Origin: Sphaerotilus montanus
GTDB taxonomy: Bacteria > Pseudomonadota > Gammaproteobacteria > Burkholderiales > Burkholderiaceae_C
Length of the DNA: 64,000 nucleotides
Assembly (NCBI RefSeq): GCF_013410775.1
Contig: NZ_JACCFH010000001.1
Location: 248,001-312,000, forward strand
Direction: 5' to 3'
Shown in pieces: positions 1 to 64,000 of the stretch. Position numbers and translations under genes: made by a program. Position 1 is the first letter of the stretch; the number at the start of each line of letters is the position of its first letter. Below the pieces are notes generated by a model, which did no database searches, was not told the DNA's origin, and saw only the letters and a list, made by a program, of their open reading frames with translations.

Positions 1-748
1 CCACGATCTTGCCGGTCTGACCGACCTGCCAGTCGTTGGGCGCGTAGCCCGCGTCCACCGCCGCGCGGCTCGCGCCGAGCGCAGCGCCCAGCTTATCCGC
101 CAGCGGGATCAGCACTTCATTGAACTTGTCGCTGGAGCCCAGCGCGCGACCACCGGAGACGATGATCTTGGCAGCAGTCAGCTCGGGGCGATCGCTCTTC
201 GTGACCTCGCGGCCGACGAACTGGCTCTTGCCTGAGTCGGCCACGGTGGCAACCGATTCGACAGCGGCCGAGCCACCGGTCGTGGCCGCGGCGTCGAAGC
301 CGGTCGTGCGCACGGTGATGACCTTGACGGCGTCCGTGCTCTGGACCGTGGCGATGGCGTTGCCGGCGTAGATCGGGCGCTCGAATGTGTCGCCGCTGAT
401 GACCTTCGTGATGTCGGTCACCTGGGCCACATCCAGCTTGGCGGCAACGCGCGGGGCGACGTTCTTGCCGCTGGCGGTCGCCGGGAACAGCAGGTGGCTG
501 TAGGCACCAGCCACGGCCAGCACCTGCGCCGCGAGGTTCTCGGCCAGACCGTCGGCGAGGCTCGCGCCGTCGGCGTGCAGCACCTTGGTGACGCCGGCGA
601 TCTGGGCCGCGGCAGCAGCGGCAGCGGCGGCGTTAGCGCCCGCGACCAGCACGTGGACTTCACCGAGCTGCGCCGCAGCGGTCACGGTGTTCAGCGTGGC
701 GCCCTTGATGGACGCGTTGTCGTGTTCAGCAATGACGAGTGCAGACAT
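1..748 (-). CDS. etfA: Electron transfer flavoprotein alpha subunit, 3' end cut by window edge
   Basis: Alpha subunit of the soluble ETF heterodimer, which carries FAD and passes electrons from acyl-CoA and related dehydrogenases to ETF:ubiquinone oxidoreductase. About 249 of the usual ~310 residues are visible. The start MSALVIAEHD is typical. An alanine-rich stretch around residues 38-48 follows, and the FAD-domain motifs SGGRALG and SRAAVDAGY are present before the edge. The reading frame is open and the C-terminus lies outside the window. It starts 1 nt after the etfB stop, so the two are co-transcribed and probably translationally coupled. The family assignment is secure. Confidence 0.96.
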   Translation of the reverse strand, partial: MSALVIAEHDNASIKGATLNTVTAAAQLGEVHVLVAGANAAAAAAAAAQIAGVTKVLHADGASLADGLAENLAAQVLAVAGAYSHLLFPATASGKNVAPRVAAKLDVAQVTDITKVISGDTFERPIYAGNAIATVQSTDAVKVITVRTTGFDAAATTGGSAAVESVATVADSGKSQFVGREVTKSDRPELTAAKIIVSGGRALGSSDKFNEVLIPLADKLGAALGASRAAVDAGYAPNDWQVGQTGKIV

Positions 749-749
749 C

Positions 750-1499
750 TCAGATCACCTTCGCTTCGTTCTTCAGCTTGGCGACCAGCGTCGCCACGTC
801 CGCCACCTTGATGCCCGCGCCGCGCTTGGCCGGCTCGGCGACCTTCAGCGTCTTGATGCGCGACGCGACATTCACGCCCAGCGCGTCCGGCTTGATGACT
901 TCCAGCGGCTTCTTCTTCGCCTTCATGATGTTCGGCAGCGTCACATAACGCGGCTCGTTCAGGCGCAGGTCGGTGGTGATGATCGCCGGCAGCGAGACCG
1001 ACACCGTTTCCAGGCCGCCGTCCACTTCGCGGGTCACCACGGCGCGGCCGTCCACGACTTCGACCTTCGAGGCGAACGTGGCTTGCGGCAGATCCGCCAG
1101 CGCCGCCAGCATCTGGCCGGTCTGGTTGCAGTCGTCGTCGATCGCCTGCTTGCCCAGGATCACCAAGCCCGGCTGTTCGCGGTCCACCAGCGCCTTGAGC
1201 AGCTTGGCCACCGCCAGCGGCTGCAGCTCGTCCGCGCACTCGACCAGGATGCCCCGGTCAGCGCCGATGGCCATCGCCGTGCGCAGCGTTTCCTGGCACT
1301 GCGTGACACCGCACGACACGGCGATGATCTCGGTGACCACGCCCTTTTCCTTCAGGCGCACCGCCTCTTCGACGGCGATCTCGTCGAAGGGGTTCATGCT
1401 CATCTTGACGTTGGCGATGTCCACCCCCGTGCCATCGGACTTGACGCGGACCTTGACGTTGTAGTCGACGACCCGCTTGACGGGTACGAGTGCCTTCAT
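750..1499 (-). CDS. etfB: Electron transfer flavoprotein beta subunit
   Basis: Beta subunit of ETF, 249 residues, the normal family length. It binds AMP and forms the docking surface for dehydrogenases. The N-terminus [18 protein letters not shown] and the AMP-loop region [17 protein letters not shown] (about residues 117-133) are family signatures. It is the first gene of an etfB-etfA operon read leftward. The 251 bp upstream region is shared with divergent murI. No regulatory site was recognised there. Confidence 0.97.
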
Positions 1500-1750
1500 G
1501 CGAAGTTCTCCAGTGTTTGAATGGGTCTGAAATCGGACGGCGGGAAAGCAATTCTAGGGGCCGCCCAAGCGTGAATTGCGACGGATTGTGGCAGCGTCAC
1601 CGAAAAAAGCACGATCGTTCGATTTTAGCCAATCTTGCCGCACTGCACCATCACGGCCCCTGTTTTTTGCATCAGGGAACACCCGAAGACCGGCGGTCGG
1701 GACCGCAACGGGCACTGCTAGACTGGCGCTCCACCGCTGATCCCGCCTGC

Positions 1751-2572
1751 ATGACGACCTCCGCGCCCTCCTCCGCCCCACGCATCGGCGTGTTCGATTC
1801 CGGCCTGGGCGGGCTGTCGGTGCTGCGGTCGATCCGGCAGCAACTGCCCGCGGCGCAGCTGCTCTATGTCGCCGATTCGGGCCACGCGCCGTACGGCGAG
1901 CGCGGCGACGACTATGTCTGCGCCCGCTCGCTGGCCATCGCCGAGTTCCTCTACCAGCAGGGCGCGCAACTGCTGGTGATCGCGTGCAACACCGCCACGG
2001 CGGCTGCAGCGACCGCACTGCGCGCACGCTATCCGGACGGGCGCATCGTCGGCGTCGAGCCGGGCGTGAAACCGGCCGCGGCGCTGAGCCGCAATGGCCG
2101 TGTCGGCGTGATGGCCACCAACGGCACGCTGCGCAGCGAGCGCTTTCGCCTGCTCGCGCAAGCCCACGCCGCCCACCTCGACCTGCGCCTGCAGGCCTGC
2201 ACCGGCCTGGCCGCCGCGATCGAAGCTGGCGAGATCGATGCCCCGGCCGTGCACGAGCGGGTGGAGACCCACTGCGCGGCGCTGCGGGCGCAGGACGTGG
2301 ACACGGTCGTGCTCGGCTGCACGCACTACCCCTTCGTCGCCCACCACATCCAGGCGGCGATGGGCGACACGGTCCGTCTGATCGACACCTCCGACGCGGT
2401 CGCGCGGCGCACGGTGTCGCTGATCGGTGCGCCGGGCGCCGGTTCCGCGGAAGGTCCGACCACGGCCACGCCACTGGCGCAGTTGTGGACCACGGGGGAT
2501 GTCGCCACGCTGCGGGGCTTCGTGCACCGCTGGCTCGAGTTCCCCTGCGCCTTCGAGGCCTTGGCCACATAG
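1751..2572 (+). CDS. murI: Glutamate racemase
   Basis: Converts L- to D-glutamate for peptidoglycan; cytoplasmic, cofactor-independent. 273 residues. The two catalytic cysteines are visible: C79 in ACNTA and C190 in GCTHYP. D16-S17 lies in the N-terminal GVFDSGLGG motif. The start was placed at MTTSAPSSAP, just before the first conserved strand. An in-frame extension upstream runs through the intergenic region and has no family similarity. The gene is divergent from etfB. Confidence 0.95.
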   Translation: MTTSAPSSAPRIGVFDSGLGGLSVLRSIRQQLPAAQLLYVADSGHAPYGERGDDYVCARSLAIAEFLYQQGAQLLVIACNTATAAAATALRARYPDGRIVGVEPGVKPAAALSRNGRVGVMATNGTLRSERFRLLAQAHAAHLDLRLQACTGLAAAIEAGEIDAPAVHERVETHCAALRAQDVDTVVLGCTHYPFVAHHIQAAMGDTVRLIDTSDAVARRTVSLIGAPGAGSAEGPTTATPLAQLWTTGDVATLRGFVHRWLEFPCAFEALAT

Positions 2573-2664
2573 TGCGACAACGCGAAAAATCTCCCTGTCG
2601 CTTATAGTGCCGCTGCGAAATAGTTCTCGGATTCGCACCGAAACCAGCCTCAGAAGGATCTCCG

Positions 2665-3594
2665 ATGCGCACTGCAAGCCTGTCCCGCCGTCTCTTCACC
2701 GGCACGCTGCTGGCTTCTCTGCTGGCCAGCGGCGCTGCCCAGGCCCAGACCACCGTGCGGGTGGGCTCCAAGATCGACACGGAAGGCTCGCTGCTCGGCA
2801 ACCTGATCATCCAGGTGCTCGAAGCCGGCGGCATCCGCACCGAGAACAAGGTCCAGCTCGGCAACACCAAGATCGTGCGCGGCGCCCTCATGGCCGGCGA
2901 GATCGACATCTACCCCGAATACACCGGCAACGGCGCCTTCATGTTCTCGGTCGAGAAGGATCCCGTCTGGAAGGACGCCAAGGCCGGCTACGAAAAGGTC
3001 AAGGCGCTCGACTTCCAGGCCAACAAGATCGTCTGGCTGGAGCCCGCCCCGGCCAACAACACCTGGGCCATCGCGATCCGCAAGGACGTGGCCACCGCCA
3101 ACAAGCTGAAGACGCTGGACGACATGGGCCGCTGGATCGCCGGAGGCGGCAAGTTCAAGCTGGCGGCGTCGGCCGAGTTCGTCGAGCGCCCGGACGCCCT
3201 GCCCGCCTTCCAGACCGCCTACGGTTTCAAGCTCAAGCAGGACCAGCTGCTCACGCTGGCCGGCGGTGACACCACGGTGACCATCAAGGCCGCCGCCGAG
3301 CAGACCTCGGGCGTCAACGCCGCGATGGCCTATGGCACCGATGGCCCGGTGGCAGCGCTGGGACTGGTGGTGCTGGACGACACCAAGGGCGTGCAGCCGA
3401 TCTACGCCCCGGCGCCGATCGTGCGCGCCGAGGTGCTGGAGAAACACCCGAAGATCCGCGACCTGCTCGCCCCGGTGTTCAGGACGCTGGATGGCCCGAC
3501 GCTGCAGTCGCTGAACGCCCGCATCGCGCTGGGTGGTGAAGACGCGAAGAAAGTCGCCGCCAGCTACCTGAAGTCCAAGGGCTTCATCAAGTAA
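2665..3594 (+). CDS. osmF: Osmoprotectant ABC transporter, periplasmic substrate-binding protein (OsmF/YehZ type)
   Basis: Periplasmic binding protein of the glycine-betaine/quaternary-amine family (OpuAC-like, YehZ/OsmF branch), 309 residues. The signal peptide ends near residue 27 (ASGAAQA, then QT). Family traits are the start of the mature fold (TTVRVGSKIDTEG), AGEIDIYPEYTGNG and the C-terminal region. It heads a four-gene cluster with two permeases and one ATPase. The true substrate cannot be read from sequence; YehZ-type systems often bind betaines weakly. The aromatic-cage residues were not checked. Confidence 0.9.
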   Translation: MRTASLSRRLFTGTLLASLLASGAAQAQTTVRVGSKIDTEGSLLGNLIIQVLEAGGIRTENKVQLGNTKIVRGALMAGEIDIYPEYTGNGAFMFSVEKDPVWKDAKAGYEKVKALDFQANKIVWLEPAPANNTWAIAIRKDVATANKLKTLDDMGRWIAGGGKFKLAASAEFVERPDALPAFQTAYGFKLKQDQLLTLAGGDTTVTIKAAAEQTSGVNAAMAYGTDGPVAALGLVVLDDTKGVQPIYAPAPIVRAEVLEKHPKIRDLLAPVFRTLDGPTLQSLNARIALGGEDAKKVAASYLKSKGFIK

Positions 3595-3616
3595 GCAGGC
3601 ACAGCAGCACGCGCCG

Positions 3617-4786
3617 ATGCGAGGCCGACCTCGCCCCACGCACCCGGTGCTGTGGGTGCTGCTGCTGGCGGGGATGGCCGCTGCGTTCGGCCTGCCCTTC
3701 CTGACGCAGGCGCCGAACCGGCTCCTGTCTGGCGTGGGTGTGCCCTTGTCCGAGGTGCTCGTCGGCACGCGGCACTGGGCACTGGCGCCCGTCCTGTTGC
3801 TGCTCGCTGCGGCACTTCACGCACCGTCGGCCTCCACGACGCGCTGGCTGGCCCTGGTCGGCGCCACCGGTCTGCTGGCCGGGCTGACCTGGCTGGCCGG
3901 CACCCACGCCAGCGCGCTGCAGTCCGAGGACCTGCCGCTGGGCCGCACCTCGCTGGGCGGCGGCTACTGGGTGCTGGCCGTGCTGTGCGGACTGGCGATG
4001 GCCGAGGCGGTGCGGGGCTGGTCGACACGCGCCTGGCTGTCGCTGCTGGGCAGCGTGGTGTTCGTCGCACCAGTGGTCGCACTGGTGTGGAATGGCCAGC
4101 TGGACGCCCTCTCGCTCATGAAGGAATACGACAACCGCCGGGACGTGTTCGACGCAGCCCTGCAGCGGCACCTGCTGCTGGTCGGCGCCACGCTGTTGCC
4201 GACGCTGCTGATCGGCGTGCCGCTGGGCGTGCTGGCGAGCCGACGCCCGAAGATGCAGCCGGCGCTGCTGTCGGCGCTCAACCTGCTCCAGACGGTGCCG
4301 TCGATCGCCCTGTTCGCGCTGCTGATGGTGCCGCTGGCAGCGCTGGCCAGCCGGTGGCCGGTGCTCGCGCACTGGGGCATCAGCGGCATCGGCGTGGCGC
4401 CAGCGGTCACGGCGCTGACCCTGTATTCGCTGCTGCCGACGGTGCGCAGCACGATGGCCGGGCTGGACCAGATCGCGCCGGGTGTGCTGGAAGCGGCACG
4501 CGGCATGGGCATGACGCGCCGGCAACTGTTCTGGCAGGTCGAGGTGCCGCTGGCCTGGCCGGTCTGGCTGGCGGGCCTGCGGGTGACCACCGTGCAGGCA
4601 CTCGGACTGGCGATGGTGTCGGCGCTGATCGGCGCGGGCGGGTTCGGGGCGGTGATGTTCCAGGGACTGCTGAGCAGCGCCGTGGACCTCGTGCTGCTGG
4701 GGGTGGTGCCGGTGGTGGCGCTGGCGGTGGTGGCGGATGCGCTGTTCAAGGTGCTCGCGCAATGGACGACGCGGGGAGCGCGATGA
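3617..4786 (+). CDS. yehY: Osmoprotectant ABC transporter permease (YehY type)
   Basis: Inner-membrane permease, 389 residues, with several hydrophobic segments in the N-terminal half and a BPD-transport core in the C-terminal half. The ATPase-coupling EAA loop is [20 protein letters not shown], near residue 293. It is longer than the second permease of the cluster, as YehY is longer than YehW. It lies 22 nt after osmF and overlaps the ATPase gene by 4 nt (ATGA). Confidence 0.88.
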
Positions 4787-5721
4787 TCGAATTCCAGCAG
4801 GTGGGCAAGTCCTTCGGCGGCCAGGCGGTGGTCGAGGATGTCTCGCTGACCATCGCACCGGGCGAATTCGTGGTGCTGATCGGGCGCTCCGGCTCGGGCA
4901 AATCGACCACGCTGAAGATGGTCAACCGGCTGGTCGAACACGACCGGGGGCGCATCCTCTTTGCCGGCCAGGAGATCCGGTCCTTCCAGCCCGAAGACCT
5001 GCGCCGGCGCATGGGCTACGCGATCCAGTCGACGGGGCTGTTTCCGCACTGGACGGTGGAGCGCAACATCGCCTGCGTGCCAACCCTGCTGCAATGGCCC
5101 GCAGCGCGCATCCGCGACCGGGTCACCGAGCTGCTCGAACTGCTGCAACTGCCGCCGGATCTTTACCGCGGACGCTACCCGAACGCGTTGTCGGGAGGCC
5201 AGCAGCAGCGGGTCGGCGTGGCGCGGGCGCTGGCCGCGGACCCGGACGTGCTGCTGATGGACGAGCCCTTCGGTGCGCTCGACCCGATCACCCGTGCCGC
5301 GCTGCAGACCGAACTGGCGCGCATCCACCGGCTCTCCGGCAAGACCATCGTGCTGGTGACGCACGACATCGACGAGGCACTGCGCCTGGGCAGCCGCATC
5401 GTGCTGCTGGACCACGGACGCATCGTCCAGGTCGGCACGCCCCGGCAACTGCTGGCGGAGCCAGCCAACGATTTCGTGCGCGACTTCATCGGCCGCAGCG
5501 ACACGGGGCTGCGCCTGCTGGCGCTCGACACCGTCGCCAGCCGCTTGCGCCGGGAACCGGCCAGGTCCGGTGCCTCAGCGAGCCTGCGCGACACCGATTC
5601 GCTGCGCGATGCGCTGTCGATGCTGCTCGCGCAGGGGGTCTCGTGTCTGCCGGTGGTCGATGGCGCGGGGCAGCCGTGCGGGCAATTGCATCTGGCCGAT
5701 CTGGTGCCGAGCGGGTCATGA
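4783..5721 (+). CDS. yehX: Osmoprotectant ABC transporter ATP-binding protein (YehX type)
   Basis: ABC ATPase, 312 residues. Walker A is GRSGSGKST (34-42), followed by the [15 protein letters not shown] signature, Walker [12 protein letters not shown] and the H-loop VTHDIDEA. The C-terminal ~60 residues ([19 protein letters not shown]) look like one CBS-type repeat, the module that senses ionic strength in OpuA-type importers. That suggests, but does not show, osmotic gating. Start and stop each overlap a neighbour by 4 nt, so the transporter is made as one translational unit. Confidence 0.92.
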
Positions 5722-6440
5722 AGCGCAGCCGCTGGGCAGATCCGTTGCCGTGGGCGCTGCTCGCGCTGGTCGGGCTCACGCTGGGCATGTCTTCGCTCAA
5801 GCCGCTGTTTGCCGCCGGCTTCCCCGCGCTGGACCGGCCGATGTACGAGCAGGACAGCTTCCTGGCGCTGATGCTGTCGCACATCGGGCTGGTGGCGGTA
5901 TCCAGCCTGGTCTCGGTGCTGCTGGGCTGGGCTGCCGGCGTGTTCGCCACGCGGCCCGCCGGGCGGGCGTTTCGACCACTGATCGAAACCATCGTCGCGA
6001 TGGGGCAGACCATTCCGCCGGTCGCGGTGCTGGCGATCGCGGCACCGCTGATCGGCTTTGGCGAGACGCCGGCACTGATCGCGCTCGCGCTGTATGGACT
6101 GCTGCCGGTCGTTCAGCAGACGCTGGCCGGGCTTGGGTCCGTGCCCGAGGATGTGCTGGATGCAGCAACCGGGCTGGGCATGACGCCAGCGCAGCGCTTG
6201 TGGCAGGTCGAGTGGCCGCTGGCCTGGCCGGTGACGCTGTCGGGCGTGCGCACGTCGGTGATCATCAACATCGGCACGGCAGCGGTGGCCTCGACGGTCG
6301 GCGCCAGGACGCTGGGATCCCCCATCATCGTCGGCCTCAGCGGCTTCAATACCGCGTATGTGCTGCAGGGGGCGGTGCTGGTCGGGCTCCTGGCCGTGGT
6401 GGTCGACCTGGGCTTCGAACGGCTGATACCCAGGCGCTGA
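5718..6440 (+). CDS. yehW: Osmoprotectant ABC transporter permease (YehW type)
   Basis: Second inner-membrane permease of the osmF-yehYXW cluster, 240 residues and about six hydrophobic segments. Its EAA-type loop is [20 protein letters not shown]. Start ATG at 5718 overlaps the ATPase stop (ATGA). It is the last gene of the operon, followed 12 nt later by a strong hairpin terminator. Confidence 0.9.
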
Positions 6441-6452
6441 CGCAGAAAGCAG

Positions 6453-6478
6453 AAAAGCCGTCACATGGACGGCTTTTT
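6453..6478. terminator. Bidirectional rho-independent terminator
   Basis: Ten-base inverted repeat AAAAGCCGTC/GACGGCTTTT with a 5-nt loop, T-rich on both strands. It sits between the convergent yehW operon (+) and the tRNA cluster (-) and can end both transcripts. Confidence 0.85.
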
Positions 6479-6485
6479 TGCTTGT

Positions 6486-6561
<76 letters not shown>

Positions 6562-6587
6562 AATACTTTTTAACTGACCTGCGAACT

Positions 6588-6680
6588 TGGTGCCCGGGAC
6601 GGGAATCGAACCCGTACGCCCCCTCACGGGAAAGCGGCGGATTTTAAGTCCGCAGTGTCTACCAATTTCACCACCCGGGC
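6588..6680 (-). tRNA. tRNA-Leu(TAA)
   Basis: 93 nt with CCA. The acceptor GCCCGGG pairs with CCCGGGC, the anticodon loop CTTAAAA gives TAA, and a long variable arm as expected for a class II leucine tRNA is present. It lies between two Gly-GCC copies. Confidence 0.96.
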
Positions 6681-6708
6681 TGCTGACCAGCACCAGACAA
6701 GACAAAAC

Positions 6709-6784
<76 letters not shown>

Positions 6785-6807
6785 ATTCAACCAACTGGAT
6801 CAGATTC

Positions 6808-6881
6808 TGGAGGCGCGGAGTGGAGTCGAACCACCCTACACGGATTTGCAATCCGCTGCATAACCGCTTTGCTACCGCGCC
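6808..6881 (-). tRNA. tRNA-Cys(GCA)
   Basis: 74 nt with CCA. The acceptor GGCGCGG pairs with CCGCGCC, the anticodon loop contains GCA, and the T-loop is TTCGACT. It is separated from Gly copy 3 by a hairpin with a T-run. Confidence 0.96.
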
Positions 6882-6900
6882 ACTGACCATCTTCACCAAC

Positions 6901-6931
6901 AAAAAAGGAAGCCAACTTGCGCTCCCTTTTT
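6901..6931 (-). terminator. Terminator-like hairpin between tRNA-Gly copy 3 and tRNA-Cys
   Basis: An 11-bp stem (arms 6902-6912 and 6921-6931) with an 8-nt loop and T-rich ends. Read on the minus strand its single imperfect pair is a G-U wobble; read on the plus strand it is an A-C mismatch. It therefore folds best in the tRNA transcript and may end or attenuate transcription after Gly copy 3. Confidence 0.6.
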
Positions 6932-6949
6932 CGGAAACCTGCGCAAAAC

Positions 6950-7025
<76 letters not shown>

Positions 7026-7092
7026 TTTGCATTTTTGCCTTCTTGACTAGCTGCACCGCATTTGGTGTTTGGCGCTGCGCGTCGAGAACGAA

Positions 7093-7122
7093 AGTATAGA
7101 ACAAATCATTCTCTTCGCACAA
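7093..7122 (-). promoter_or_regulatory. Candidate sigma-70 promoter of the tRNA cluster
   Basis: On the minus strand TTGTGC (7117-7122), an 18-nt spacer and TATACT (7093-7098), about 68 nt before the first tRNA. It lies in the 117-bp gap between lon and the tRNAs. Confidence 0.5.
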
Positions 7123-7142
7123 GCTTTTCAGGCCAGTTTTTT

Positions 7143-9566
<2,424 letters not shown>

Positions 9567-9604
9567 CAGAACCTCTCTTTCTGCGCTCCCATCTGGGAGC
9601 ACAT

Positions 9605-9637
9605 CGCCGGTTTGCAAGAGTCAGCAGCAAACCGGCG
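9605..9637. other. Perfect 11-bp inverted repeat in the clpX-lon gap
   Basis: CGCCGGTTTGC (9605-9615) and GCAAACCGGCG (9627-9637) enclose an 11-nt loop, starting 9 nt before the clpX stop and extending into the 80-nt intergenic space. No T-run follows, so it is more likely an mRNA-stabilising or attenuating hairpin than a full terminator. Confidence 0.6.
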
Positions 9638-9646
9638 CGGATGCAC

Positions 9647-10921
9647 TCAGGCGCTGGCCTTGGCCTGCTCGTTGTACACGAGCAGGGGCTTGGTGTTGTC
9701 CTCGATGGTGTGCTCGTCAACGACGACCTTGGCCACACCGTGGAACGTGGGCAACTCGAACATGGTGTCCATCAGGGCCTGCTCGATGATCGAGCGCAGT
9801 CCGCGGGCACCGGTCTTGCGATTGAGCGCCTTCTGGGCGATGGCGGTCAGACCGGACGGGCGGATCTCCAGATCCACGCCATCCATCGCGAACAGCTTCT
9901 GGTACTGCTTGACCAGCGCGTTCTTCGGCTCGGTGAGGATCTGCACCATCGCGTCCTCGGTCAGCTCGCCCAGCGTGGCAATCACCGGCAGACGACCGAT
10001 CAGCTCGGGGATGAGACCGAACTTGATCAGGTCTTCCGGCTCGACCTCGCGGAACGCCTCGCCAGCGCTGCGCTCGGACTTGGACTTGACCGAGGCGCCG
10101 AAGCCGATACCCGATTTCTCGGACCGGTTGGCGATGACCTTTTCCAGCCCGTCGAAGGCCCCGCCGCAGATGAACAGGATGTTGGTCGTGTCGATCTGCA
10201 GGAAGTCCTGGTTCGGGTGCTTGCGGCCACCCTGCGGCGGCACGGAGGCCATCGTGCCCTCGACCAGCTTGAGCAAGGCCTGCTGCACACCCTCGCCGGA
10301 CACGTCGCGCGTGATCGACGGGTTGTCCGACTTGCGGCTGATCTTGTCGATCTCGTCGATGTAGACGATGCCGCGCTGGGCGCGCTCGACCTCGTAGTTG
10401 CAGTTCTGCAGCAGCTTCTGGATGATGTTCTCGACATCCTCGCCGACATAGCCGGCTTCGGTCAGCGTCGTTGCATCGGCGATCACGAACGGCACGTTCA
10501 GCAGACGGGCGAGCGTCTGCGCCAGCAGCGTCTTGCCGGAGCCTGTCGGGCCGATCAGCAGGATGTTGCTCTTGGACAGTTCGACCTCGTCGCCCTTGGC
10601 CTTGCCGGCCATGTGCTTGAGGCGCTTGTAGTGGTTGTAGACCGCCACGGCCAGCGTGCGCTTGGCCTGGTCCTGACCGATGACGTACTGGTCGAGGCTG
10701 GCCTTGATGTCGCTGGGCACCGGCAGGTCGTCACGGCTGGTCTTGCCGGGCAGGTCACCGGCCGGCGCTTCGTCGCGGATGATGTCGTTGCACAGCTCGA
10801 TGCACTCGTCGCAGATGAACACCGACGGACCGGCGATGAGCTTCTTGACCTCGTGCTGGCTCTTGCCGCAGAACGAGCAGTACAGCGTCTTTTCGCCGGA
10901 GGAGCCTTTTTTCTCGGGCAT
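9647..10921 (-). CDS. clpX: ATP-dependent Clp protease ATP-binding subunit ClpX
   Basis: AAA+ unfoldase that feeds substrates to ClpP, 424 residues. The N-terminal C4 zinc finger (C15, C18, C37, C40) recognises adaptors and substrates. Walker A is GPTGSGKT, Walker B is [10 protein letters not shown], and the IGFGA-type loop contacting ClpP is present as SGIGFGASV. It lies 46 nt after clpP and 80 nt before lon. Confidence 0.97.
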
Positions 10922-10967
10922 GGAATGCGGCCTTGTCGAGTCGGGAGAAAGAAAAAGTCGAAGCGGA

Positions 10968-11576
10968 TCAGGCGCGCTTGCTGAGGACCTGATCGATCAG
11001 GCCATAGGTCTGGGCTTCGGCGGCGGACATGTAGTAGTCGCGCTCGGTGTCGGCCTGGATCTTTTCCAGCGGCTGGCCCGACCGGTCGGCCAGGATGCGG
11101 TTGAGCTGCTCGCGGGTCTTGAGAATCTCGCGGGCGTGGATCTCGATGTCGGTGGCCTGACCCTGGGTGCCACCGAGCGGCTGGTGGATCATGATCTTGG
11201 CGTTCGGCAGCGCGAAGCGCTTGCCCTTCTCGCCCGCCGTCAGCAGGAACGCACCCATGCTCGCCGCCATGCCCATGCACAGCGTGGAGACCTGGGGCTT
11301 GATGAACTGCATCGTGTCGAAGATCGACATGCCGGCCGAGACGCTGCCACCGGGCGAGTTGATGTAGAGCGAGATGTCCTTTTCGGGATTTTCGCTCTCC
11401 AGGAACAGCAACTGGGCAACGACCAGATTGGCCGTCTGGTCGTTGACCGGACCGACCAGAAAGATGACCCGTTCGCGCAGCAGGCGCGAATAGATGTCGT
11501 AGGAGCGCTCGCCGCGTCCGGATTGTTCGATGACGATGGGCACCATGCCCAGGTTCTGCGTGTCGATTGCGCTCAT
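10968..11576 (-). CDS. clpP: ATP-dependent Clp protease proteolytic subunit
   Basis: Serine peptidase forming the 14-subunit chamber of ClpXP, 202 residues. The catalytic triad is S106 (GMAASMGAF), H131 (MIHQPLGG) and D180 (ERDYYMSA). Start chosen at [10 protein letters not shown], with AAGGG about 8 nt upstream; a start 18 nt earlier (MFQGST) is possible. First of clpP-clpX-lon. Confidence 0.97.
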
Positions 11577-11649
11577 TGTGGACCCTTGAAACATCAATGT
11601 GTCGCGCTGATGACCGCTCGGTACGGGTCGGCCGTCAGCGATGAACCCG

Positions 11650-11674
11650 ATTATGGGGGTTGCCGGCATTCAAC
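11650..11674 (-). promoter_or_regulatory. Possible heat-shock (sigma-32) promoter of clpP
   Basis: On the minus strand GTTGAA and a CCCCCATAAT box, resembling the sigma-32 -35 CTTGAA and -10 CCCCAT. The spacing is shorter than usual, so the call is tentative. It lies about 75 nt before the clpP start. Confidence 0.3.
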
Positions 11675-11701
11675 GCCGGACACGGGGTAGGCCATCATGT
11701 G

Positions 11702-11755
11702 ACAAGGGGCGCTCGTGGCGCCCCTTGTTCCTGCTTTACCGACTAGCGTAGTCGG
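11702..11755. other. Two hairpins between tig and clpP
   Basis: An 11-bp stem ACAAGGGGCGC/GCGCCCCTTGT (11702-11728) and a 7-bp stem CCGACTA/TAGTCGG (11739-11755) lie downstream of tig. Neither has a clear T-run. They could weaken read-through from tig into clpP or protect the tig mRNA end. Confidence 0.5.
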
Positions 11756-11783
11756 CTAGTGCAGTCGTTCTTGCGGTCGTGCC

Positions 11784-13091
11784 TCAGGCACCCATCAGTT
11801 CGTCGAAGGCCAGCGCCTTGTCCGTGACCTTGGCCTGGCCCAGCACGAACTCGGACACGTTGGCTTCGATGACCACCGCCTCGACCTCGGCCAGACGCTG
11901 CTGGTCGCCCAGGTACCACGCCATGACTTCGGACGGACGCTCGTAGCTCTGCGCCATCTCTTCGATGTGGGCGCGGATCTGGTCCGGCGTCGCAGCCAGC
12001 GAATGCGTGCGCACGACTTCGGCCACCGTCAGGCCCAGGCGCACACGGCGCTCGGCTTGCGGCTGGAACACCTCGTTCGGGATCGGGGCCTTGTCGGCAT
12101 CCTTCACGCCGCGCTGCTTCAGATCGGCACGGGCGTTCTCGACCAGGCGGCCGAGTTCGTTGTCCACGAGCGCCTTGGGCAGGTCGAACGAGGTCGCCGT
12201 TTCCAGCGCGGCCATCACGGCCTGCTTGTTGCGGGCAGCGACGCGGAACTTGACTTCGCGTTCCAGGTTCTTCTTGATGTCGGCGCGCAGGCCTTCGACG
12301 GTCGCGTCGGCGATGCCCAGCGACTCGGCGAACGCGGTGTCCACGTCCGGCAGGTTCTGCTGCTCGACCTTCTTCAGCGTGACGAGGAAGTCGGCTTCCT
12401 TGCCGGCCACGTCTTCACCGTGGTAGTCGTCGGGGAACTTCAGCGGGAAGGTCTTCGACTCGCCGGCCTTCATGCCGCGCACCGCGGTCTCGAAGGCTTC
12501 GAGCATGCGGCCTTCGCCCAGCAGGAACTGGAAGCCTTCGGCCTGGCCGCCCTGGAAGCTGTCGCCGTCGATCTTGCCGTCGAAGTCGATGGTCACGCGG
12601 TCGCCGTCGGCGGCCACGTCATCGGCAGCGCGTTCGGTGAAGGTGCGGCGCTGCTTGCGCAGGATGTCGACCGTGCGGTCGATCGCGGCGTCGGTGACCT
12701 CGGAGGACACGCGCTCGATCTCGACAGCCGTCAGGTCGGCGACCACCACGTCCGGGTAGACCTCGAAGGTCGCGTCGAAGGCGACTTGCCCTTCAGGCGC
12801 TTCTTCCTTCTCGGTGATGCGCGGCGTGCCTGCCACGCGCACCTGGGCTTCGGTTGCGGCCTCCTGGAAAGCCTGACCGACCTTGTCGTTCATGACTTCG
12901 TACTGGACCGAGTAGCCATAGCGCTGGGCGATGACGGACATCGGCACCTTGCCAGGACGGAATCCGTCGATCTTGACCGTACGGGCCATCCGCTTGAGGC
13001 GGTTCTCGACCTCGTTCTGGAGTTCAACGGCCGACAAGGTCAGCGTGATACGGCGCTCGAGCTTGTCGAGGGTCTCCACAGTAACAGCCAT
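11784..13091 (-). CDS. tig: Trigger factor
   Basis: Ribosome-bound chaperone and peptidyl-prolyl isomerase, 435 residues. The ribosome-docking signature GFRPGKVPMSVIAQRYG lies in the N-terminal domain. A FKBP-type PPIase domain follows (DRVTIDFDGKIDG to about residue 235), then the helical C-terminal substrate cradle. The start MAVTVETLDK is canonical. Tig, clpP, clpX and lon form the usual proteostasis order. Confidence 0.97.
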   Translation of the reverse strand: MAVTVETLDKLERRITLTLSAVELQNEVENRLKRMARTVKIDGFRPGKVPMSVIAQRYGYSVQYEVMNDKVGQAFQEAATEAQVRVAGTPRITEKEEAPEGQVAFDATFEVYPDVVVADLTAVEIERVSSEVTDAAIDRTVDILRKQRRTFTERAADDVAADGDRVTIDFDGKIDGDSFQGGQAEGFQFLLGEGRMLEAFETAVRGMKAGESKTFPLKFPDDYHGEDVAGKEADFLVTLKKVEQQNLPDVDTAFAESLGIADATVEGLRADIKKNLEREVKFRVAARNKQAVMAALETATSFDLPKALVDNELGRLVENARADLKQRGVKDADKAPIPNEVFQPQAERRVRLGLTVAEVVRTHSLAATPDQIRAHIEEMAQSYERPSEVMAWYLGDQQRLAEVEAVVIEANVSEFVLGQAKVTDKALAFDELMGA

Positions 13092-13142
13092 GTTCTGAAG
13101 CTCTTTAGGTTGCTTGAATCTGGGGGAGTTGCGTGCCTGATG

Positions 13143-13229
13143 TGGTGCGCGGGGCCGGACTCGAACCGGCACGCCCGTGAAGGCGTCAGGACCTAAACCT
13201 GGTGCGTCTACCAATTTCGCCACCCGCGC
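13143..13229 (-). tRNA. tRNA-Leu(TAG)
   Basis: 87 nt with CCA. The acceptor GCGCGGG pairs with CCCGCGC, the anticodon loop TTTAGGT gives TAG, and a class II variable arm is present. It sits 51 nt upstream of tig on the same strand, an arrangement common in proteobacteria. Confidence 0.96.
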
Positions 13230-13320
13230 GGCACGCGTCGGAAATTCCCGGAACCTTGAATTCTAACCCGATCGGACTGGCGCCATTTTCAGGTCAGTTT
13301 CAGGCCGGCTCAGGCCGGCG

Positions 13321-16300
13321 TCACGCCTTCTTCACCCGGAACCACGCCGCGTACATCGCCGGCAGCGCCAGCAGCGTCAGCGCCGTGGCGACGATCAGAC
13401 CGCCCATGATCGCCACCGCCATCGGGCCCCAGAAGATGCTGCGCGACAGCGGGATCATGGCCAGCACGGCCGCCGCCGCCGTCAGCACGATCGGCCGGAA
13501 CCGCCGCACCGCCGACTCGACCACCGCGGTCCAGGCCGGCACGCCCGCCACACGGTCCTGCTCGATCTGGTCGATCAGGATCACCGAGTTGCGCATGATC
13601 ATGCCCATCAGCGCGATCACGCCCAGCAGCGCGACGAAGCCGAACGGGCGGTTCAGCAGGATCAGTGCCGCGGCCACACCGGCGATGCCCATCGGACCGG
13701 TCAGGAACACCAGCAGCGCCCGCGCGAAGCTCTGCAGCTGCAGCATCAGCAGCGTGAAGGTAACAAACAGCATCACCGGCACGCCGGCCGCGATCGAGCC
13801 CTGCCCCTTGCTGCTCTCGGCCACCGCGCCAGCGATCTCGATCGCGTAGCCCGGCGGCATGCGCTCCTGCAGCTTGGCCAGCGCCGGCCACAGCTCGTTG
13901 GTCACCGTCGGCCCCTGCACACCGTCCGGTATGTCGCCCTGCACGGTGATCGCGTACTTGCGCCCTTCGCGCCACATCACGCCCGGCTCCCAGACATGGT
14001 CGATGCGCGCGATCTGCGTCAGCGGAACGGCCTTGCCGCTGCTGGTCGGCACATAGGCGCTGCCGAGGTCGGTGATCGCGTCACGCTCGCTGGTCGGCTG
14101 GCGCATCACGATGTCGATCAGCTTGTCGCCCTCGCGGAACTGGCCCACCGGCGTGCCGGTCAGCAGCATGCGCGTGGCCTGGGCGATCGACTGGCTGGTC
14201 ACGCCGAGGGCGCGCGCCTTGTCCTGGTCGATCTGCAGGCGCAGCACCTTGACCGACTCGTTCCAGTTGTCGTTGACGCCCAGCATGTTCGGGCTGGCAC
14301 GCAGGATCTCCTTGGCCTGGTCCGCCCAGCCGCGCAGCACCTGCGGATCGGCACCGACCACGCGGAACTGCACCGGGTACGGCACCGGCGGGCCGCTCGG
14401 CAGCAGTTGCGCCCGACCGCGCACCTCGGGGAACTCGTCGGCCAGCAGCGTCGGCAAGCGCTTGCGCAACTCCTCCCGGGCCGCCATGTCCTTGGGCAGC
14501 ACGATGGACTGGCTCACGTTGGACTGCGGAAAGATCTGGTCCAGCGGCAGGTAGAAACGCGGCGTGCCCGAGCCGATCCAGGTCGTCACCGTCTCCACGC
14601 CCGCCTCCTGCTGCATGCGCTTCTGGAAACGCTCGGCGACGCGCTCGCTCTCCTGGATCGTCGCGCCTTCGGGCAGCCACAGGTTGACCATGATCTCCAT
14701 GCGGCTCGAATCGGGGAAGAACTGCTGCTGCACCTTGCCCATGCCGGCCAGCCCCAGCACGAACACGCCGATCGTCAGCGCGATCGTGATCCAGCGGTGG
14801 TCCACGCACCAGCCCACCAGCTGGCGGAAACGGTTGTAGAACGGCGTGTCGAACAGGTCATGCGACTCGCCTTCGGCGTGCGGCTTCACGCGCAGGAAAC
14901 GCGCGCCCAGGTACGGCACGAAGTACACCGACACCACCCACGAGATCACCAGCGCCGCCGAGGTCACCGCGAAGATCGCGAAGGTGTACTCGCCCACCGT
15001 GGACTGGGCCATGCCGATCGGCAGGAAGCCGGCGGCCGTGATGAGCGTGCCGGTCAGCATCGGCATCGAGGTGGCGTCGTAGGCGTAGGTGGCGGCGTAG
15101 AGCTTGTCGTGGCCCTCCTCCAGCTTGCGCACCATCATCTCGACGGCAATGATCGCGTCGTCCACCAGCAGGCCCAGCGCGATGATCAGCGAGCCCAGCG
15201 AGATCTTGTGCAGCCCGACACCCCAGTAGTACATGGTGACGAAGGTGATCGACAGCACCAGCGGGATCGTGATCGCCACCACCAGCCCCGGCCAGATGTC
15301 GATGCGGAACGGCTTGAAGTGCAGCCCCAGGCTGATGAAACTCACCGCCAGCACCACCGCGATCGCCTCGACCAGCACCTTGACGAACTCGCCCACCGAC
15401 TGCGACACCGCCACCGGCTGGTCCTGCACCTGCGACAGCGTGATGCCCGCGGGCAGCTCGGCGCGGATCTGCTCGACCCGCGCATGCAGCGCCTCGCCCA
15501 GCGCGATGATGTCGCCGCCCTTGGCCATCGACACGCCCAGCGCGATCACCGGCTCACCCTGGTGGCGCACCTTCACCGCCGGCGGGTCGCTGTAGCCGCG
15601 CTTGATCGTGGCGACGTCACCCAGCTTGGTCATGCTCGCCACGCCCGTGGCGGAGTTGACGACACGGATCGGCAACTGGCCGAGTTCGTCGATCGAGCGG
15701 AACTGGCCGCCGACGCGCACCTGCAGGTTCTGCGTGTCCGCGTTCAGGACACCGGCGCTCTCGACCGCGTTCTGCGTGCCGATCTGGCCGATCACCTGGT
15801 TCAGGTCGAGGCCGAGCTGCGCCAGGCGCTTGCCCGACAGCTCGATGAACACCTTCTCCGGCTGCGCGCCGAAGGTCTCCACCTTGGCGACATCCTTGAC
15901 CTGCAGCAGCTTCGAGCGCACGTCCTCGGCGAACTCGCGCAGCTCTTCCTGGCTGAAGCCGTCGGCCGACAGCGCGACGATCGAGCCGTAGACATCACCG
16001 AACTCGTCGTTGAAGAACGGCCCGATCACGCCGGCCGGCAGCGTGCCGCGCATGTCGCCGATCTTCTTGCGCGTCTGGTACCAGATCTGCGGGACGTCCT
16101 TCGGCGGCGAGCTGTCCTTGATCTGGAAGATCGTCACCGACTCGCCCGGCTTGGTGTAGCTGCGGATGATGTCGGCGTTGGGCACCTCCTGCAGCGCCTT
16201 CTCGATCTTGTCGGTGACCTGGTCGGCCATCTGCTGCGCGGTCGCACCCGGCCAGACGGCCTGCACGACCATGGCGCGGAAGGTGAACGGCGGGTCCTCG

Positions 16301-16443
16301 TCCTGGCCAAGCTGGAAGTACGCGGCGAAGCCGAGCACCATCAGCACCACCATCAGGTAGCGGGTCAGCGCCGGGTGCTCCAGCGCCCAGCGCGAGATGT
16401 TGAAGCCCGAGCGGGTGCCGGTGTCGTGGGTATGGGTTTTCAT
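13321..16443 (-). CDS. RND efflux transporter, inner-membrane permease subunit
   Basis: Proton-driven RND-superfamily pump of 1,040 residues with the expected two-fold repeat and twelve membrane segments. TM4 carries the proton-relay aspartate pair in GLLVDDAIIAVEMM. The N-terminal periplasmic motif GQDEDPPFTFRAMVV marks a branch distinct from AcrB. It follows the adaptor gene by 28 nt. No outer-membrane factor is encoded next to it, so it probably borrows a TolC-like channel. Substrate unknown. Confidence 0.93.
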   Translation of the reverse strand: MKTHTHDTGTRSGFNISRWALEHPALTRYLMVVLMVLGFAAYFQLGQDEDPPFTFRAMVVQAVWPGATAQQMADQVTDKIEKALQEVPNADIIRSYTKPGESVTIFQIKDSSPPKDVPQIWYQTRKKIGDMRGTLPAGVIGPFFNDEFGDVYGSIVALSADGFSQEELREFAEDVRSKLLQVKDVAKVETFGAQPEKVFIELSGKRLAQLGLDLNQVIGQIGTQNAVESAGVLNADTQNLQVRVGGQFRSIDELGQLPIRVVNSATGVASMTKLGDVATIKRGYSDPPAVKVRHQGEPVIALGVSMAKGGDIIALGEALHARVEQIRAELPAGITLSQVQDQPVAVSQSVGEFVKVLVEAIAVVLAVSFISLGLHFKPFRIDIWPGLVVAITIPLVLSITFVTMYYWGVGLHKISLGSLIIALGLLVDDAIIAVEMMVRKLEEGHDKLYAATYAYDATSMPMLTGTLITAAGFLPIGMAQSTVGEYTFAIFAVTSAALVISWVVSVYFVPYLGARFLRVKPHAEGESHDLFDTPFYNRFRQLVGWCVDHRWITIALTIGVFVLGLAGMGKVQQQFFPDSSRMEIMVNLWLPEGATIQESERVAERFQKRMQQEAGVETVTTWIGSGTPRFYLPLDQIFPQSNVSQSIVLPKDMAAREELRKRLPTLLADEFPEVRGRAQLLPSGPPVPYPVQFRVVGADPQVLRGWADQAKEILRASPNMLGVNDNWNESVKVLRLQIDQDKARALGVTSQSIAQATRMLLTGTPVGQFREGDKLIDIVMRQPTSERDAITDLGSAYVPTSSGKAVPLTQIARIDHVWEPGVMWREGRKYAITVQGDIPDGVQGPTVTNELWPALAKLQERMPPGYAIEIAGAVAESSKGQGSIAAGVPVMLFVTFTLLMLQLQSFARALLVFLTGPMGIAGVAAALILLNRPFGFVALLGVIALMGMIMRNSVILIDQIEQDRVAGVPAWTAVVESAVRRFRPIVLTAAAAVLAMIPLSRSIFWGPMAVAIMGGLIVATALTLLALPAMYAAWFRVKKA

Positions 16444-16471
16444 GGCGTGTGCACCGAACCTTCTGCCCGCC

Positions 16472-17596
16472 TCAGCGCGACGCCGCCGGACGCACCGGCT
16501 CGACGTAGCGCTTGACCTTCATGCCCGCGGTGAGCACATGCACGCCCGCCGTGACCACTTCCTGCCCGGCCTGCACGCCGCCGCTGACCAGCACCAGATT
16601 GCCGTCCGCCCCGGCGATCTGCACCGGCTGCGGCTTGACCGTCATCGTGGCCGCGTCCAGCAGCCAGACCACGCTCTTGCCACCCTGCTCCATCACCGCG
16701 GCCAGCGGCAGATGCGTCACGGCATCCCGCTTGACGAGGTCGAAAGCGACCGTGGCCGTCTGGCCGAGGCGCACGTCGCCTGCGGCCAGATCGGCCTTGG
16801 CCACAAAGGTGCGCGTGGTCGGATCGGCTGCGGCAGCGAGTTCGCGCAGCGTGGCGCGCACCGGCTCGCCGGTCGCGCCCCAGAGGCGTACCTGCAGCGC
16901 GCCCGGCTGCTTCAGCAGGGCCCGCGCCGAGGCGACCCGGTCCTCCGGCACGTTGAACACCACATCGCGTGCGCCCGACAGCGCCAGTCGCACGATGGGC
17001 GTGCCGGCGGCGACGACCGTGCCCGGCTCGGCATCCACGCCCGTCACCACGCCAGCGGCATCGGCGACGAGGCGGGTGTACTGCGTCTGGTTGCCCTGCG
17101 CGCTGGTCTGGACACGGGCCTGGTCGAGCGTGGCCTGGGCCGCCTTGACGGCGGTTTCGCGGCGCTCCAGCTCGGCTGCGCCGATGAAGCCCTGGGCGAA
17201 CAGCTCGCGGTAGCGTTTCAGGTCGGCGCTCACCTGGTCCCAGTTCGCCTGGGCGGCCCGCAGACCAGCAGCGGCGGCGTCCTGGCCCAGCTTCAGGTCG
17301 CTGGGGTCGAGCTGCGCGATCACCTGCCCCGCCTTCACCTCGTCGCCCAGGTTGACCGAGCGGCTCATCAGCTTGCCCCCGACCCGGAAACCCAGCCGCG
17401 TCTCGGTGCGCGCCTTGATCTCGCCGGCGTATTCCTGCTGCGCGGTGGCCGATCCGGTGCTGACGTTCTGGGTGCGCACGGCGCGGATCGGCTCCGGCGC
17501 GGGCGCAGGCTTCGAGCAGGCGGCCAGCAAGGCCAGCAGCGACAGGCCGAGGGCCATCGGCAGGGGACGGCGGACGCGAATGGGGCGGGGTCGCAT
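16472..17596 (-). CDS. RND efflux periplasmic adaptor lipoprotein
   Basis: Membrane-fusion protein, 374 residues. A signal peptide with lipobox LAAC ends near residue 27, so it should be lipid-anchored in the periplasm. The lipoyl/hairpin core (RVGGKLMSRSVNLGDEVKAGQVIAQLD) and beta-barrel are those of RND adaptors. First gene of a two-gene efflux operon behind a TetR-like operator. Divergent from hpnC. Confidence 0.92.
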   Translation of the reverse strand: MRPRPIRVRRPLPMALGLSLLALLAACSKPAPAPEPIRAVRTQNVSTGSATAQQEYAGEIKARTETRLGFRVGGKLMSRSVNLGDEVKAGQVIAQLDPSDLKLGQDAAAAGLRAAQANWDQVSADLKRYRELFAQGFIGAAELERRETAVKAAQATLDQARVQTSAQGNQTQYTRLVADAAGVVTGVDAEPGTVVAAGTPIVRLALSGARDVVFNVPEDRVASARALLKQPGALQVRLWGATGEPVRATLRELAAAADPTTRTFVAKADLAAGDVRLGQTATVAFDLVKRDAVTHLPLAAVMEQGGKSVVWLLDAATMTVKPQPVQIAGADGNLVLVSGGVQAGQEVVTAGVHVLTAGMKVKRYVEPVRPAASR

Positions 17597-17613
17597 GGGG
17601 AAACTCCAAACTG

Positions 17614-17657
17614 ACTGACTGGTCAGTAATGTACGAGTCCGTTTGAACCATTGTCAA
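17614..17657 (-). promoter_or_regulatory. Efflux operon promoter with TetR-type operator
   Basis: On the minus strand TTGACA (17652-17657), an 18-nt spacer and TACATT (17628-17633) make a good sigma-70 promoter. Directly downstream of the -10, at the expected transcription start, is the palindrome ACTGAC-N2-GTCAGT (17614-17627), a pattern typical of TetR-family repressors of RND pumps. No repressor gene lies in the window. Confidence 0.65.
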
Positions 17658-17719
17658 TTCCTGCGCAGAACCGTGGCGATAATCACGATCCCGCCTTCGC
17701 ACTGCCTCGCCCGGTTCCC

Positions 17720-18538
17720 ATGAGCGTCGACCACTACGAAAACTTCCCCGTCGCCTCGGTGCTGTGCCCACCGGCACTGCGGCCTGCGGTGACCGCGATC
17801 TACTGGTTCGCCCGCACGGCCGACGACATCGCCGACGAGGGCGACGCGACACCCGAGCAGCGCCTGGCCGACCTCGACGCCTACCGCGAGGACCTGCGCA
17901 GCGTCGCCCGCGGCCATGCGCCGACGCCGCGCTGGGAAGGCGTCTTCGTGCCGCTGGCCGCCATGTTCCGCCGGCACCACCTGCCCTTGCCGCTGCTGGA
18001 GGCACTGCTGTCGGCCTTCGAGCAGGACACGCACCAGCGCCGCTACCCGGACCGGGCCGCGGTGCTCGACTACTGCAAGCGCTCGGCCAACCCGGTCGGG
18101 CGGCTGCTGCTGCACCTCTACGGCGTGCGCGACCTCGAATCGCTGACGCAGTCCGACGCGATCTGCACCGCGCTGCAACTCATCAACTTCTGGCAAGACC
18201 TGAGTGTCGACCTGCCGCGTGACAGGCTGTATGTGCCGCTGCTCGACTGCGCCGAGGTGGGTGTGGGCGTGCCGGACCTGATGCGCCAGCGCGACACCGG
18301 GGCGACGCGGGCGCTGGTGGAGAAGGAGGTGTGCTGGGCACGGGAGCTGATGCTGTCCGGCGCGCCGCTGGCCACGCGGCTGCCGGGGCGCACCGGCTGG
18401 GAGCTGCGGCTGGTGGTGCAAGGGGGCCTGCGCATCCTGGACAAGATCGAGGCGATGGAGTTCGAGGTGCTGCGGCGGCGGCCGAAGATCGGCATCGCCG
18501 ATGCGCCCGCGCTGCTGTGGCGCGCGATGGTCATGTGA
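17720..18538 (+). CDS. hpnC: Squalene synthase-like protein HpnC (hydroxysqualene synthase)
   Basis: Trans-isoprenyl-diphosphate synthase family, 272 residues. In the HpnCDE route it turns presqualene diphosphate into hydroxysqualene. The aspartate-rich motifs are DDIADE and NFWQDLSVDLPRDR. The start MSVDHYENFPVAS matches HpnC N-termini; an in-frame ATG 69 nt earlier lies in the promoter region. First gene of hpnC-hpnD-hpnE. Confidence 0.93.
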   Translation: MSVDHYENFPVASVLCPPALRPAVTAIYWFARTADDIADEGDATPEQRLADLDAYREDLRSVARGHAPTPRWEGVFVPLAAMFRRHHLPLPLLEALLSAFEQDTHQRRYPDRAAVLDYCKRSANPVGRLLLHLYGVRDLESLTQSDAICTALQLINFWQDLSVDLPRDRLYVPLLDCAEVGVGVPDLMRQRDTGATRALVEKEVCWARELMLSGAPLATRLPGRTGWELRLVVQGGLRILDKIEAMEFEVLRRRPKIGIADAPALLWRAMVM

Positions 18539-18580
18539 GCGCCACGGCACGCACCGCGTTCACTGAGACAATCCCGCCCC

Positions 18581-19426
18581 ATGACGACGACGCCCGAACA
18601 CTACGTTCAAGAGAAGGCTGCCAAGAGCGGCTCCAGCTTCTATTACGCCTTCCTGTTCCTGCCGCCGCCGCGCCGGGCCGCGATCACCGCGTTCTATGCG
18701 TTCTGCCGCGAGGTCGATGACGTGGTGGACGAGACGAGCGATGTCGGCGTGGCCGCGACCAAGCTGGCGTGGTGGCGCTCGGAAGTCGCCAAGGCCTTCG
18801 CCGGCCAGCCCTCGCAGCACCCGGTGCTGCAGGCGCTGATGCCGCACGCGCCGCTCTACAACATCACCGCTGCGCACCTGCACGCCGTGATCGACGGCTG
18901 CGAGATGGACCTGCAGCAAAGCCGCTACCTCGACTTCCCCGGCCTGCAGCGCTACTGCCACCTCGTTGCGGGCATCGTCGGCGAGGTCGCGGCCAGCATC
19001 TTCGGCCAGACCGATCCGCAGACCACCACCTACGCCCACAAGATGGGCCTCGCCTTCCAGCTCACCAACATCATCCGCGACGTGGGCGACGACGCGCGGC
19101 GCGGGCGGATCTACCTGCCGGTGAACGAGCTGAAGCAGTTCGACGTCAAGGCCAACGAGGTGCTGAACCGCGGCTACAGCGAACGCTTCACCGCGCTGAT
19201 GAAGTTCCAGGCTGATCGCGCCCACCGCACCTACGACGAAGCCCTCGCGCTGCTGCCCGACGCCGACCGCCGCGCGCAGAAACCGGGGCTGATGATGGCC
19301 AACATCTACCGCACGCTGCTGCGCGAGATCGAGGCGAACCAGTTCCAGGTGCTGCACCAGCGCATCTCGCTGACGCCGGTGAGGAAGCTCTGGATCGCGA
19401 TGCAGACGAACTGGCGCGGGCGGTGA
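18581..19426 (+). CDS. hpnD: Presqualene diphosphate synthase HpnD
   Basis: Condenses two farnesyl diphosphates to presqualene diphosphate, the first step of the bacterial HpnCDE squalene route, 281 residues. The two catalytic aspartate motifs are DDVVDE (about 46-51) and NIIRDVGDDARRGRIYLP. Starts 42 nt after hpnC and overlaps hpnE by 4 nt. Confidence 0.94.
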   Translation: MTTTPEHYVQEKAAKSGSSFYYAFLFLPPPRRAAITAFYAFCREVDDVVDETSDVGVAATKLAWWRSEVAKAFAGQPSQHPVLQALMPHAPLYNITAAHLHAVIDGCEMDLQQSRYLDFPGLQRYCHLVAGIVGEVAASIFGQTDPQTTTYAHKMGLAFQLTNIIRDVGDDARRGRIYLPVNELKQFDVKANEVLNRGYSERFTALMKFQADRAHRTYDEALALLPDADRRAQKPGLMMANIYRTLLREIEANQFQVLHQRISLTPVRKLWIAMQTNWRGR

Positions 19427-20694
19427 CCTCCTCGGTCGCCATCGTCGGCGCGGGCTGGGCGGGGCTGGCGGCGGCGGTGGCCGCGGTCGAAGCGGGCGAG
19501 CGCGTCACGCTGTTCGAGATGGCGCCGCAAGCCGGTGGCCGCGCCCGCAGCCTCGCCGCCGAGCCGGGCGAGCTGCGGCTCGACAACGGCCAGCACATTC
19601 TCATCGGCGCCTACACCGTGACACTCGGCCTGATGCGCCGCGTCGGCGTCGATCCCGACACGGTGCTGCTGCGCACGCCGCTGGCGCTGCTGGACCAGGA
19701 CGGCGTCGGCCTGCGGCTGCCGACGGGGCACCCGGTCATCGCGTTCACGCGGGCGGTCTGGGCGATGCGGCACTGGTCGTTGCGCGAGCGGCTGGCGTTG
19801 AGCAACGCGGCAGCGGGCTGGATGCTGCGGCGCTTTCGCTGCGACCCGGCGTGGACGGTGGCGCAGCTGACCGCCGCCCTGCCCGTGCGCGTCCGCGCCG
19901 AGATCATCGACCCGCTGTGCGTGGCGGCGCTGAACACGCCCGCCGAGGCGGCCAGCGCGACCGTGTTCCTGCGGGTGCTGCACGACGCGCTGTTCTCCGG
20001 ACCGGGCGCCAGCGACCTGCTGATTCCGCGGCGTCCGCTCGCCGAGTTGCTGCCCGAACCGGCGCTGCGCTGGCTGCAGCAGCACGGTGCGACGCTGCGC
20101 ATCGGGCAGCGTGTGCAGCGGCTGGCGGCACGGGCGGATGGCGCGGGCTGGACGGTCGATGACGCGGCGTTCGACCGCGTGGTGCTCGCCTGCAGCGCCA
20201 GCGAGGCGGCGCGGCTGACCCGCGACATCGCCCCGGCATGGTCGGCCAGTGCGGCAGCGTTCGGGTACGAGCCGATCGTCACCGGCTATGTGCAAGCCGC
20301 GAATGCCCGGCTCGCTGCACCGATGGTGGCGCTCGCAGAGGGTCCGCAGGCGCCAGCGCAGTTCGCGTTCGACCATGGCGCGCTGGGCATGACGCCAGGG
20401 CTGTTCGCGTTTGTGGTCAGCGGCGCGGCGCCGTGGGTCGCGCAAGGGATGGAAGCGACCGGCGCGGCCTTGCTGGCGCAGGCGCGGTCGGTACTGCGCG
20501 GCGAAGGGTCGGCCGACGCCACGCTGCTGAAGCTGGTGGCGGAGAAGCGGGCGACGTTTCGGTGTGCGCCGGGGTTGCGTCGGCCAGTCGCGCAGATCGC
20601 AGCGGGGCTGAGCGCGGCGGGGGATCACGTGGACGGCCCGTATCCAGCGACGCTGGAGGGCGCCGTGCGCAGTGGTCTGGCCACCTCGCGCTGA
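19423..20694 (+). CDS. hpnE: Hydroxysqualene dehydroxylase HpnE
   Basis: FAD-dependent amine-oxidase-fold enzyme of 423 residues that reduces hydroxysqualene to squalene, the precursor of hopanoids. The N-terminal dinucleotide-binding motif is VAIVGAGWAGLAAA, followed by GGRARS and LDNGQHILIGAY. It uses a GTG start overlapping the hpnD stop (GTGA). Squalene-hopene cyclase is not in the window. Confidence 0.92.
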   Translation: MTSSVAIVGAGWAGLAAAVAAVEAGERVTLFEMAPQAGGRARSLAAEPGELRLDNGQHILIGAYTVTLGLMRRVGVDPDTVLLRTPLALLDQDGVGLRLPTGHPVIAFTRAVWAMRHWSLRERLALSNAAAGWMLRRFRCDPAWTVAQLTAALPVRVRAEIIDPLCVAALNTPAEAASATVFLRVLHDALFSGPGASDLLIPRRPLAELLPEPALRWLQQHGATLRIGQRVQRLAARADGAGWTVDDAAFDRVVLACSASEAARLTRDIAPAWSASAAAFGYEPIVTGYVQAANARLAAPMVALAEGPQAPAQFAFDHGALGMTPGLFAFVVSGAAPWVAQGMEATGAALLAQARSVLRGEGSADATLLKLVAEKRATFRCAPGLRRPVAQIAAGLSAAGDHVDGPYPATLEGAVRSGLATSR

Positions 20695-20717
20695 TTCAGG
20701 CTCCGTCGCCAGAATGC

Positions 20718-20741
20718 AAAAAGCCGGCCCACAGGCCGGCT
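20718..20741 (-). terminator. Rho-independent terminator of sodB
   Basis: Perfect 8-bp stem AGCCGGCC/GGCCGGCT (20722-20741) with a 4-nt loop. On the minus strand it is followed by a T-run (TTTTT), just past the sodB stop. On the plus strand it may also help end hpnE transcription. Confidence 0.8.
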
Positions 20742-20782
20742 CCCATCGCACGGGGGCGAACCCTCAGCGCATTCGGTCTACT

Positions 20783-21367
20783 TCAGGCGAAGTTCGCTTC
20801 CGCGAACGACCAGTTCACCAGGCTGTTCAGGAAGGTCTCGACGAACTTCGGGCGCATGTTGCGGTAGTCGACGTAGTAGGCGTGTTCCCACACGTCGATG
20901 CACAGCAGGGCCTTGTCGGCGGTCGTCAGCGGGGTGCCGGCGGCGCCCATGTTGACGATGTCGACCGAGCCGTCGGCCTTCTTCACCAGCCACGTCCAGC
21001 CGGAGCCGAAGTTGCCGACGGCGGACGCCTGGAAGGCCTTCTTGAACTCGTCGACCGAGCCCCACTTGGCGTTGATCGCGTCGGCCAGCGCGCCGGTCGG
21101 GGCACCGCCGCCGTTCGGGCTCAGGCAGTTCCAGAAGAAGGTGTGGTTCCAGACCTGCGCCGCGTTGTTGTAGACGCCGCCGGCCGGGGCCTTCTTGACG
21201 ATGGCTTCCAGATCGAGGTCGGCGTAGTCCGTGCCCTTGATCAGGTTGTTGAGGTTGGTGACATACGCCTGGTGGTGCTTGGCGTAGTGGTATTCGAAGG
21301 TTTCCTTCGACATGTGCGGAGCCAGGGCGTCCATCGCGAACGGGAGTGCGGGCAGGGTGTGTTCCAT
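20783..21367 (-). CDS. sodB: Superoxide dismutase [Fe]
   Basis: Dismutes superoxide; cytoplasmic (no signal peptide), 194 residues. Metal ligands lie in HYAKHHQAYV (H27), WNHTFFW, and DVWEHAYYVDYRN. The Gln in NAAQVWNHTFFWN favours the iron type, but metal preference is not certain from sequence. The start MEHTLPALPF is canonical and preceded by AGAGGAAC. Confidence 0.95.
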   Translation of the reverse strand: MEHTLPALPFAMDALAPHMSKETFEYHYAKHHQAYVTNLNNLIKGTDYADLDLEAIVKKAPAGGVYNNAAQVWNHTFFWNCLSPNGGGAPTGALADAINAKWGSVDEFKKAFQASAVGNFGSGWTWLVKKADGSVDIVNMGAAGTPLTTADKALLCIDVWEHAYYVDYRNMRPKFVETFLNSLVNWSFAEANFA

Positions 21368-21426
21368 GGGGTTCCTCTTGTGGGTGAACGGGGTGAAATC
21401 CGACTTTGCGATTGTAGGCACGGCGC

Positions 21427-22659
21427 TCATTCCGCGCTCTGGTGGGGCGGGCTGGGCTCGACAGCGGTCACCGTGGTCCGCACCTGCCCGTCGCGCAGCA
21501 CCGCCGTCAGCGCCGCGCCGGGCTGCACCTGCCCGACGCTGACGAGCGTGCGGCCCTCGGCGTCGGTGACCCAGGCGTAGCCGCGCTGCAGCACGCGGGC
21601 CGGGTCGAGCGCCTGCAGCCGCGCCGCCAGCACATCAAGCCGCTGGCCGCGCCGCTGCAGCGCCTGAGGCAGCGCCGCCGCGTGGCGCTGGGCCAACAAG
21701 GCGAGGCGTTGCTGGTGCTGGCCCAGCAGCTCGCTCGGTCGCGACAGGCGCAGCGCGGCGCGGTCCAGCCGCTGCGCCTCGCGGTCGAGCCGGCGCTGCA
21801 GCCCCTGCTGCAACTGTCGCTGCCGCTGCGCCAGCGTCTCCAGACAGGCCGCCCGCTCGGGCGCGACCAGTTCGGCCGCGGCGGTGGGGGTCGGTGCGCG
21901 CAGGTCAGCAGCGAACTCAGCCAGCGTGAAATCGGTTTCATGGCCCACGCCGCAGACCACCGGCACCGGCGAGTCCACGATCGCCCGCACGACGGCCTCG
22001 TCGTTGAACGCCCAGAGGTCTTCAAGAGAGCCCCCGCCACGGCAGACGATCAGCACGTCGACTTCGTCCCGCCGCCCAGCCTCGGTGATGGCGCGCACCA
22101 GCAGCGGCGGCGCCTCGGTGCCCTGCACCGGCGCCGGGTAGACGATGACCTCGACATGGGGCGCACGGCGGCGCAGCGCGGTCACCACATCGTGCAGTGC
22201 GGCCGCGGCCAGCGAGGTGACGACACCGATGCGGCGCGGAAAGCCGGGCAGCGGGCGCTTGCGCTCGGCGTCGAACAGACCTTCGCCTTCGAGGCGGGCC
22301 TTCAGGCGCATGAACTGCTCCATCAGCGCGCCCTCGCCAGCGGGGCGCATGGCCTCGACGATCATCTGCAGCTCGCCGCGCGGCTCGTAGACCGCCAGCT
22401 TGCCGCGCAGCTCGACCGCCTGGCCGTCGCGCGGCGAGAAGTCGAGGAAGCCGGCGGCGCGGCGGAACATCGCGCAACGCAGGCCAGCGCTGCCGTCCGC
22501 CGCACGCAGGTTGAAGTAGCAGTGGCCGCTGGACGCACGGGTGTAGCCGGCCAGCTCACCCCGCACGGCGACGGCGCCGAAGCGCGTCTGCAGCGTGTCG
22601 CCGATGGCCTGCACCAGCAGGGCCACGTCCCAGACCCGGGCGCCGTTCGCGGTATTCAT
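21427..22659 (-). CDS. xseA: Exodeoxyribonuclease VII large subunit
   Basis: Large subunit of the single-strand exonuclease ExoVII, 410 residues. An N-terminal OB-fold (VRGELAGYTRASSGHCYFNL) precedes the catalytic core (VVTSLAAAALHDVVTALRRR; CRGGGSLEDLWAFNDE; GVGHETDFTLAEFAAD) and a coiled-coil C-terminal part. The small subunit xseB is not adjacent. It is divergent from exbB and lies 59 bp upstream of sodB. Confidence 0.95.
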   Translation of the reverse strand: MNTANGARVWDVALLVQAIGDTLQTRFGAVAVRGELAGYTRASSGHCYFNLRAADGSAGLRCAMFRRAAGFLDFSPRDGQAVELRGKLAVYEPRGELQMIVEAMRPAGEGALMEQFMRLKARLEGEGLFDAERKRPLPGFPRRIGVVTSLAAAALHDVVTALRRRAPHVEVIVYPAPVQGTEAPPLLVRAITEAGRRDEVDVLIVCRGGGSLEDLWAFNDEAVVRAIVDSPVPVVCGVGHETDFTLAEFAADLRAPTPTAAAELVAPERAACLETLAQRQRQLQQGLQRRLDREAQRLDRAALRLSRPSELLGQHQQRLALLAQRHAAALPQALQRRGQRLDVLAARLQALDPARVLQRGYAWVTDAEGRTLVSVGQVQPGAALTAVLRDGQVRTTVTAVEPSPPHQSAE

Positions 22660-22748
22660 CAGGAATTCACAACTTCATGGTTGATTAAAAAACAGGCAAT
22701 CCAACAAAAACACTGCCCTGACAAGGACTTGGCGCCGTCATCCTCAGC

Positions 22749-22783
22749 TTCTCCCCAACGTTATCCACAGCAGCGGGGGAGAA
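22749..22783. promoter_or_regulatory. Hairpin carrying a consensus DnaA box, xseA-exbB gap
   Basis: The 244-bp divergent gap contains an 8-bp inverted repeat TTCTCCCC/GGGGAGAA. Its loop holds TTATCCACA (22761-22769), an exact match to the DnaA-box consensus. It is a single box, so this is not an origin. The rest of the gap shows only an AT-rich patch near the xseA start. Confidence 0.45.
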
Positions 22784-22903
22784 ACTGGATCGCTAGTCCC
22801 ACGCTGCCCAAGCGTTGAGCAGTCCACCTTGAGGCCATAATCGTCGGCACTGCGCCGCGCCGCGCTCGGCTGCGGATGTCCACCTCACCCCGGGGAACGA
22901 CCC

Positions 22904-23530
22904 TTGTTTTCGATCATACAAGCCGCTGGCTGGCCAATCTGGCCGCTGATCCTGTGCTCCATCGCCGCTCTGGCCATCATCATCGAGCGCTTCATGAGCC
23001 TGCGCGCCGCCAAGGTCGCACCGCCCAAGCTGCTGGACGAAGTGCTCGCTGTCACGCGCAGCAGCCTTCCTTCCGCAGACGTGGTCGACAAGCTGCACGG
23101 CAACTCGGTGCTCGGCACGGTGCTGGCGGGCGGCATCCGCGCCGCGATGGCCGACCCCCGCTGCGACGAGGCTCAGCTGCGCAACGCCTTCGAGACCTCC
23201 GGCCGCATCGCCACGCACCAGCTGGAGCGCTACCTCAACGCGCTGGGCACCATCGCCTCGGCCGCGCCGCTGCTGGGCCTGCTGGGCACGGTGGTCGGCA
23301 TGATCGAGATCTTCGGTGCGCAGTCGCCCACCTCGGGCAGCAACCCGGAGCAGCTCGCGCACGGCATCTCGGTCGCGCTCTACAACACCGCCTTCGGCCT
23401 GATCGTGGCGATCCCGTCGCTGATGTTCTACCGCTACTTCCGCGGCCAGGTGGACGAGTTCGTGCTGACGCTGGAGCAAGGCGCCGAGCGGCTGCTGCCG
23501 CAGCTGCTGCAGCGCACCCCGCGCCGCTGA
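22904..23530 (+). CDS. exbB: MotA/TolQ/ExbB proton channel family protein
   Basis: Inner-membrane proton-channel subunit, 208 residues with three hydrophobic segments (about 8-28, 110-130, 153-175), including GTIASAAPLLGLLGTVVGMIEIF. With ExbD it energises TonB- or Tol-type outer-membrane processes. It appears to start with TTG at 22904, as GGGGAA precedes it by about 6 nt and no ATG or GTG fits. In Burkholderiales this pair is typically followed by lpxK, as here. Confidence 0.92.
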   Translation: MFSIIQAAGWPIWPLILCSIAALAIIIERFMSLRAAKVAPPKLLDEVLAVTRSSLPSADVVDKLHGNSVLGTVLAGGIRAAMADPRCDEAQLRNAFETSGRIATHQLERYLNALGTIASAAPLLGLLGTVVGMIEIFGAQSPTSGSNPEQLAHGISVALYNTAFGLIVAIPSLMFYRYFRGQVDEFVLTLEQGAERLLPQLLQRTPRR

Positions 23531-23545
23531 GCGGAGACGCGCACC

Positions 23546-23983
23546 ATGGCCATGAACTTCCGTCACCGCCGCCCCGAGGAGCCGGAGATCAACCTGATCC
23601 CGTTCATCGACGTGCTGCTGGTGGTGCTGATCTTCCTGATGCTCACCACCACCTACGCCAAGTACACGCAGCTGAAGATCACGCTGCCGGTGGCCGAGTC
23701 GAACCGGATCGAGAGCCAGCCGCGCGAGATCGTGGTGGGCGTGTCCTCGGACGGCGTCTACACGATCAACAAGCAGCCGGTCGAGGGCGTGGGCATCGAG
23801 GTGCTGACCAACGCGCTGAGTGCGGCCGCGCAGGGCGACGCGGGCCGCACCGTGATCATCTCGGCCGACGCGATGGCCGCGCACCAGAGCGTGATCAACG
23901 TGATGGACGCGGCACGCCGGGCCGGGCTGGTGCAACTCACCTTCGCCACCCAGAGCGCCCGCAGCGGCGGCAAGGGCCCGTGA
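23546..23983 (+). CDS. exbD: ExbD/TolR family biopolymer transport protein
   Basis: Single-span inner-membrane partner of ExbB, 145 residues. The membrane segment INLIPFIDVLLVVLIFLM contains the essential proton-carrying aspartate. A periplasmic domain follows. 15 nt after exbB, 4 nt before lpxK. Confidence 0.94.
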   Translation: MAMNFRHRRPEEPEINLIPFIDVLLVVLIFLMLTTTYAKYTQLKITLPVAESNRIESQPREIVVGVSSDGVYTINKQPVEGVGIEVLTNALSAAAQGDAGRTVIISADAMAAHQSVINVMDAARRAGLVQLTFATQSARSGGKGP

Positions 23984-23987
23984 GCCG

Positions 23988-25022
23988 GTGACTGCAGCGG
24001 CACGGCTGGAGGCCGTCTGGCGTGATGGCGGGCCGGCGCAATGGGCGCTGCGACCGCTGGGCGCGCTGCACGGGGCGCTGGTCGGGCTGCGGCGCCTGCT
24101 CTACCGGCGGGGCTGGAAAACCACCGTTCGGCTGCCCTGCCCGGTCATCGTCGTCGGCAACCGGGTGGCCGGTGGCGCCGGCAAGACACCGACCACGCTG
24201 GCCCTCGTCCACGCTCTGCAACAGGCGGGCTGGCACCCGGGCATCGTGTCGCGCGGACACGGTGGTCAGGGCACGGTGCCCCGCCCGGTCGGCGCTGACA
24301 GCGTCGCCAGCGCGGTCGGCGATGAACCATTGCTGATGCAGCGCCGCACGGGCGTGCCGGTCTGGGTCGGCCGCGACCGCGCCGCCGCCGCGCACGCACT
24401 GCTGAATGCACATCCCGACGTGAACGTGCTGGTCTGCGACGACGGGCTGCAGCACCTGCGGCTGGGGCGTGACCTGGAGATCGTGGTGTTCGACGAGCGC
24501 GGCGCCGGCAACGGCTGGCTGCTGCCGGCAGGACCGCTGCGCGAGCCGATCGACGCGCCCGCGGCCGCGCCCCACCAGTGCGTGCTCTACAACGCCGCAA
24601 AGGCCAGCACCGCCCTGCCCGGCGCCTGCGCGACACGGCAACTCGCCGGGGCGGTGGACCTCGCCGGCTGGTGGTCTGGCGCGCCCGCCACGCACGCGCA
24701 ACTCGCCGCGCTGCGCGGTCGGCGGTTGCTCGCCAGTGCGGGCATCGGACAACCGCAGCGCTTCTTTGACGCGCTGCGCACCGCCGGCCTGACGATCGAC
24801 ACCCTGGCCCTGGACGACCACCACGACCACGCCCGTCTGCCGTGGCCGCCAGAGACACGCGAGGTGGTCGTGACCGAGAAGGACGCCATCAAGCTCGATC
24901 CGCAGCGGGTTGCGGCCGAACGACCGGGGCTGCGCGTGTGGATCGTGCCGCTGGTGCTGGTGCTGCCAGCCGTGTTCATCCGGCGCGTGCTGGACGCGCT
25001 CGGCCCCGCGCCGGCAAGGTAG
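23988..25022 (+). CDS. lpxK: Tetraacyldisaccharide 4'-kinase
   Basis: Phosphorylates the 4' position of the lipid A disaccharide at the inner membrane, 344 residues. The P-loop GGAGKTPTTLALVHAL follows the entry strand VIVVGNRVA, and the conserved CDDGLQHLRLGRD motif is present. GTG start at 23988. Part of the envelope run exbB-exbD-lpxK-Trm112-kdsB. Confidence 0.95.
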   Translation: MTAAARLEAVWRDGGPAQWALRPLGALHGALVGLRRLLYRRGWKTTVRLPCPVIVVGNRVAGGAGKTPTTLALVHALQQAGWHPGIVSRGHGGQGTVPRPVGADSVASAVGDEPLLMQRRTGVPVWVGRDRAAAAHALLNAHPDVNVLVCDDGLQHLRLGRDLEIVVFDERGAGNGWLLPAGPLREPIDAPAAAPHQCVLYNAAKASTALPGACATRQLAGAVDLAGWWSGAPATHAQLAALRGRRLLASAGIGQPQRFFDALRTAGLTIDTLALDDHHDHARLPWPPETREVVVTEKDAIKLDPQRVAAERPGLRVWIVPLVLVLPAVFIRRVLDALGPAPAR

Positions 25023-25033
25023 CATCACGCCCC

Positions 25034-25252
25034 ATGGACACCCGCCTGATGCAACTGCTCGTCTGCCCGCTCTGCAAGGGGCCGCTCAACCATGACCACG
25101 CCACGCACGAGCTGGTCTGCCCGGCCGACCGGCTGGCGTTTCCGATCCGCGACGGCATGGCCGTGATGCTCGAAAACGAAGCGCGCACGGTCGATCCGGA
25201 CGCGCCACCACCGTCGCCCTTCCCGCTGCCGGACACCGCACCGACGCCATGA
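25034..25252 (+). CDS. Trm112 family protein (YcaR-like)
   Basis: 72-residue protein with one zinc-knuckle cysteine pair (C11, C14 in LLVCPLCKG) and the [13 protein letters not shown] signature. Bacterial members lie next to lpxK-kdsB; their biochemical role is unclear. The C-terminal tail is proline-rich. Overlaps kdsB by 4 nt. Confidence 0.9.
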
Positions 25253-26010
25253 CCCTGGACTGCACCATCCTGATTCCCGCCCGGCTGGCCTCGACCCGCC
25301 TGCCCGGCAAGCCGCTGGCCGATCTGGGCGGGCTGCCCATGATCGTGCGGGTGGCGCAGCGCTGCGCCACGGCGGGCGCGCGGGACGTGGTCGTCGCGAC
25401 CGACGCGCCCGAAGTGGCCGCGGCCTGTGCAGCGCACGGCGTGCGCGTGGTGCTGACCCGCGCTGACCACGCCACCGGCAGCGACCGGTTGGCCGAAGCC
25501 TGCGAGTTGCTGGGACTGGATGGCGATGACATCGTCGTCAATGTGCAAGGCGACGAGCCGCTGATCGACGTGGCGCTGATCGCCGCCTGCGCGCAAGGCC
25601 TGCTGCGGCAGCCGGACTGCGTCATGAGCACGGCCGCCCACGCCATCGACAGCGTCGAGGAGTTCGTCAACCCGAACGTCGTCAAGGTGGTCTGCGACGC
25701 GGCGGGCCGCGCGCTGTACTTCTCGCGCGCCCCGCTGCCCTGGTGGCGCGATGGCAATGCCGACGGCATCACGGCCCTGCCGACGACCCCTGCACCGCTG
25801 CGCCACATCGGCATCTACGGCTACCGCGCGGGCTTCCTGCGCCGTTTCCCCGCGCTCAGCGCCAGCCCGATCGAGCAGGTCGAGTCGCTGGAGCAGTTGC
25901 GGGTGCTGTGGCACGGCGAGCGCATCGCCGTGCATGTCAGCGACACCCGGCCCGGCCCCGGCGTGGACACCCCAGAAGACCTGGAACGGGTGCGGCGCCA
26001 CTTCGAATAA
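25249..26010 (+). CDS. kdsB: 3-deoxy-manno-octulosonate cytidylyltransferase
   Basis: Activates Kdo as CMP-Kdo for lipopolysaccharide inner core, 253 residues. The nucleotide-binding N-terminus [17 protein letters not shown] and the VQGDEPLID motif are diagnostic. Translationally coupled to the Trm112 gene (ATGA). Last of the envelope run. Confidence 0.96.
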
Positions 26011-26081
26011 CGTCGAACAAGCCCGGGATTCGACTCCGATACCCCAGATTTCGCCGCAGCAATACCCTGGGCAGACCCTGA

Positions 26082-26897
<816 letters not shown>

Positions 26898-26930
26898 TCC
26901 CGGCACGGCCACTGCGCCGTCGCCACGACG

Positions 26931-26952
26931 AGCCGCCTTCGGGCGGCTTTTT
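26931..26952 (+). terminator. Rho-independent terminator of adk
   Basis: AGCCGCC-TTCG-GGCGGCT followed by TTTT: a 7-bp stem with a stable UUCG tetraloop, 34 nt after the adk stop. Confidence 0.88.
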
Positions 26953-26964
26953 CGCATCCCCCAA

Positions 26965-26980
26965 TTGACGTTTACGTCAA
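26965..26980. promoter_or_regulatory. LiuR-like palindromic operator
   Basis: TTGACGT-TT-ACGTCAA is a perfect 7+7 inverted repeat, followed by one more ACGTCAA half. It resembles the MerR-family LiuR sites that control branched-chain amino acid and fatty acid degradation in proteobacteria. It lies 63 nt before the SDR dehydrogenase. Confidence 0.55.
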
Positions 26981-27042
26981 CGTCAATCAACATCCCCCGG
27001 TTTTTCGGATCGGCTTCCACTCGACTTCATCAGGAGACACAC

Positions 27043-27801
27043 ATGGACATCGCAGACAAGGTTTTCATCGTCACCGGCGCCGCTTCGGGGCTGGGAGAAG
27101 GCGCGGCGCGCATGCTGGCGCGCGAGGGCGCGAAGGTGGTCATCGCCGACCTGCAGGAAGAGCGCGGCACGGCGGTCGCCGCCGAACTGGGCGGCGCGTT
27201 TGTCAAGTGCGACGTGTCGAACGAGGACGACGGCCGTGCCGTGGTGGCACAGGCCGTGTCGATGGGCAAGCTGGCGGGCCTCGTGAGCTGCGCCGGCATC
27301 GCCCCGGCCAGCCGCACCGTCGGCCGTGATGGCGCGCACCCGCTGGGCCTGTTCAGCAAGGTCATCTCGGTCAACCTGATCGGCACCTTCAACATGATCC
27401 GCCTGGCCGCCGAAGCCATGTGCAAGAACGCGCCGGAGCCGACCGGCGAGCGCGGCGTGCTGATCAACACCGCCAGCGTCGCCGCATTCGACGGGCAGAT
27501 CGGCCAGGCGGCGTATGCGGCGAGCAAGGGCGGCGTGGTCGGCATGACGCTGCCGATCGCGCGCGACCTGTCGAAGAACGGCATCCGCTGCATGACCATC
27601 GCGCCCGGCATCTTCGGCACGCCGATGCTGTTCGGCATGCCGCAGGAGGTGCAGGACGCGCTGGCCGCGGGCGTCCCGTTCCCGAGCCGGCTGGGCACGC
27701 CGGCCGACTACGCCAAGCTGGTGCACCAGATCGTCACCAACGAGATGCTCAATGGCGAGGTGATCCGCCTGGACGGCGCGATCCGGCTGGCCCCGCGCTG
27801 A
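27043..27801 (+). CDS. SDR 3-hydroxyacyl-CoA dehydrogenase (HSD17B10/2-methyl-3-hydroxybutyryl-CoA type)
   Basis: Short-chain dehydrogenase, 252 residues. The NAD-binding motif TGAASGLG is at 12-19. The catalytic Tyr and Lys lie in AAYAASKGG, and the upstream serine in INTASVAA. Length and the APGIFGTPMLFGMP loop match the HSD17B10-like family, which oxidises 3-hydroxyacyl-CoAs, including 2-methyl-3-hydroxybutyryl-CoA in isoleucine breakdown. The LiuR-like palindrome upstream fits that role. The exact substrate is inferred. Confidence 0.85.
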   Translation: MDIADKVFIVTGAASGLGEGAARMLAREGAKVVIADLQEERGTAVAAELGGAFVKCDVSNEDDGRAVVAQAVSMGKLAGLVSCAGIAPASRTVGRDGAHPLGLFSKVISVNLIGTFNMIRLAAEAMCKNAPEPTGERGVLINTASVAAFDGQIGQAAYAASKGGVVGMTLPIARDLSKNGIRCMTIAPGIFGTPMLFGMPQEVQDALAAGVPFPSRLGTPADYAKLVHQIVTNEMLNGEVIRLDGAIRLAPR

Positions 27802-27816
27802 GCGTCCTGTGACACG

Positions 27817-29655
27817 ATGGCGGGCATGACACACTGCCCTGCCCGCCTTCGCCGTTTTCACCTGTCAACGTCGATCCTGGCAGCCGCCCTGCTGGCGGCG
27901 TGCAGCACGACGGAAGTTCCCCGCGAAGCCCCCCGCACACCCGCGCCTGCGCAGCCCGAGGCGGCTTCGGGGTGGCAGGCCAAACGCGGCACGGTCACCG
28001 CCCGCTACGCCGTGGCCGCCGCGAACCCGCTGGCGACCGAGGCCGGGCGGCAGATCCTGGCGGCCGGTGGCAGCGCGCTCGATGCGGCCATCGCGGTGCA
28101 GATGGTGCTGACGCTGGTGGAGCCGCAGTCGAGCGGCATCGGCGGCGGTACGTTCCTGATGCACTGGGACGGGCGCGTAGTCCAGGCGTTCGACGGCCGC
28201 GAAACCGCACCGGCCGAGGCCGACGGGCACCTCTTCCTCGGTGCAGACGGCAAGCCGCTCGCCTTTCATGACGCAGTGGTGGGAGGACGCGCGGTCGGCA
28301 CGCCGGGCACGGTGCGCATGCTGGAGATGGCGCATGCACGGCATGGCCGGCTGCCGTGGTCGGTGCTGTTCGAGCCGGCGATCCGGCTGGCGCGGGACGG
28401 CTTCCCGGTCAGCCCGCGCCTGCACACGCTGCTGAAAGCCGATGCGCACCTCCGGAAAGACCCGACCGCGGCGGCCTACTTCTACCAGCCGGACGGCGCC
28501 CCCTGGCCGGTCGGTCATGTGCTGAAGAATCCGGAACTGGCAGCCGTGCTGCGCCGCCTCGCCGCGGACGGTGCCCGTGCGCTGCACGAGGGCGACATCG
28601 CCGAGGCCATCGTCGCCAAGGTGCGCCAGCACCCGGGCAACCCGGGCCGGCTGAGCCTGCGCGACCTCGCGGACTACCAGCCGAAGGAGCGCGTGCCGCT
28701 GTGCTTCGACCACCGGGCTGGCGATCGCCCGTGGCGCCTGTGCGGTTTCCCGCCGCCAAGTTCGGGTGCGATCGCGATCGGCCAGATCCTGGGGATGCTC
28801 GGCCAGACCGCGGGAGCGCAGGAACCGCTGACCGATGCTGGCCTACCTTCGACCCAGTGGCTGCACACCTACGCCGAAGCGTCGCGGCTGGCGTTTGCCG
28901 ACCGGGCACAGTACGTGGGCGATCCGGACTTTGCCGCGGCGCCCGCGGGCGACTGGCGCAGCCTGCTCGACCCGGTGTACCTGCGCGAGCGCGCCCGGCT
29001 GATCGGCCCGCAACGCATGCCCGTCGCGCCTGCCGGTACCCCGGGCGGCGTGCAGACCAGCCTCGCCCCGATGCCCGAACAGGTGGAATACGGCACCAGC
29101 CACATCAGCGTCGTCGATGCCGAAGGCCACGCCGTCTCGATGACCACGACCATCGAGGACGCCTTCGGGTCACGCCAGATGGTGCGCGGCTTCCTGCTGA
29201 ACAACGAGCTGACCGACTTCAGCTTCCTGCCCGCGGACGCTGCTGGGCGTCCCATCGCCAACCGGGTCGAGCCGGGTAAACGACCGCGCTCGTCCATGTC
29301 GCCGACGCTGGTGTTCGACGACCAAGGCCGGCTGGCGATGACCGGCGGCAGTCCGGGCGGCGCGCTGATCATCCACTTCACCGCCAAGACACTGCACGGC
29401 GTGCTGCAGTGGGGCCTGACGCCGCAGCAGGCGATCGACCTGCCGAACTTCGGCACGACCGGCGGGCCGGTGCTGCTGGAGCAGGGGCGGTTTCCTGCGG
29501 TGGTGGTCGAGGCACTGAAGACGCGCGGGCACGACGTGCGCGAGGTGGAGATGACCAGCGGGTTGCAGGCGATCAGCCGCGGGCGCAACGCGGGGCGGGA
29601 GGTCTGGCGTGGGGGCGCCGATCCGCGGCGGGAAGGCGTCGTGCTGGGAGAGTGA
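27817..29655 (+). CDS. ggt: Gamma-glutamyltranspeptidase, lipoprotein form
   Basis: Ntn-hydrolase of the glutathione pathway, 612 residues. A signal peptide with lipobox LLAAC (C29) predicts lipid anchoring in the envelope. The self-cleavage nucleophile is T427 in GTSHISVVD; the usual TTH is TSH here, keeping the catalytic threonine. SSMSPT and GSPGGALIIHF are small-subunit motifs. ATG at 27817 is used here; one at 27826 is equally possible. It starts 15 nt after the SDR gene and may be co-transcribed. Its stop abuts that of the convergent permease. Confidence 0.92.
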   Translation: MAGMTHCPARLRRFHLSTSILAAALLAACSTTEVPREAPRTPAPAQPEAASGWQAKRGTVTARYAVAAANPLATEAGRQILAAGGSALDAAIAVQMVLTLVEPQSSGIGGGTFLMHWDGRVVQAFDGRETAPAEADGHLFLGADGKPLAFHDAVVGGRAVGTPGTVRMLEMAHARHGRLPWSVLFEPAIRLARDGFPVSPRLHTLLKADAHLRKDPTAAAYFYQPDGAPWPVGHVLKNPELAAVLRRLAADGARALHEGDIAEAIVAKVRQHPGNPGRLSLRDLADYQPKERVPLCFDHRAGDRPWRLCGFPPPSSGAIAIGQILGMLGQTAGAQEPLTDAGLPSTQWLHTYAEASRLAFADRAQYVGDPDFAAAPAGDWRSLLDPVYLRERARLIGPQRMPVAPAGTPGGVQTSLAPMPEQVEYGTSHISVVDAEGHAVSMTTTIEDAFGSRQMVRGFLLNNELTDFSFLPADAAGRPIANRVEPGKRPRSSMSPTLVFDDQGRLAMTGGSPGGALIIHFTAKTLHGVLQWGLTPQQAIDLPNFGTTGGPVLLEQGRFPAVVVEALKTRGHDVREVEMTSGLQAISRGRNAGREVWRGGADPRREGVVLGE

Positions 29656-30903
29656 TCACTGCGCGGCCAGCCACCCCGCCGCGATTCCCAGCGTCACCAC
29701 CGCCACCGGCCCCCCCGTGCGCGCATGTCGCCGCCAGTCGATCACGACGCCGCAGCGCCGGGCCGCATCCACCACGATGATGTTCGCGATCGACCCGACG
29801 ATCAGCAGGTTTCCCGCCAGCGTGCTGACCAGCGCCAGCGTCAGCCCGACGTGGTCCCCCTTGGCCAGCGGCATCAGCACCATCACCGCCGGCACGTTCG
29901 ACACCAGGTTGCTCAGGCCCAGCGTCGTGAAGAACAGTGTCGCCGGCTGTGCGAGGTCGATGCCCTGCGTGGTGAGCCAGGCGACGAGCTGCTGCGTCAA
30001 GCCGGTGAGCGCCAGCGCGTGGTTGACGACGAACAGGCCCATGAACAGGATCAGCAGCTCCCAGTCGATCAGCCCCATCACCTTCGACGAATGAAACCGC
30101 TGGCTCAGCAGCAGCACACCCGCCCCCACCAGTGCCGCCACATCCCGCGGCCAGTCCGTGCACAGGAACACACCGACCAGCGCCAGCGCGACCAGCAGGC
30201 CCTTGGCGGTCTGCCAGCGGTCGAAGGGCGGCACTTCGGAGGCGATGGCAGCGAGCTGCGCCGGGTCCGGCTCCGCCACCGGCGGCGTGCGGCGCATCTG
30301 CCACGCCAGCAGCGCCCACAAGGCCAGCAACCCGGCCAGCACCGGCACGACCGCATCGGCCATGTAGCCCGCGAACGGCAGCTTCAGCACCTCGCCGATC
30401 AGCATGTTCTGCGGATTGCCGATCAGCGTCGCGGCCGAGCCGATGTTGCTCGCGCAGGCCAGTCCCAGCAGGAAGGGCACCGGGTCCAGCCGCCGCCGCA
30501 GGCACGCCTCGGCCAGCACCGGCGCCACGGCCAGACAGACAATGTCGTTCGAGAACACGGCCGACAGTCCCGCAGCAACCCCGATCACGACCCCCATCAG
30601 CGCCGCCGGCCCGACCGGCAGGACCGCAATGCGCCGCGTCACCGCGCTGTAGAAGCCGCCGAGCCGCATCTGGGCCGAGATCACCATGAAGGAAAACAGC
30701 AGCAGGATCGTCGGCAGGTGGATGGATTGCGCCGCCTGTTCCGGCGTCATCACACCCGCGCCGACGATGGCGATGGCACCGAGCAGCGCGACGCCGGTGC
30801 GGTCCAGGTGGAGCCACGGCAGGCTGCCGAGGACCATGCCGAGGTAGACGACGGCAAACACCGCCAGCACCACGCCGTCCTGCAGGGAGGAAAGTTCGTT
30901 CAT
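29656..30903 (-). CDS. SLC13/ArsB-type anion permease
   Basis: Inner-membrane transporter of 415 residues and about ten to twelve hydrophobic segments. The repeated motifs FSNDIVCLAVAPVLA and GSAATLIGNPQNMLIG in the first half and LSNLVSNVPAVMVL with VGSIANIIVVDAA in the second are those of the ion-transporter superfamily (ArsB, SLC13, CitMHS). The substrate cannot be told. Stop codon directly abuts that of ggt. Confidence 0.82.
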   Translation of the reverse strand: MNELSSLQDGVVLAVFAVVYLGMVLGSLPWLHLDRTGVALLGAIAIVGAGVMTPEQAAQSIHLPTILLLFSFMVISAQMRLGGFYSAVTRRIAVLPVGPAALMGVVIGVAAGLSAVFSNDIVCLAVAPVLAEACLRRRLDPVPFLLGLACASNIGSAATLIGNPQNMLIGEVLKLPFAGYMADAVVPVLAGLLALWALLAWQMRRTPPVAEPDPAQLAAIASEVPPFDRWQTAKGLLVALALVGVFLCTDWPRDVAALVGAGVLLLSQRFHSSKVMGLIDWELLILFMGLFVVNHALALTGLTQQLVAWLTTQGIDLAQPATLFFTTLGLSNLVSNVPAVMVLMPLAKGDHVGLTLALVSTLAGNLLIVGSIANIIVVDAARRCGVVIDWRRHARTGGPVAVVTLGIAAGWLAAQ

Positions 30904-30937
30904 CGAGTGATTCTAGGGAGCGGCTAGACTCCCGCGC

Positions 30938-33031
30938 GTGATCCCCCAAGGCTTCATCCAGGACCTGCTCGCCCGCGCCGACATCGTCGACGTGGTGGGC
31001 CGCGCCGTGCAGCTCAAGAAAGCGGGCATCAACTACAAAGGCCTGTGCCCGTTCCACGGCGAGAAGTCCCCCAGCTTCATCGTCAGCCCGTCACGCCAGA
31101 CCTACCACTGCTTCGGCTGCGGCGTCCACGGCAACGCGGTCGGCTTCCTGATGGAGCACAGCGGCCTGGGCTTCGTCGAGGCGGTGAAGGATCTGGCGCA
31201 GGACGTGGGCATGACCGTGCCCGACGACGACAACAGTCCGGAGGAACGCGCCCGCGCCGCCAAGGTCCGCGAACACCAGATCACGCTCGGCGACGTGCTG
31301 CTGAAAGCGAGCAATCACTACCGCGCTCAGCTCAAGGACAGCCCGCGCGCCGTCGCCTACCTGAAGGGCCGCGGCCTGACCGGCGAGATCGCCAAGCACT
31401 TCGCCCTCGGCTACGCGCCGGGTGGCTGGCATGGGCTGTCGAGCGCCTTCGGCAAGTACGACGACCCGCTGCTGGTCGAGTCCGGCCTGGTGATCCTGCA
31501 GGGCGACGACGCGGCCGAGCAGCGCCGCTACGACCGCTTCCGCGACCGGATCATGTTCCCGATCCGCAACCCCAAGGGCGAGGTGATCGGCTTCGGCGGA
31601 CGGGTGCTGGACCAAGGCGAGCCGAAGTATCTGAACTCGCCGGAGACGCCGGTGTTCAGCAAGGGCCGCGAGCTGTACGGCCTGTTCGAGGCGCGCGCCG
31701 CGATCCGCCAGCGTGGCTTCATCCTCGTCACCGAGGGCTACATGGACGTGGTGGCGCTGGCGCAGCTCGGCTTCGGCAACGCGGTGGCCACGCTCGGCAC
31801 GGCCTGCACCGGCGAGCACATCGTCAAGCTGCTGCGGTTCTCCGAGCAGGTGGTGTTCAGCTTCGACGGGGACGCGGCCGGGCGGCGGGCGGCGGCACGG
31901 GCGCTGGAGGCCGTGCTGCCGCACGCGAGCGACACGCGCAGCTTCCGCTTCCTGTTCCTGCCGGCCGAGCACGACCCGGACTCCTTCATCCGCGAGCGTG
32001 GGCCGGAGGCCTTCGAGGCGTGCATCCACGAGGCGTTCACGCTGTCGCGGCAGTTGCTGGCGGTGGCTGGCGACGGCTGCGACCTGGCCAGCCCCGAGGG
32101 CCGCGCAAGAATGCTGGCGCAGGCGCGGCCGCTGTACGAACTGCTGCCGGACGGGTTGCTGAAAGCACAGTTGCTGGTCGAACTGGCCCGCGACGGTGGC
32201 TTGACGGCCGATGTACTGCTGCACCACTGGGCGGCGGCAGGCGCGCGCCGGGGCGACCGCCGACGCGCAGAGCCCGGACATGCCGAACATCAGCCCCACG
32301 CTGCGCCAGCCCCTGCCCCGCGCCACCACGACGAGCCGGACTGGGACAACGCTCCACCGCCTGACGAGGCGCCGCCGGAAGCCGATCCGAACGACCTCGG
32401 CTACGACCCGATGGACGATGGCACGCCCGAGCATGCCAAGGACTGGCGCAGCAAGCGCGGCAAGGACTTCGGCGGCCGTGGCGGCAAGGGCCGCAGCTTC
32501 GGCAACGATCCGCCGCCATGGGCACGCAAGGGAGGCAGCGCGGCCATGGCGTCGCCACGTCGGCCACCGCCGCGCACGGCGTCGCTGCTGGACCGTGCCG
32601 CCTGGCTGATGGTGCAGAACGCGCAGCTCTGGCTGGATCTGCCCGGCGAGGTCCACGAATTGCTGGTCCAGCAGAGTGCACCGCATGGCGGATTCTTCGC
32701 CGCGCTGGAGCGGCTGCTGCACGACCAGGGTGTGCTGGGCGCCGCCGGCATCCTCGCCGCGCTCGACGAACTGGCCCAGGATCCAGCCGAAGCCGGGCTG
32801 GGCGCGCTGCTGGAACGCATCCGCCGGCTGCACGAACTCGGCAGCGATGCACCGCTGGCAGACGATCTGCGCGTGGTCGTCGACCGGGTGCGGCTGCAGG
32901 CGGTCGAGGACGAGATCACCCTGCTGCTGGAATCGGGTGAACTCTCGGAAGCGGCCACCCAGCGGCGCAATGCCCTCTTTGCACTGCGGTCCCAGCTCAA
33001 GAGCCGGCCCGCCAGAAACGCTACTGTATAA
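30938..33031 (+). CDS. dnaG: DNA primase
   Basis: Makes RNA primers at the replication fork, 697 residues. The CHC2 zinc site is C37, H40, C58, C61. The TOPRIM core has VTEGYMDVVAL and FDGDAAGRRAA. A ~120-residue Pro/His/Asp/Gly-rich linker (about 440-540) joins it to the C-terminal helicase-binding domain, longer and more disordered than usual. GTG start at 30938. rpoD follows, but rpsU, usually upstream in the macromolecular-synthesis operon, is absent. Confidence 0.95.
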   Translation: MIPQGFIQDLLARADIVDVVGRAVQLKKAGINYKGLCPFHGEKSPSFIVSPSRQTYHCFGCGVHGNAVGFLMEHSGLGFVEAVKDLAQDVGMTVPDDDNSPEERARAAKVREHQITLGDVLLKASNHYRAQLKDSPRAVAYLKGRGLTGEIAKHFALGYAPGGWHGLSSAFGKYDDPLLVESGLVILQGDDAAEQRRYDRFRDRIMFPIRNPKGEVIGFGGRVLDQGEPKYLNSPETPVFSKGRELYGLFEARAAIRQRGFILVTEGYMDVVALAQLGFGNAVATLGTACTGEHIVKLLRFSEQVVFSFDGDAAGRRAAARALEAVLPHASDTRSFRFLFLPAEHDPDSFIRERGPEAFEACIHEAFTLSRQLLAVAGDGCDLASPEGRARMLAQARPLYELLPDGLLKAQLLVELARDGGLTADVLLHHWAAAGARRGDRRRAEPGHAEHQPHAAPAPAPRHHDEPDWDNAPPPDEAPPEADPNDLGYDPMDDGTPEHAKDWRSKRGKDFGGRGGKGRSFGNDPPPWARKGGSAAMASPRRPPPRTASLLDRAAWLMVQNAQLWLDLPGEVHELLVQQSAPHGGFFAALERLLHDQGVLGAAGILAALDELAQDPAEAGLGALLERIRRLHELGSDAPLADDLRVVVDRVRLQAVEDEITLLLESGELSEAATQRRNALFALRSQLKSRPARNATV

Positions 33032-33032
33032 T
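33027..33032 (+). promoter_or_regulatory. Possible -10 box of an rpoD promoter at the dnaG end
   Basis: An exact TATAAT overlaps the dnaG stop, 235 nt before rpoD. No clear -35 is seen at 16-18 nt. Promoters within or after dnaG that serve rpoD are known in E. coli. The remaining 33033-33266 gap shows no gene. Confidence 0.35.
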
Positions 33033-33266
33033 TGAAGGTTGGTTTCGATGCGGCAAGAGTGACAGCAGCGCCTGCCGGCCCCGGCCACCCGCGACACGGG
33101 TCATACCAGGCCACCCCCACCGCCAGCGCTGCACCTTCAGGGATGTTCACGCCAGCTTGCCCGCCTGAGAAGCGGCTCGTCCGCGAGCGCCTGCAGTGCG
33201 CCGCCCGAGACTTGTGATTCAGGCTCAAAGCCCCACCGTATCCGAGCACCCCAGCCGAGGAATCGC

Positions 33267-35594
<2,328 letters not shown>

Positions 35595-35611
35595 CCCGCC
35601 GGCAAGGCAAC

Positions 35612-35665
35612 GGGGGATGGACAGCTCCCCCCTGAACATGGCCCTGCATCTGTGGGGCCATTTCA
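35612..35665 (+). terminator. Terminator region after rpoD
   Basis: Two stems follow the rpoD stop: GGGGGA/TCCCCC (35612-35631) and ATGGCCC/GGGCCAT (35638-35661), the second followed by TTCACTT. T-poor, so termination may be partly Rho-dependent. Confidence 0.55.
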
Positions 35666-35721
35666 CTTCTGCAATCTCTGGATGCGCACTGCTTCACGAA
35701 ACGACAAGGTAAACTGAGCGC

Positions 35722-36657
35722 ATGCCGCAGACCGTCACTTGCACCGTTCTCTTTGCCGATCTGCGCGGCAGCACGTCCCTGTACGAAAGCCTGGGGAATG
35801 CCGAGGCCGCGTCCGTCGTCACGCACAGCGTGGCGGTGGTTGCCCGCATCATGGAAGGCCAGGGCGGGCGGGTGATCAAGACGCTCGGTGACGGTCTGAT
35901 GGCGGTGTTCCCGCACCCGGTCGGTGGCGTGCGGGCCGCAGAGGAAGTCCACGAGTCGCTCGAACGGGTCATGGGGGCCGCGCGTCCGTCACGCAGCCCG
36001 GTGATGCGCGTGCAGATCGCCATGGCGCATGGCGAGGTGATCGAGGTGGCCGGCGACTGTTTCGGCGATGCGGTGAACGTGTCCGCCCGGCTGCTGGACC
36101 ACGCGGGAGACAACGAGACCCTGATCACGTCGCAGACCCTGGCCGTGCTGCCGCCGGATGTGCGGGAGCGGTTTCGCCGGCTGGAGCGGCTGCACCTGCG
36201 CGGGCGCGTCGAGCCGGTCGAGGTCTGGCGGTTCGAGCCACGGCGCTCCGGCCCGGATCCGCTGTCGACCATGTTCGGCGACTCGGCGCCCACCACGGTG
36301 CCGGAGGGCATCCGCCTCGTCAGCGAAGGCGTCTCGCGCATCCACACGGTGCGCAACCTGCCGGCCATCCTGGGCCGCAGTCACGAGGCGGCGTATTGTC
36401 TGGACGACAGCCGCGTCTCGCGCATGCACGCCCGCATCGAGTGGCACAGCGGCAACTTCCAGCTCACCGACCTCAGCTCCAACGGCACCTATGTGCGCTT
36501 CGGGCGGCAGTCCGAGGTGGTCACGCTGCGCCGCGGGGCCTGCACGCTGCATGGCCGCGGCGTGATCTGCCTGGGCGTCAGCCCGAACATCATCAACGCC
36601 CCCACGGTCAGCTTCGAAGTCCTGCGCTTCGACGACACGGACCCGCTGCCGCTCTGA
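35722..36657 (+). CDS. Class III adenylate/guanylate cyclase with C-terminal FHA domain
   Basis: 311 residues. The N-terminal class III cyclase domain (about 5-170) keeps the residues needed for catalysis: metal-binding D13 (FADLRGST) and D57 (GDGLMAVF), purine-selecting K53 and D112, and transition-state N119 and R123. These favour ATP, hence cAMP, but activity is inferred. The C-terminal FHA domain (about 205-300) has GRS, SRMHARIE and SSNGTYVRF, so it should bind phosphothreonine peptides. There is no membrane segment. It converges on the diguanylate cyclase gene with a 9-nt gap. Confidence 0.88.
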   Translation: MPQTVTCTVLFADLRGSTSLYESLGNAEAASVVTHSVAVVARIMEGQGGRVIKTLGDGLMAVFPHPVGGVRAAEEVHESLERVMGAARPSRSPVMRVQIAMAHGEVIEVAGDCFGDAVNVSARLLDHAGDNETLITSQTLAVLPPDVRERFRRLERLHLRGRVEPVEVWRFEPRRSGPDPLSTMFGDSAPTTVPEGIRLVSEGVSRIHTVRNLPAILGRSHEAAYCLDDSRVSRMHARIEWHSGNFQLTDLSSNGTYVRFGRQSEVVTLRRGACTLHGRGVICLGVSPNIINAPTVSFEVLRFDDTDPLPL

Positions 36658-36666
36658 ACCGGCGCG

Positions 36667-38205
36667 TCAGGCTGCGGCACTGGCGTCGGCCTCGGCCGCT
36701 GCGGTCTGCGCGGGCTCGAACAGCGTGCAGCGGTTGCGCCCCGAGCGCTTGGACAAGTAGAGCGCCTGGTCCGCCTGGTCGATGAGCTGCTCCAGCGAGA
36801 GCCTCGGCGAGCGCGTCACCGCCACCCCGAAGCTGGAGGTGATGCTGAGCCGGGGCTCGTAGTCGATGCCGTCGCCGGCCGTGTCCTGCACCAGCTTGCG
36901 CAGCCGCTCGGCGAAGACGGCCGCCTGCGCCTCGTCGCTGCCGGGCAGCATCACGCAGAACTCTTCCCCGCCATAGCGGCAGGCCAGTCCGGTCTCGGCA
37001 GCCGCCCCGTTGTAGATGACCGCCACGGCCTTGATCACCTCGTCGCCGATGGCATGGCCATAGCGGTCATTGAACGACTTGAAGTGGTCGATGTCGCACA
37101 TGATGACCGCCACCGGCTGCCCCAGCAGGTTGCACTGGTCCTTCTGGGTGCCGCCGGTTTCGAAGAACGCCCGGCGGTTGAGGCAGTCGGTCATGGGATC
37201 GCGGGTGGCCAGACGGAACAGCTCGGCGTTCTTCTTCTGGATCTCGTCGTTGGCGGACTGCAGCTGGCTGGTCGTCAGACGCAGGCTCTCGTTGCTGCGT
37301 TCGATGTGGGTCTGGTCGGAAATCACGACCAGACAGCCCACCGTCTGCTGCTTCTGCTCGATCGGACTGCAGCTCACCAGGGTCACCCGCAGTTCCTCCC
37401 CGAGGCGCAGCTTCATCGGCAGCCGGGAGCAAGGCGTATGGGTCTGCAACGCCAGGGTCCAGGGATAACCGACGCCCGGCTGCAGTTCCGCGCCATCGCG
37501 CAGCCAGCCGTGCTCTTCCAGCCGGCGGCCGATCTGGACACTGCGCTGACCGACCAGCACCCGGAAGGCCTCGTTGACCAGCACGACGCGGCCCTGCCCG
37601 TCCAGCATGATGACCGACTCGGACAGCGTGTTGTAGGCCTTGCTCACCCGCTCCGGCACCGCCGTGCTGGGATCGAGCTGGTGCAGCACCTTGCCCAGAT
37701 ACAGCCGCAGCAGCACCACCAGCCCCGCGAAGGTCAGCATCGGCCACAGCGCCTGGGGAATCAGCAGCATCTGCGGAAAGGACTCGGCGGCGATCGGCGC
37801 CCAGTGCAGCTCCAGCGCCCCCCATGGCTGCCCCTGCAGCATCACCGGCACACGGATGTGGGTGGATGTACTGCGGAAATCCGGCCGGACACGCGGTGGC
37901 GTGACCCCCGTCACCGCGACCGCCTCGCCAGCCGTGGAACGCAGCGCCATGCCGAGCAGCAGGCCCTCGTTGCGGCGCGCGCCATACAGCACCTGGTCCA
38001 CGTCCTTCGGCCCCAGACGCGTCGCGACCAGCGCGATCTGGTCGGCCAGCAGCTGGCTGACCGCCTGGCGCCGATCGATCTCCATGCGCACCGGGCTGGG
38101 CACCAGCCCGAAGGCATAGTCCAGCCCCATGAGACACAGCACCACGAGCGCGGCGATGCCCACGGCAATGCGGGTGATCGTGTCGGGTGGCCAGGGAAAT
38201 CGCAT
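36667..38205 (-). CDS. Membrane PAS-GGDEF diguanylate cyclase
   Basis: 512 residues: a membrane segment (about 12-32), a short extracytoplasmic sensor region (to about 145), a second segment (about 148-168), a PAS-like domain (about 190-300) and a C-terminal GGDEF domain with intact active site RYGGEEF. No RxxD inhibitory site is seen upstream of GGEEF, so product inhibition may be absent. It should make c-di-GMP. Its ATG lies 6 nt after the stop of the giant protein gene with only a weak ribosome site, which suggests translation coupled to the giant gene. Confidence 0.9.
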   Translation of the reverse strand: MRFPWPPDTITRIAVGIAALVVLCLMGLDYAFGLVPSPVRMEIDRRQAVSQLLADQIALVATRLGPKDVDQVLYGARRNEGLLLGMALRSTAGEAVAVTGVTPPRVRPDFRSTSTHIRVPVMLQGQPWGALELHWAPIAAESFPQMLLIPQALWPMLTFAGLVVLLRLYLGKVLHQLDPSTAVPERVSKAYNTLSESVIMLDGQGRVVLVNEAFRVLVGQRSVQIGRRLEEHGWLRDGAELQPGVGYPWTLALQTHTPCSRLPMKLRLGEELRVTLVSCSPIEQKQQTVGCLVVISDQTHIERSNESLRLTTSQLQSANDEIQKKNAELFRLATRDPMTDCLNRRAFFETGGTQKDQCNLLGQPVAVIMCDIDHFKSFNDRYGHAIGDEVIKAVAVIYNGAAAETGLACRYGGEEFCVMLPGSDEAQAAVFAERLRKLVQDTAGDGIDYEPRLSITSSFGVAVTRSPRLSLEQLIDQADQALYLSKRSGRNRCTLFEPAQTAAAEADASAAA

Positions 38206-38211
38206 GCAGGC

Positions 38212-41200
38212 TCAGGTCCGTTGGTCAAGGATGTCTTCCGCCAGCTCTGCCAGCGATCCCGGAATATCGGTATCCAGCCACTCGACTTCAGTCCCCTCCG
38301 GCTGCTTCGGGGCGTTCACGCTCAACACGGGCAAGGGATCGAACTGCCGCCAGGGCGGCGACACGGCGATCAGGCTGGCCACCAGTCCGGTGGCGCGCGT
38401 GGCCCAGAACACGAGACCGACCGACAGCGCCATGCCGCCGACCCGCACCGTGCTGCCGCTGTCCCAGCGCAAGTCCGGTCCATCGTCCGACTCGCTCTGC
38501 TGACGGGCCGATTCGGTCGTTCCCCGGGAACGCTCATCGGTGGGCGTCCACTGGAGCAACGCCGAACGTTCCTGCACGAAGCCGCTCAGATCGATGGGTG
38601 CGTCCAGCATCACCAGCAGTTCGCCGGGCGGCAGTCGGGCCATGTCCGGCGCCATGCCGGAGGGGAACCCCACGCTGCCCCGACCACTCCCTGTGCGCTC
38701 GCCCGGCACAACCAGACCGACACCCGGAACGGACACGGTGGTCGCCCGCACCAGAACCGGTCCACGCACCGATCCAGCGTCGGAGGCAACCGCCGTTGCG
38801 GAGGCGTCGCTGTCGCGGTCGGTCGTGGTCAACCGACCGGCACCCCGTGTCGCGAACACGCCGTTTTCACCCCCGGCGATCTCGGACGTGATCCGATCGA
38901 GTCGGTCGACAGCCCCGGTGCCAGCCAGCGGCTCCTGGAGACCACCGCCAGCGGTCGAAGCCAGTTCGAGTCCGCTGCCCGGCGAAGGGAGCGACTCGAA
39001 TCTCGGTGGCAATGCCTCCATGGAAGGCACCGGATCGGAAGACAGGTCCGGTTGCGGAGCCGACGCGGCCGGCTGCACCCGCACCTCCACCTGGCGTGGC
39101 CCGACCACCCAGTCGCCCTCCGACAAGGTCAGAGAGAAACCCGCGGTCGCCGTGCGGCCCGACTGCACGAACACGACCCGACCTGCCGTCACGTCCGCCT
39201 GCGTGAACCGGGTGATGGCGCTCCCAGGTGCGTCGACCCGCTCGAACACGCCTGAACGGACGTCGCTCACCGTATAGACCAGCCCGGCATCCGGGGTGTC
39301 CGGGTCGGTCGCCTGGAACATGCCGGCATCGAGCACCACCTGACCGCCCTGCGCCACCGCCAGCTGGCTGTTGACCAGCACCGGTGCCTCGTTGACGTTG
39401 GTGACCAGCAGCGTCAGCGCGCGGGTACCGACCAGCGTGCCGTCCGATACGCTCACGACCAGCTCGTAGGCGTTGTCGTGGTTGGCATCCTGTGGTGCCT
39501 CCTGGTCGGTCGTCAGCCTGAAGGTCAGCAGCCCGCTGGCCGGATCCAGTTCGAACAACGCGGCATCCGCGCCCCCGCTGATGCGGAACGTCAGTGCCTG
39601 CGTCGGCTGGTCGGCATCGGTCACGTCCAGAACGCCCGACCACGGCACCCCTTCCGGCACCGACACGGTCACTGCAGCCGCACCGCCGTCCGAGGTGAAC
39701 CTCGGCGTGTTGTCATTGGTGCCCGTGACCGCCACGGCGACGGCCTGGATCGCTGTGAGGCTGCCATCGCTGACCTGCAATGTCACGTCGTAGAGGTTGT
39801 CAGCGTTGGCATCGCTCGGTGCTTCATGGTCTGGCGCGGTTTGGAAGCTCAGCGCGCCCGTCGCCGCGTCGATCGTGAACCGGGCTGCGTCCGCGCCGCC
39901 GGTGATGCTGTAGGTGAGCGTCTGCGCGGGCAGGTCACCATCGGTCGCCGTCACCGTCATCACCGCGGTCGTGTTCTCGGCCACGCCAAAGGCGCTACCC
40001 GAGGTAATGGCTGGCGTGTTGTCGTTGACGGCAGTGACCGTCACTGCGATGGCCTGGGTCGCCGTGAGGCTGCTGTCGCTGACCTGCACCGTCACGTCGT
40101 AGCTGTTGTCGGCGTTGGCGTCACTCGGTGCTTCGTGGTCTGGCGCGGTTTGGAAGCTCAGCGCGCCCGTCGCCGCGTCGATCGTGAACCGGGCTGCGTC
40201 CGCGCCGCCGGTGATGCTGTAGGTGAGCGTCTGCGACGGCAGGTCACCATCGGTCGCCGTCACCGTTGTCACCGCGGTCGTGTTTTCGGCCACGCCACAG
40301 GCGCTACCCGAGGTGATGGCTGGCGTGTTGTCGTTGACGGCAGTGACCGTCACTGCGATGGCCTGGGTTGCTGTGAGGCTGCTGTCGCTGACCTGCACCG
40401 TCACGTCGTACACGTTGTCGGCGTTCGCGTCGCTCGGTGCTTCATGGTCCGGCGCAGCCTGGAAGCTCAGCACGCCGGTGGCCGCGTCGATCGTGAACCG
40501 GGCCGCGTCCGCGCCGCCGGTGATGCTGTAGGTGAGCGTCTGCGCGGGCAGGTCACCATCGGTCGCCGTCACCATCGTCACCGCGGTCGTGTTCTCGGCC
40601 ATGCTGAAGGCGCCACCCGAAGTGATGACTGGCGTGTTGTCGTTGGCATCCGTCACGGTCACCGCGATGGCCTGACTGGCGGTCAGGCTGCCGTCGCTGA
40701 CTTGCACCGTCACGTCGTAGACGTTGTCGGCGTTCGCGTCGCTCGGTACTTCGTGGTCTGCCGCGGTTTGGAAGCTCAGCGCGCCCGTCGCCGCGTCGAT
40801 CGTGAACCGGGCCGCATCCGCTCCACCGGTGATGCTGTACGCCAGCGTCTGTGCGGGCAGATCGGCGTCGCTCGCCATCACCGTCGTCACCGTGGTCGTG
40901 TTCTCCGCCACGCTGAATGCGCTACCCGAGGTGATGGCCGGCGTGTTGTCGTTGATCGCCGTGACCGTCACCGCGATCGCCTGCGAGGCGGTCAGGCTGC
41001 CGTCGCTGACCTGCACCGTCACGTCGTACACGTTGTCGGCGTTCGCGTCGCTCGGCACCTCGTGGTCCGGTGCCGTCAGGAAACTCAGCGCGCCGGTGGC
41101 AGCGTCGATCGTGAATCGAGAAGCGTCCGCGCCGCTCGTGATGCTGAAAGTCAGCGTCTGCGCTGGCAGATCGGCGTCGCTGGCTGTCACCGTCGTCACG

Positions 41201-44200
41201 GCCGTCGCGTTCTCGGCCATGTTGACAGCGCTGCCCGAGGTGATGGCCGGCGTGTTGTCGTTGACGCCCGTGACCGTCACCGCGATCGCCTGCGAAGCGG
41301 TCAGGCCTCCGTCGCTGACCTGCACCGTCACGTCGTACACGTTGTCGGCGTTCGCGTCGCTCGGTGCTTCGTGGTCCGGCGCAGCCTGGAAGCTCAGCGC
41401 ACCCGTGGCCGCGTCTATCGTGAACCGGGCCGCGTCCGCGCCGCCGGTGATGCTGTAGGTGAGCGTCTGCGCGGGCAGGTCACCATCGGTCGCCGTCACC
41501 GTTGTCACCGCGGTCGTGTTTTCGGCCACGCCAAAGGCGCTACCCGAGGTGATGGCTGGCGTGTTGTCGTTGACGGCAGTGACCGTCACTGCGATGGCCT
41601 GGGTCGCCGTGAGGCTGCTGTCGCTGACCTGCACCGTCACGTCGTAGACGTTGTCGGCGTTCGCATCGCTCGGTGCTTCGTGATCTGGCGCGGCGATGAA
41701 GCTCAGCGCGCCGGTAGCCGCGTCGATCGTGAACCGGGCGGCGTCCGCCCCACCGGTGATGCTGTACGCCAGCGTCTGTGCGGGCAGATCGGCGTCGCTC
41801 GCCATCACCGTCGTCACCGCCGTCGTGTTCTCCGCCACGCTAAATGCGCTACCCGAGGTGATGGCCGGCGTGTTGTCGTTGATCGCCGTGACCGTCACCG
41901 CGATCGCCTGCGAGGCGGTCAGGCTGCCGTCGCTGACCTGCACCGTCACGTCGTACACGTTGTCGGCGTTCGCGTCGCTCGGTGCTTCATGGTCCGGCGC
42001 AGCCTGGAAGCTCAGCGCACCCGTGGCCGCGTCTATCGTGAACCGGGCCGCGTCCGCGCCGCCGGTGATGCTGTAGGTGAGCGTCTGCGCGGGCAGGTCA
42101 CCATCGGTCGCCGTCACCGTTGTCACCGCGGTCGAGTTCTCGGCCACGCTAAAGGCGCTACCCGAGGTGATGGCTGGCGTGCTGTCGTTGACCGCCGTGA
42201 CCGTCACCGCGATCGCCTGCGAGGCGGTCAGGCTGCCGTCGCTGACCTGCACCGTCACGTCGTAGACGTTGTCGGCGTTGGCATCGCTCGGGGCTTCGTG
42301 GTCGGGCGCCACAGCAAACTGCAGCACGCCCGTGGCGCTGTCGATCGTGAACCGCGCGGCGTCCGCACCGCCCGTGATGCTGTAGCTCAGCGTCTGCACA
42401 GGCAGATCCACGTCGGTCGCCACCACCGTCGTCACTGCAGTCGTGTTCTCCGCCACGCTACGGACTGCGAGGGCACCGCCACCATCGCTGGTGATGCTCG
42501 GGGCATCGTTGGTGGCCGTGACCGACACGGTGCGGGCCACGGTGAGGCTGTCAGCGTAGGCATCGCGCACGGTGAACGTGACCGTCCGGGGCTGTGTGCT
42601 CGGGCTGTCGCTGGTGTTGTCGTAGGTGACGCTGCGCAGGGCCGTCTGGTAGTGCGCCAGACTGGCCGTGCCGCTCAACGTCAGGTTGCCGGCCGAGGCG
42701 TCCCAGGTGCCAGTGATGCCATTCTGGTTGACGAAGCCCAGCACGTCCTCGCCGCTGGCGTGGTGGGTGGTGATCTGCACCACGGCCATGCTCAGCGTGG
42801 CGCTGTCGGCGTCGTTCAGCGTCAGTCCGGGATCGACCACGGTGGCGCCGGCTCCTTCGACATGGCTGGCACTGCCGCCCGACACGCTGACGACCGGGGC
42901 CTGGGGCGCGGTGAACTCGATCGTCAGGGTGGGCCGCAGGCTGGCGTCGGCGTGTTCGGAGGAGGCGAAGCTCCAGGTGTCGGCGCTGCTGGACACCAGC
43001 GCCCAGCCGTGATTCGGGGCCGTCCCGTCCAGCCATGCCTGCACGGTGGCCGCCGACACGGCGATGTTGTTCCAGCCGAGCTGTCCGGCGCTGAACGAGG
43101 TCTCCACCGAGGCCGCCGCCTCGCTCGCGTCGGTCTGCACGCCATTGACCAGCGAGGCGTGGGTCGAGGATTCGCTCCAGCCCACGAGCATGCGGCGCAG
43201 CTCGATGAAGTCGGCAGCATCCCGCTCCAGCACATGGATCGACAGCGTCGCCGAGGAGATCGTGGCGCCGAGGGGCACCTGACCTGTGCCGCTGCCAAAG
43301 AGGTTGTCGAACCGGATCAGCCCCGTAGACAGCGGAGAACCATCGTCGCTGCGCACGAGGTTGGCGGTGCCGTAGGCGGATGTGGGCGTGCTGTCCTGGA
43401 CGTAGGTGTCCTGGGTGCCGGTGTAGCCCGCCTCCCCTTCGCGGAACCGGAGTCCCCCGACGATGACCTGGACCGAGCCGGCAGCCGTCGCCGGTCCGCC
43501 ACTGCCCGCATTGCCAAGGTCATCGAGCAGGACGCTCACGGTGGCTGCACCGACATGGCCGCCCGCCGGAGCAAAGACGAGCCCGTCCAGCGCCGCCTGC
43601 AGCGCCGCCACCGAGCCGCTGAACACGAGACTGGCATCGGCCGTGCCGTCGCCCGTGGAGAAGGTCAGCCCGGCCGTGCTGGCCAGGGTCAGCGTCCCGT
43701 GGGCAGTGCCGAGGGTGAGCTGCAGCGAGGCGCCCCCGGCGTCGACATCCGACAGCGTCAGGCGGTTGCCGTTGGCAGCAGACAGCGTGAGCGGTGTGCC
43801 GGCCGCGGTGGTCTGCAATCCGGGCAGGCTCAGCACGGGCGCATCGTTCACCGCCGAGACATCGAAGGTGAATGTCGCCGGTGTCGGATCGGTATCGATG
43901 CCGCCGTTGGCCACACCACCGGCGTCGATCACCGCGAAGGTGAAGCTGGCCAGACCGGCGCCACTGGCATCCGCCGGCGGCTGGTAGCGCAACTGGCCCA
44001 GATCCACCACGGCGACGGTCTGGCCCGCCGTCACCGGCACACCCGCCCACGTCAGCACCCCGGTGTTCGGCAGCGTCGTGAACTGCACCGCCTGCAAGGC
44101 GTGTCCCTCTGGGTCCGTCAGACCGAAATCGGCGGCCGAGAACACGTAGACGCTGTCTTCGGCCAAGGTCACCGTCCGGTCGATGCCGGCGGGAGCGTCG

Positions 44201-47200
44201 TTGGTCGGCGTGAGGGTGATGGTGGTGGCGCCCGTGGCGGTGCGCGCGCCGCCTGTGCCCTGGGCGCCCGTGTTGCCATCGCGGAAGGACCACGCGATCT
44301 GCACGCTCGCTGGCGGCGTGTCGCTGGTGTTCCAGTAGACGATGTGCTGCAGCAGCGCATTGACACGGGCATTCGTCGCGCCCGCACCGAACGTGACGAC
44401 CAGCTCGCCACCCGTGAAGGTGTAGCTGCCCACCAGCACGCCGTTGACCCGCACGTCCGCGCCGCTGGTGGTGACGACGGCACCGTCGAAGGCCAGCGCA
44501 TCCTCGGCGTTGGCGCCCCCTTGGCGGGACAGCGTGAGCGTGGCGCCGCTGAAGTTGTCGGCCGCGGTCAGCTCGGCGTCGGCCAAGGTCACGTCCGCGT
44601 CGAGCACGACCGCCGCGCCGCCCTCCGTGAAGACCGGCGCGCCATTCAAGCCACCGAACACCGGCGCGTCGTTCACCGCCACCACCGCCATGGTCACCAC
44701 TATCGGCGCGCTGGTGCCCCCACTGCCGTCACTGACCGTCAGCGACAGGGTGCGCGTGCTGGTGCTGGGCGCGTCGCTGGTGTCGCGGTAGGTGATGTTG
44801 CGCAGCAGCGCCTGCACTGCCGTGGTCGTGGCGTTGCCGTTGAAGTTCAGCACCAGCGGGGTGCTGCCGTTGCCGAAGCCGGTGTGGCTGCCGATGACGA
44901 CACCCTCGTACGTCACGTCGTTCCCCGACAGGCCGATCTGGCCGGCGCCCGTGCCCTGGTGGCGGATGCCCAACTCGTCGGTGGCGCTGCCGTTGGCGCT
45001 GACCTGGTAGGTCAGGTTGCCGCCGGTGAGCACCGGGGTGTCGCTGTCGGTGAACGTGGCGCTCGCATCGAACAGGACGCCGGCGTTTTCGGTGTAGCTG
45101 CTGCTGGAGCCGGACAGGGTGATCACTGGGGCCTGGTTCGAAACTGCCGCTGGCACGTTCATCGAGAACTCCGAGGTCGCGCCATAGCTGCTGGCCCCTG
45201 TCTTGACCGTGGCGGTGGCGCTGACGCGGTCCCCGGCGGCGGGCGCCACGCCGGTCAGCGTCACATCCAGCGCCGCGTGGCCCGCACCGTCCGTGGTGAC
45301 TTCGGTGTAGCCGAGGTAGACGGCACCTTCGCCGTACCCGGTCGGGTCTTCGCTGCCCAGCGGACTGGAGAAGAACTCGATGCGCAGCGTCGTGCCCGCC
45401 GTGGTGTTGACCTCGCCGCGCACCCGCACATCGGCCCCCTGCAGGTCGGCCGTGTAGAGCATCGGCGTGTTCTGCAGCGCGTTGGCGCCGGTGTCGGCGT
45501 CGCCGGCGTCATTGGCGGTGAGGCCGTCCATCCCGAGGTCGATGGCCAGCCCGGTGTTGCCCACGAAGGTGTTGCCGAGAATGGCCACCCCGGTGACATT
45601 GGATTCCACCATCACCCCGGCCTCGCCGGACCAGGACTGGTTGTAGGCGATCAGGTTGCCGGCACCGGTGACGGTGCCACCGATGGTGTGGTTGCTGGTG
45701 CCCATGCCCAGCCAGATGCCGCCCGCACCATTGCCCAGCGCGGCCGTGCCCGTCGCGTCGGTGCCGATGAAGTTGCCCTGCACCAGCGTGCCAGTGGTGC
45801 CTGCGCCAAAGATCTCGATGCCCTGGCGGTCGTTGCCGGAAATGATGTTGCGTTCTGCGCTGGCCGTGCCGCCGATGCGGTTGCCGCTGCCGCTGGCGAG
45901 GTGGATGCCGTCCTGCCAGTTGCCACGGTCCAGGGTGCCGGTGGCGTCCGTGCCGATGTAGTTGCCGATGATGGCGTTGTTCGACCCCACCACCGCCACC
46001 CCGCCGTTGCCATTGCCGGACAGGACGTTGCGCGCCAGCGCGGTCGTGCCGCCCACGGTATTGCCCGAGGAATAGACGAGGACTCCGCCGAGGACGTTGG
46101 CCGCCGCGGTGCTGCCATCGGCGCCGAGACCGACGAGGTTGCCTTCGATCGTGTTGCCGTCCGAGTCCGACTGGATCAGCAGACCGTATTGCCCGAAATC
46201 CACCACGCTGAACCCGCGCACCGTGCTGCCACCCGAACCCGCGGCGAGCACCAGGCCCGACGCATTCAGCCCGTTGCCGTCCAGCACGATCGCGGCACGG
46301 CTGGCGTTCGCGGCGAAGCTGTCGTCGGTGCTGGCGTCCAGCACGACTGCCTCCGTGACCGTCGGCAACGCCGAACTGACCGTGATCGTGTGGACCCCGG
46401 TGCCGGTGATGGCGAAGGTGATGCGGTCGGCGCTCGCGCCGTTGGCGGTGTTGTTGGCCGCCAGGATCGCCTCGCGCAGGCTGATGCCATCGCCGCCATC
46501 GTTGGCGACCAGGTTGGCGATGGACGTGACCGTCCCGTTGCCCGCGTCGCTGGTCGTGGTGACCACGATGGCGCCCACGTGCAGGTTCAGCGTGTCGCTG
46601 TCGGTCAGCGTGCCGCCGCTGCCGCTGTTGCCCAGGTCGCTCGTCTGCAGCGTCAGCGTCGCCAGGCCGCGGTATCCACTGGTCGGCGTGAAGGTGACGC
46701 CGCTGCCCAGCGCAGTGTTGATGGCGCTCACCGTGCCCGTGTAGGTGAAGCTGGCGGTGCCAGGGCTGCCTGCGGCGAGTGTCAGACCCGCGGTGGTGGC
46801 CAGGCTGAGCGTGCCCTGCGTGGCCGTCAGCGTGAACTGCACCGGGCCGCCGGCGGCGTCCACGTCGCTGATCTGCAGCGCGTTGCCGTTGGCAGTGGAG
46901 AAGGTCTTCGCGGTATCCAGCGCCGTGTACGCGTTGGCTGGCAGCGCATTCACCGGCGCGTCATTGGCACCATTGATGGTCACCGTCGTGCTGCCAGTGG
47001 CCTGCAGCGCCCCGCCGCTGCCCTGCGCCCCCGTGTTGCCGTCGTCGAAGCGCCAGTCGATCTGCACGCTCGCCGGCGGAGCGTCACTGGTGTTCCAGTA
47101 GACAATGTTCTGCATCAGCGTGTTCACGCGCGCCTGGGTCGCGTTGGCGCCGAAGCTGACCACCAGGTCGCCACCCGTGAAGCTGTACGTGCCCACCTGC

Positions 47201-50200
47201 ACGCCGCCGACGAAGACATCGGCACCACTGGTGGTGACGTTCAGGCCATCGAAGGCCAGCGCGTCCTGCGTGTTCACCCCGCCGCTGCGCGCGAGTGCCA
47301 GCGTGGCACCGCTGAAGTCATCGGCCGCCGACAGCTCCGCGTCCGCGACCGTCACCGACGGCGCCAGCACGACACTGCCGCCACCCTCCATGTGCGACAC
47401 GGTGTTGCCGAGGCTGGACAGCACCGCAGCGTCGTTCACCCCGGCCACCAGGATGTCACGCGTGGCCACGTTGCTGGAGCCGACGCCATCGCTGACCGTG
47501 AAGCTCACCGTGCGCGTGGCGGTGGACGGGACGTCGCTGCCGTTGGCACAGGTGATCGAACGCAGCGCCGTCTGGTAGTTGGCGACGGTGGCGCTGCCGC
47601 TGAGCGTGAGCACGCCAGTACCCGCATTCCAGCTGCCGGTGATGCCGTTCTGGTCGGTGAAGGCCAGCACGTCCTGGCCGCTGGCGAAATTGGCCGAGAG
47701 GCTGACGGTGGCGCTGGCCAGGTTGGCGTTGTCGACGTCGCTGACGGTCAGCCCCGGGTCGACCACGGTGGCGGACTGGTTCTCGGTGCAGGCCAGTGCA
47801 CTGCCGGTGGTGGTGACCACCGGCGCATCGTTGACGGCCGTGACGTTCAGGGACGCGTTGTCCGTGGTGGCGGAAAACGCGGTGCTGCCACCATTGGTGG
47901 TGGTGCTGACCTTGGTGCCAGCGCTGCCGCTGGTCTGGTCCCAGGCCTTGAAGTCGAAGGTCGCCGTCTCGCCGTTGAAGCCGTCGGGCAGGTAGCGCAC
48001 CTGGCTTGCCGCGCCCAGCAGCAGCGCGCTGGTCGAACTCACCGCGCCGAAGCTGACCCAGGTGCTGCCGTCGGTGGAGTATTGCCAGGTACCGTTGCCG
48101 GCCTTGGACGTGACCGCGATCCCCTGGAGCGCGCCGCTGTCGGCATCTGCCCACGAGGCCGAGGTCAGGATGCTGCTGACCAACGTGCCGGACGATGCCA
48201 TGTCTTCGCTGGTCGCCGCCAGCGTCGCCGTGGCGCCGTTCGTGATCGTCGGCGCATCGTTGGCATTCGTCACCGTCACCGCGATGACCTGGGTATCGCT
48301 CAGATAGCCGTCGGTCACCTGCACCGTCACGTCGTAGATGTTGTTGGCACCACTGTCGGTGGGCGACTCGAAGTCCGGCGCCACCAGGAAGCTGAGCACG
48401 CCGGTCGAGCTGTCGATCGTGAACCGGGCTGCGTCCGCACCACCGCTGAGGCTGTAGCTGAGCGCGTCGCCTTCGGCGTCGGTGGCCGTCACCGTGGTGA
48501 CCGTGGTCGCAATTTCCGCCACGCTCACTGCCGCCGTCGCGCCCGCACCGTTGCTGCTGATCACTGGCGCAGTGTTGGTGGCCGGGTTGGTGCCGTTGTA
48601 TTCGAATGCACCGATGTCGACCGAGGCGTCGCGGTAGTAGCCGCGCTGATCCGTCACCGGCGCGCCGCTCGCCGCGCCGGCATTGATGGCCGGGCTGCCC
48701 GCCAGCAAGGCCAGCGTCAGCGTCGGCCCACCATTGCTGGCCAGGGTGCCCAGCAGCGGGTCGACGTCCTGCTGGTCGCTGCCGACCCAGCCGCTGCTGC
48801 CGGTGGTGTTGCCGATGATGTTGTTGCCCAGACTCGCCATCGCGCCGCTGATGTCCGGGTTCGGCGTGGTGCCCGTGCCGGTGTTGCCGGCGACGATGCT
48901 GTTCAGCAGGTTGACCGTGACGCTGCCGGCCGCCCTGTAGATGCCGCCGCCCGTGCTGGCGGTGTTGCCGGCGATGGTGGCGTTCACCAGGCTGGCGGTC
49001 TTGCCGATGTACACGCCGCCGCCCTGGCCGCTGCTGGAATTGCCGCTGATCGTCGTGTTGATCAAGGTCAGGTTGGCGCTGGTGCCGCTGCTCCAGATGC
49101 CCGCGCCTTGATTGCTGCCGGTATTGGCAGCGATGGTCGAATTGCTGATCACCAGGGCGCTGTTGTTGTAGATGCCCGCGCCGCTGGTGCCCGAGTTGCC
49201 GGACACGGTGACGTTGTTGATGAACGTCGTGCCGGCCAGATACAGGCCACTGCCGGTGGTGCCCGAGGTGTTGTTGGCGACCACGCTGTTCCACAGCGTC
49301 AGAGACGTGCTGCCGTTCGCGAGGATGCCGCTGCCATGGCTGACGCTGCCGCCCGTCACGGTGATGCCGCTGAGGTAGGCCGAGGTGCCGCTCCCCCACA
49401 CGTCGAACACACGGTCGCCGAGACCCGCGGCATCGACAATGGTGGACGACGCCCCGGCGCCGACCAAGGTCAGGCTCTGCAGGATGTCGAGGTCGCCGGT
49501 CGAGGCGAGGTCTTCGCTGGCGCCTGTGCGCGTGAGCGTGTAGGTGCCCGCCGGCACGAAGACCGTATCGTGCCCCGCGGTATTGTTGGTGGCGATGATG
49601 GCCTCGCGCAGCGAGATCTTGCTGTCCGCCCCCTTGCTGGACAGCAGGCTGGCCACCGAGGTGGTGGTGCCGTCCACCACGTCGTTCATGGTGTCGACGA
49701 TCAGCGCGCCGGTGGCGCTGGCGTTGGCCGAGAATTCCGATGTGGACCCGTAGGTGCCATTCGCATTCATCACCGTGGCCGTGGCGGAGATGAACTGGCC
49801 CGCGGGCACGGCCTTGCTGAAGCTGACGACGAACCTGCTGTCGCCGCTGCCGTCGGTGAACACCGTGGCGTAGCCCAGGTAGGTCTGCCCCTCGCCATAG
49901 CCGCTGCCATCGCCCGCTGCATTGGCGAAGAACTCCAGCCGCAGCGAGGTGTAAGCGGTGCTGTTGATCGTGCCGGCGATGGCAACCCGGCTGCCGTCGG
50001 TGCCCGCGGCGCTGAGCACCGGGAAGTTCTGCAGGTTGTTGGGTCCGGTGTCGGCATCGACCGCATCGTTGAGCGTCACGCCGTTGTTGCCCAGGTCGAT
50101 GCCCAGGCCGGCGCTGTTGTAGACCGTGTTGCCCAGGAAGGCGTTGTCGGTGCTCGTGGCGCCAAGGACACCGATGCCGGTCAGGAAGCTGCCGCCCTGC

Positions 50201-53200
50201 CCCGCATTGACCACCGTGTTGCCCGCACCCGCCGCGGCGCCGCCCACCAGGCTGTGGTTGGCCCCGTTCTCCAGCAGGATGCCGATCTGCCCCGTGCCCC
50301 AGTTGGCGCTGCCGGCCAGATCGGTGCCGATGCGGTTGCCCTGGATCACGGTGCCGCTGGAGTCGCCCTTGACGAAGATGCCCCCCAGGACCGGCGAGGC
50401 GATCCAGTTGCCTTCGCTGGCGCCGGTGCCACCCACCAGGACGTTGTCGGCGCCGCCAAAGATGTGGATGCCATGTCCACCATTGCCGAGTGCGCCGGTG
50501 CCAGCCGCGTTCACCCCGATCCAGTTGCCGCGCACCACGTTGCCATCGCTGGTTTCACCGTCGATGTGCACGCCGGTGCCATCGTTGCCGCTGATGACGT
50601 TGTGCTGGACCGCGCTGCTGCCGCCGATCGTGTTGGCATTGGCGCCGTTCTGGATCAGCACCCCATCGACCACATTGCCCCGGTCCAGCAGGCCGGTCGC
50701 ATCGGTGCCGATGTAGTTGCCCGCCACGGTGTTGCCCGTGACCTCGGCATCTTCCAGCGCGACACCGTTGTAGTTGGCCGAGATGACGTTGCGCTCGCCC
50801 GCGTCGTTGCTGCCGTCGGCGTTGGTGCCGATCAGGTTGCCGGTGACGGCGCTGGCGGTGCCGCCGTTGTAGAGGTAGACCCCCGCGCCCGTGTTGCTCA
50901 CTGCCGTGGTGCCGTCTGCACCGAGCCCGATCAGGTTGCCCTGCACCCGGTTGTTGCTGACCCCGTTGGCCACCAGCACCCCGGTCTCGTTACCGGAGAT
51001 GACGTTGCCGGCGCCCGTCAGGCCGGAACCGACCTGGTTGCCGGAGGCGCCGTCCCAGAACGAGACCCCGCCCTGCGAATTGCCCAGGGCCACCAGACCG
51101 GTCACGTCGGTGCCGATGTAATTGCCCTGCACCACGTTGTTCGAGGTGCCGCTGCCGATCAGTTCCACGCCATACCAGTTGTTGCCGGAGATGACATTGC
51201 GCTCGGCCGTGTCGCTGGAGCCATCGGCATTGGTGCCGATGCGGTTGCCGCTGGCACCACCCACGATCACCACGCCACTGAGGCCGCTGGTATGCGCCGT
51301 GCCATTCAGGTCGGCGGTGCCGGTGCTGTCGGTGCCGATGTAGTTGCCGATCACGACGTTGCCGGTCGCCGCGACCAGGTTGATCATGATGCCCGTGCGG
51401 CCGTTGCCCGAAATCACGTTGCGCTGGCCAGCCTGGATGCCGCCTACCGTGTTGCCGGCCGATTCGATCAGGATGCCGTCAACGTCGTTGCGCAGCGCGG
51501 CATCCCCAGCGGCGGTGGTGCCGACATAGTTGCCCTGGATCTGGTTGCCGGTCGCCCCGCCACCGAGCCAGATGCCCATGCCACTGTTGCCTGCGATGAC
51601 GTTGCGGTCCGCTGCAGTCGAGCCGCCGATGACGTTGTTGTTCGCGTTCCAGACGTTCACGCCCTGCTGGTTGCCGCGGCCGGTCACGCCATCGGTGCCG
51701 ACGCCGATCCAGTTGCCCGCGACCGTGTTGCCGTTGCTGCCCGAGATGTCGATGGCATCCTGCGTGAAGCGCTGGAAGTCCAGTCCGCGCACGGTGCTGC
51801 CGCCCGAGCCGGTGTAGAGCCGCAGTCCGTCCTGCACCACGCCACCGCCGTCCAGCACGATGGCTGGCTGGTCGCCCCGCACCGCAAAGCTGTCGTCGCT
51901 GGTGCCATCGATCACCACCGCCTGGCTGATCGTGGGCAGCAGCGAGGCCAGCGCGATCGTGTGCGCATCGAAGCCGTTGATGCCGAAGACGATCTTGTCG
52001 GGCGTGGCACCGTTGGCGGTGTTGTTGGCCGCCGTGATCGCCTCGCGCAGCGAGATGCGCTGGTCGCCGCCGCGGCTGTTGCCCAGGGCAGTGATCGAGG
52101 TCGTGTTGCCGTCGATCGTGTCGGCGGTGGTGTCGACGACCACCACACCGCTCGCCGTCGCCACCACGTTCATCGCGAATTCGGACGTCGCGCCGTACAC
52201 GCCGCCGCCCAGGTCCACCGTGGCGGTGGCCGTCACGCGGTCGCCGTTGTTCACCCAGGCGTCGGTCAGCGTGATAGTGAAGGACACCGTGCCCAGCACA
52301 CCCGACGATACCGTCGTGTAGCCGAGGTAGCGTTCACCTTCACCGTAGCCGGTGCCATCCTCGCCACCCAGGTGGTTGGCGTAGAAATCGATGCGGTAGG
52401 TGCCGAGGATATTCGTCGTGAGCGAGCCGGCGATCGTCGTCCCGGCTGGCGATGACGCCGCGCTGGTGAGCACGGGGAAGTTCTGCAGGTTGTTGGCGCC
52501 GGTATCGCCATCACCGATGAAATCGTTCGCCGTGACGCCGTTGTCGGCGCCGAGGTCGAGGCCGGTTTCACTGTTGGCGGTGATCGCGTTGCCAAAGATG
52601 GCGTTGGACGTCCCGGACGCCGTGTTGACCAGCACACCGTCGCCCGTGTTGTTGGCGATCAGGTTGCCCGCTCCCGGCGCGGCGCCGCCGATGACCGAAT
52701 CGGTGGTGCTGCCCGTCATGCGAATGCCGTCCTGGCCATTGCCACGCGCGGCTCCCGCATTGGCATCGGTGCCGATGTAGTTACCGAGAACCTGCGCACC
52801 CGATGCCCCGGAGATGGCAATGCCGGCCAGCGTGTTTGAAGCGATCACGTTGCGACCGGCGGTCACGACCGCTCCGATGACCGAGTCCGTCGACTGGAGC
52901 AGGCTGACCCCCTCGCGGGCATTGCCCAGCGCAGCGGATCCGTTCGCCGACAGACCGATGTAGTTGCCCTGCACCGTGTTGCCGACCGAGGTCGATCCGT
53001 CGATGGCGATGCCAGCGAAGTTGTTGCCGGACACCACATTGCGGGCACCGGCGACCAATCCACCGATGGTGTTGCCACTGGCGCCGCTGTCGATCTGGAT
53101 GCCGTCCTCGCTGTTGCCGATGGCGACCAGACCCGAGATGGACGTGCCGACGTAGTTCCCCGACACGGTGTTGCCGTTCGCGCTCGCCCCGGAGATGTTG

Positions 53201-55035
53201 ATGCCCACCGTGGTGTTGCCGGACACCACGTTGCGCGCAGCCGCGACCGTGCCCCCGATGGTGTTGGATGCACCAAGCACGTAGAGGCCGACGCCTGAAT
53301 TGGCGAGTCTCCCGGTGCCTGCCGCGTTCAGGCCGACGATGTTGCCAGCCACGACGTTGCTGGTGGCAGTGCTGCCCAGCGTGATGCCCGTTCCGTTACC
53401 GCCCACCAGGTTGCCCGCGCCGGCCACGCTGCCACCAATCGTCACTCCGCTGACACCATTGACAAAGACACCGTGCGAGGCATTGCCCACGTCTGCCGAA
53501 CCGGCAGCATTGGTACCGATGTAATTGCCCTGCACCACCGTGCCGGCGGACCCGGCGCCGACGATGTTGACGCCGATGTTGCTGTTGCCGGAAATGACGT
53601 TGCGGTCAGCCGCCGTGGTGCCACCGATCTGGGTATCTGCCGCATTGACGACGTTCACCCCGATGACGTTGACGAGCGAGACATTGCCGTTGGCATCCGT
53701 TCCGATGTAGTTGCCAGCGACCGTGACACCCGTGCTGTCCGCGATGGCGATGCCCTGGGCCGTGAACGAATGCACCACCAGGCCGCGCACGACACTGAGG
53801 TCGCTGCCCGCCCGCAGATCCAGGCCGGTCTCGATCACGTGCCCACCGTGCAGCGCGATCCCTGGCGCGCCACCGCTGGTGCCATCGATCGTCACCCTGT
53901 CCGTGATCGGCGGCAGGGGGCTGGCGATGTTGATGGTGCCGAAGGCGCTGAAGGTGATGGCATCGGCCCCACCATTCGCGTTGGCATTGGTAATGGCCTG
54001 CCGGAGCGACCCTGCGCCGGAGTCGTTCAGGTTGGTGACGGTGTAGGTGGTCAGCGTCCCCTGCCATTCGGCCTGGGTCGCGGCGTCGAAGGCGACGGCG
54101 TGGTCGATCTGGCCGGTCCGTGCTTCCAGCGTCCAGTCACCGCCCGCTGCGGCCGAGCCAGTCAGGTCGTCGCTCGCGGCCACGTCGGCGCCCGTCAGGT
54201 CGCTCAACTGGTGGACAAAGGCTGCGCCCGTGAGGCCCTGCCCCACATCACAGCCGTAGACCAGCAGATCCGCGTCCGCGGTGAGCGCCTGTCGCCAGCC
54301 GGCCACCTCCTCGGCCCGCGCCGCGAGCACTGACGCATCGACCGTGGTCGTGCCCAGGCGCAGCAGGCCGGCGTCGCCGTGGCTGACCAGATGCACCGCC
54401 GAGAGATCCGTCCGCGTCGACAGCAACGCGGTGATCTGCGCCAGCCCGTCACGCGCCGGGTCGGTCACGACCACCTCGATCTGGCAGGATGCCGTGGCCT
54501 GGGACCACCACATCATCGCCAGCTGCGACGCCCCGTCGATGCCGCCGTCGATCACCACCAGCTCGTGCCGGACTTCGGCCTGCCAGCGCTCGGACGCGCT
54601 GGCGTCGATCCCGCTCCCGCTCAGAGACGCTGCGGCGGCCGGCGCGGACACTGCCGCGGCCGCAGGCTCGGCATCGAAGGGCGAAGCGCCCAGCCAGCGC
54701 TGGCCCTGCGCGTCGGTCCAGGGCAGCACTTCGACCGCGCCGTTCAGCCCGCTCATCTGTGCCCGACCGTCCGCATCGCCGTCGATCAGCAGCACCGAAG
54801 GGGACGCTGCGTCACCGTCCCGCGCCTGCCGGTCGGCGAGCGTGAGGTCCCAGTCCTCGACCCGGCGATCGACCACCAGCCAGTGCGTGGCGGCGGGGGC
54901 GGCCGGCGCCGCCTGCGCCGTGTCCACGCTGCGCACATCGGCCACCGGCACGCCGCCCAGCAGCAGCGCCGCGTCGGCGGAATAGAGGATGCGGGCTTCG
55001 AGTTCCTCGATGCCGGTGCGGTGGGCGGCCGTCAT
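38212..55035 (-). CDS. Giant surface-type protein (5,607 aa): LEPR-XLL-like motif, DUF4347, beta-helix, DNRLRE and cadherin-like repeats, C-terminal anchor
   Basis: Probable adhesin or surface-layer component; function inferred. There is no classical signal peptide. Residues 12-22 (LEARILYSADA) resemble the LEPR-XLL motif of giant repeat proteins. Then come DUF4347 (157-320) and four parallel beta-helix blocks, most opening with an LREAI-type motif, with NVISGN and NYIGTDATG turns (about 330-850, 970-1670, 1780-2150, 2830-3190). Between blocks are SATATV..YGATSEF modules and Ig/cadherin-like domains. A DNRLRE-like domain (about 3860-4040), ten cadherin-like repeats (about 4175-5213), a CSPG-like repeat, a Pro/Ser/Arg-rich stretch and a membrane segment (5533-5558) follow. 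Fifth gene of a six-gene operon. Confidence 0.92.
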   Translation of the reverse strand: MTAAHRTGIEELEARILYSADAALLLGGVPVADVRSVDTAQAAPAAPAATHWLVVDRRVEDWDLTLADRQARDGDAASPSVLLIDGDADGRAQMSGLNGAVEVLPWTDAQGQRWLGASPFDAEPAAAAVSAPAAAASLSGSGIDASASERWQAEVRHELVVIDGGIDGASQLAMMWWSQATASCQIEVVVTDPARDGLAQITALLSTRTDLSAVHLVSHGDAGLLRLGTTTVDASVLAARAEEVAGWRQALTADADLLVYGCDVGQGLTGAAFVHQLSDLTGADVAASDDLTGSAAAGGDWTLEARTGQIDHAVAFDAATQAEWQGTLTTYTVTNLNDSGAGSLRQAITNANANGGADAITFSAFGTINIASPLPPITDRVTIDGTSGGAPGIALHGGHVIETGLDLRAGSDLSVVRGLVVHSFTAQGIAIADSTGVTVAGNYIGTDANGNVSLVNVIGVNVVNAADTQIGGTTAADRNVISGNSNIGVNIVGAGSAGTVVQGNYIGTNAAGSADVGNASHGVFVNGVSGVTIGGSVAGAGNLVGGNGTGITLGSTATSNVVAGNIVGLNAAGTGRLANSGVGLYVLGASNTIGGTVAAARNVVSGNTTVGINISGASANGNTVSGNYVGTSISGLVAIGNSEDGIQIDSGASGNTIGGLVAGARNVVSGNNFAGIAIDGSTSVGNTVQGNYIGLSANGSAALGNAREGVSLLQSTDSVIGAVVTAGRNVIASNTLAGIAISGASGAQVLGNYIGTDANAGAARGNGQDGIRMTGSTTDSVIGGAAPGAGNLIANNTGDGVLVNTASGTSNAIFGNAITANSETGLDLGADNGVTANDFIGDGDTGANNLQNFPVLTSAASSPAGTTIAGSLTTNILGTYRIDFYANHLGGEDGTGYGEGERYLGYTTVSSGVLGTVSFTITLTDAWVNNGDRVTATATVDLGGGVYGATSEFAMNVVATASGVVVVDTTADTIDGNTTSITALGNSRGGDQRISLREAITAANNTANGATPDKIVFGINGFDAHTIALASLLPTISQAVVIDGTSDDSFAVRGDQPAIVLDGGGVVQDGLRLYTGSGGSTVRGLDFQRFTQDAIDISGSNGNTVAGNWIGVGTDGVTGRGNQQGVNVWNANNNVIGGSTAADRNVIAGNSGMGIWLGGGATGNQIQGNYVGTTAAGDAALRNDVDGILIESAGNTVGGIQAGQRNVISGNGRTGIMINLVAATGNVVIGNYIGTDSTGTADLNGTAHTSGLSGVVIVGGASGNRIGTNADGSSDTAERNVISGNNWYGVELIGSGTSNNVVQGNYIGTDVTGLVALGNSQGGVSFWDGASGNQVGSGLTGAGNVISGNETGVLVANGVSNNRVQGNLIGLGADGTTAVSNTGAGVYLYNGGTASAVTGNLIGTNADGSNDAGERNVISANYNGVALEDAEVTGNTVAGNYIGTDATGLLDRGNVVDGVLIQNGANANTIGGSSAVQHNVISGNDGTGVHIDGETSDGNVVRGNWIGVNAAGTGALGNGGHGIHIFGGADNVLVGGTGASEGNWIASPVLGGIFVKGDSSGTVIQGNRIGTDLAGSANWGTGQIGILLENGANHSLVGGAAAGAGNTVVNAGQGGSFLTGIGVLGATSTDNAFLGNTVYNSAGLGIDLGNNGVTLNDAVDADTGPNNLQNFPVLSAAGTDGSRVAIAGTINSTAYTSLRLEFFANAAGDGSGYGEGQTYLGYATVFTDGSGDSRFVVSFSKAVPAGQFISATATVMNANGTYGSTSEFSANASATGALIVDTMNDVVDGTTTSVASLLSSKGADSKISLREAIIATNNTAGHDTVFVPAGTYTLTRTGASEDLASTGDLDILQSLTLVGAGASSTIVDAAGLGDRVFDVWGSGTSAYLSGITVTGGSVSHGSGILANGSTSLTLWNSVVANNTSGTTGSGLYLAGTTFINNVTVSGNSGTSGAGIYNNSALVISNSTIAANTGSNQGAGIWSSGTSANLTLINTTISGNSSSGQGGGVYIGKTASLVNATIAGNTASTGGGIYRAAGSVTVNLLNSIVAGNTGTGTTPNPDISGAMASLGNNIIGNTTGSSGWVGSDQQDVDPLLGTLASNGGPTLTLALLAGSPAINAGAASGAPVTDQRGYYRDASVDIGAFEYNGTNPATNTAPVISSNGAGATAAVSVAEIATTVTTVTATDAEGDALSYSLSGGADAARFTIDSSTGVLSFLVAPDFESPTDSGANNIYDVTVQVTDGYLSDTQVIAVTVTNANDAPTITNGATATLAATSEDMASSGTLVSSILTSASWADADSGALQGIAVTSKAGNGTWQYSTDGSTWVSFGAVSSTSALLLGAASQVRYLPDGFNGETATFDFKAWDQTSGSAGTKVSTTTNGGSTAFSATTDNASLNVTAVNDAPVVTTTGSALACTENQSATVVDPGLTVSDVDNANLASATVSLSANFASGQDVLAFTDQNGITGSWNAGTGVLTLSGSATVANYQTALRSITCANGSDVPSTATRTVSFTVSDGVGSSNVATRDILVAGVNDAAVLSSLGNTVSHMEGGGSVVLAPSVTVADAELSAADDFSGATLALARSGGVNTQDALAFDGLNVTTSGADVFVGGVQVGTYSFTGGDLVVSFGANATQARVNTLMQNIVYWNTSDAPPASVQIDWRFDDGNTGAQGSGGALQATGSTTVTINGANDAPVNALPANAYTALDTAKTFSTANGNALQISDVDAAGGPVQFTLTATQGTLSLATTAGLTLAAGSPGTASFTYTGTVSAINTALGSGVTFTPTSGYRGLATLTLQTSDLGNSGSGGTLTDSDTLNLHVGAIVVTTTSDAGNGTVTSIANLVANDGGDGISLREAILAANNTANGASADRITFAITGTGVHTITVSSALPTVTEAVVLDASTDDSFAANASRAAIVLDGNGLNASGLVLAAGSGGSTVRGFSVVDFGQYGLLIQSDSDGNTIEGNLVGLGADGSTAAANVLGGVLVYSSGNTVGGTTALARNVLSGNGNGGVAVVGSNNAIIGNYIGTDATGTLDRGNWQDGIHLASGSGNRIGGTASAERNIISGNDRQGIEIFGAGTTGTLVQGNFIGTDATGTAALGNGAGGIWLGMGTSNHTIGGTVTGAGNLIAYNQSWSGEAGVMVESNVTGVAILGNTFVGNTGLAIDLGMDGLTANDAGDADTGANALQNTPMLYTADLQGADVRVRGEVNTTAGTTLRIEFFSSPLGSEDPTGYGEGAVYLGYTEVTTDGAGHAALDVTLTGVAPAAGDRVSATATVKTGASSYGATSEFSMNVPAAVSNQAPVITLSGSSSSYTENAGVLFDASATFTDSDTPVLTGGNLTYQVSANGSATDELGIRHQGTGAGQIGLSGNDVTYEGVVIGSHTGFGNGSTPLVLNFNGNATTTAVQALLRNITYRDTSDAPSTSTRTLSLTVSDGSGGTSAPIVVTMAVVAVNDAPVFGGLNGAPVFTEGGAAVVLDADVTLADAELTAADNFSGATLTLSRQGGANAEDALAFDGAVVTTSGADVRVNGVLVGSYTFTGGELVVTFGAGATNARVNALLQHIVYWNTSDTPPASVQIAWSFRDGNTGAQGTGGARTATGATTITLTPTNDAPAGIDRTVTLAEDSVYVFSAADFGLTDPEGHALQAVQFTTLPNTGVLTWAGVPVTAGQTVAVVDLGQLRYQPPADASGAGLASFTFAVIDAGGVANGGIDTDPTPATFTFDVSAVNDAPVLSLPGLQTTAAGTPLTLSAANGNRLTLSDVDAGGASLQLTLGTAHGTLTLASTAGLTFSTGDGTADASLVFSGSVAALQAALDGLVFAPAGGHVGAATVSVLLDDLGNAGSGGPATAAGSVQVIVGGLRFREGEAGYTGTQDTYVQDSTPTSAYGTANLVRSDDGSPLSTGLIRFDNLFGSGTGQVPLGATISSATLSIHVLERDAADFIELRRMLVGWSESSTHASLVNGVQTDASEAAASVETSFSAGQLGWNNIAVSAATVQAWLDGTAPNHGWALVSSSADTWSFASSEHADASLRPTLTIEFTAPQAPVVSVSGGSASHVEGAGATVVDPGLTLNDADSATLSMAVVQITTHHASGEDVLGFVNQNGITGTWDASAGNLTLSGTASLAHYQTALRSVTYDNTSDSPSTQPRTVTFTVRDAYADSLTVARTVSVTATNDAPSITSDGGGALAVRSVAENTTAVTTVVATDVDLPVQTLSYSITGGADAARFTIDSATGVLQFAVAPDHEAPSDANADNVYDVTVQVSDGSLTASQAIAVTVTAVNDSTPAITSGSAFSVAENSTAVTTVTATDGDLPAQTLTYSITGGADAARFTIDAATGALSFQAAPDHEAPSDANADNVYDVTVQVSDGSLTASQAIAVTVTAINDNTPAITSGSAFSVAENTTAVTTVMASDADLPAQTLAYSITGGADAARFTIDAATGALSFIAAPDHEAPSDANADNVYDVTVQVSDSSLTATQAIAVTVTAVNDNTPAITSGSAFGVAENTTAVTTVTATDGDLPAQTLTYSITGGADAARFTIDAATGALSFQAAPDHEAPSDANADNVYDVTVQVSDGGLTASQAIAVTVTGVNDNTPAITSGSAVNMAENATAVTTVTASDADLPAQTLTFSITSGADASRFTIDAATGALSFLTAPDHEVPSDANADNVYDVTVQVSDGSLTASQAIAVTVTAINDNTPAITSGSAFSVAENTTTVTTVMASDADLPAQTLAYSITGGADAARFTIDAATGALSFQTAADHEVPSDANADNVYDVTVQVSDGSLTASQAIAVTVTDANDNTPVITSGGAFSMAENTTAVTMVTATDGDLPAQTLTYSITGGADAARFTIDAATGVLSFQAAPDHEAPSDANADNVYDVTVQVSDSSLTATQAIAVTVTAVNDNTPAITSGSACGVAENTTAVTTVTATDGDLPSQTLTYSITGGADAARFTIDAATGALSFQTAPDHEAPSDANADNSYDVTVQVSDSSLTATQAIAVTVTAVNDNTPAITSGSAFGVAENTTAVMTVTATDGDLPAQTLTYSITGGADAARFTIDAATGALSFQTAPDHEAPSDANADNLYDVTLQVSDGSLTAIQAVAVAVTGTNDNTPRFTSDGGAAAVTVSVPEGVPWSGVLDVTDADQPTQALTFRISGGADAALFELDPASGLLTFRLTTDQEAPQDANHDNAYELVVSVSDGTLVGTRALTLLVTNVNEAPVLVNSQLAVAQGGQVVLDAGMFQATDPDTPDAGLVYTVSDVRSGVFERVDAPGSAITRFTQADVTAGRVVFVQSGRTATAGFSLTLSEGDWVVGPRQVEVRVQPAASAPQPDLSSDPVPSMEALPPRFESLPSPGSGLELASTAGGGLQEPLAGTGAVDRLDRITSEIAGGENGVFATRGAGRLTTTDRDSDASATAVASDAGSVRGPVLVRATTVSVPGVGLVVPGERTGSGRGSVGFPSGMAPDMARLPPGELLVMLDAPIDLSGFVQERSALLQWTPTDERSRGTTESARQQSESDDGPDLRWDSGSTVRVGGMALSVGLVFWATRATGLVASLIAVSPPWRQFDPLPVLSVNAPKQPEGTEVEWLDTDIPGSLAELAEDILDQRT
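38323..38439 (-). other. C-terminal membrane anchor and PPWRQFDPLPVL motif of the giant protein
   Basis: Residues 5533-5558 form the only long hydrophobic segment of the giant protein (GGMALSVGLVFWATRATGLV and on). It is followed at 5560-5571 by PPWRQFDPLPVL and an acidic tail. This could be a stop-transfer anchor or a sorting signal cut by a dedicated protease. Confidence 0.6.
39712..42492 (-). repeat. Nine tandem 309-bp repeats coding for cadherin-like domains
   Basis: The phrase encoding SITGGADAARFTID recurs every 309 bp, near 39890, 40199, 40508 and so on to 42362. Each unit encodes a 103-residue cadherin-like domain with AENTTAVTTV, DHEAPSDANADN and a TVTAVNDN linker that can bind calcium. 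Long stretches are identical at the DNA level. A tenth, diverged unit follows (about 39395-39712). The array is prone to gain or loss of units. Confidence 0.9.
54076..54567 (-). other. DUF4347 domain of the giant protein
   Basis: Residues about 157-320. Conserved stretches are HELVVIDGGIDG, VHLVSHGDAGLLRLG with H219, DLLVYGCDVGQGLTG with C262, and TGADVAASDDLTG. The His-Gly then Cys pattern, each after a hydrophobic strand, matches the catalytic dyad layout of caspase-fold (clan CD, CHAT-like) proteases. A proteolytic role is inferred, not known. Confidence 0.8.
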
Positions 55036-55048
55036 GGCGCGGACCGCC

Positions 55049-55972
55049 TCAGCGCGCGACCAGGGCGGGCATCGCGGCCGGGGTGGCAGGTCCGGCGGTC
55101 GGCGTGGCCGACACCCACTCGGGCTGGCAGCGCACGCCAGCCAGGACGCCGTGGTCCGGATTCGGCAGCGTCAGCCGTGCGCGGAAGGTGCGGCTGGCGG
55201 CATCGACGATCTTGTCCACCCGCTCGACCGTGGCAGTCTTGCGGGTGGCGCCGGGGTAATCGGGCTTGATCTGCACCGTGTCGCCAGCCTTCAGGCGGCC
55301 CAGGTCCGACAGCGGCAGCACCAGTTCGACCCGCAGCGGATCGAGCCGGGCGATGCGCAGGATCGGCTTGTCGTCGACCCGCTCGCCCGGATTCAGGAAC
55401 CGGTCGACGACCACGCCGTCGATGGTGGCGGCGAGTTCGCGCAGCGCGAACTGGGAGCGCGCGGTTTCGGTGTCGCTGGCGGCGGCGCGCTGCTGCTCGC
55501 GCACGGCGTCGACGCGGCGGTAGGCCACCTCGGCTTCCGAGCGGGCCTGCTCCACCGCCACCTCGGAGATGAAATTCTGACGGCGCAGGTCCTCGGCGCG
55601 CACCAGCTTGCTGCGCGCGAGTTCGGCCGCCGCGCGCGCGGCGCGCAGTTCGGCCTGGACCTCCGAGCGACTGCTCGCGGCACTCAGGTTGGCGCGCTCG
55701 ACCTCGCGCCGCAGCGTGGCCACGACCTCGCCACGGCGCACCGCGTCGCCGCGCTCGACCGCCACCGTCGCGATCACGCCCACCACCGGGCTGCCGATGT
55801 CCACCACCTGCGACGGCTCGATCAGGCACGCCAGCGGCGCTGCCTGTCCGGCGACCGCCAGCCACCCGCCTGCCAGCCACACCGCCACACGCAGGGCCGA
55901 CCGGCGCATCCGCGACCGAACGCGCCCATGACCGTGACCGAGATCCACCACTGCACACTCCAAGCTCGTCAT
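55049..55972 (-). CDS. HlyD-family periplasmic adaptor-like protein
   Basis: 307 residues. A signal-like segment (MRRSALRVAVWLAGGWLAVAG, from residue 22) suggests that translation may really start at 55909; the ATG at 55972 overlaps the SecA-like stop (ATGA). The mature part has a split lipoyl motif (GSPVVGVIATVAVERGDAVRRGEVVATL and TIDGVVVDRFLNPGERV) around an Ala/Glu/Arg-rich helical hairpin, then a beta-barrel. This is the membrane-fusion-protein fold. It sits 13 nt before the giant gene and probably serves its export. Confidence 0.85.
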   Translation of the reverse strand: MTSLECAVVDLGHGHGRVRSRMRRSALRVAVWLAGGWLAVAGQAAPLACLIEPSQVVDIGSPVVGVIATVAVERGDAVRRGEVVATLRREVERANLSAASSRSEVQAELRAARAAAELARSKLVRAEDLRRQNFISEVAVEQARSEAEVAYRRVDAVREQQRAAASDTETARSQFALRELAATIDGVVVDRFLNPGERVDDKPILRIARLDPLRVELVLPLSDLGRLKAGDTVQIKPDYPGATRKTATVERVDKIVDAASRTFRARLTLPNPDHGVLAGVRCQPEWVSATPTAGPATPAAMPALVAR

Positions 55973-57906
55973 TCTTCCCACCCGCTGTACGCCAGCCGCC
56001 CGGCACCGGCACGGTCCTGGCGCAGCAAGGCGCGCCGCTCGCGCGTCTGGGCCCACTCGTCGAGCAGCATCGCCAGCCGCCAGGCGGCCCCCGTCCAGCG
56101 CGAGGCGACCGGACGCTGCACCAGCGTAGCGACCAGCCAACCCGGCAGCCGCTGGAACAGCAAGCCTTCTCCCGCGCACAACTGGGTTTCGGCAGATCCG
56201 GGATCACCTTGACGGGCAGATCGGCCGACGAGCTGGCGCCACTGGCGCGAAGCGAGCGCATCCGCACAGACCATGGCATGCAGACCGCCCGCCGCCCGCA
56301 CCTCGGCGCTCAGCCGGATGTCGGTGCCGCGGCCGGCCATCTGGGTCGACACCGTGATGCGCCCGGGCTGGCCGGCGCGGGCGACCACCTCGTTTTCCAG
56401 CCGGCTCTGCACGGCGTTGAGCACCATCGGCCGCAGCCCGCGGGCCCGCAGCCGCAGCGCGAGCTGCTCGGAATCCGCGACCGACGCGGTGCCGATCAGC
56501 ACCGGGCGCCCCAGCGCGACCATGGCCGCCGTGCGATCGACGACCGCCTGCCAGCGCGCCTCGGCGTCGCGGTGGACCTGCACGCCCAGGTCCTGCCGCC
56601 GCGACGGATGGTGGCGGGGCATGCGCAGGACCGGCGTGCCGTAGGTGAGCGCCATCTCGGGGGCCACCTCGGCCAGCGTGCCGCTCATGCCGCCGATCTG
56701 GTGGTAGCGGCTGAACAGGCGCTGGTAGGTGAGCTGGGCCAGGGTCTGCTGGGCCGCCGGCATCGGCAGCGCCTCCTTCAGCGCGAGCAGCTGGTGCAGG
56801 CCGCGCGACCACTGCCGCTCCGGTGCGGCCCGCCCGGTGATCGGGTCGATGAAGACGATGGCCTCGTTCTGGACCGCGTAGTCCCGGTCGCGCTGCAGCG
56901 CATGCAGCACGGTCAGCGCCCGCAGCACCCAGTCCTCGCGCCAGCGCAGGTCAGACCACGGCCGCTGCGCCGCCCAGGACTGCGCGGCGAGCCAGTCCCG
57001 GCCGGCGCGGGTCAGCCGCACGCTGGCCGCACCACTGCCGGTGGCGGGCACGACCACGGCATGCCGCGCAGTGTCGACCGCCCGCGCCCGGTCAAGCAGC
57101 GCGCGCAGGTCGTCTTCGGACAAGGTCTGTGCGCCAAGGCCGGACAGGATCAGCGGCACACGCGCCTCGTCGCACAGCACGCTGTCGGCCTCGTCGATCA
57201 GCGCCAGGCAGAGTCCGCGCAGCAGCGGGCCGCGGTCGGGGTCGGCCGCGTCCGACCAGGCGAGCTGTCCGCCGGCCCGCCCGTGTGCGACCCGGTCGCG
57301 CAGGTGGTCGAACGCCACTTCGCGCGCAGCGGCGTAGGTCACCTCGGCACCATAGGCCGCGCGGCGCTGCGCCGGTGTGGAGGCCGCCGTCACGCAGCCC
57401 ACGCGCAGGCCGAGCGCGGCGTAGAGCGGCCCCAGCTCGGCAGCGTCGCGCTCGGCCAGGTAGTCGTTGGCCGTGAGCACATGGGCGGGCACGCCAGCCA
57501 GTCCGGCGCAGGCCGCGGCCAGGAACATCGCCACGGTCTTGCCCTCGCCCGTGGCCATCTCGACCAGACAGCCCTGCAACATCGTCCAGGCCGCCAGGTA
57601 CTGGGACTCGTGCGGCACGAAGCCGAGGTGCTGCTGTACCAGACCGGCCAGCCGGAGGAAGACGCGGGCGCAGAGCCTGGGCGTGTAGCCCTCGCTGCGC
57701 AGGTGGTAGAGCGTGCGCGGCCAGGCGGCCTCGTCGGGTGCGGGGCGTTGCAAGGCGGCCAGAAAGTCGGCGCGCCCGCGGCGGACCCGCCACGCGGTGC
57801 GCACGGCCAGCGCGAGGGGCCGGGGTGCGGTCCGCTGCGGATAGGCCCCCCAGATCGGTCCCGGACGCACCAGCGCCATGGCCGAAGCCGAAGCGGTGCC
57901 GGCCAT
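55969..57906 (-). CDS. SecA-like ATPase, short accessory form
   Basis: 645 residues against ~900 for housekeeping SecA. SecA motor motifs are intact: Walker A ATGEGKT (118-124), TANDYLAERDAAELG, LIDEADSVLCDEARVPLI (DEAD at 238-241), IGGMSGTLAE, QMAGRGTDIRL (GRGTD at 525-529) and GRSARQGDPGS (561-571). The C-terminal helical scaffold/wing is mostly missing and there is no zinc tail. Start at 57906 with GGAGG 8 nt upstream, 1 nt after the M50 stop. Its place among HlyD-like genes suggests a dedicated motor for the giant protein; it could instead act as a helicase-like regulator. Confidence 0.88.
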   Translation of the reverse strand: MAGTASASAMALVRPGPIWGAYPQRTAPRPLALAVRTAWRVRRGRADFLAALQRPAPDEAAWPRTLYHLRSEGYTPRLCARVFLRLAGLVQQHLGFVPHESQYLAAWTMLQGCLVEMATGEGKTVAMFLAAACAGLAGVPAHVLTANDYLAERDAAELGPLYAALGLRVGCVTAASTPAQRRAAYGAEVTYAAAREVAFDHLRDRVAHGRAGGQLAWSDAADPDRGPLLRGLCLALIDEADSVLCDEARVPLILSGLGAQTLSEDDLRALLDRARAVDTARHAVVVPATGSGAASVRLTRAGRDWLAAQSWAAQRPWSDLRWREDWVLRALTVLHALQRDRDYAVQNEAIVFIDPITGRAAPERQWSRGLHQLLALKEALPMPAAQQTLAQLTYQRLFSRYHQIGGMSGTLAEVAPEMALTYGTPVLRMPRHHPSRRQDLGVQVHRDAEARWQAVVDRTAAMVALGRPVLIGTASVADSEQLALRLRARGLRPMVLNAVQSRLENEVVARAGQPGRITVSTQMAGRGTDIRLSAEVRAAGGLHAMVCADALASRQWRQLVGRSARQGDPGSAETQLCAGEGLLFQRLPGWLVATLVQRPVASRWTGAAWRLAMLLDEWAQTRERRALLRQDRAGAGRLAYSGWEE

Positions 57907-57907
57907 T

Positions 57908-60112
57908 TCAGCGGCCTCCGGGCACGTCGGTGGCGTCGCCGAGGTGGCGCAGCGTGAGCTGCTGCAGGCGGCGCAGCAGCCGCGCACCCAGCGGTTGCGC
58001 GCCATGGTCAAAGCGCACCAGCAGCCGCGCGCCCAGCCGCTGCACCGCCAGATCCGGCACCTGGACATCGATGACCGCCACCGGCTGCAGCGTGCGCAGG
58101 CCGTCCGCGTCGGCCGGATCGGTCTCGATGCGCCCGCCCGCGTTCACGCCCAGCGCCGCGGCGGGCAGCACCGAGCCGGTCTCCGGCACCACGCCGTCCC
58201 AGCGCCCCGCGTGCACCTCGCCCACCGCCTCCGGCCGCAGGACCGACACCGCGCGCACCCCGGACAGCAGCCAGGCAATGTCCTCGTCCGGCACCACCGT
58301 GCGTGCGACCAGCCGGTCATCCGCCAGCACATGACCGAGCACCTCGCCGCGCCGGACATGGCGGCCTAGCAGGGTCTGCGGCTCGATCCAGCTCACGCGG
58401 CCGGCCCGGGTGCTGCGCATCGCCATCTGCGCGATGCGCGCCGCGAGTTCGTTTTCCCGCGCCTGCAGGGCAGTGGCTTCGGCTTCGGCGCGCTGGGCCG
58501 CCGAGGCGTCGCGCACCTGCAGCCGGTTGACCTGCACTTCCAGCTCCAGCCGGCGGGACCGCAGGTGGGCGAGTTCGATCGGCTGCTCGTCGTTGCCCAG
58601 CGTCAGCAAGGGGGTGTCCGGCTGGACCTGCTGCTCTCCCGGCGTCTCGACCGCGAGCACGAACCCGTCGGCCGGAGCGCGCACCAGCGCCTCCTCCGGC
58701 ATCCAGGCCTGCGCCTGCGCGACCGTGGCCTGCGGCAGCGGCAACCACAGCACGGCCGCCGCCAGCAGCGCCATGCCACCCAGGCTGATCGCCGTGGCGT
58801 GCAGTCGCCGCCCGTGCAGCGACGGCGACTTCGCGAGCCAGCGCAGACCCGCCACCGCCGGCTGCACGACCTGCAGCCACAGCACGATGGCGCCCACCAG
58901 CAGCGCCAGCGTGGCCGCCGTGTGCGCCAGCCACAGGCAGGCCGACACGGCCACCACCATCCCGAACAGCCACGCCGCCGGGGCATACACGAGCGTCACG
59001 CAGCGCTGCAGCCAGGACTGCGCCGGCAGCGGCGCACCGGGCGCGGCCCCCAACAGGTGCTGGAGCCGGTCGAGCCACCAGCGACGGCTGCGCTGCGCCA
59101 GATTGGGCAGGTCCAGCGCGTCGGTGAGCACGTGGTAGCCGTCCATGCGGACCAGCGGATTCGCATTGGCCAGCAAGGTCGACACGCCGCCCACCAGCGC
59201 CACCGCCAGCGCCAGATCGCGCACCAGCCCCGGCTGCACCGCCGCCCAGACCAGCACGCCGATCGCCGCCAGCACGCACTCGACCAGCACGCCCGCCGCG
59301 CTGATCAGCATGCGCTGGCTGCGCACCGCCAGCCCGGTCGCGGCCGAGGCGTCGACGTAGGGCGCCGGCACCAGATAGAGAAAGCCGATGCCGACGTGGT
59401 GCACGTCCGCGCCGCAGTGGCGCACCGCCAGCGCATGGCCGAGTTCGTGCAGCGCCTTGATGAAGGGATAGACCGCCCAGCTCAGCGCCAGAAAGACCGG
59501 GCTGGACAGGCGCTCGCGCACATCGGCCTGCAGCGCCGGCCACTGCAGCGCCACCTGCATCAGCCCGAGACCGACCAGCAGCACGGCCGCCAGCTGCGCC
59601 AGCGGATGCGACAGCGCGTGGGCCAGCGGATCGAGCCGGGTCAGCCAGCGGGTCGGGTCTCCCAGCGGCACGCGCCAGGACAGGGGATTGAGCGAGGCCC
59701 GGCGGCGGCGGCGGTCCACCTGCAACTCGCCGCGCATCAGCGCCTGCAGGTCCGGCAGGCGGTCGCACTGCAGCAGCCCGGCGCCATCGAGTGTCGCCAG
59801 CCACTCCAGCACCTCGTGCTGGGTCGGCGGCTGCGGTACATGGGTGCTCAGCCAGGTCCAGATCTCGCCGATCGTGCGCCGGCCGTCGAACCGGCCGACG
59901 AAGGACCAGCCGGCCTCGTCGAGCAGGTGGTGGCGGCCGGTGAGCAGGTCGGCGAGCACGTGGCGCACGACGCCATCGGCGCTGCGGTGGCGCACGCGCA
60001 CGGTCGGACGCAGCCGCGGCACGATGTTCGCCACCCGGTACCAGAGCGGGCTGTCGAGCGGAACCGGGTCGACCGCCTGCCGGCCCGCAGCCAGGGTCAG
60101 GTCCGGCGTCAT
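57908..60112 (-). CDS. PqqD-like / M50 zinc metalloprotease / HlyD-like fusion protein
   Basis: 734 residues. The N-terminal ~120 (LLDEAGWSFVGRFDGRRTIGEI.., LDGAGLLQCD) resemble the PqqD fold that binds peptide substrates. A polytopic membrane part carries the site-2-protease motifs HELGH (222-226) and NPLVRMDGYHVL (318-329, Asp324), so it should be an intramembrane zinc protease of the YydH-like peptide metalloprotease group. The C-terminal half (from about 510) is a periplasmic HlyD-like hairpin and barrel (VRAPADGFVLAVETPGEQQ). It overlaps the upstream gene by 4 nt. Role inferred: processing and handing over the giant protein. Confidence 0.87.
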   Translation of the reverse strand: MTPDLTLAAGRQAVDPVPLDSPLWYRVANIVPRLRPTVRVRHRSADGVVRHVLADLLTGRHHLLDEAGWSFVGRFDGRRTIGEIWTWLSTHVPQPPTQHEVLEWLATLDGAGLLQCDRLPDLQALMRGELQVDRRRRRASLNPLSWRVPLGDPTRWLTRLDPLAHALSHPLAQLAAVLLVGLGLMQVALQWPALQADVRERLSSPVFLALSWAVYPFIKALHELGHALAVRHCGADVHHVGIGFLYLVPAPYVDASAATGLAVRSQRMLISAAGVLVECVLAAIGVLVWAAVQPGLVRDLALAVALVGGVSTLLANANPLVRMDGYHVLTDALDLPNLAQRSRRWWLDRLQHLLGAAPGAPLPAQSWLQRCVTLVYAPAAWLFGMVVAVSACLWLAHTAATLALLVGAIVLWLQVVQPAVAGLRWLAKSPSLHGRRLHATAISLGGMALLAAAVLWLPLPQATVAQAQAWMPEEALVRAPADGFVLAVETPGEQQVQPDTPLLTLGNDEQPIELAHLRSRRLELEVQVNRLQVRDASAAQRAEAEATALQARENELAARIAQMAMRSTRAGRVSWIEPQTLLGRHVRRGEVLGHVLADDRLVARTVVPDEDIAWLLSGVRAVSVLRPEAVGEVHAGRWDGVVPETGSVLPAAALGVNAGGRIETDPADADGLRTLQPVAVIDVQVPDLAVQRLGARLLVRFDHGAQPLGARLLRRLQQLTLRHLGDATDVPGGR

Positions 60113-61599
60113 CCGAGCAGGGTCCACCAGCCCATGCGCAGCCAGTCGAAGAGGCGCCCGAACAGGTCGGCCACCAGGGGATGGCGGCCGGTGTCGAGGC
60201 GGGTCACGCCCTCGAAACCGGGGCGCAGCGTGGCCTCGGCCGAGACCAGCGCACCCTCCACCTCGAAGCCGTTGCGCCCTTCGCGCACCCGGGCCACCGG
60301 CGTGATGCGGGTCACGGTCATCGGCAGCGCCTGGCCCGGACGGGCCGCCACGCGCAGGGCGCCGATCGTGCCGACCTGCACGCCGGCAATGTCGCGCTCG
60401 TCCACCCACAGCACCAGCCGGAAGCCGTCGACCGGCGCCACCGTCATCATCACCTCGCCGCGCTTGACCGGCGCGCCGATCGAGCGGCTCAGGTCCCCCG
60501 ACACCACGACGCCGGTCAGTGGCGCCAGCACCCGACCACGCTCCAGGTCGCGCCGGGCCAGGTCCGCACGGGCACGCGCCTCGTCGACCTTGGCCATCTG
60601 GACCACGATCTGCGCCTGGTCGTGGCGGGCCAGCGCTTCGCTGACGGCGCTTTCCGACTGGGCCAGCGTGGCCTCGGCGGCCCGCAGTTCGCTGGACGCC
60701 TGTTCGCCGTCGAAGTCGATCAGCGACTGGCCAGCCTGGATCTGCGCCCCGGGGCGCGCGTAGACCACCGAGATGAAGCCGTCGCGCGGCGCCACCAGCT
60801 GCCGTTCGTGCAGGCCCTGCACCCGCGTCGGCGCCACCACCTCGCGGTGCACCGGCAGCAGGCCGATCACCAGCGTGGCACCGAAGGCCACCGGCCAGAC
60901 GTGGCGGCGCAGCGGCGCCAGCCAGCCCGGCCAGGCGAGCAGCGACGCCGGTCCGCGGGTCGCGGCACGGGTCAGGTACAGGCGCAGCAAGGGCGTGAAG
61001 TAGGTGGCGGCCTGCTCCAGGCGCAGGATCTCCTCGGTGCGGAACGGTGCGCCAAGATCACGCTGCAGCGTCATCGCGCCCAGCACCACGCCGTCGCCCC
61101 CCAGCGGCACGGTGCAGACCGCGCAGGCGCCCATCGACCGGCTGAGCTGCACATGGGCCAGCCCCGCCTGCATCGGGCCATGGCGGCGGGCGGGGTGCGT
61201 CAGCGTGCAGGCACTGGCCGCGGCCTCCTGCATCGCGGCGTGGAGATCGCGCACCAGTTCGGTCGCATCGGAGAGCCGGGGCAGGTCCGACACGGCCATC
61301 ACCTCCAGATCCGCGCGGGTCTGGCGGCGCAAGCCCAGCGCCACGCGGTCGCAGCGCAGGCTCGCCGCCAGATGCAGCACCAGCGCGCGCAACGCGTCAG
61401 CGTCACGCGGTGCCTGCAGCAGCACGCCGACCGCCTCCATCAGCCACTCGGCGGCCGGCACCGGCCGGCTCGGCCCCGGCGCACCAGCCCTGGACAGGTC
61501 CCGGATCGCGGCACGCAGTTGCGCATCCGCCTGCGCAGGCGGACTGGCGGGTGCGGCCACGTCGCGGGCTGGGGTGCGGGGAACGGAAGAGGTGCTCAC
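60109..61599 (-). CDS. GAF-domain / HlyD-family fusion protein
   Basis: 496 residues. An Ala/Pro-rich start is followed by a GAF-like domain (about 50-205; CDRVALGLRRQ, GAMTLQRD), one membrane segment (about 233-250) and a HlyD-type adaptor part (VQGLHERQLVAPRDGFISVV, YARPGAQIQAGQSLIDFD, a short hairpin of ~70 residues, then LAPLTGVVVSGDLSRSIG and a barrel). A cytoplasmic ligand sensor is thus joined directly to a periplasmic export adaptor. First gene of the six-gene operon. Confidence 0.88.
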   Translation of the reverse strand: MSTSSVPRTPARDVAAPASPPAQADAQLRAAIRDLSRAGAPGPSRPVPAAEWLMEAVGVLLQAPRDADALRALVLHLAASLRCDRVALGLRRQTRADLEVMAVSDLPRLSDATELVRDLHAAMQEAAASACTLTHPARRHGPMQAGLAHVQLSRSMGACAVCTVPLGGDGVVLGAMTLQRDLGAPFRTEEILRLEQAATYFTPLLRLYLTRAATRGPASLLAWPGWLAPLRRHVWPVAFGATLVIGLLPVHREVVAPTRVQGLHERQLVAPRDGFISVVYARPGAQIQAGQSLIDFDGEQASSELRAAEATLAQSESAVSEALARHDQAQIVVQMAKVDEARARADLARRDLERGRVLAPLTGVVVSGDLSRSIGAPVKRGEVMMTVAPVDGFRLVLWVDERDIAGVQVGTIGALRVAARPGQALPMTVTRITPVARVREGRNGFEVEGALVSAEATLRPGFEGVTRLDTGRHPLVADLFGRLFDWLRMGWWTLLG

Positions 61600-61655
61600 T
61601 GGCAGTCGGACCCAAGAATGCCCGCCAGTGTGACCCCGCTACCGGCAGGCTCAAG

Positions 61656-61673
61656 ATGCGATGAACCCGCCAA
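61656..61673 (-). promoter_or_regulatory. Possible sigma-54-type promoter of the giant-protein operon
   Basis: On the minus strand TTGGCGGGTTCATCGCAT has GG-N10-GC spacing and partial match to TGGCAC-N5-TTGCA. It lies about 57 nt before the first operon gene in the 109-bp gap after the HAD gene. A weak match only. Confidence 0.2.
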
Positions 61674-61708
61674 TCACCGTGCAGATTTCCCTGCGCGGTG
61701 GCGTCCTT

Positions 61709-62416
61709 TCAGGCGCCCAGCGCGTCCGCCAGGGCGAGCAGATCGTCCAGATGGAGATGCCGGCCGGGCGGTGCGACATCGTCGGCCGGACTGGCGGGGC
61801 CGTGGTGGAGCGCTGCCTCTGGACGCCGGATCCACGCCGTGTGCAGTCCCGCCTGGCGGGCGCCGACGACGTCGAGCCGCCAGTCGTCGCCCACGTGCAT
61901 CACCTGCCCGACCGTGCACTGCAACTGCGCGCACGCCACCGCGAAGATGCGCGGCGCCGGCTTGGCCACGCCGCAGCCACGCGCGCTCACGGCCCCGGTG
62001 AAGTAGGCCGACAGGCCCGTCGCCGCCAGTTCGGCATTGCCGTTGGACAGCGCCAGCAGCGGAAAGCGCGCGGCCAGCCGCTCCAGCGCCGGCCGGACAT
62101 CGGCGTACCACTGCACCTGCTGGCGCTCGGCGAAGAACACGTCGAAGGCCGGCTCGGCCAGCGCCGGGTCATCGCCGACCGAGGCCAGCGCCTCGCGCAG
62201 CGTGATCAGGCGCAGCGCGGTCAGGTCGTGGGCCAGTTCGGGGTGGCGGCGCGCGACCTCGCCGCGCAGGCGCTGCAGCGTCGGCACATCAAAGGCCGCA
62301 GCGGTGGCCGGCGCGTGGGTACGCAGCCAGTCCTGCAGCACGGCTTCGGCGCGCAGCAGCGTGGGCAGGACGGGCCAGAGGGTGTCGTCCAGATCGAGGG
62401 TGAGGGCAGCAATCAT
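61709..62416 (-). CDS. HAD-family hydrolase
   Basis: 235 residues, cytoplasmic, probable phosphatase. The four HAD motifs are present: DLDDTLWP (I), ALSNGN (II), GVAKPAPRIF with Lys (III) and HVGDDWRLDVVGARQAG (IV). A helical cap lies between I and II. The start MIAALTLDL was chosen over a longer in-frame one. Substrate not predictable. Same strand as the giant-protein operon but 109 bp away, so probably separate. Confidence 0.88.
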   Translation of the reverse strand: MIAALTLDLDDTLWPVLPTLLRAEAVLQDWLRTHAPATAAAFDVPTLQRLRGEVARRHPELAHDLTALRLITLREALASVGDDPALAEPAFDVFFAERQQVQWYADVRPALERLAARFPLLALSNGNAELAATGLSAYFTGAVSARGCGVAKPAPRIFAVACAQLQCTVGQVMHVGDDWRLDVVGARQAGLHTAWIRRPEAALHHGPASPADDVAPPGRHLHLDDLLALADALGA

Positions 62417-62472
62417 CCGCGCAGTGTCCCCGAAGCACGGGAATTTGCTGGCTCGGCGAGAATGCACCCGCC

Positions 62473-63570
62473 ATGAAAACCCAACCCGAACCCGAATACC
62501 GCCACGGCAGCCCGGCCCGCGTCGGCGTGCTGCTCGTCAACCTCGGCACGCCGGACGCGCCGACCGCCCCGGCGGTGCGGCGCTACCTGGCGCAGTTCCT
62601 CAGCGACCAGCGGGTGGTGGAGATTCCCGCCGCGGTGTGGAAGCCGATCCTGCACGGCATCATCCTGCGCACCCGCCCGGCCAAGTCCGCCGCCAAGTAC
62701 GCCAGCATCTGGACGCCCGAAGGCTCGCCGCTGGCGGTCTGGACGCGCAAGCAGGCCGAACTGCTGCAGGCCAGCGTCACCGCCCACGGCCTGGCGATCA
62801 CCGTGCGCCACGCGATGCGCTACGGCAGCCCGTCCATCGCCAGCGAACTCGATGCGCTGAAGGCCGCCGGCTGCGACCGCATCCTGGTCGTGCCGATGTA
62901 CCCGCAGTATTCGGGCACGACCACCGCCAGCGTGATGGACGACGTGCACCACTGGCAGTTGCGCCAGCGCACGCTGCCCGAGATCCGCTGGATCCGCCAG
63001 CACCACGACGATGAAGGCTACATCGACGCCCTCGCCCGCCGCGTGCAGGACCACTGGGCGCGCGAAGGCCGTGGCGACCACCTGCTGCTGAGCTTCCACG
63101 GCGTGCCCGAGCGCACGCTGACGCTCGGCGACCCCTACCACTGCCACTGCTACAAGACCGCGCGCCTGCTCGGCGAGCGGCTCGGGCTGGACAAGGACGC
63201 GCTCTCGCTGAGCTTCCAGAGCCGCTTCGGCAAGGCCAAGTGGCTGGAGCCCTACACCGAGCCCACGTTGCAGGCGCTGGCGAAGAAGGGCGTGAAGCAT
63301 CTGCAGATCTTCTGCCCCGGTTTCTCGGCCGACTGTCTGGAAACGCTGGAGGAAATCGCCATCGAGGGCAAGCACGTCTTTCTCAAGGCGGGCGGACAGC
63401 GCTACGACCACATCCCCTGCCTCAACGACCACCCGGCGTGGATCGACGCGCTGCACGGGCTGGTCGAGCGCCACACGGCGGGCTGGGCCGTGCGCGCCGA
63501 TGCGCAGCCGCGGGCCGCACTGCTCGAAGGCCAGCGCCAGCGGGCGCTGGCGCTCGGCGCCAAGGTCTGA
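62473..63570 (+). CDS. hemH: Ferrochelatase
   Basis: Inserts Fe2+ into protoporphyrin IX, the last step of haem synthesis, 365 residues. The N-terminal VNLGTPDAPT, PMYPQYSGTTTAS, catalytic His in LLSFHGVPERT and Glu in CPGFSADCLETLEEI are all present. Divergent from the HAD gene (56 nt), convergent with kynB (2 nt). Confidence 0.96.
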   Translation: MKTQPEPEYRHGSPARVGVLLVNLGTPDAPTAPAVRRYLAQFLSDQRVVEIPAAVWKPILHGIILRTRPAKSAAKYASIWTPEGSPLAVWTRKQAELLQASVTAHGLAITVRHAMRYGSPSIASELDALKAAGCDRILVVPMYPQYSGTTTASVMDDVHHWQLRQRTLPEIRWIRQHHDDEGYIDALARRVQDHWAREGRGDHLLLSFHGVPERTLTLGDPYHCHCYKTARLLGERLGLDKDALSLSFQSRFGKAKWLEPYTEPTLQALAKKGVKHLQIFCPGFSADCLETLEEIAIEGKHVFLKAGGQRYDHIPCLNDHPAWIDALHGLVERHTAGWAVRADAQPRAALLEGQRQRALALGAKV

Positions 63571-63572
63571 CG

Positions 63573-64000
63573 CTACAGCGCCCGCAGCACCGCCCGCACC
63601 GGCGACGCATCCGCCAGCACCAGCCGGAGTGGCAAGGCGATCAGTTCATAGTCGCCTGCAGGCACCTCGTCCAGCACGAGGTTCTCCAGCACCCGCAGAT
63701 CCAGCTGCAGCAGCCGCTGGTGGCTCTCCAGGGTCTCGCTGGACGCCGGATCGACCGAGGGTGTGTCGATGCCCACCAGCCGCACGCCCTGCCCCGCCAG
63801 CCAGTCGATCGTCTCGGGGGCCAGCGCCGTGAAATCGGTCGTCCAGACCGTCGCGGCCCGCTGGCAGGTGCGCACCAGCACCCGCGGCGGGAGGTGTTCC
63901 GCGGCATGCCACAGGTGCTCCGGGCGGACAAGCGGCCCGCAGCCGATCGCATGGACCACGCGACAGGGCCCCAGGAATGGCGCGAGATCGACCTCGCCGA
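63573..64000 (-). CDS. kynB: Kynurenine formamidase (KynB type), 5' part cut by window edge
   Basis: C-terminal ~140 of an expected ~210 residues of the cyclase-fold arylformamidase that hydrolyses N-formylkynurenine in tryptophan breakdown. Visible motifs are VDLAPFLGPCRVVHAIG, TDFTALAPETIDWLA, VGIDTPSVDPASS and the C-terminal VPAGDYELIALPLRL. The frame runs open into the window edge; a GTG at 63959 is internal, not the start. Confidence 0.93.
   Translation of the reverse strand, partial: GEVDLAPFLGPCRVVHAIGCGPLVRPEHLWHAAEHLPPRVLVRTCQRAATVWTTDFTALAPETIDWLAGQGVRLVGIDTPSVDPASSETLESHQRLLQLDLRVLENLVLDEVPAGDYELIALPLRLVLADASPVRAVLRAL

Follow-up and report, generated by a model that had tools for sequence, protein, structure and literature searches.

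Very large bacterial proteins that carry the LEPR-8K tag travel together with a gene module encoding a GAF-HlyD protein, an M50 protease fused to an HlyD adaptor (M50-HlyD), a separate HlyD adaptor and, in most cases, a SecA-like ATPase. The LEPR-tagged giants are very probably the substrate of this module. The parts and the four-gene locus are known already; what is new is the case for the substrate and the signal. The model favored here, which we consider fairly probable as a whole, is that of one substrate with its own exporter, which is guided by a leader, uses a TolC-type channel and works without an ABC transporter.

The window (the whole 64,000-nucleotide stretch of Sphaerotilus montanus DNA that was analyzed) contains an operon of six genes, all on the minus strand, with gene ends that are exact to the base. 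On re-reading, the distances between genes, from first to last, are -4, +1, -4, +13 and +6 nt, precisely as in the preliminary description. The domains given there (SecA-like motor, M50 protease, three HlyD adaptors, giant protein and diguanylate cyclase) were borne out by Pfam and NCBIfam, which confirm GAF, HlyD (three proteins), Peptidase_M50, SecA_DEAD, DUF4347, cadherin repeats and GGDEF. The first gene (60109..61599, minus strand) encodes the GAF-HlyD protein of 496 aa, which has a GAF domain, one hydrophobic segment (residues 230-248) and an HlyD adaptor. It is followed by the RRE/PqqD-like-M50-HlyD protein of 734 aa (57908..60112, minus strand), recognized by profile matches, a structure model and structure matches; by the SecA-like ATPase of 645 aa (55969..57906, minus strand), which lacks the C-terminal part of SecA according to its profile and its alignment to the SecA chain 3jv2; and by an HlyD-family adaptor of 307 aa (55049..55972, minus strand; profile matches). 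The fifth gene (38212..55035, minus strand) encodes the giant of 5607 aa, with a LEPR tag, a DUF4347 domain, a beta-helix, cadherin repeats and a C-terminal motif. The last (36667..38205, minus strand) encodes a PAS-GGDEF sensor with two hydrophobic segments, in which GGDEF reads GGEEF. Profile searches of the window operon found no ABC transporter among the six genes. Upstream of the operon (61709-63570) lie two genes identified by eye, one HAD-like and the other hemH, and neighbors of the same kinds adjoin the module of Leptothrix sp. C29 (L140).

The six-gene set is not a chance arrangement since the genome contains two further sets and the order is kept elsewhere. Searches with the SecA-like and M50-HlyD proteins recovered both as complete sets: copy B (C1:2325616-2344114), with a giant of 3154 aa and a histidine kinase as sixth gene, and copy C (C1:3328124-3338803), with a LEPR protein of 969 aa and a GGDEF protein. 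Alignments across the three copies cover the four machine proteins and the N-terminal sensor portion of the sixth gene's product, and the three giants align with each other at both ends. Exactly these three giants make up the LEPR-8K matches above cut-off in the genome. Close to copy C (G000 C1:3344176-3357992) there is also an ORF of 1778 aa with a run of repeat-rich ORFs.

Gene order in relatives was read from 80 named loci, the best 80 of 588 confirmed, and the figures in this paragraph refer to that set. The nearest loci belong to Sphaerotilus and Leptothrix, which are sheath-forming filaments, at 60-61% identity. GAF-HlyD lies upstream of M50-HlyD in all 75 loci with enough flank, SecA-like lies downstream in 67 of 71 and HlyD downstream in 49 of 57. 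A LEPR start was found downstream by profile in 16 of 52 loci and by eye in two more (L140 and L172). In some other loci the end of a giant lies directly upstream of GAF-HlyD; the N-termini of these giants are outside the examined stretch, which puts their tags beyond reach. Further small genes recur near the module, by eye, in the upstream-giant loci L166, L180, L183, L205 and L209. The preliminary description had asked whether the accessory genes are kept beside giant proteins, and they mostly are: of 39 long-flank loci, 33 have an ORF of at least 1700 aa no more than 4 kb from the module (the exceptions being L159, L162, L166, L169, L179 and L200), compared with 8 of 48 control positions in the Sphaerotilus genome, all 8 in one locus. 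The idea that a giant neighbor is ordinary was rejected on this comparison. A threshold of 1000 aa failed to discriminate (14 of 26 control positions were positive).

Co-occurrence across genomes, the check first proposed for this operon, came out in its favor. In a class sample of 274 genomes, 37 contained an M50-HlyD match at E 1e-20; by score, 21 of these were classed as H-type and the 16 with lower scores as L-type. LEPR-8K was matched in 35 genomes at E 0.05, and the 19 kept at E 1e-3 comprise 15 with the H-type, 2 with the lower type and 2 without the module; one of 14 named control genomes was positive for LEPR-8K. In a phylum sample of 398 genomes, which shares at least four positive genomes with the class sample, M50-HlyD was matched in 93 (89 kept at 250 bits or more) and LEPR-8K in 84 (67 kept, with a frame of at least 700 aa). 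The module is present in 64 of these 67 LEPR genomes, leaving 3 with LEPR only, and in 37 of 37 LEPR genera. Conversely, 25 of the 89 module genomes are without a LEPR frame of 700 aa, and 9 of 46 module genera are without LEPR. These counts ignore kinship and come from samples without Planctomycetota; exporter counts and the H, L or both labels in the phylum sample are lower bounds since scoring was limited to the two best candidates in each genome. A second search found no M50 match in the five exceptions (G213, G076, G450, G472 and G295). G213 is a complete genome with a LEPR-8K frame of 7373 aa (G213:C57:21725) and no module, and its giant is either exported by another route or no substrate. 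Of the others, G450 and G472 are incomplete genomes, G076 is in many fragments and G295 scores just 17 bits.

The tag itself matches the exporter subtype, which is the strongest new result. In the window giant it reads LEARILYSAD (residues 12-21; 54973..55002, minus strand) and scores 18.4 bits with NF012209, above the cut-off; it is the proposed leader. The tag lies a median of 21 residues after the start, with the start chosen by rule within 8-60 residues, and by eye it is often preceded by basic residues. There are two versions, one LEPRxLLSAD-like and the other LEPRxxFDGA/LDAA-like. With a pattern that permitted S, A and D at the scored place, S or A follows LEPRxxx in 51 of 51 tags with H-type exporters (3 of 54 loci gave no pattern match) and D does so in 10 of 10 tags with L-type exporters, while the other tags in genomes with both exporter types have S in 7 of 7. 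Tags close to L-type exporters were also read without a pattern, from their NF012209 coordinates, and 19 of 19 have D; among these, the tag in G563 opens a frame of just 316 aa about 7 kb from the exporter, and the remainder lie within 9 kb. A twentieth stretch, on a G402 contig without an exporter match, also has D. In the five genomes with both exporter types (G563, G367, G414, G402 and G300, the H match of G300 containing an internal stop), D is found near the L exporter in 5 of 5. S-type tags are also present in G563, G367 and G414, that of G367 lying 2.1 kb from the H exporter; in G402 two of four tags were read, and both have D despite the two exporter types. These differences within one genome take the explanation beyond host phylogeny. 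The match between tag and exporter need not mean binding since an exporter and its adjoining giant may be inherited as a cassette. The dedicated export route postulated in the preliminary description is thus supported by adjacency, by three parallel copies, by near-exclusive co-occurrence and by the tag/exporter match.

M50-HlyD has the features expected of a protein that reads and cuts a leader. Its N-terminus (about residues 18-116; 59765..60061, minus strand) is predicted to lie on the cytosolic side of the membrane and, in a structure model with pLDDT 90.2, to adopt an RRE (PqqD-like) fold; it is the proposed leader reader. In a structure search this stretch resembles domains solved with bound leader peptides, and GdmN, which is not an RRE, fits it as well as RREs do. 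Pfam PqqD has no match in 10 L-type members. The HExxH of the M50 site (residues 222-226; 59435..59449, minus strand) is present in 37 of 38 rows, the remaining row being a gap, and H222, E223, H226 and the partner D324 are invariant in 63 rows. The fold search barely tested the M50 part, and the lack of an M50 row among the matches listed proves nothing. An HlyD/MacA-like adaptor domain (residues 460-712; 57977..58735, minus strand) completes the protein. The processing of the giant that had been suggested earlier fits the intact M50 site and the predicted RRE domain.

In the SecA-like ATPase, Walker A and B are kept in 20 of 20 rows and other motifs are slightly changed. On 3jv2, a chain of 783 residues that we take to be B. 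subtilis SecA, the family alignment covers residues 12-608; the SecA part without a counterpart here is presumably the helical wing, two-helix finger and C-tail. Pfam SecA_SW has no match in the protein, and its scores with SecA2 models (247-326 bits) reach none of their cut-offs (725-1100). The ATPase is not universal: in 4 of 71 named loci (best 80 of 588) it does not follow M50-HlyD, it was not found in the whole genomes G206 and G190 (93% complete) or in 7 of 7 L-type genomes searched, and in G081 it is located elsewhere in the genome. H-type modules without it occur in more than one place in the tree. Loci of this kind, with no SecA-like gene after M50-HlyD, are L056, L060, L069, L144, L168, L174 and L188. 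Among 16 lower-scoring class loci one (L077 in G060) has SecA-like matches and reads OEP, HlyD, GAF-HlyD and SecA-like in a row, an in-between form, so the L/H split is no clean SecA split. The SecA-like ATPase accompanies most H-types but is dispensable to the kind; where it is absent another motor must serve, and the notion that it is the obligatory motor was dropped.

The preliminary description knew of no named secretion type with this set. The four-gene module had in fact been published, without name or substrate in the main-text parts of that paper (PMC4452313): Kamneva, Poudel and Ward described in 2015 a secondary SecA_DEAD locus with the same four genes, sometimes with OEP. They proposed an ABC-less relative of type I secretion with SecA_DEAD as the ATPase and M50 as the pore, and called the biological role of the locus unknown; Methylobacterium extorquens AM1 is among its carriers (PMC4452313). 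Extended to the present data, their proposal would have the SecA-like protein replace the ABC ATPase and the M50 protein act as a mere pore, with the LEPR match reflecting neighborhood or a shared cassette. Besides being a published proposal (PMC4452313), it accords with the conserved Walker motifs and with the frequent adjacency of giants and exporters. It is an improbable account all the same because the M50 site is kept in every covering row, unlike that of a mere pore, the SecA-like protein is dispensable and the tag matches the exporter subtype.

A second possibility is that the giant crosses the inner membrane via SecA/SecYEG and that the module later trims it and hands it to TolC, with the SecA-like protein as a helper. 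The SecA-less versions of the module would suit such a scheme, as would the canonical-length SecA found in 14 of 14 genomes searched. LEPR giants, however, are for the most part without a hydrophobic signal-peptide core: the best 15-residue hydropathy of 51 H-type tags has a median of 1.06 (maximum 1.70), compared with 1.91 (minimum 1.49) for 15 HlyD and OEP proteins, the two ranges overlapping. The predicted cytosolic position of the RRE domain also speaks against this route, which we consider unlikely, if less so than the pore proposal.

Export through an outer membrane channel is suggested by the neighbors of the module. OEP (TolC) has no match in the three operons of the Sphaerotilus genome, where OEP matches exist away from the operons; beside the modules of relatives, nine genes that looked TolC-like by eye all proved to be OEP (9 of 9). 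The absence of ABC and TolC partners noted in the preliminary description is true of the operon genes, but TolC-family genes adjoin the module in several relatives.

The body and C terminus of the giant suggest further steps. DUF4347 (giant residues 159-328; 54052..54561, minus strand; Pfam E 4.7e-51) is found behind the tag in many LEPR giants of both exporter types (41 ORFs of the examined loci) and is missing from the copy C giant. Its H65 and C112 (alignment numbering) are invariant in 36 rows; five copies scanned gave one weak peptidase C80 match (E 0.0046, below cut-off), and matches in the PDB were weak only. DUF4347 is perhaps a self-processing cysteine peptidase of clan CD, which is a lead. 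Matches to dTDP-isomerase, GMC and DOMON within the repeats were judged spurious. The three Sphaerotilus giants end with a hydrophobic stretch followed by W..DPLPVL (38317..38466, minus strand, in the window giant), the proposed retention segment. The DPLPVL motif recurs in G052, G190, L152, L158, L172, L173 and L188. A sensor gene is in the same locus in the three Sphaerotilus copies, G052, G190, L158, L172 and L188 (the stretches of L152 and L173 stop short of the following gene); L053/L148 (one genome), L054 and L163 have a sensor too, with no giant end that can be read. A universal C-terminal motif was rejected, as 20 giant ends, six of them cut by a contig end or short of the end, have it only in L121 and L134. 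Because motif and sensor are limited in spread, C-terminal retention and sensing are proposed only for the subtype to which the window operon belongs; the anchoring claimed earlier is only hinted at by the conserved hydrophobic motif. The sixth gene has a conserved sensor part and a variable output, GGDEF in two copies and a histidine kinase in the third, so that the c-di-GMP enzyme of the earlier description is encoded in two copies and not in the third.

M50 proteases often act in signaling, and with GAF and sensor/GGDEF partners the module could be a device for regulated intramembrane proteolysis that senses or releases a giant exported otherwise. Three HlyD adaptors and TolC-family neighbors indicate export instead, and some LEPR-adjoining modules, for example L202, have no sensor in the examined stretch, which makes this the least probable of the alternatives.

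Under the preferred reading of a leader-guided exporter, the mechanism is inferred wherever it goes further than co-occurrence, the tag match and the fold. The cytosolic RRE domain of M50-HlyD likely reads the LEPR tag and would bind it in the way that leader peptides are bound by RiPP enzymes. Trimming of the leader would fall to the intramembrane M50 site, for which the chances appear about even. The SecA-like ATPase, lacking the SecA C-terminal part, would not be an ordinary SecYEG motor; it would drive the chain, while unfolded, into a path located at the M50-HlyD/GAF-HlyD/HlyD complex, although arguments for and against its pushing the chain are evenly balanced. The HlyD parts would dock onto a TolC-family channel whose gene lies elsewhere. 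In the window subtype the hydrophobic DPLPVL segment might keep the giant in the envelope, a possible but rather doubtful retention, and the sensor of the last gene, through its GGDEF or kinase output, would report export or occupancy. With this finding the locus of unknown role described in 2015 (PMC4452313) gains a candidate substrate and recognition signal, and the LEPR-8K tag found on very large bacterial proteins gains a proposed function. If true, leader reading known from peptide antibiotics steers giant bacterial proteins too, and a motor of the SecA type can work with a TolC conduit. Specificity becomes testable through the S/A versus D code, by a swap of about ten residues.

The locus of Kamneva and coworkers, with SecA_DEAD lacking SecA_SW and adjoining M50-HlyD, GAF-HlyD and HlyD genes, shares both of these features with the one described here. 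It differs in that a substrate, an N-terminal tag, an RRE domain and a sensor encoded by a sixth gene all go unnamed in the main-text parts of the paper; the terms LEPR, cadherin, adhesin and GGDEF are absent from the main text (PMC4452313). In the open-licence PMC literature, supplements aside, no paper that names the substrate of the module was evident. BapP of Pseudoalteromonas was set aside because its neighbors, as described in part of the source, are ABC-type (PMC12153261). MpaP of daptides, as far as that paper's relevant part goes, likewise combines an RRE with an M50-type peptidase and removes a leader (PMC10036551). Of the MpaP-family features, the RRE domain is found here in the H-type family, and HExxH is found with the D of the second motif; here, however, the protein is HlyD-fused and tied to giants rather than short peptides, and 11 proteins score 112-166 bits with NF041824, below its 300-bit cut-off.

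SecA2 accessory systems also place a second SecA-family ATPase beside a large surface protein; the present ATPase scores below all SecA2 cut-offs, lacks the C-terminal SecA part and stands in an HlyD/M50/TolC context. Secretion of LapA-type RTX adhesins is of type I and involves an HlyD adaptor, a TolC-family channel, a giant cadherin-rich protein and a nearby c-di-GMP enzyme. The present system has HlyD adaptors, a giant cadherin-rich protein and a nearby c-di-GMP enzyme as well and would use a TolC-family channel, but of the type I components the six genes of the window operon provide the HlyD adaptor and not the ABC transporter, the tag is N-terminal whereas type I secretion relies on an uncleaved C-terminal signal, and the proposed retention is C-terminal rather than N-terminal. 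The operon also differs from LapD/LapG retention: the sixth gene is far below the LapD cut-off, and neither a LapG-type nor another further protease was found among the six genes. Set against these systems, the module may, at slightly less than even chances, represent a distinct secretion type in which a RiPP-style LEPR leader would be read by an RRE that forms part of an intramembrane protease-adaptor, the ABC transporter would give way to a motor derived from SecA or of another kind, two subtypes would read S/A and D codes, and C-terminally anchored giants would be watched by a dedicated sensor.
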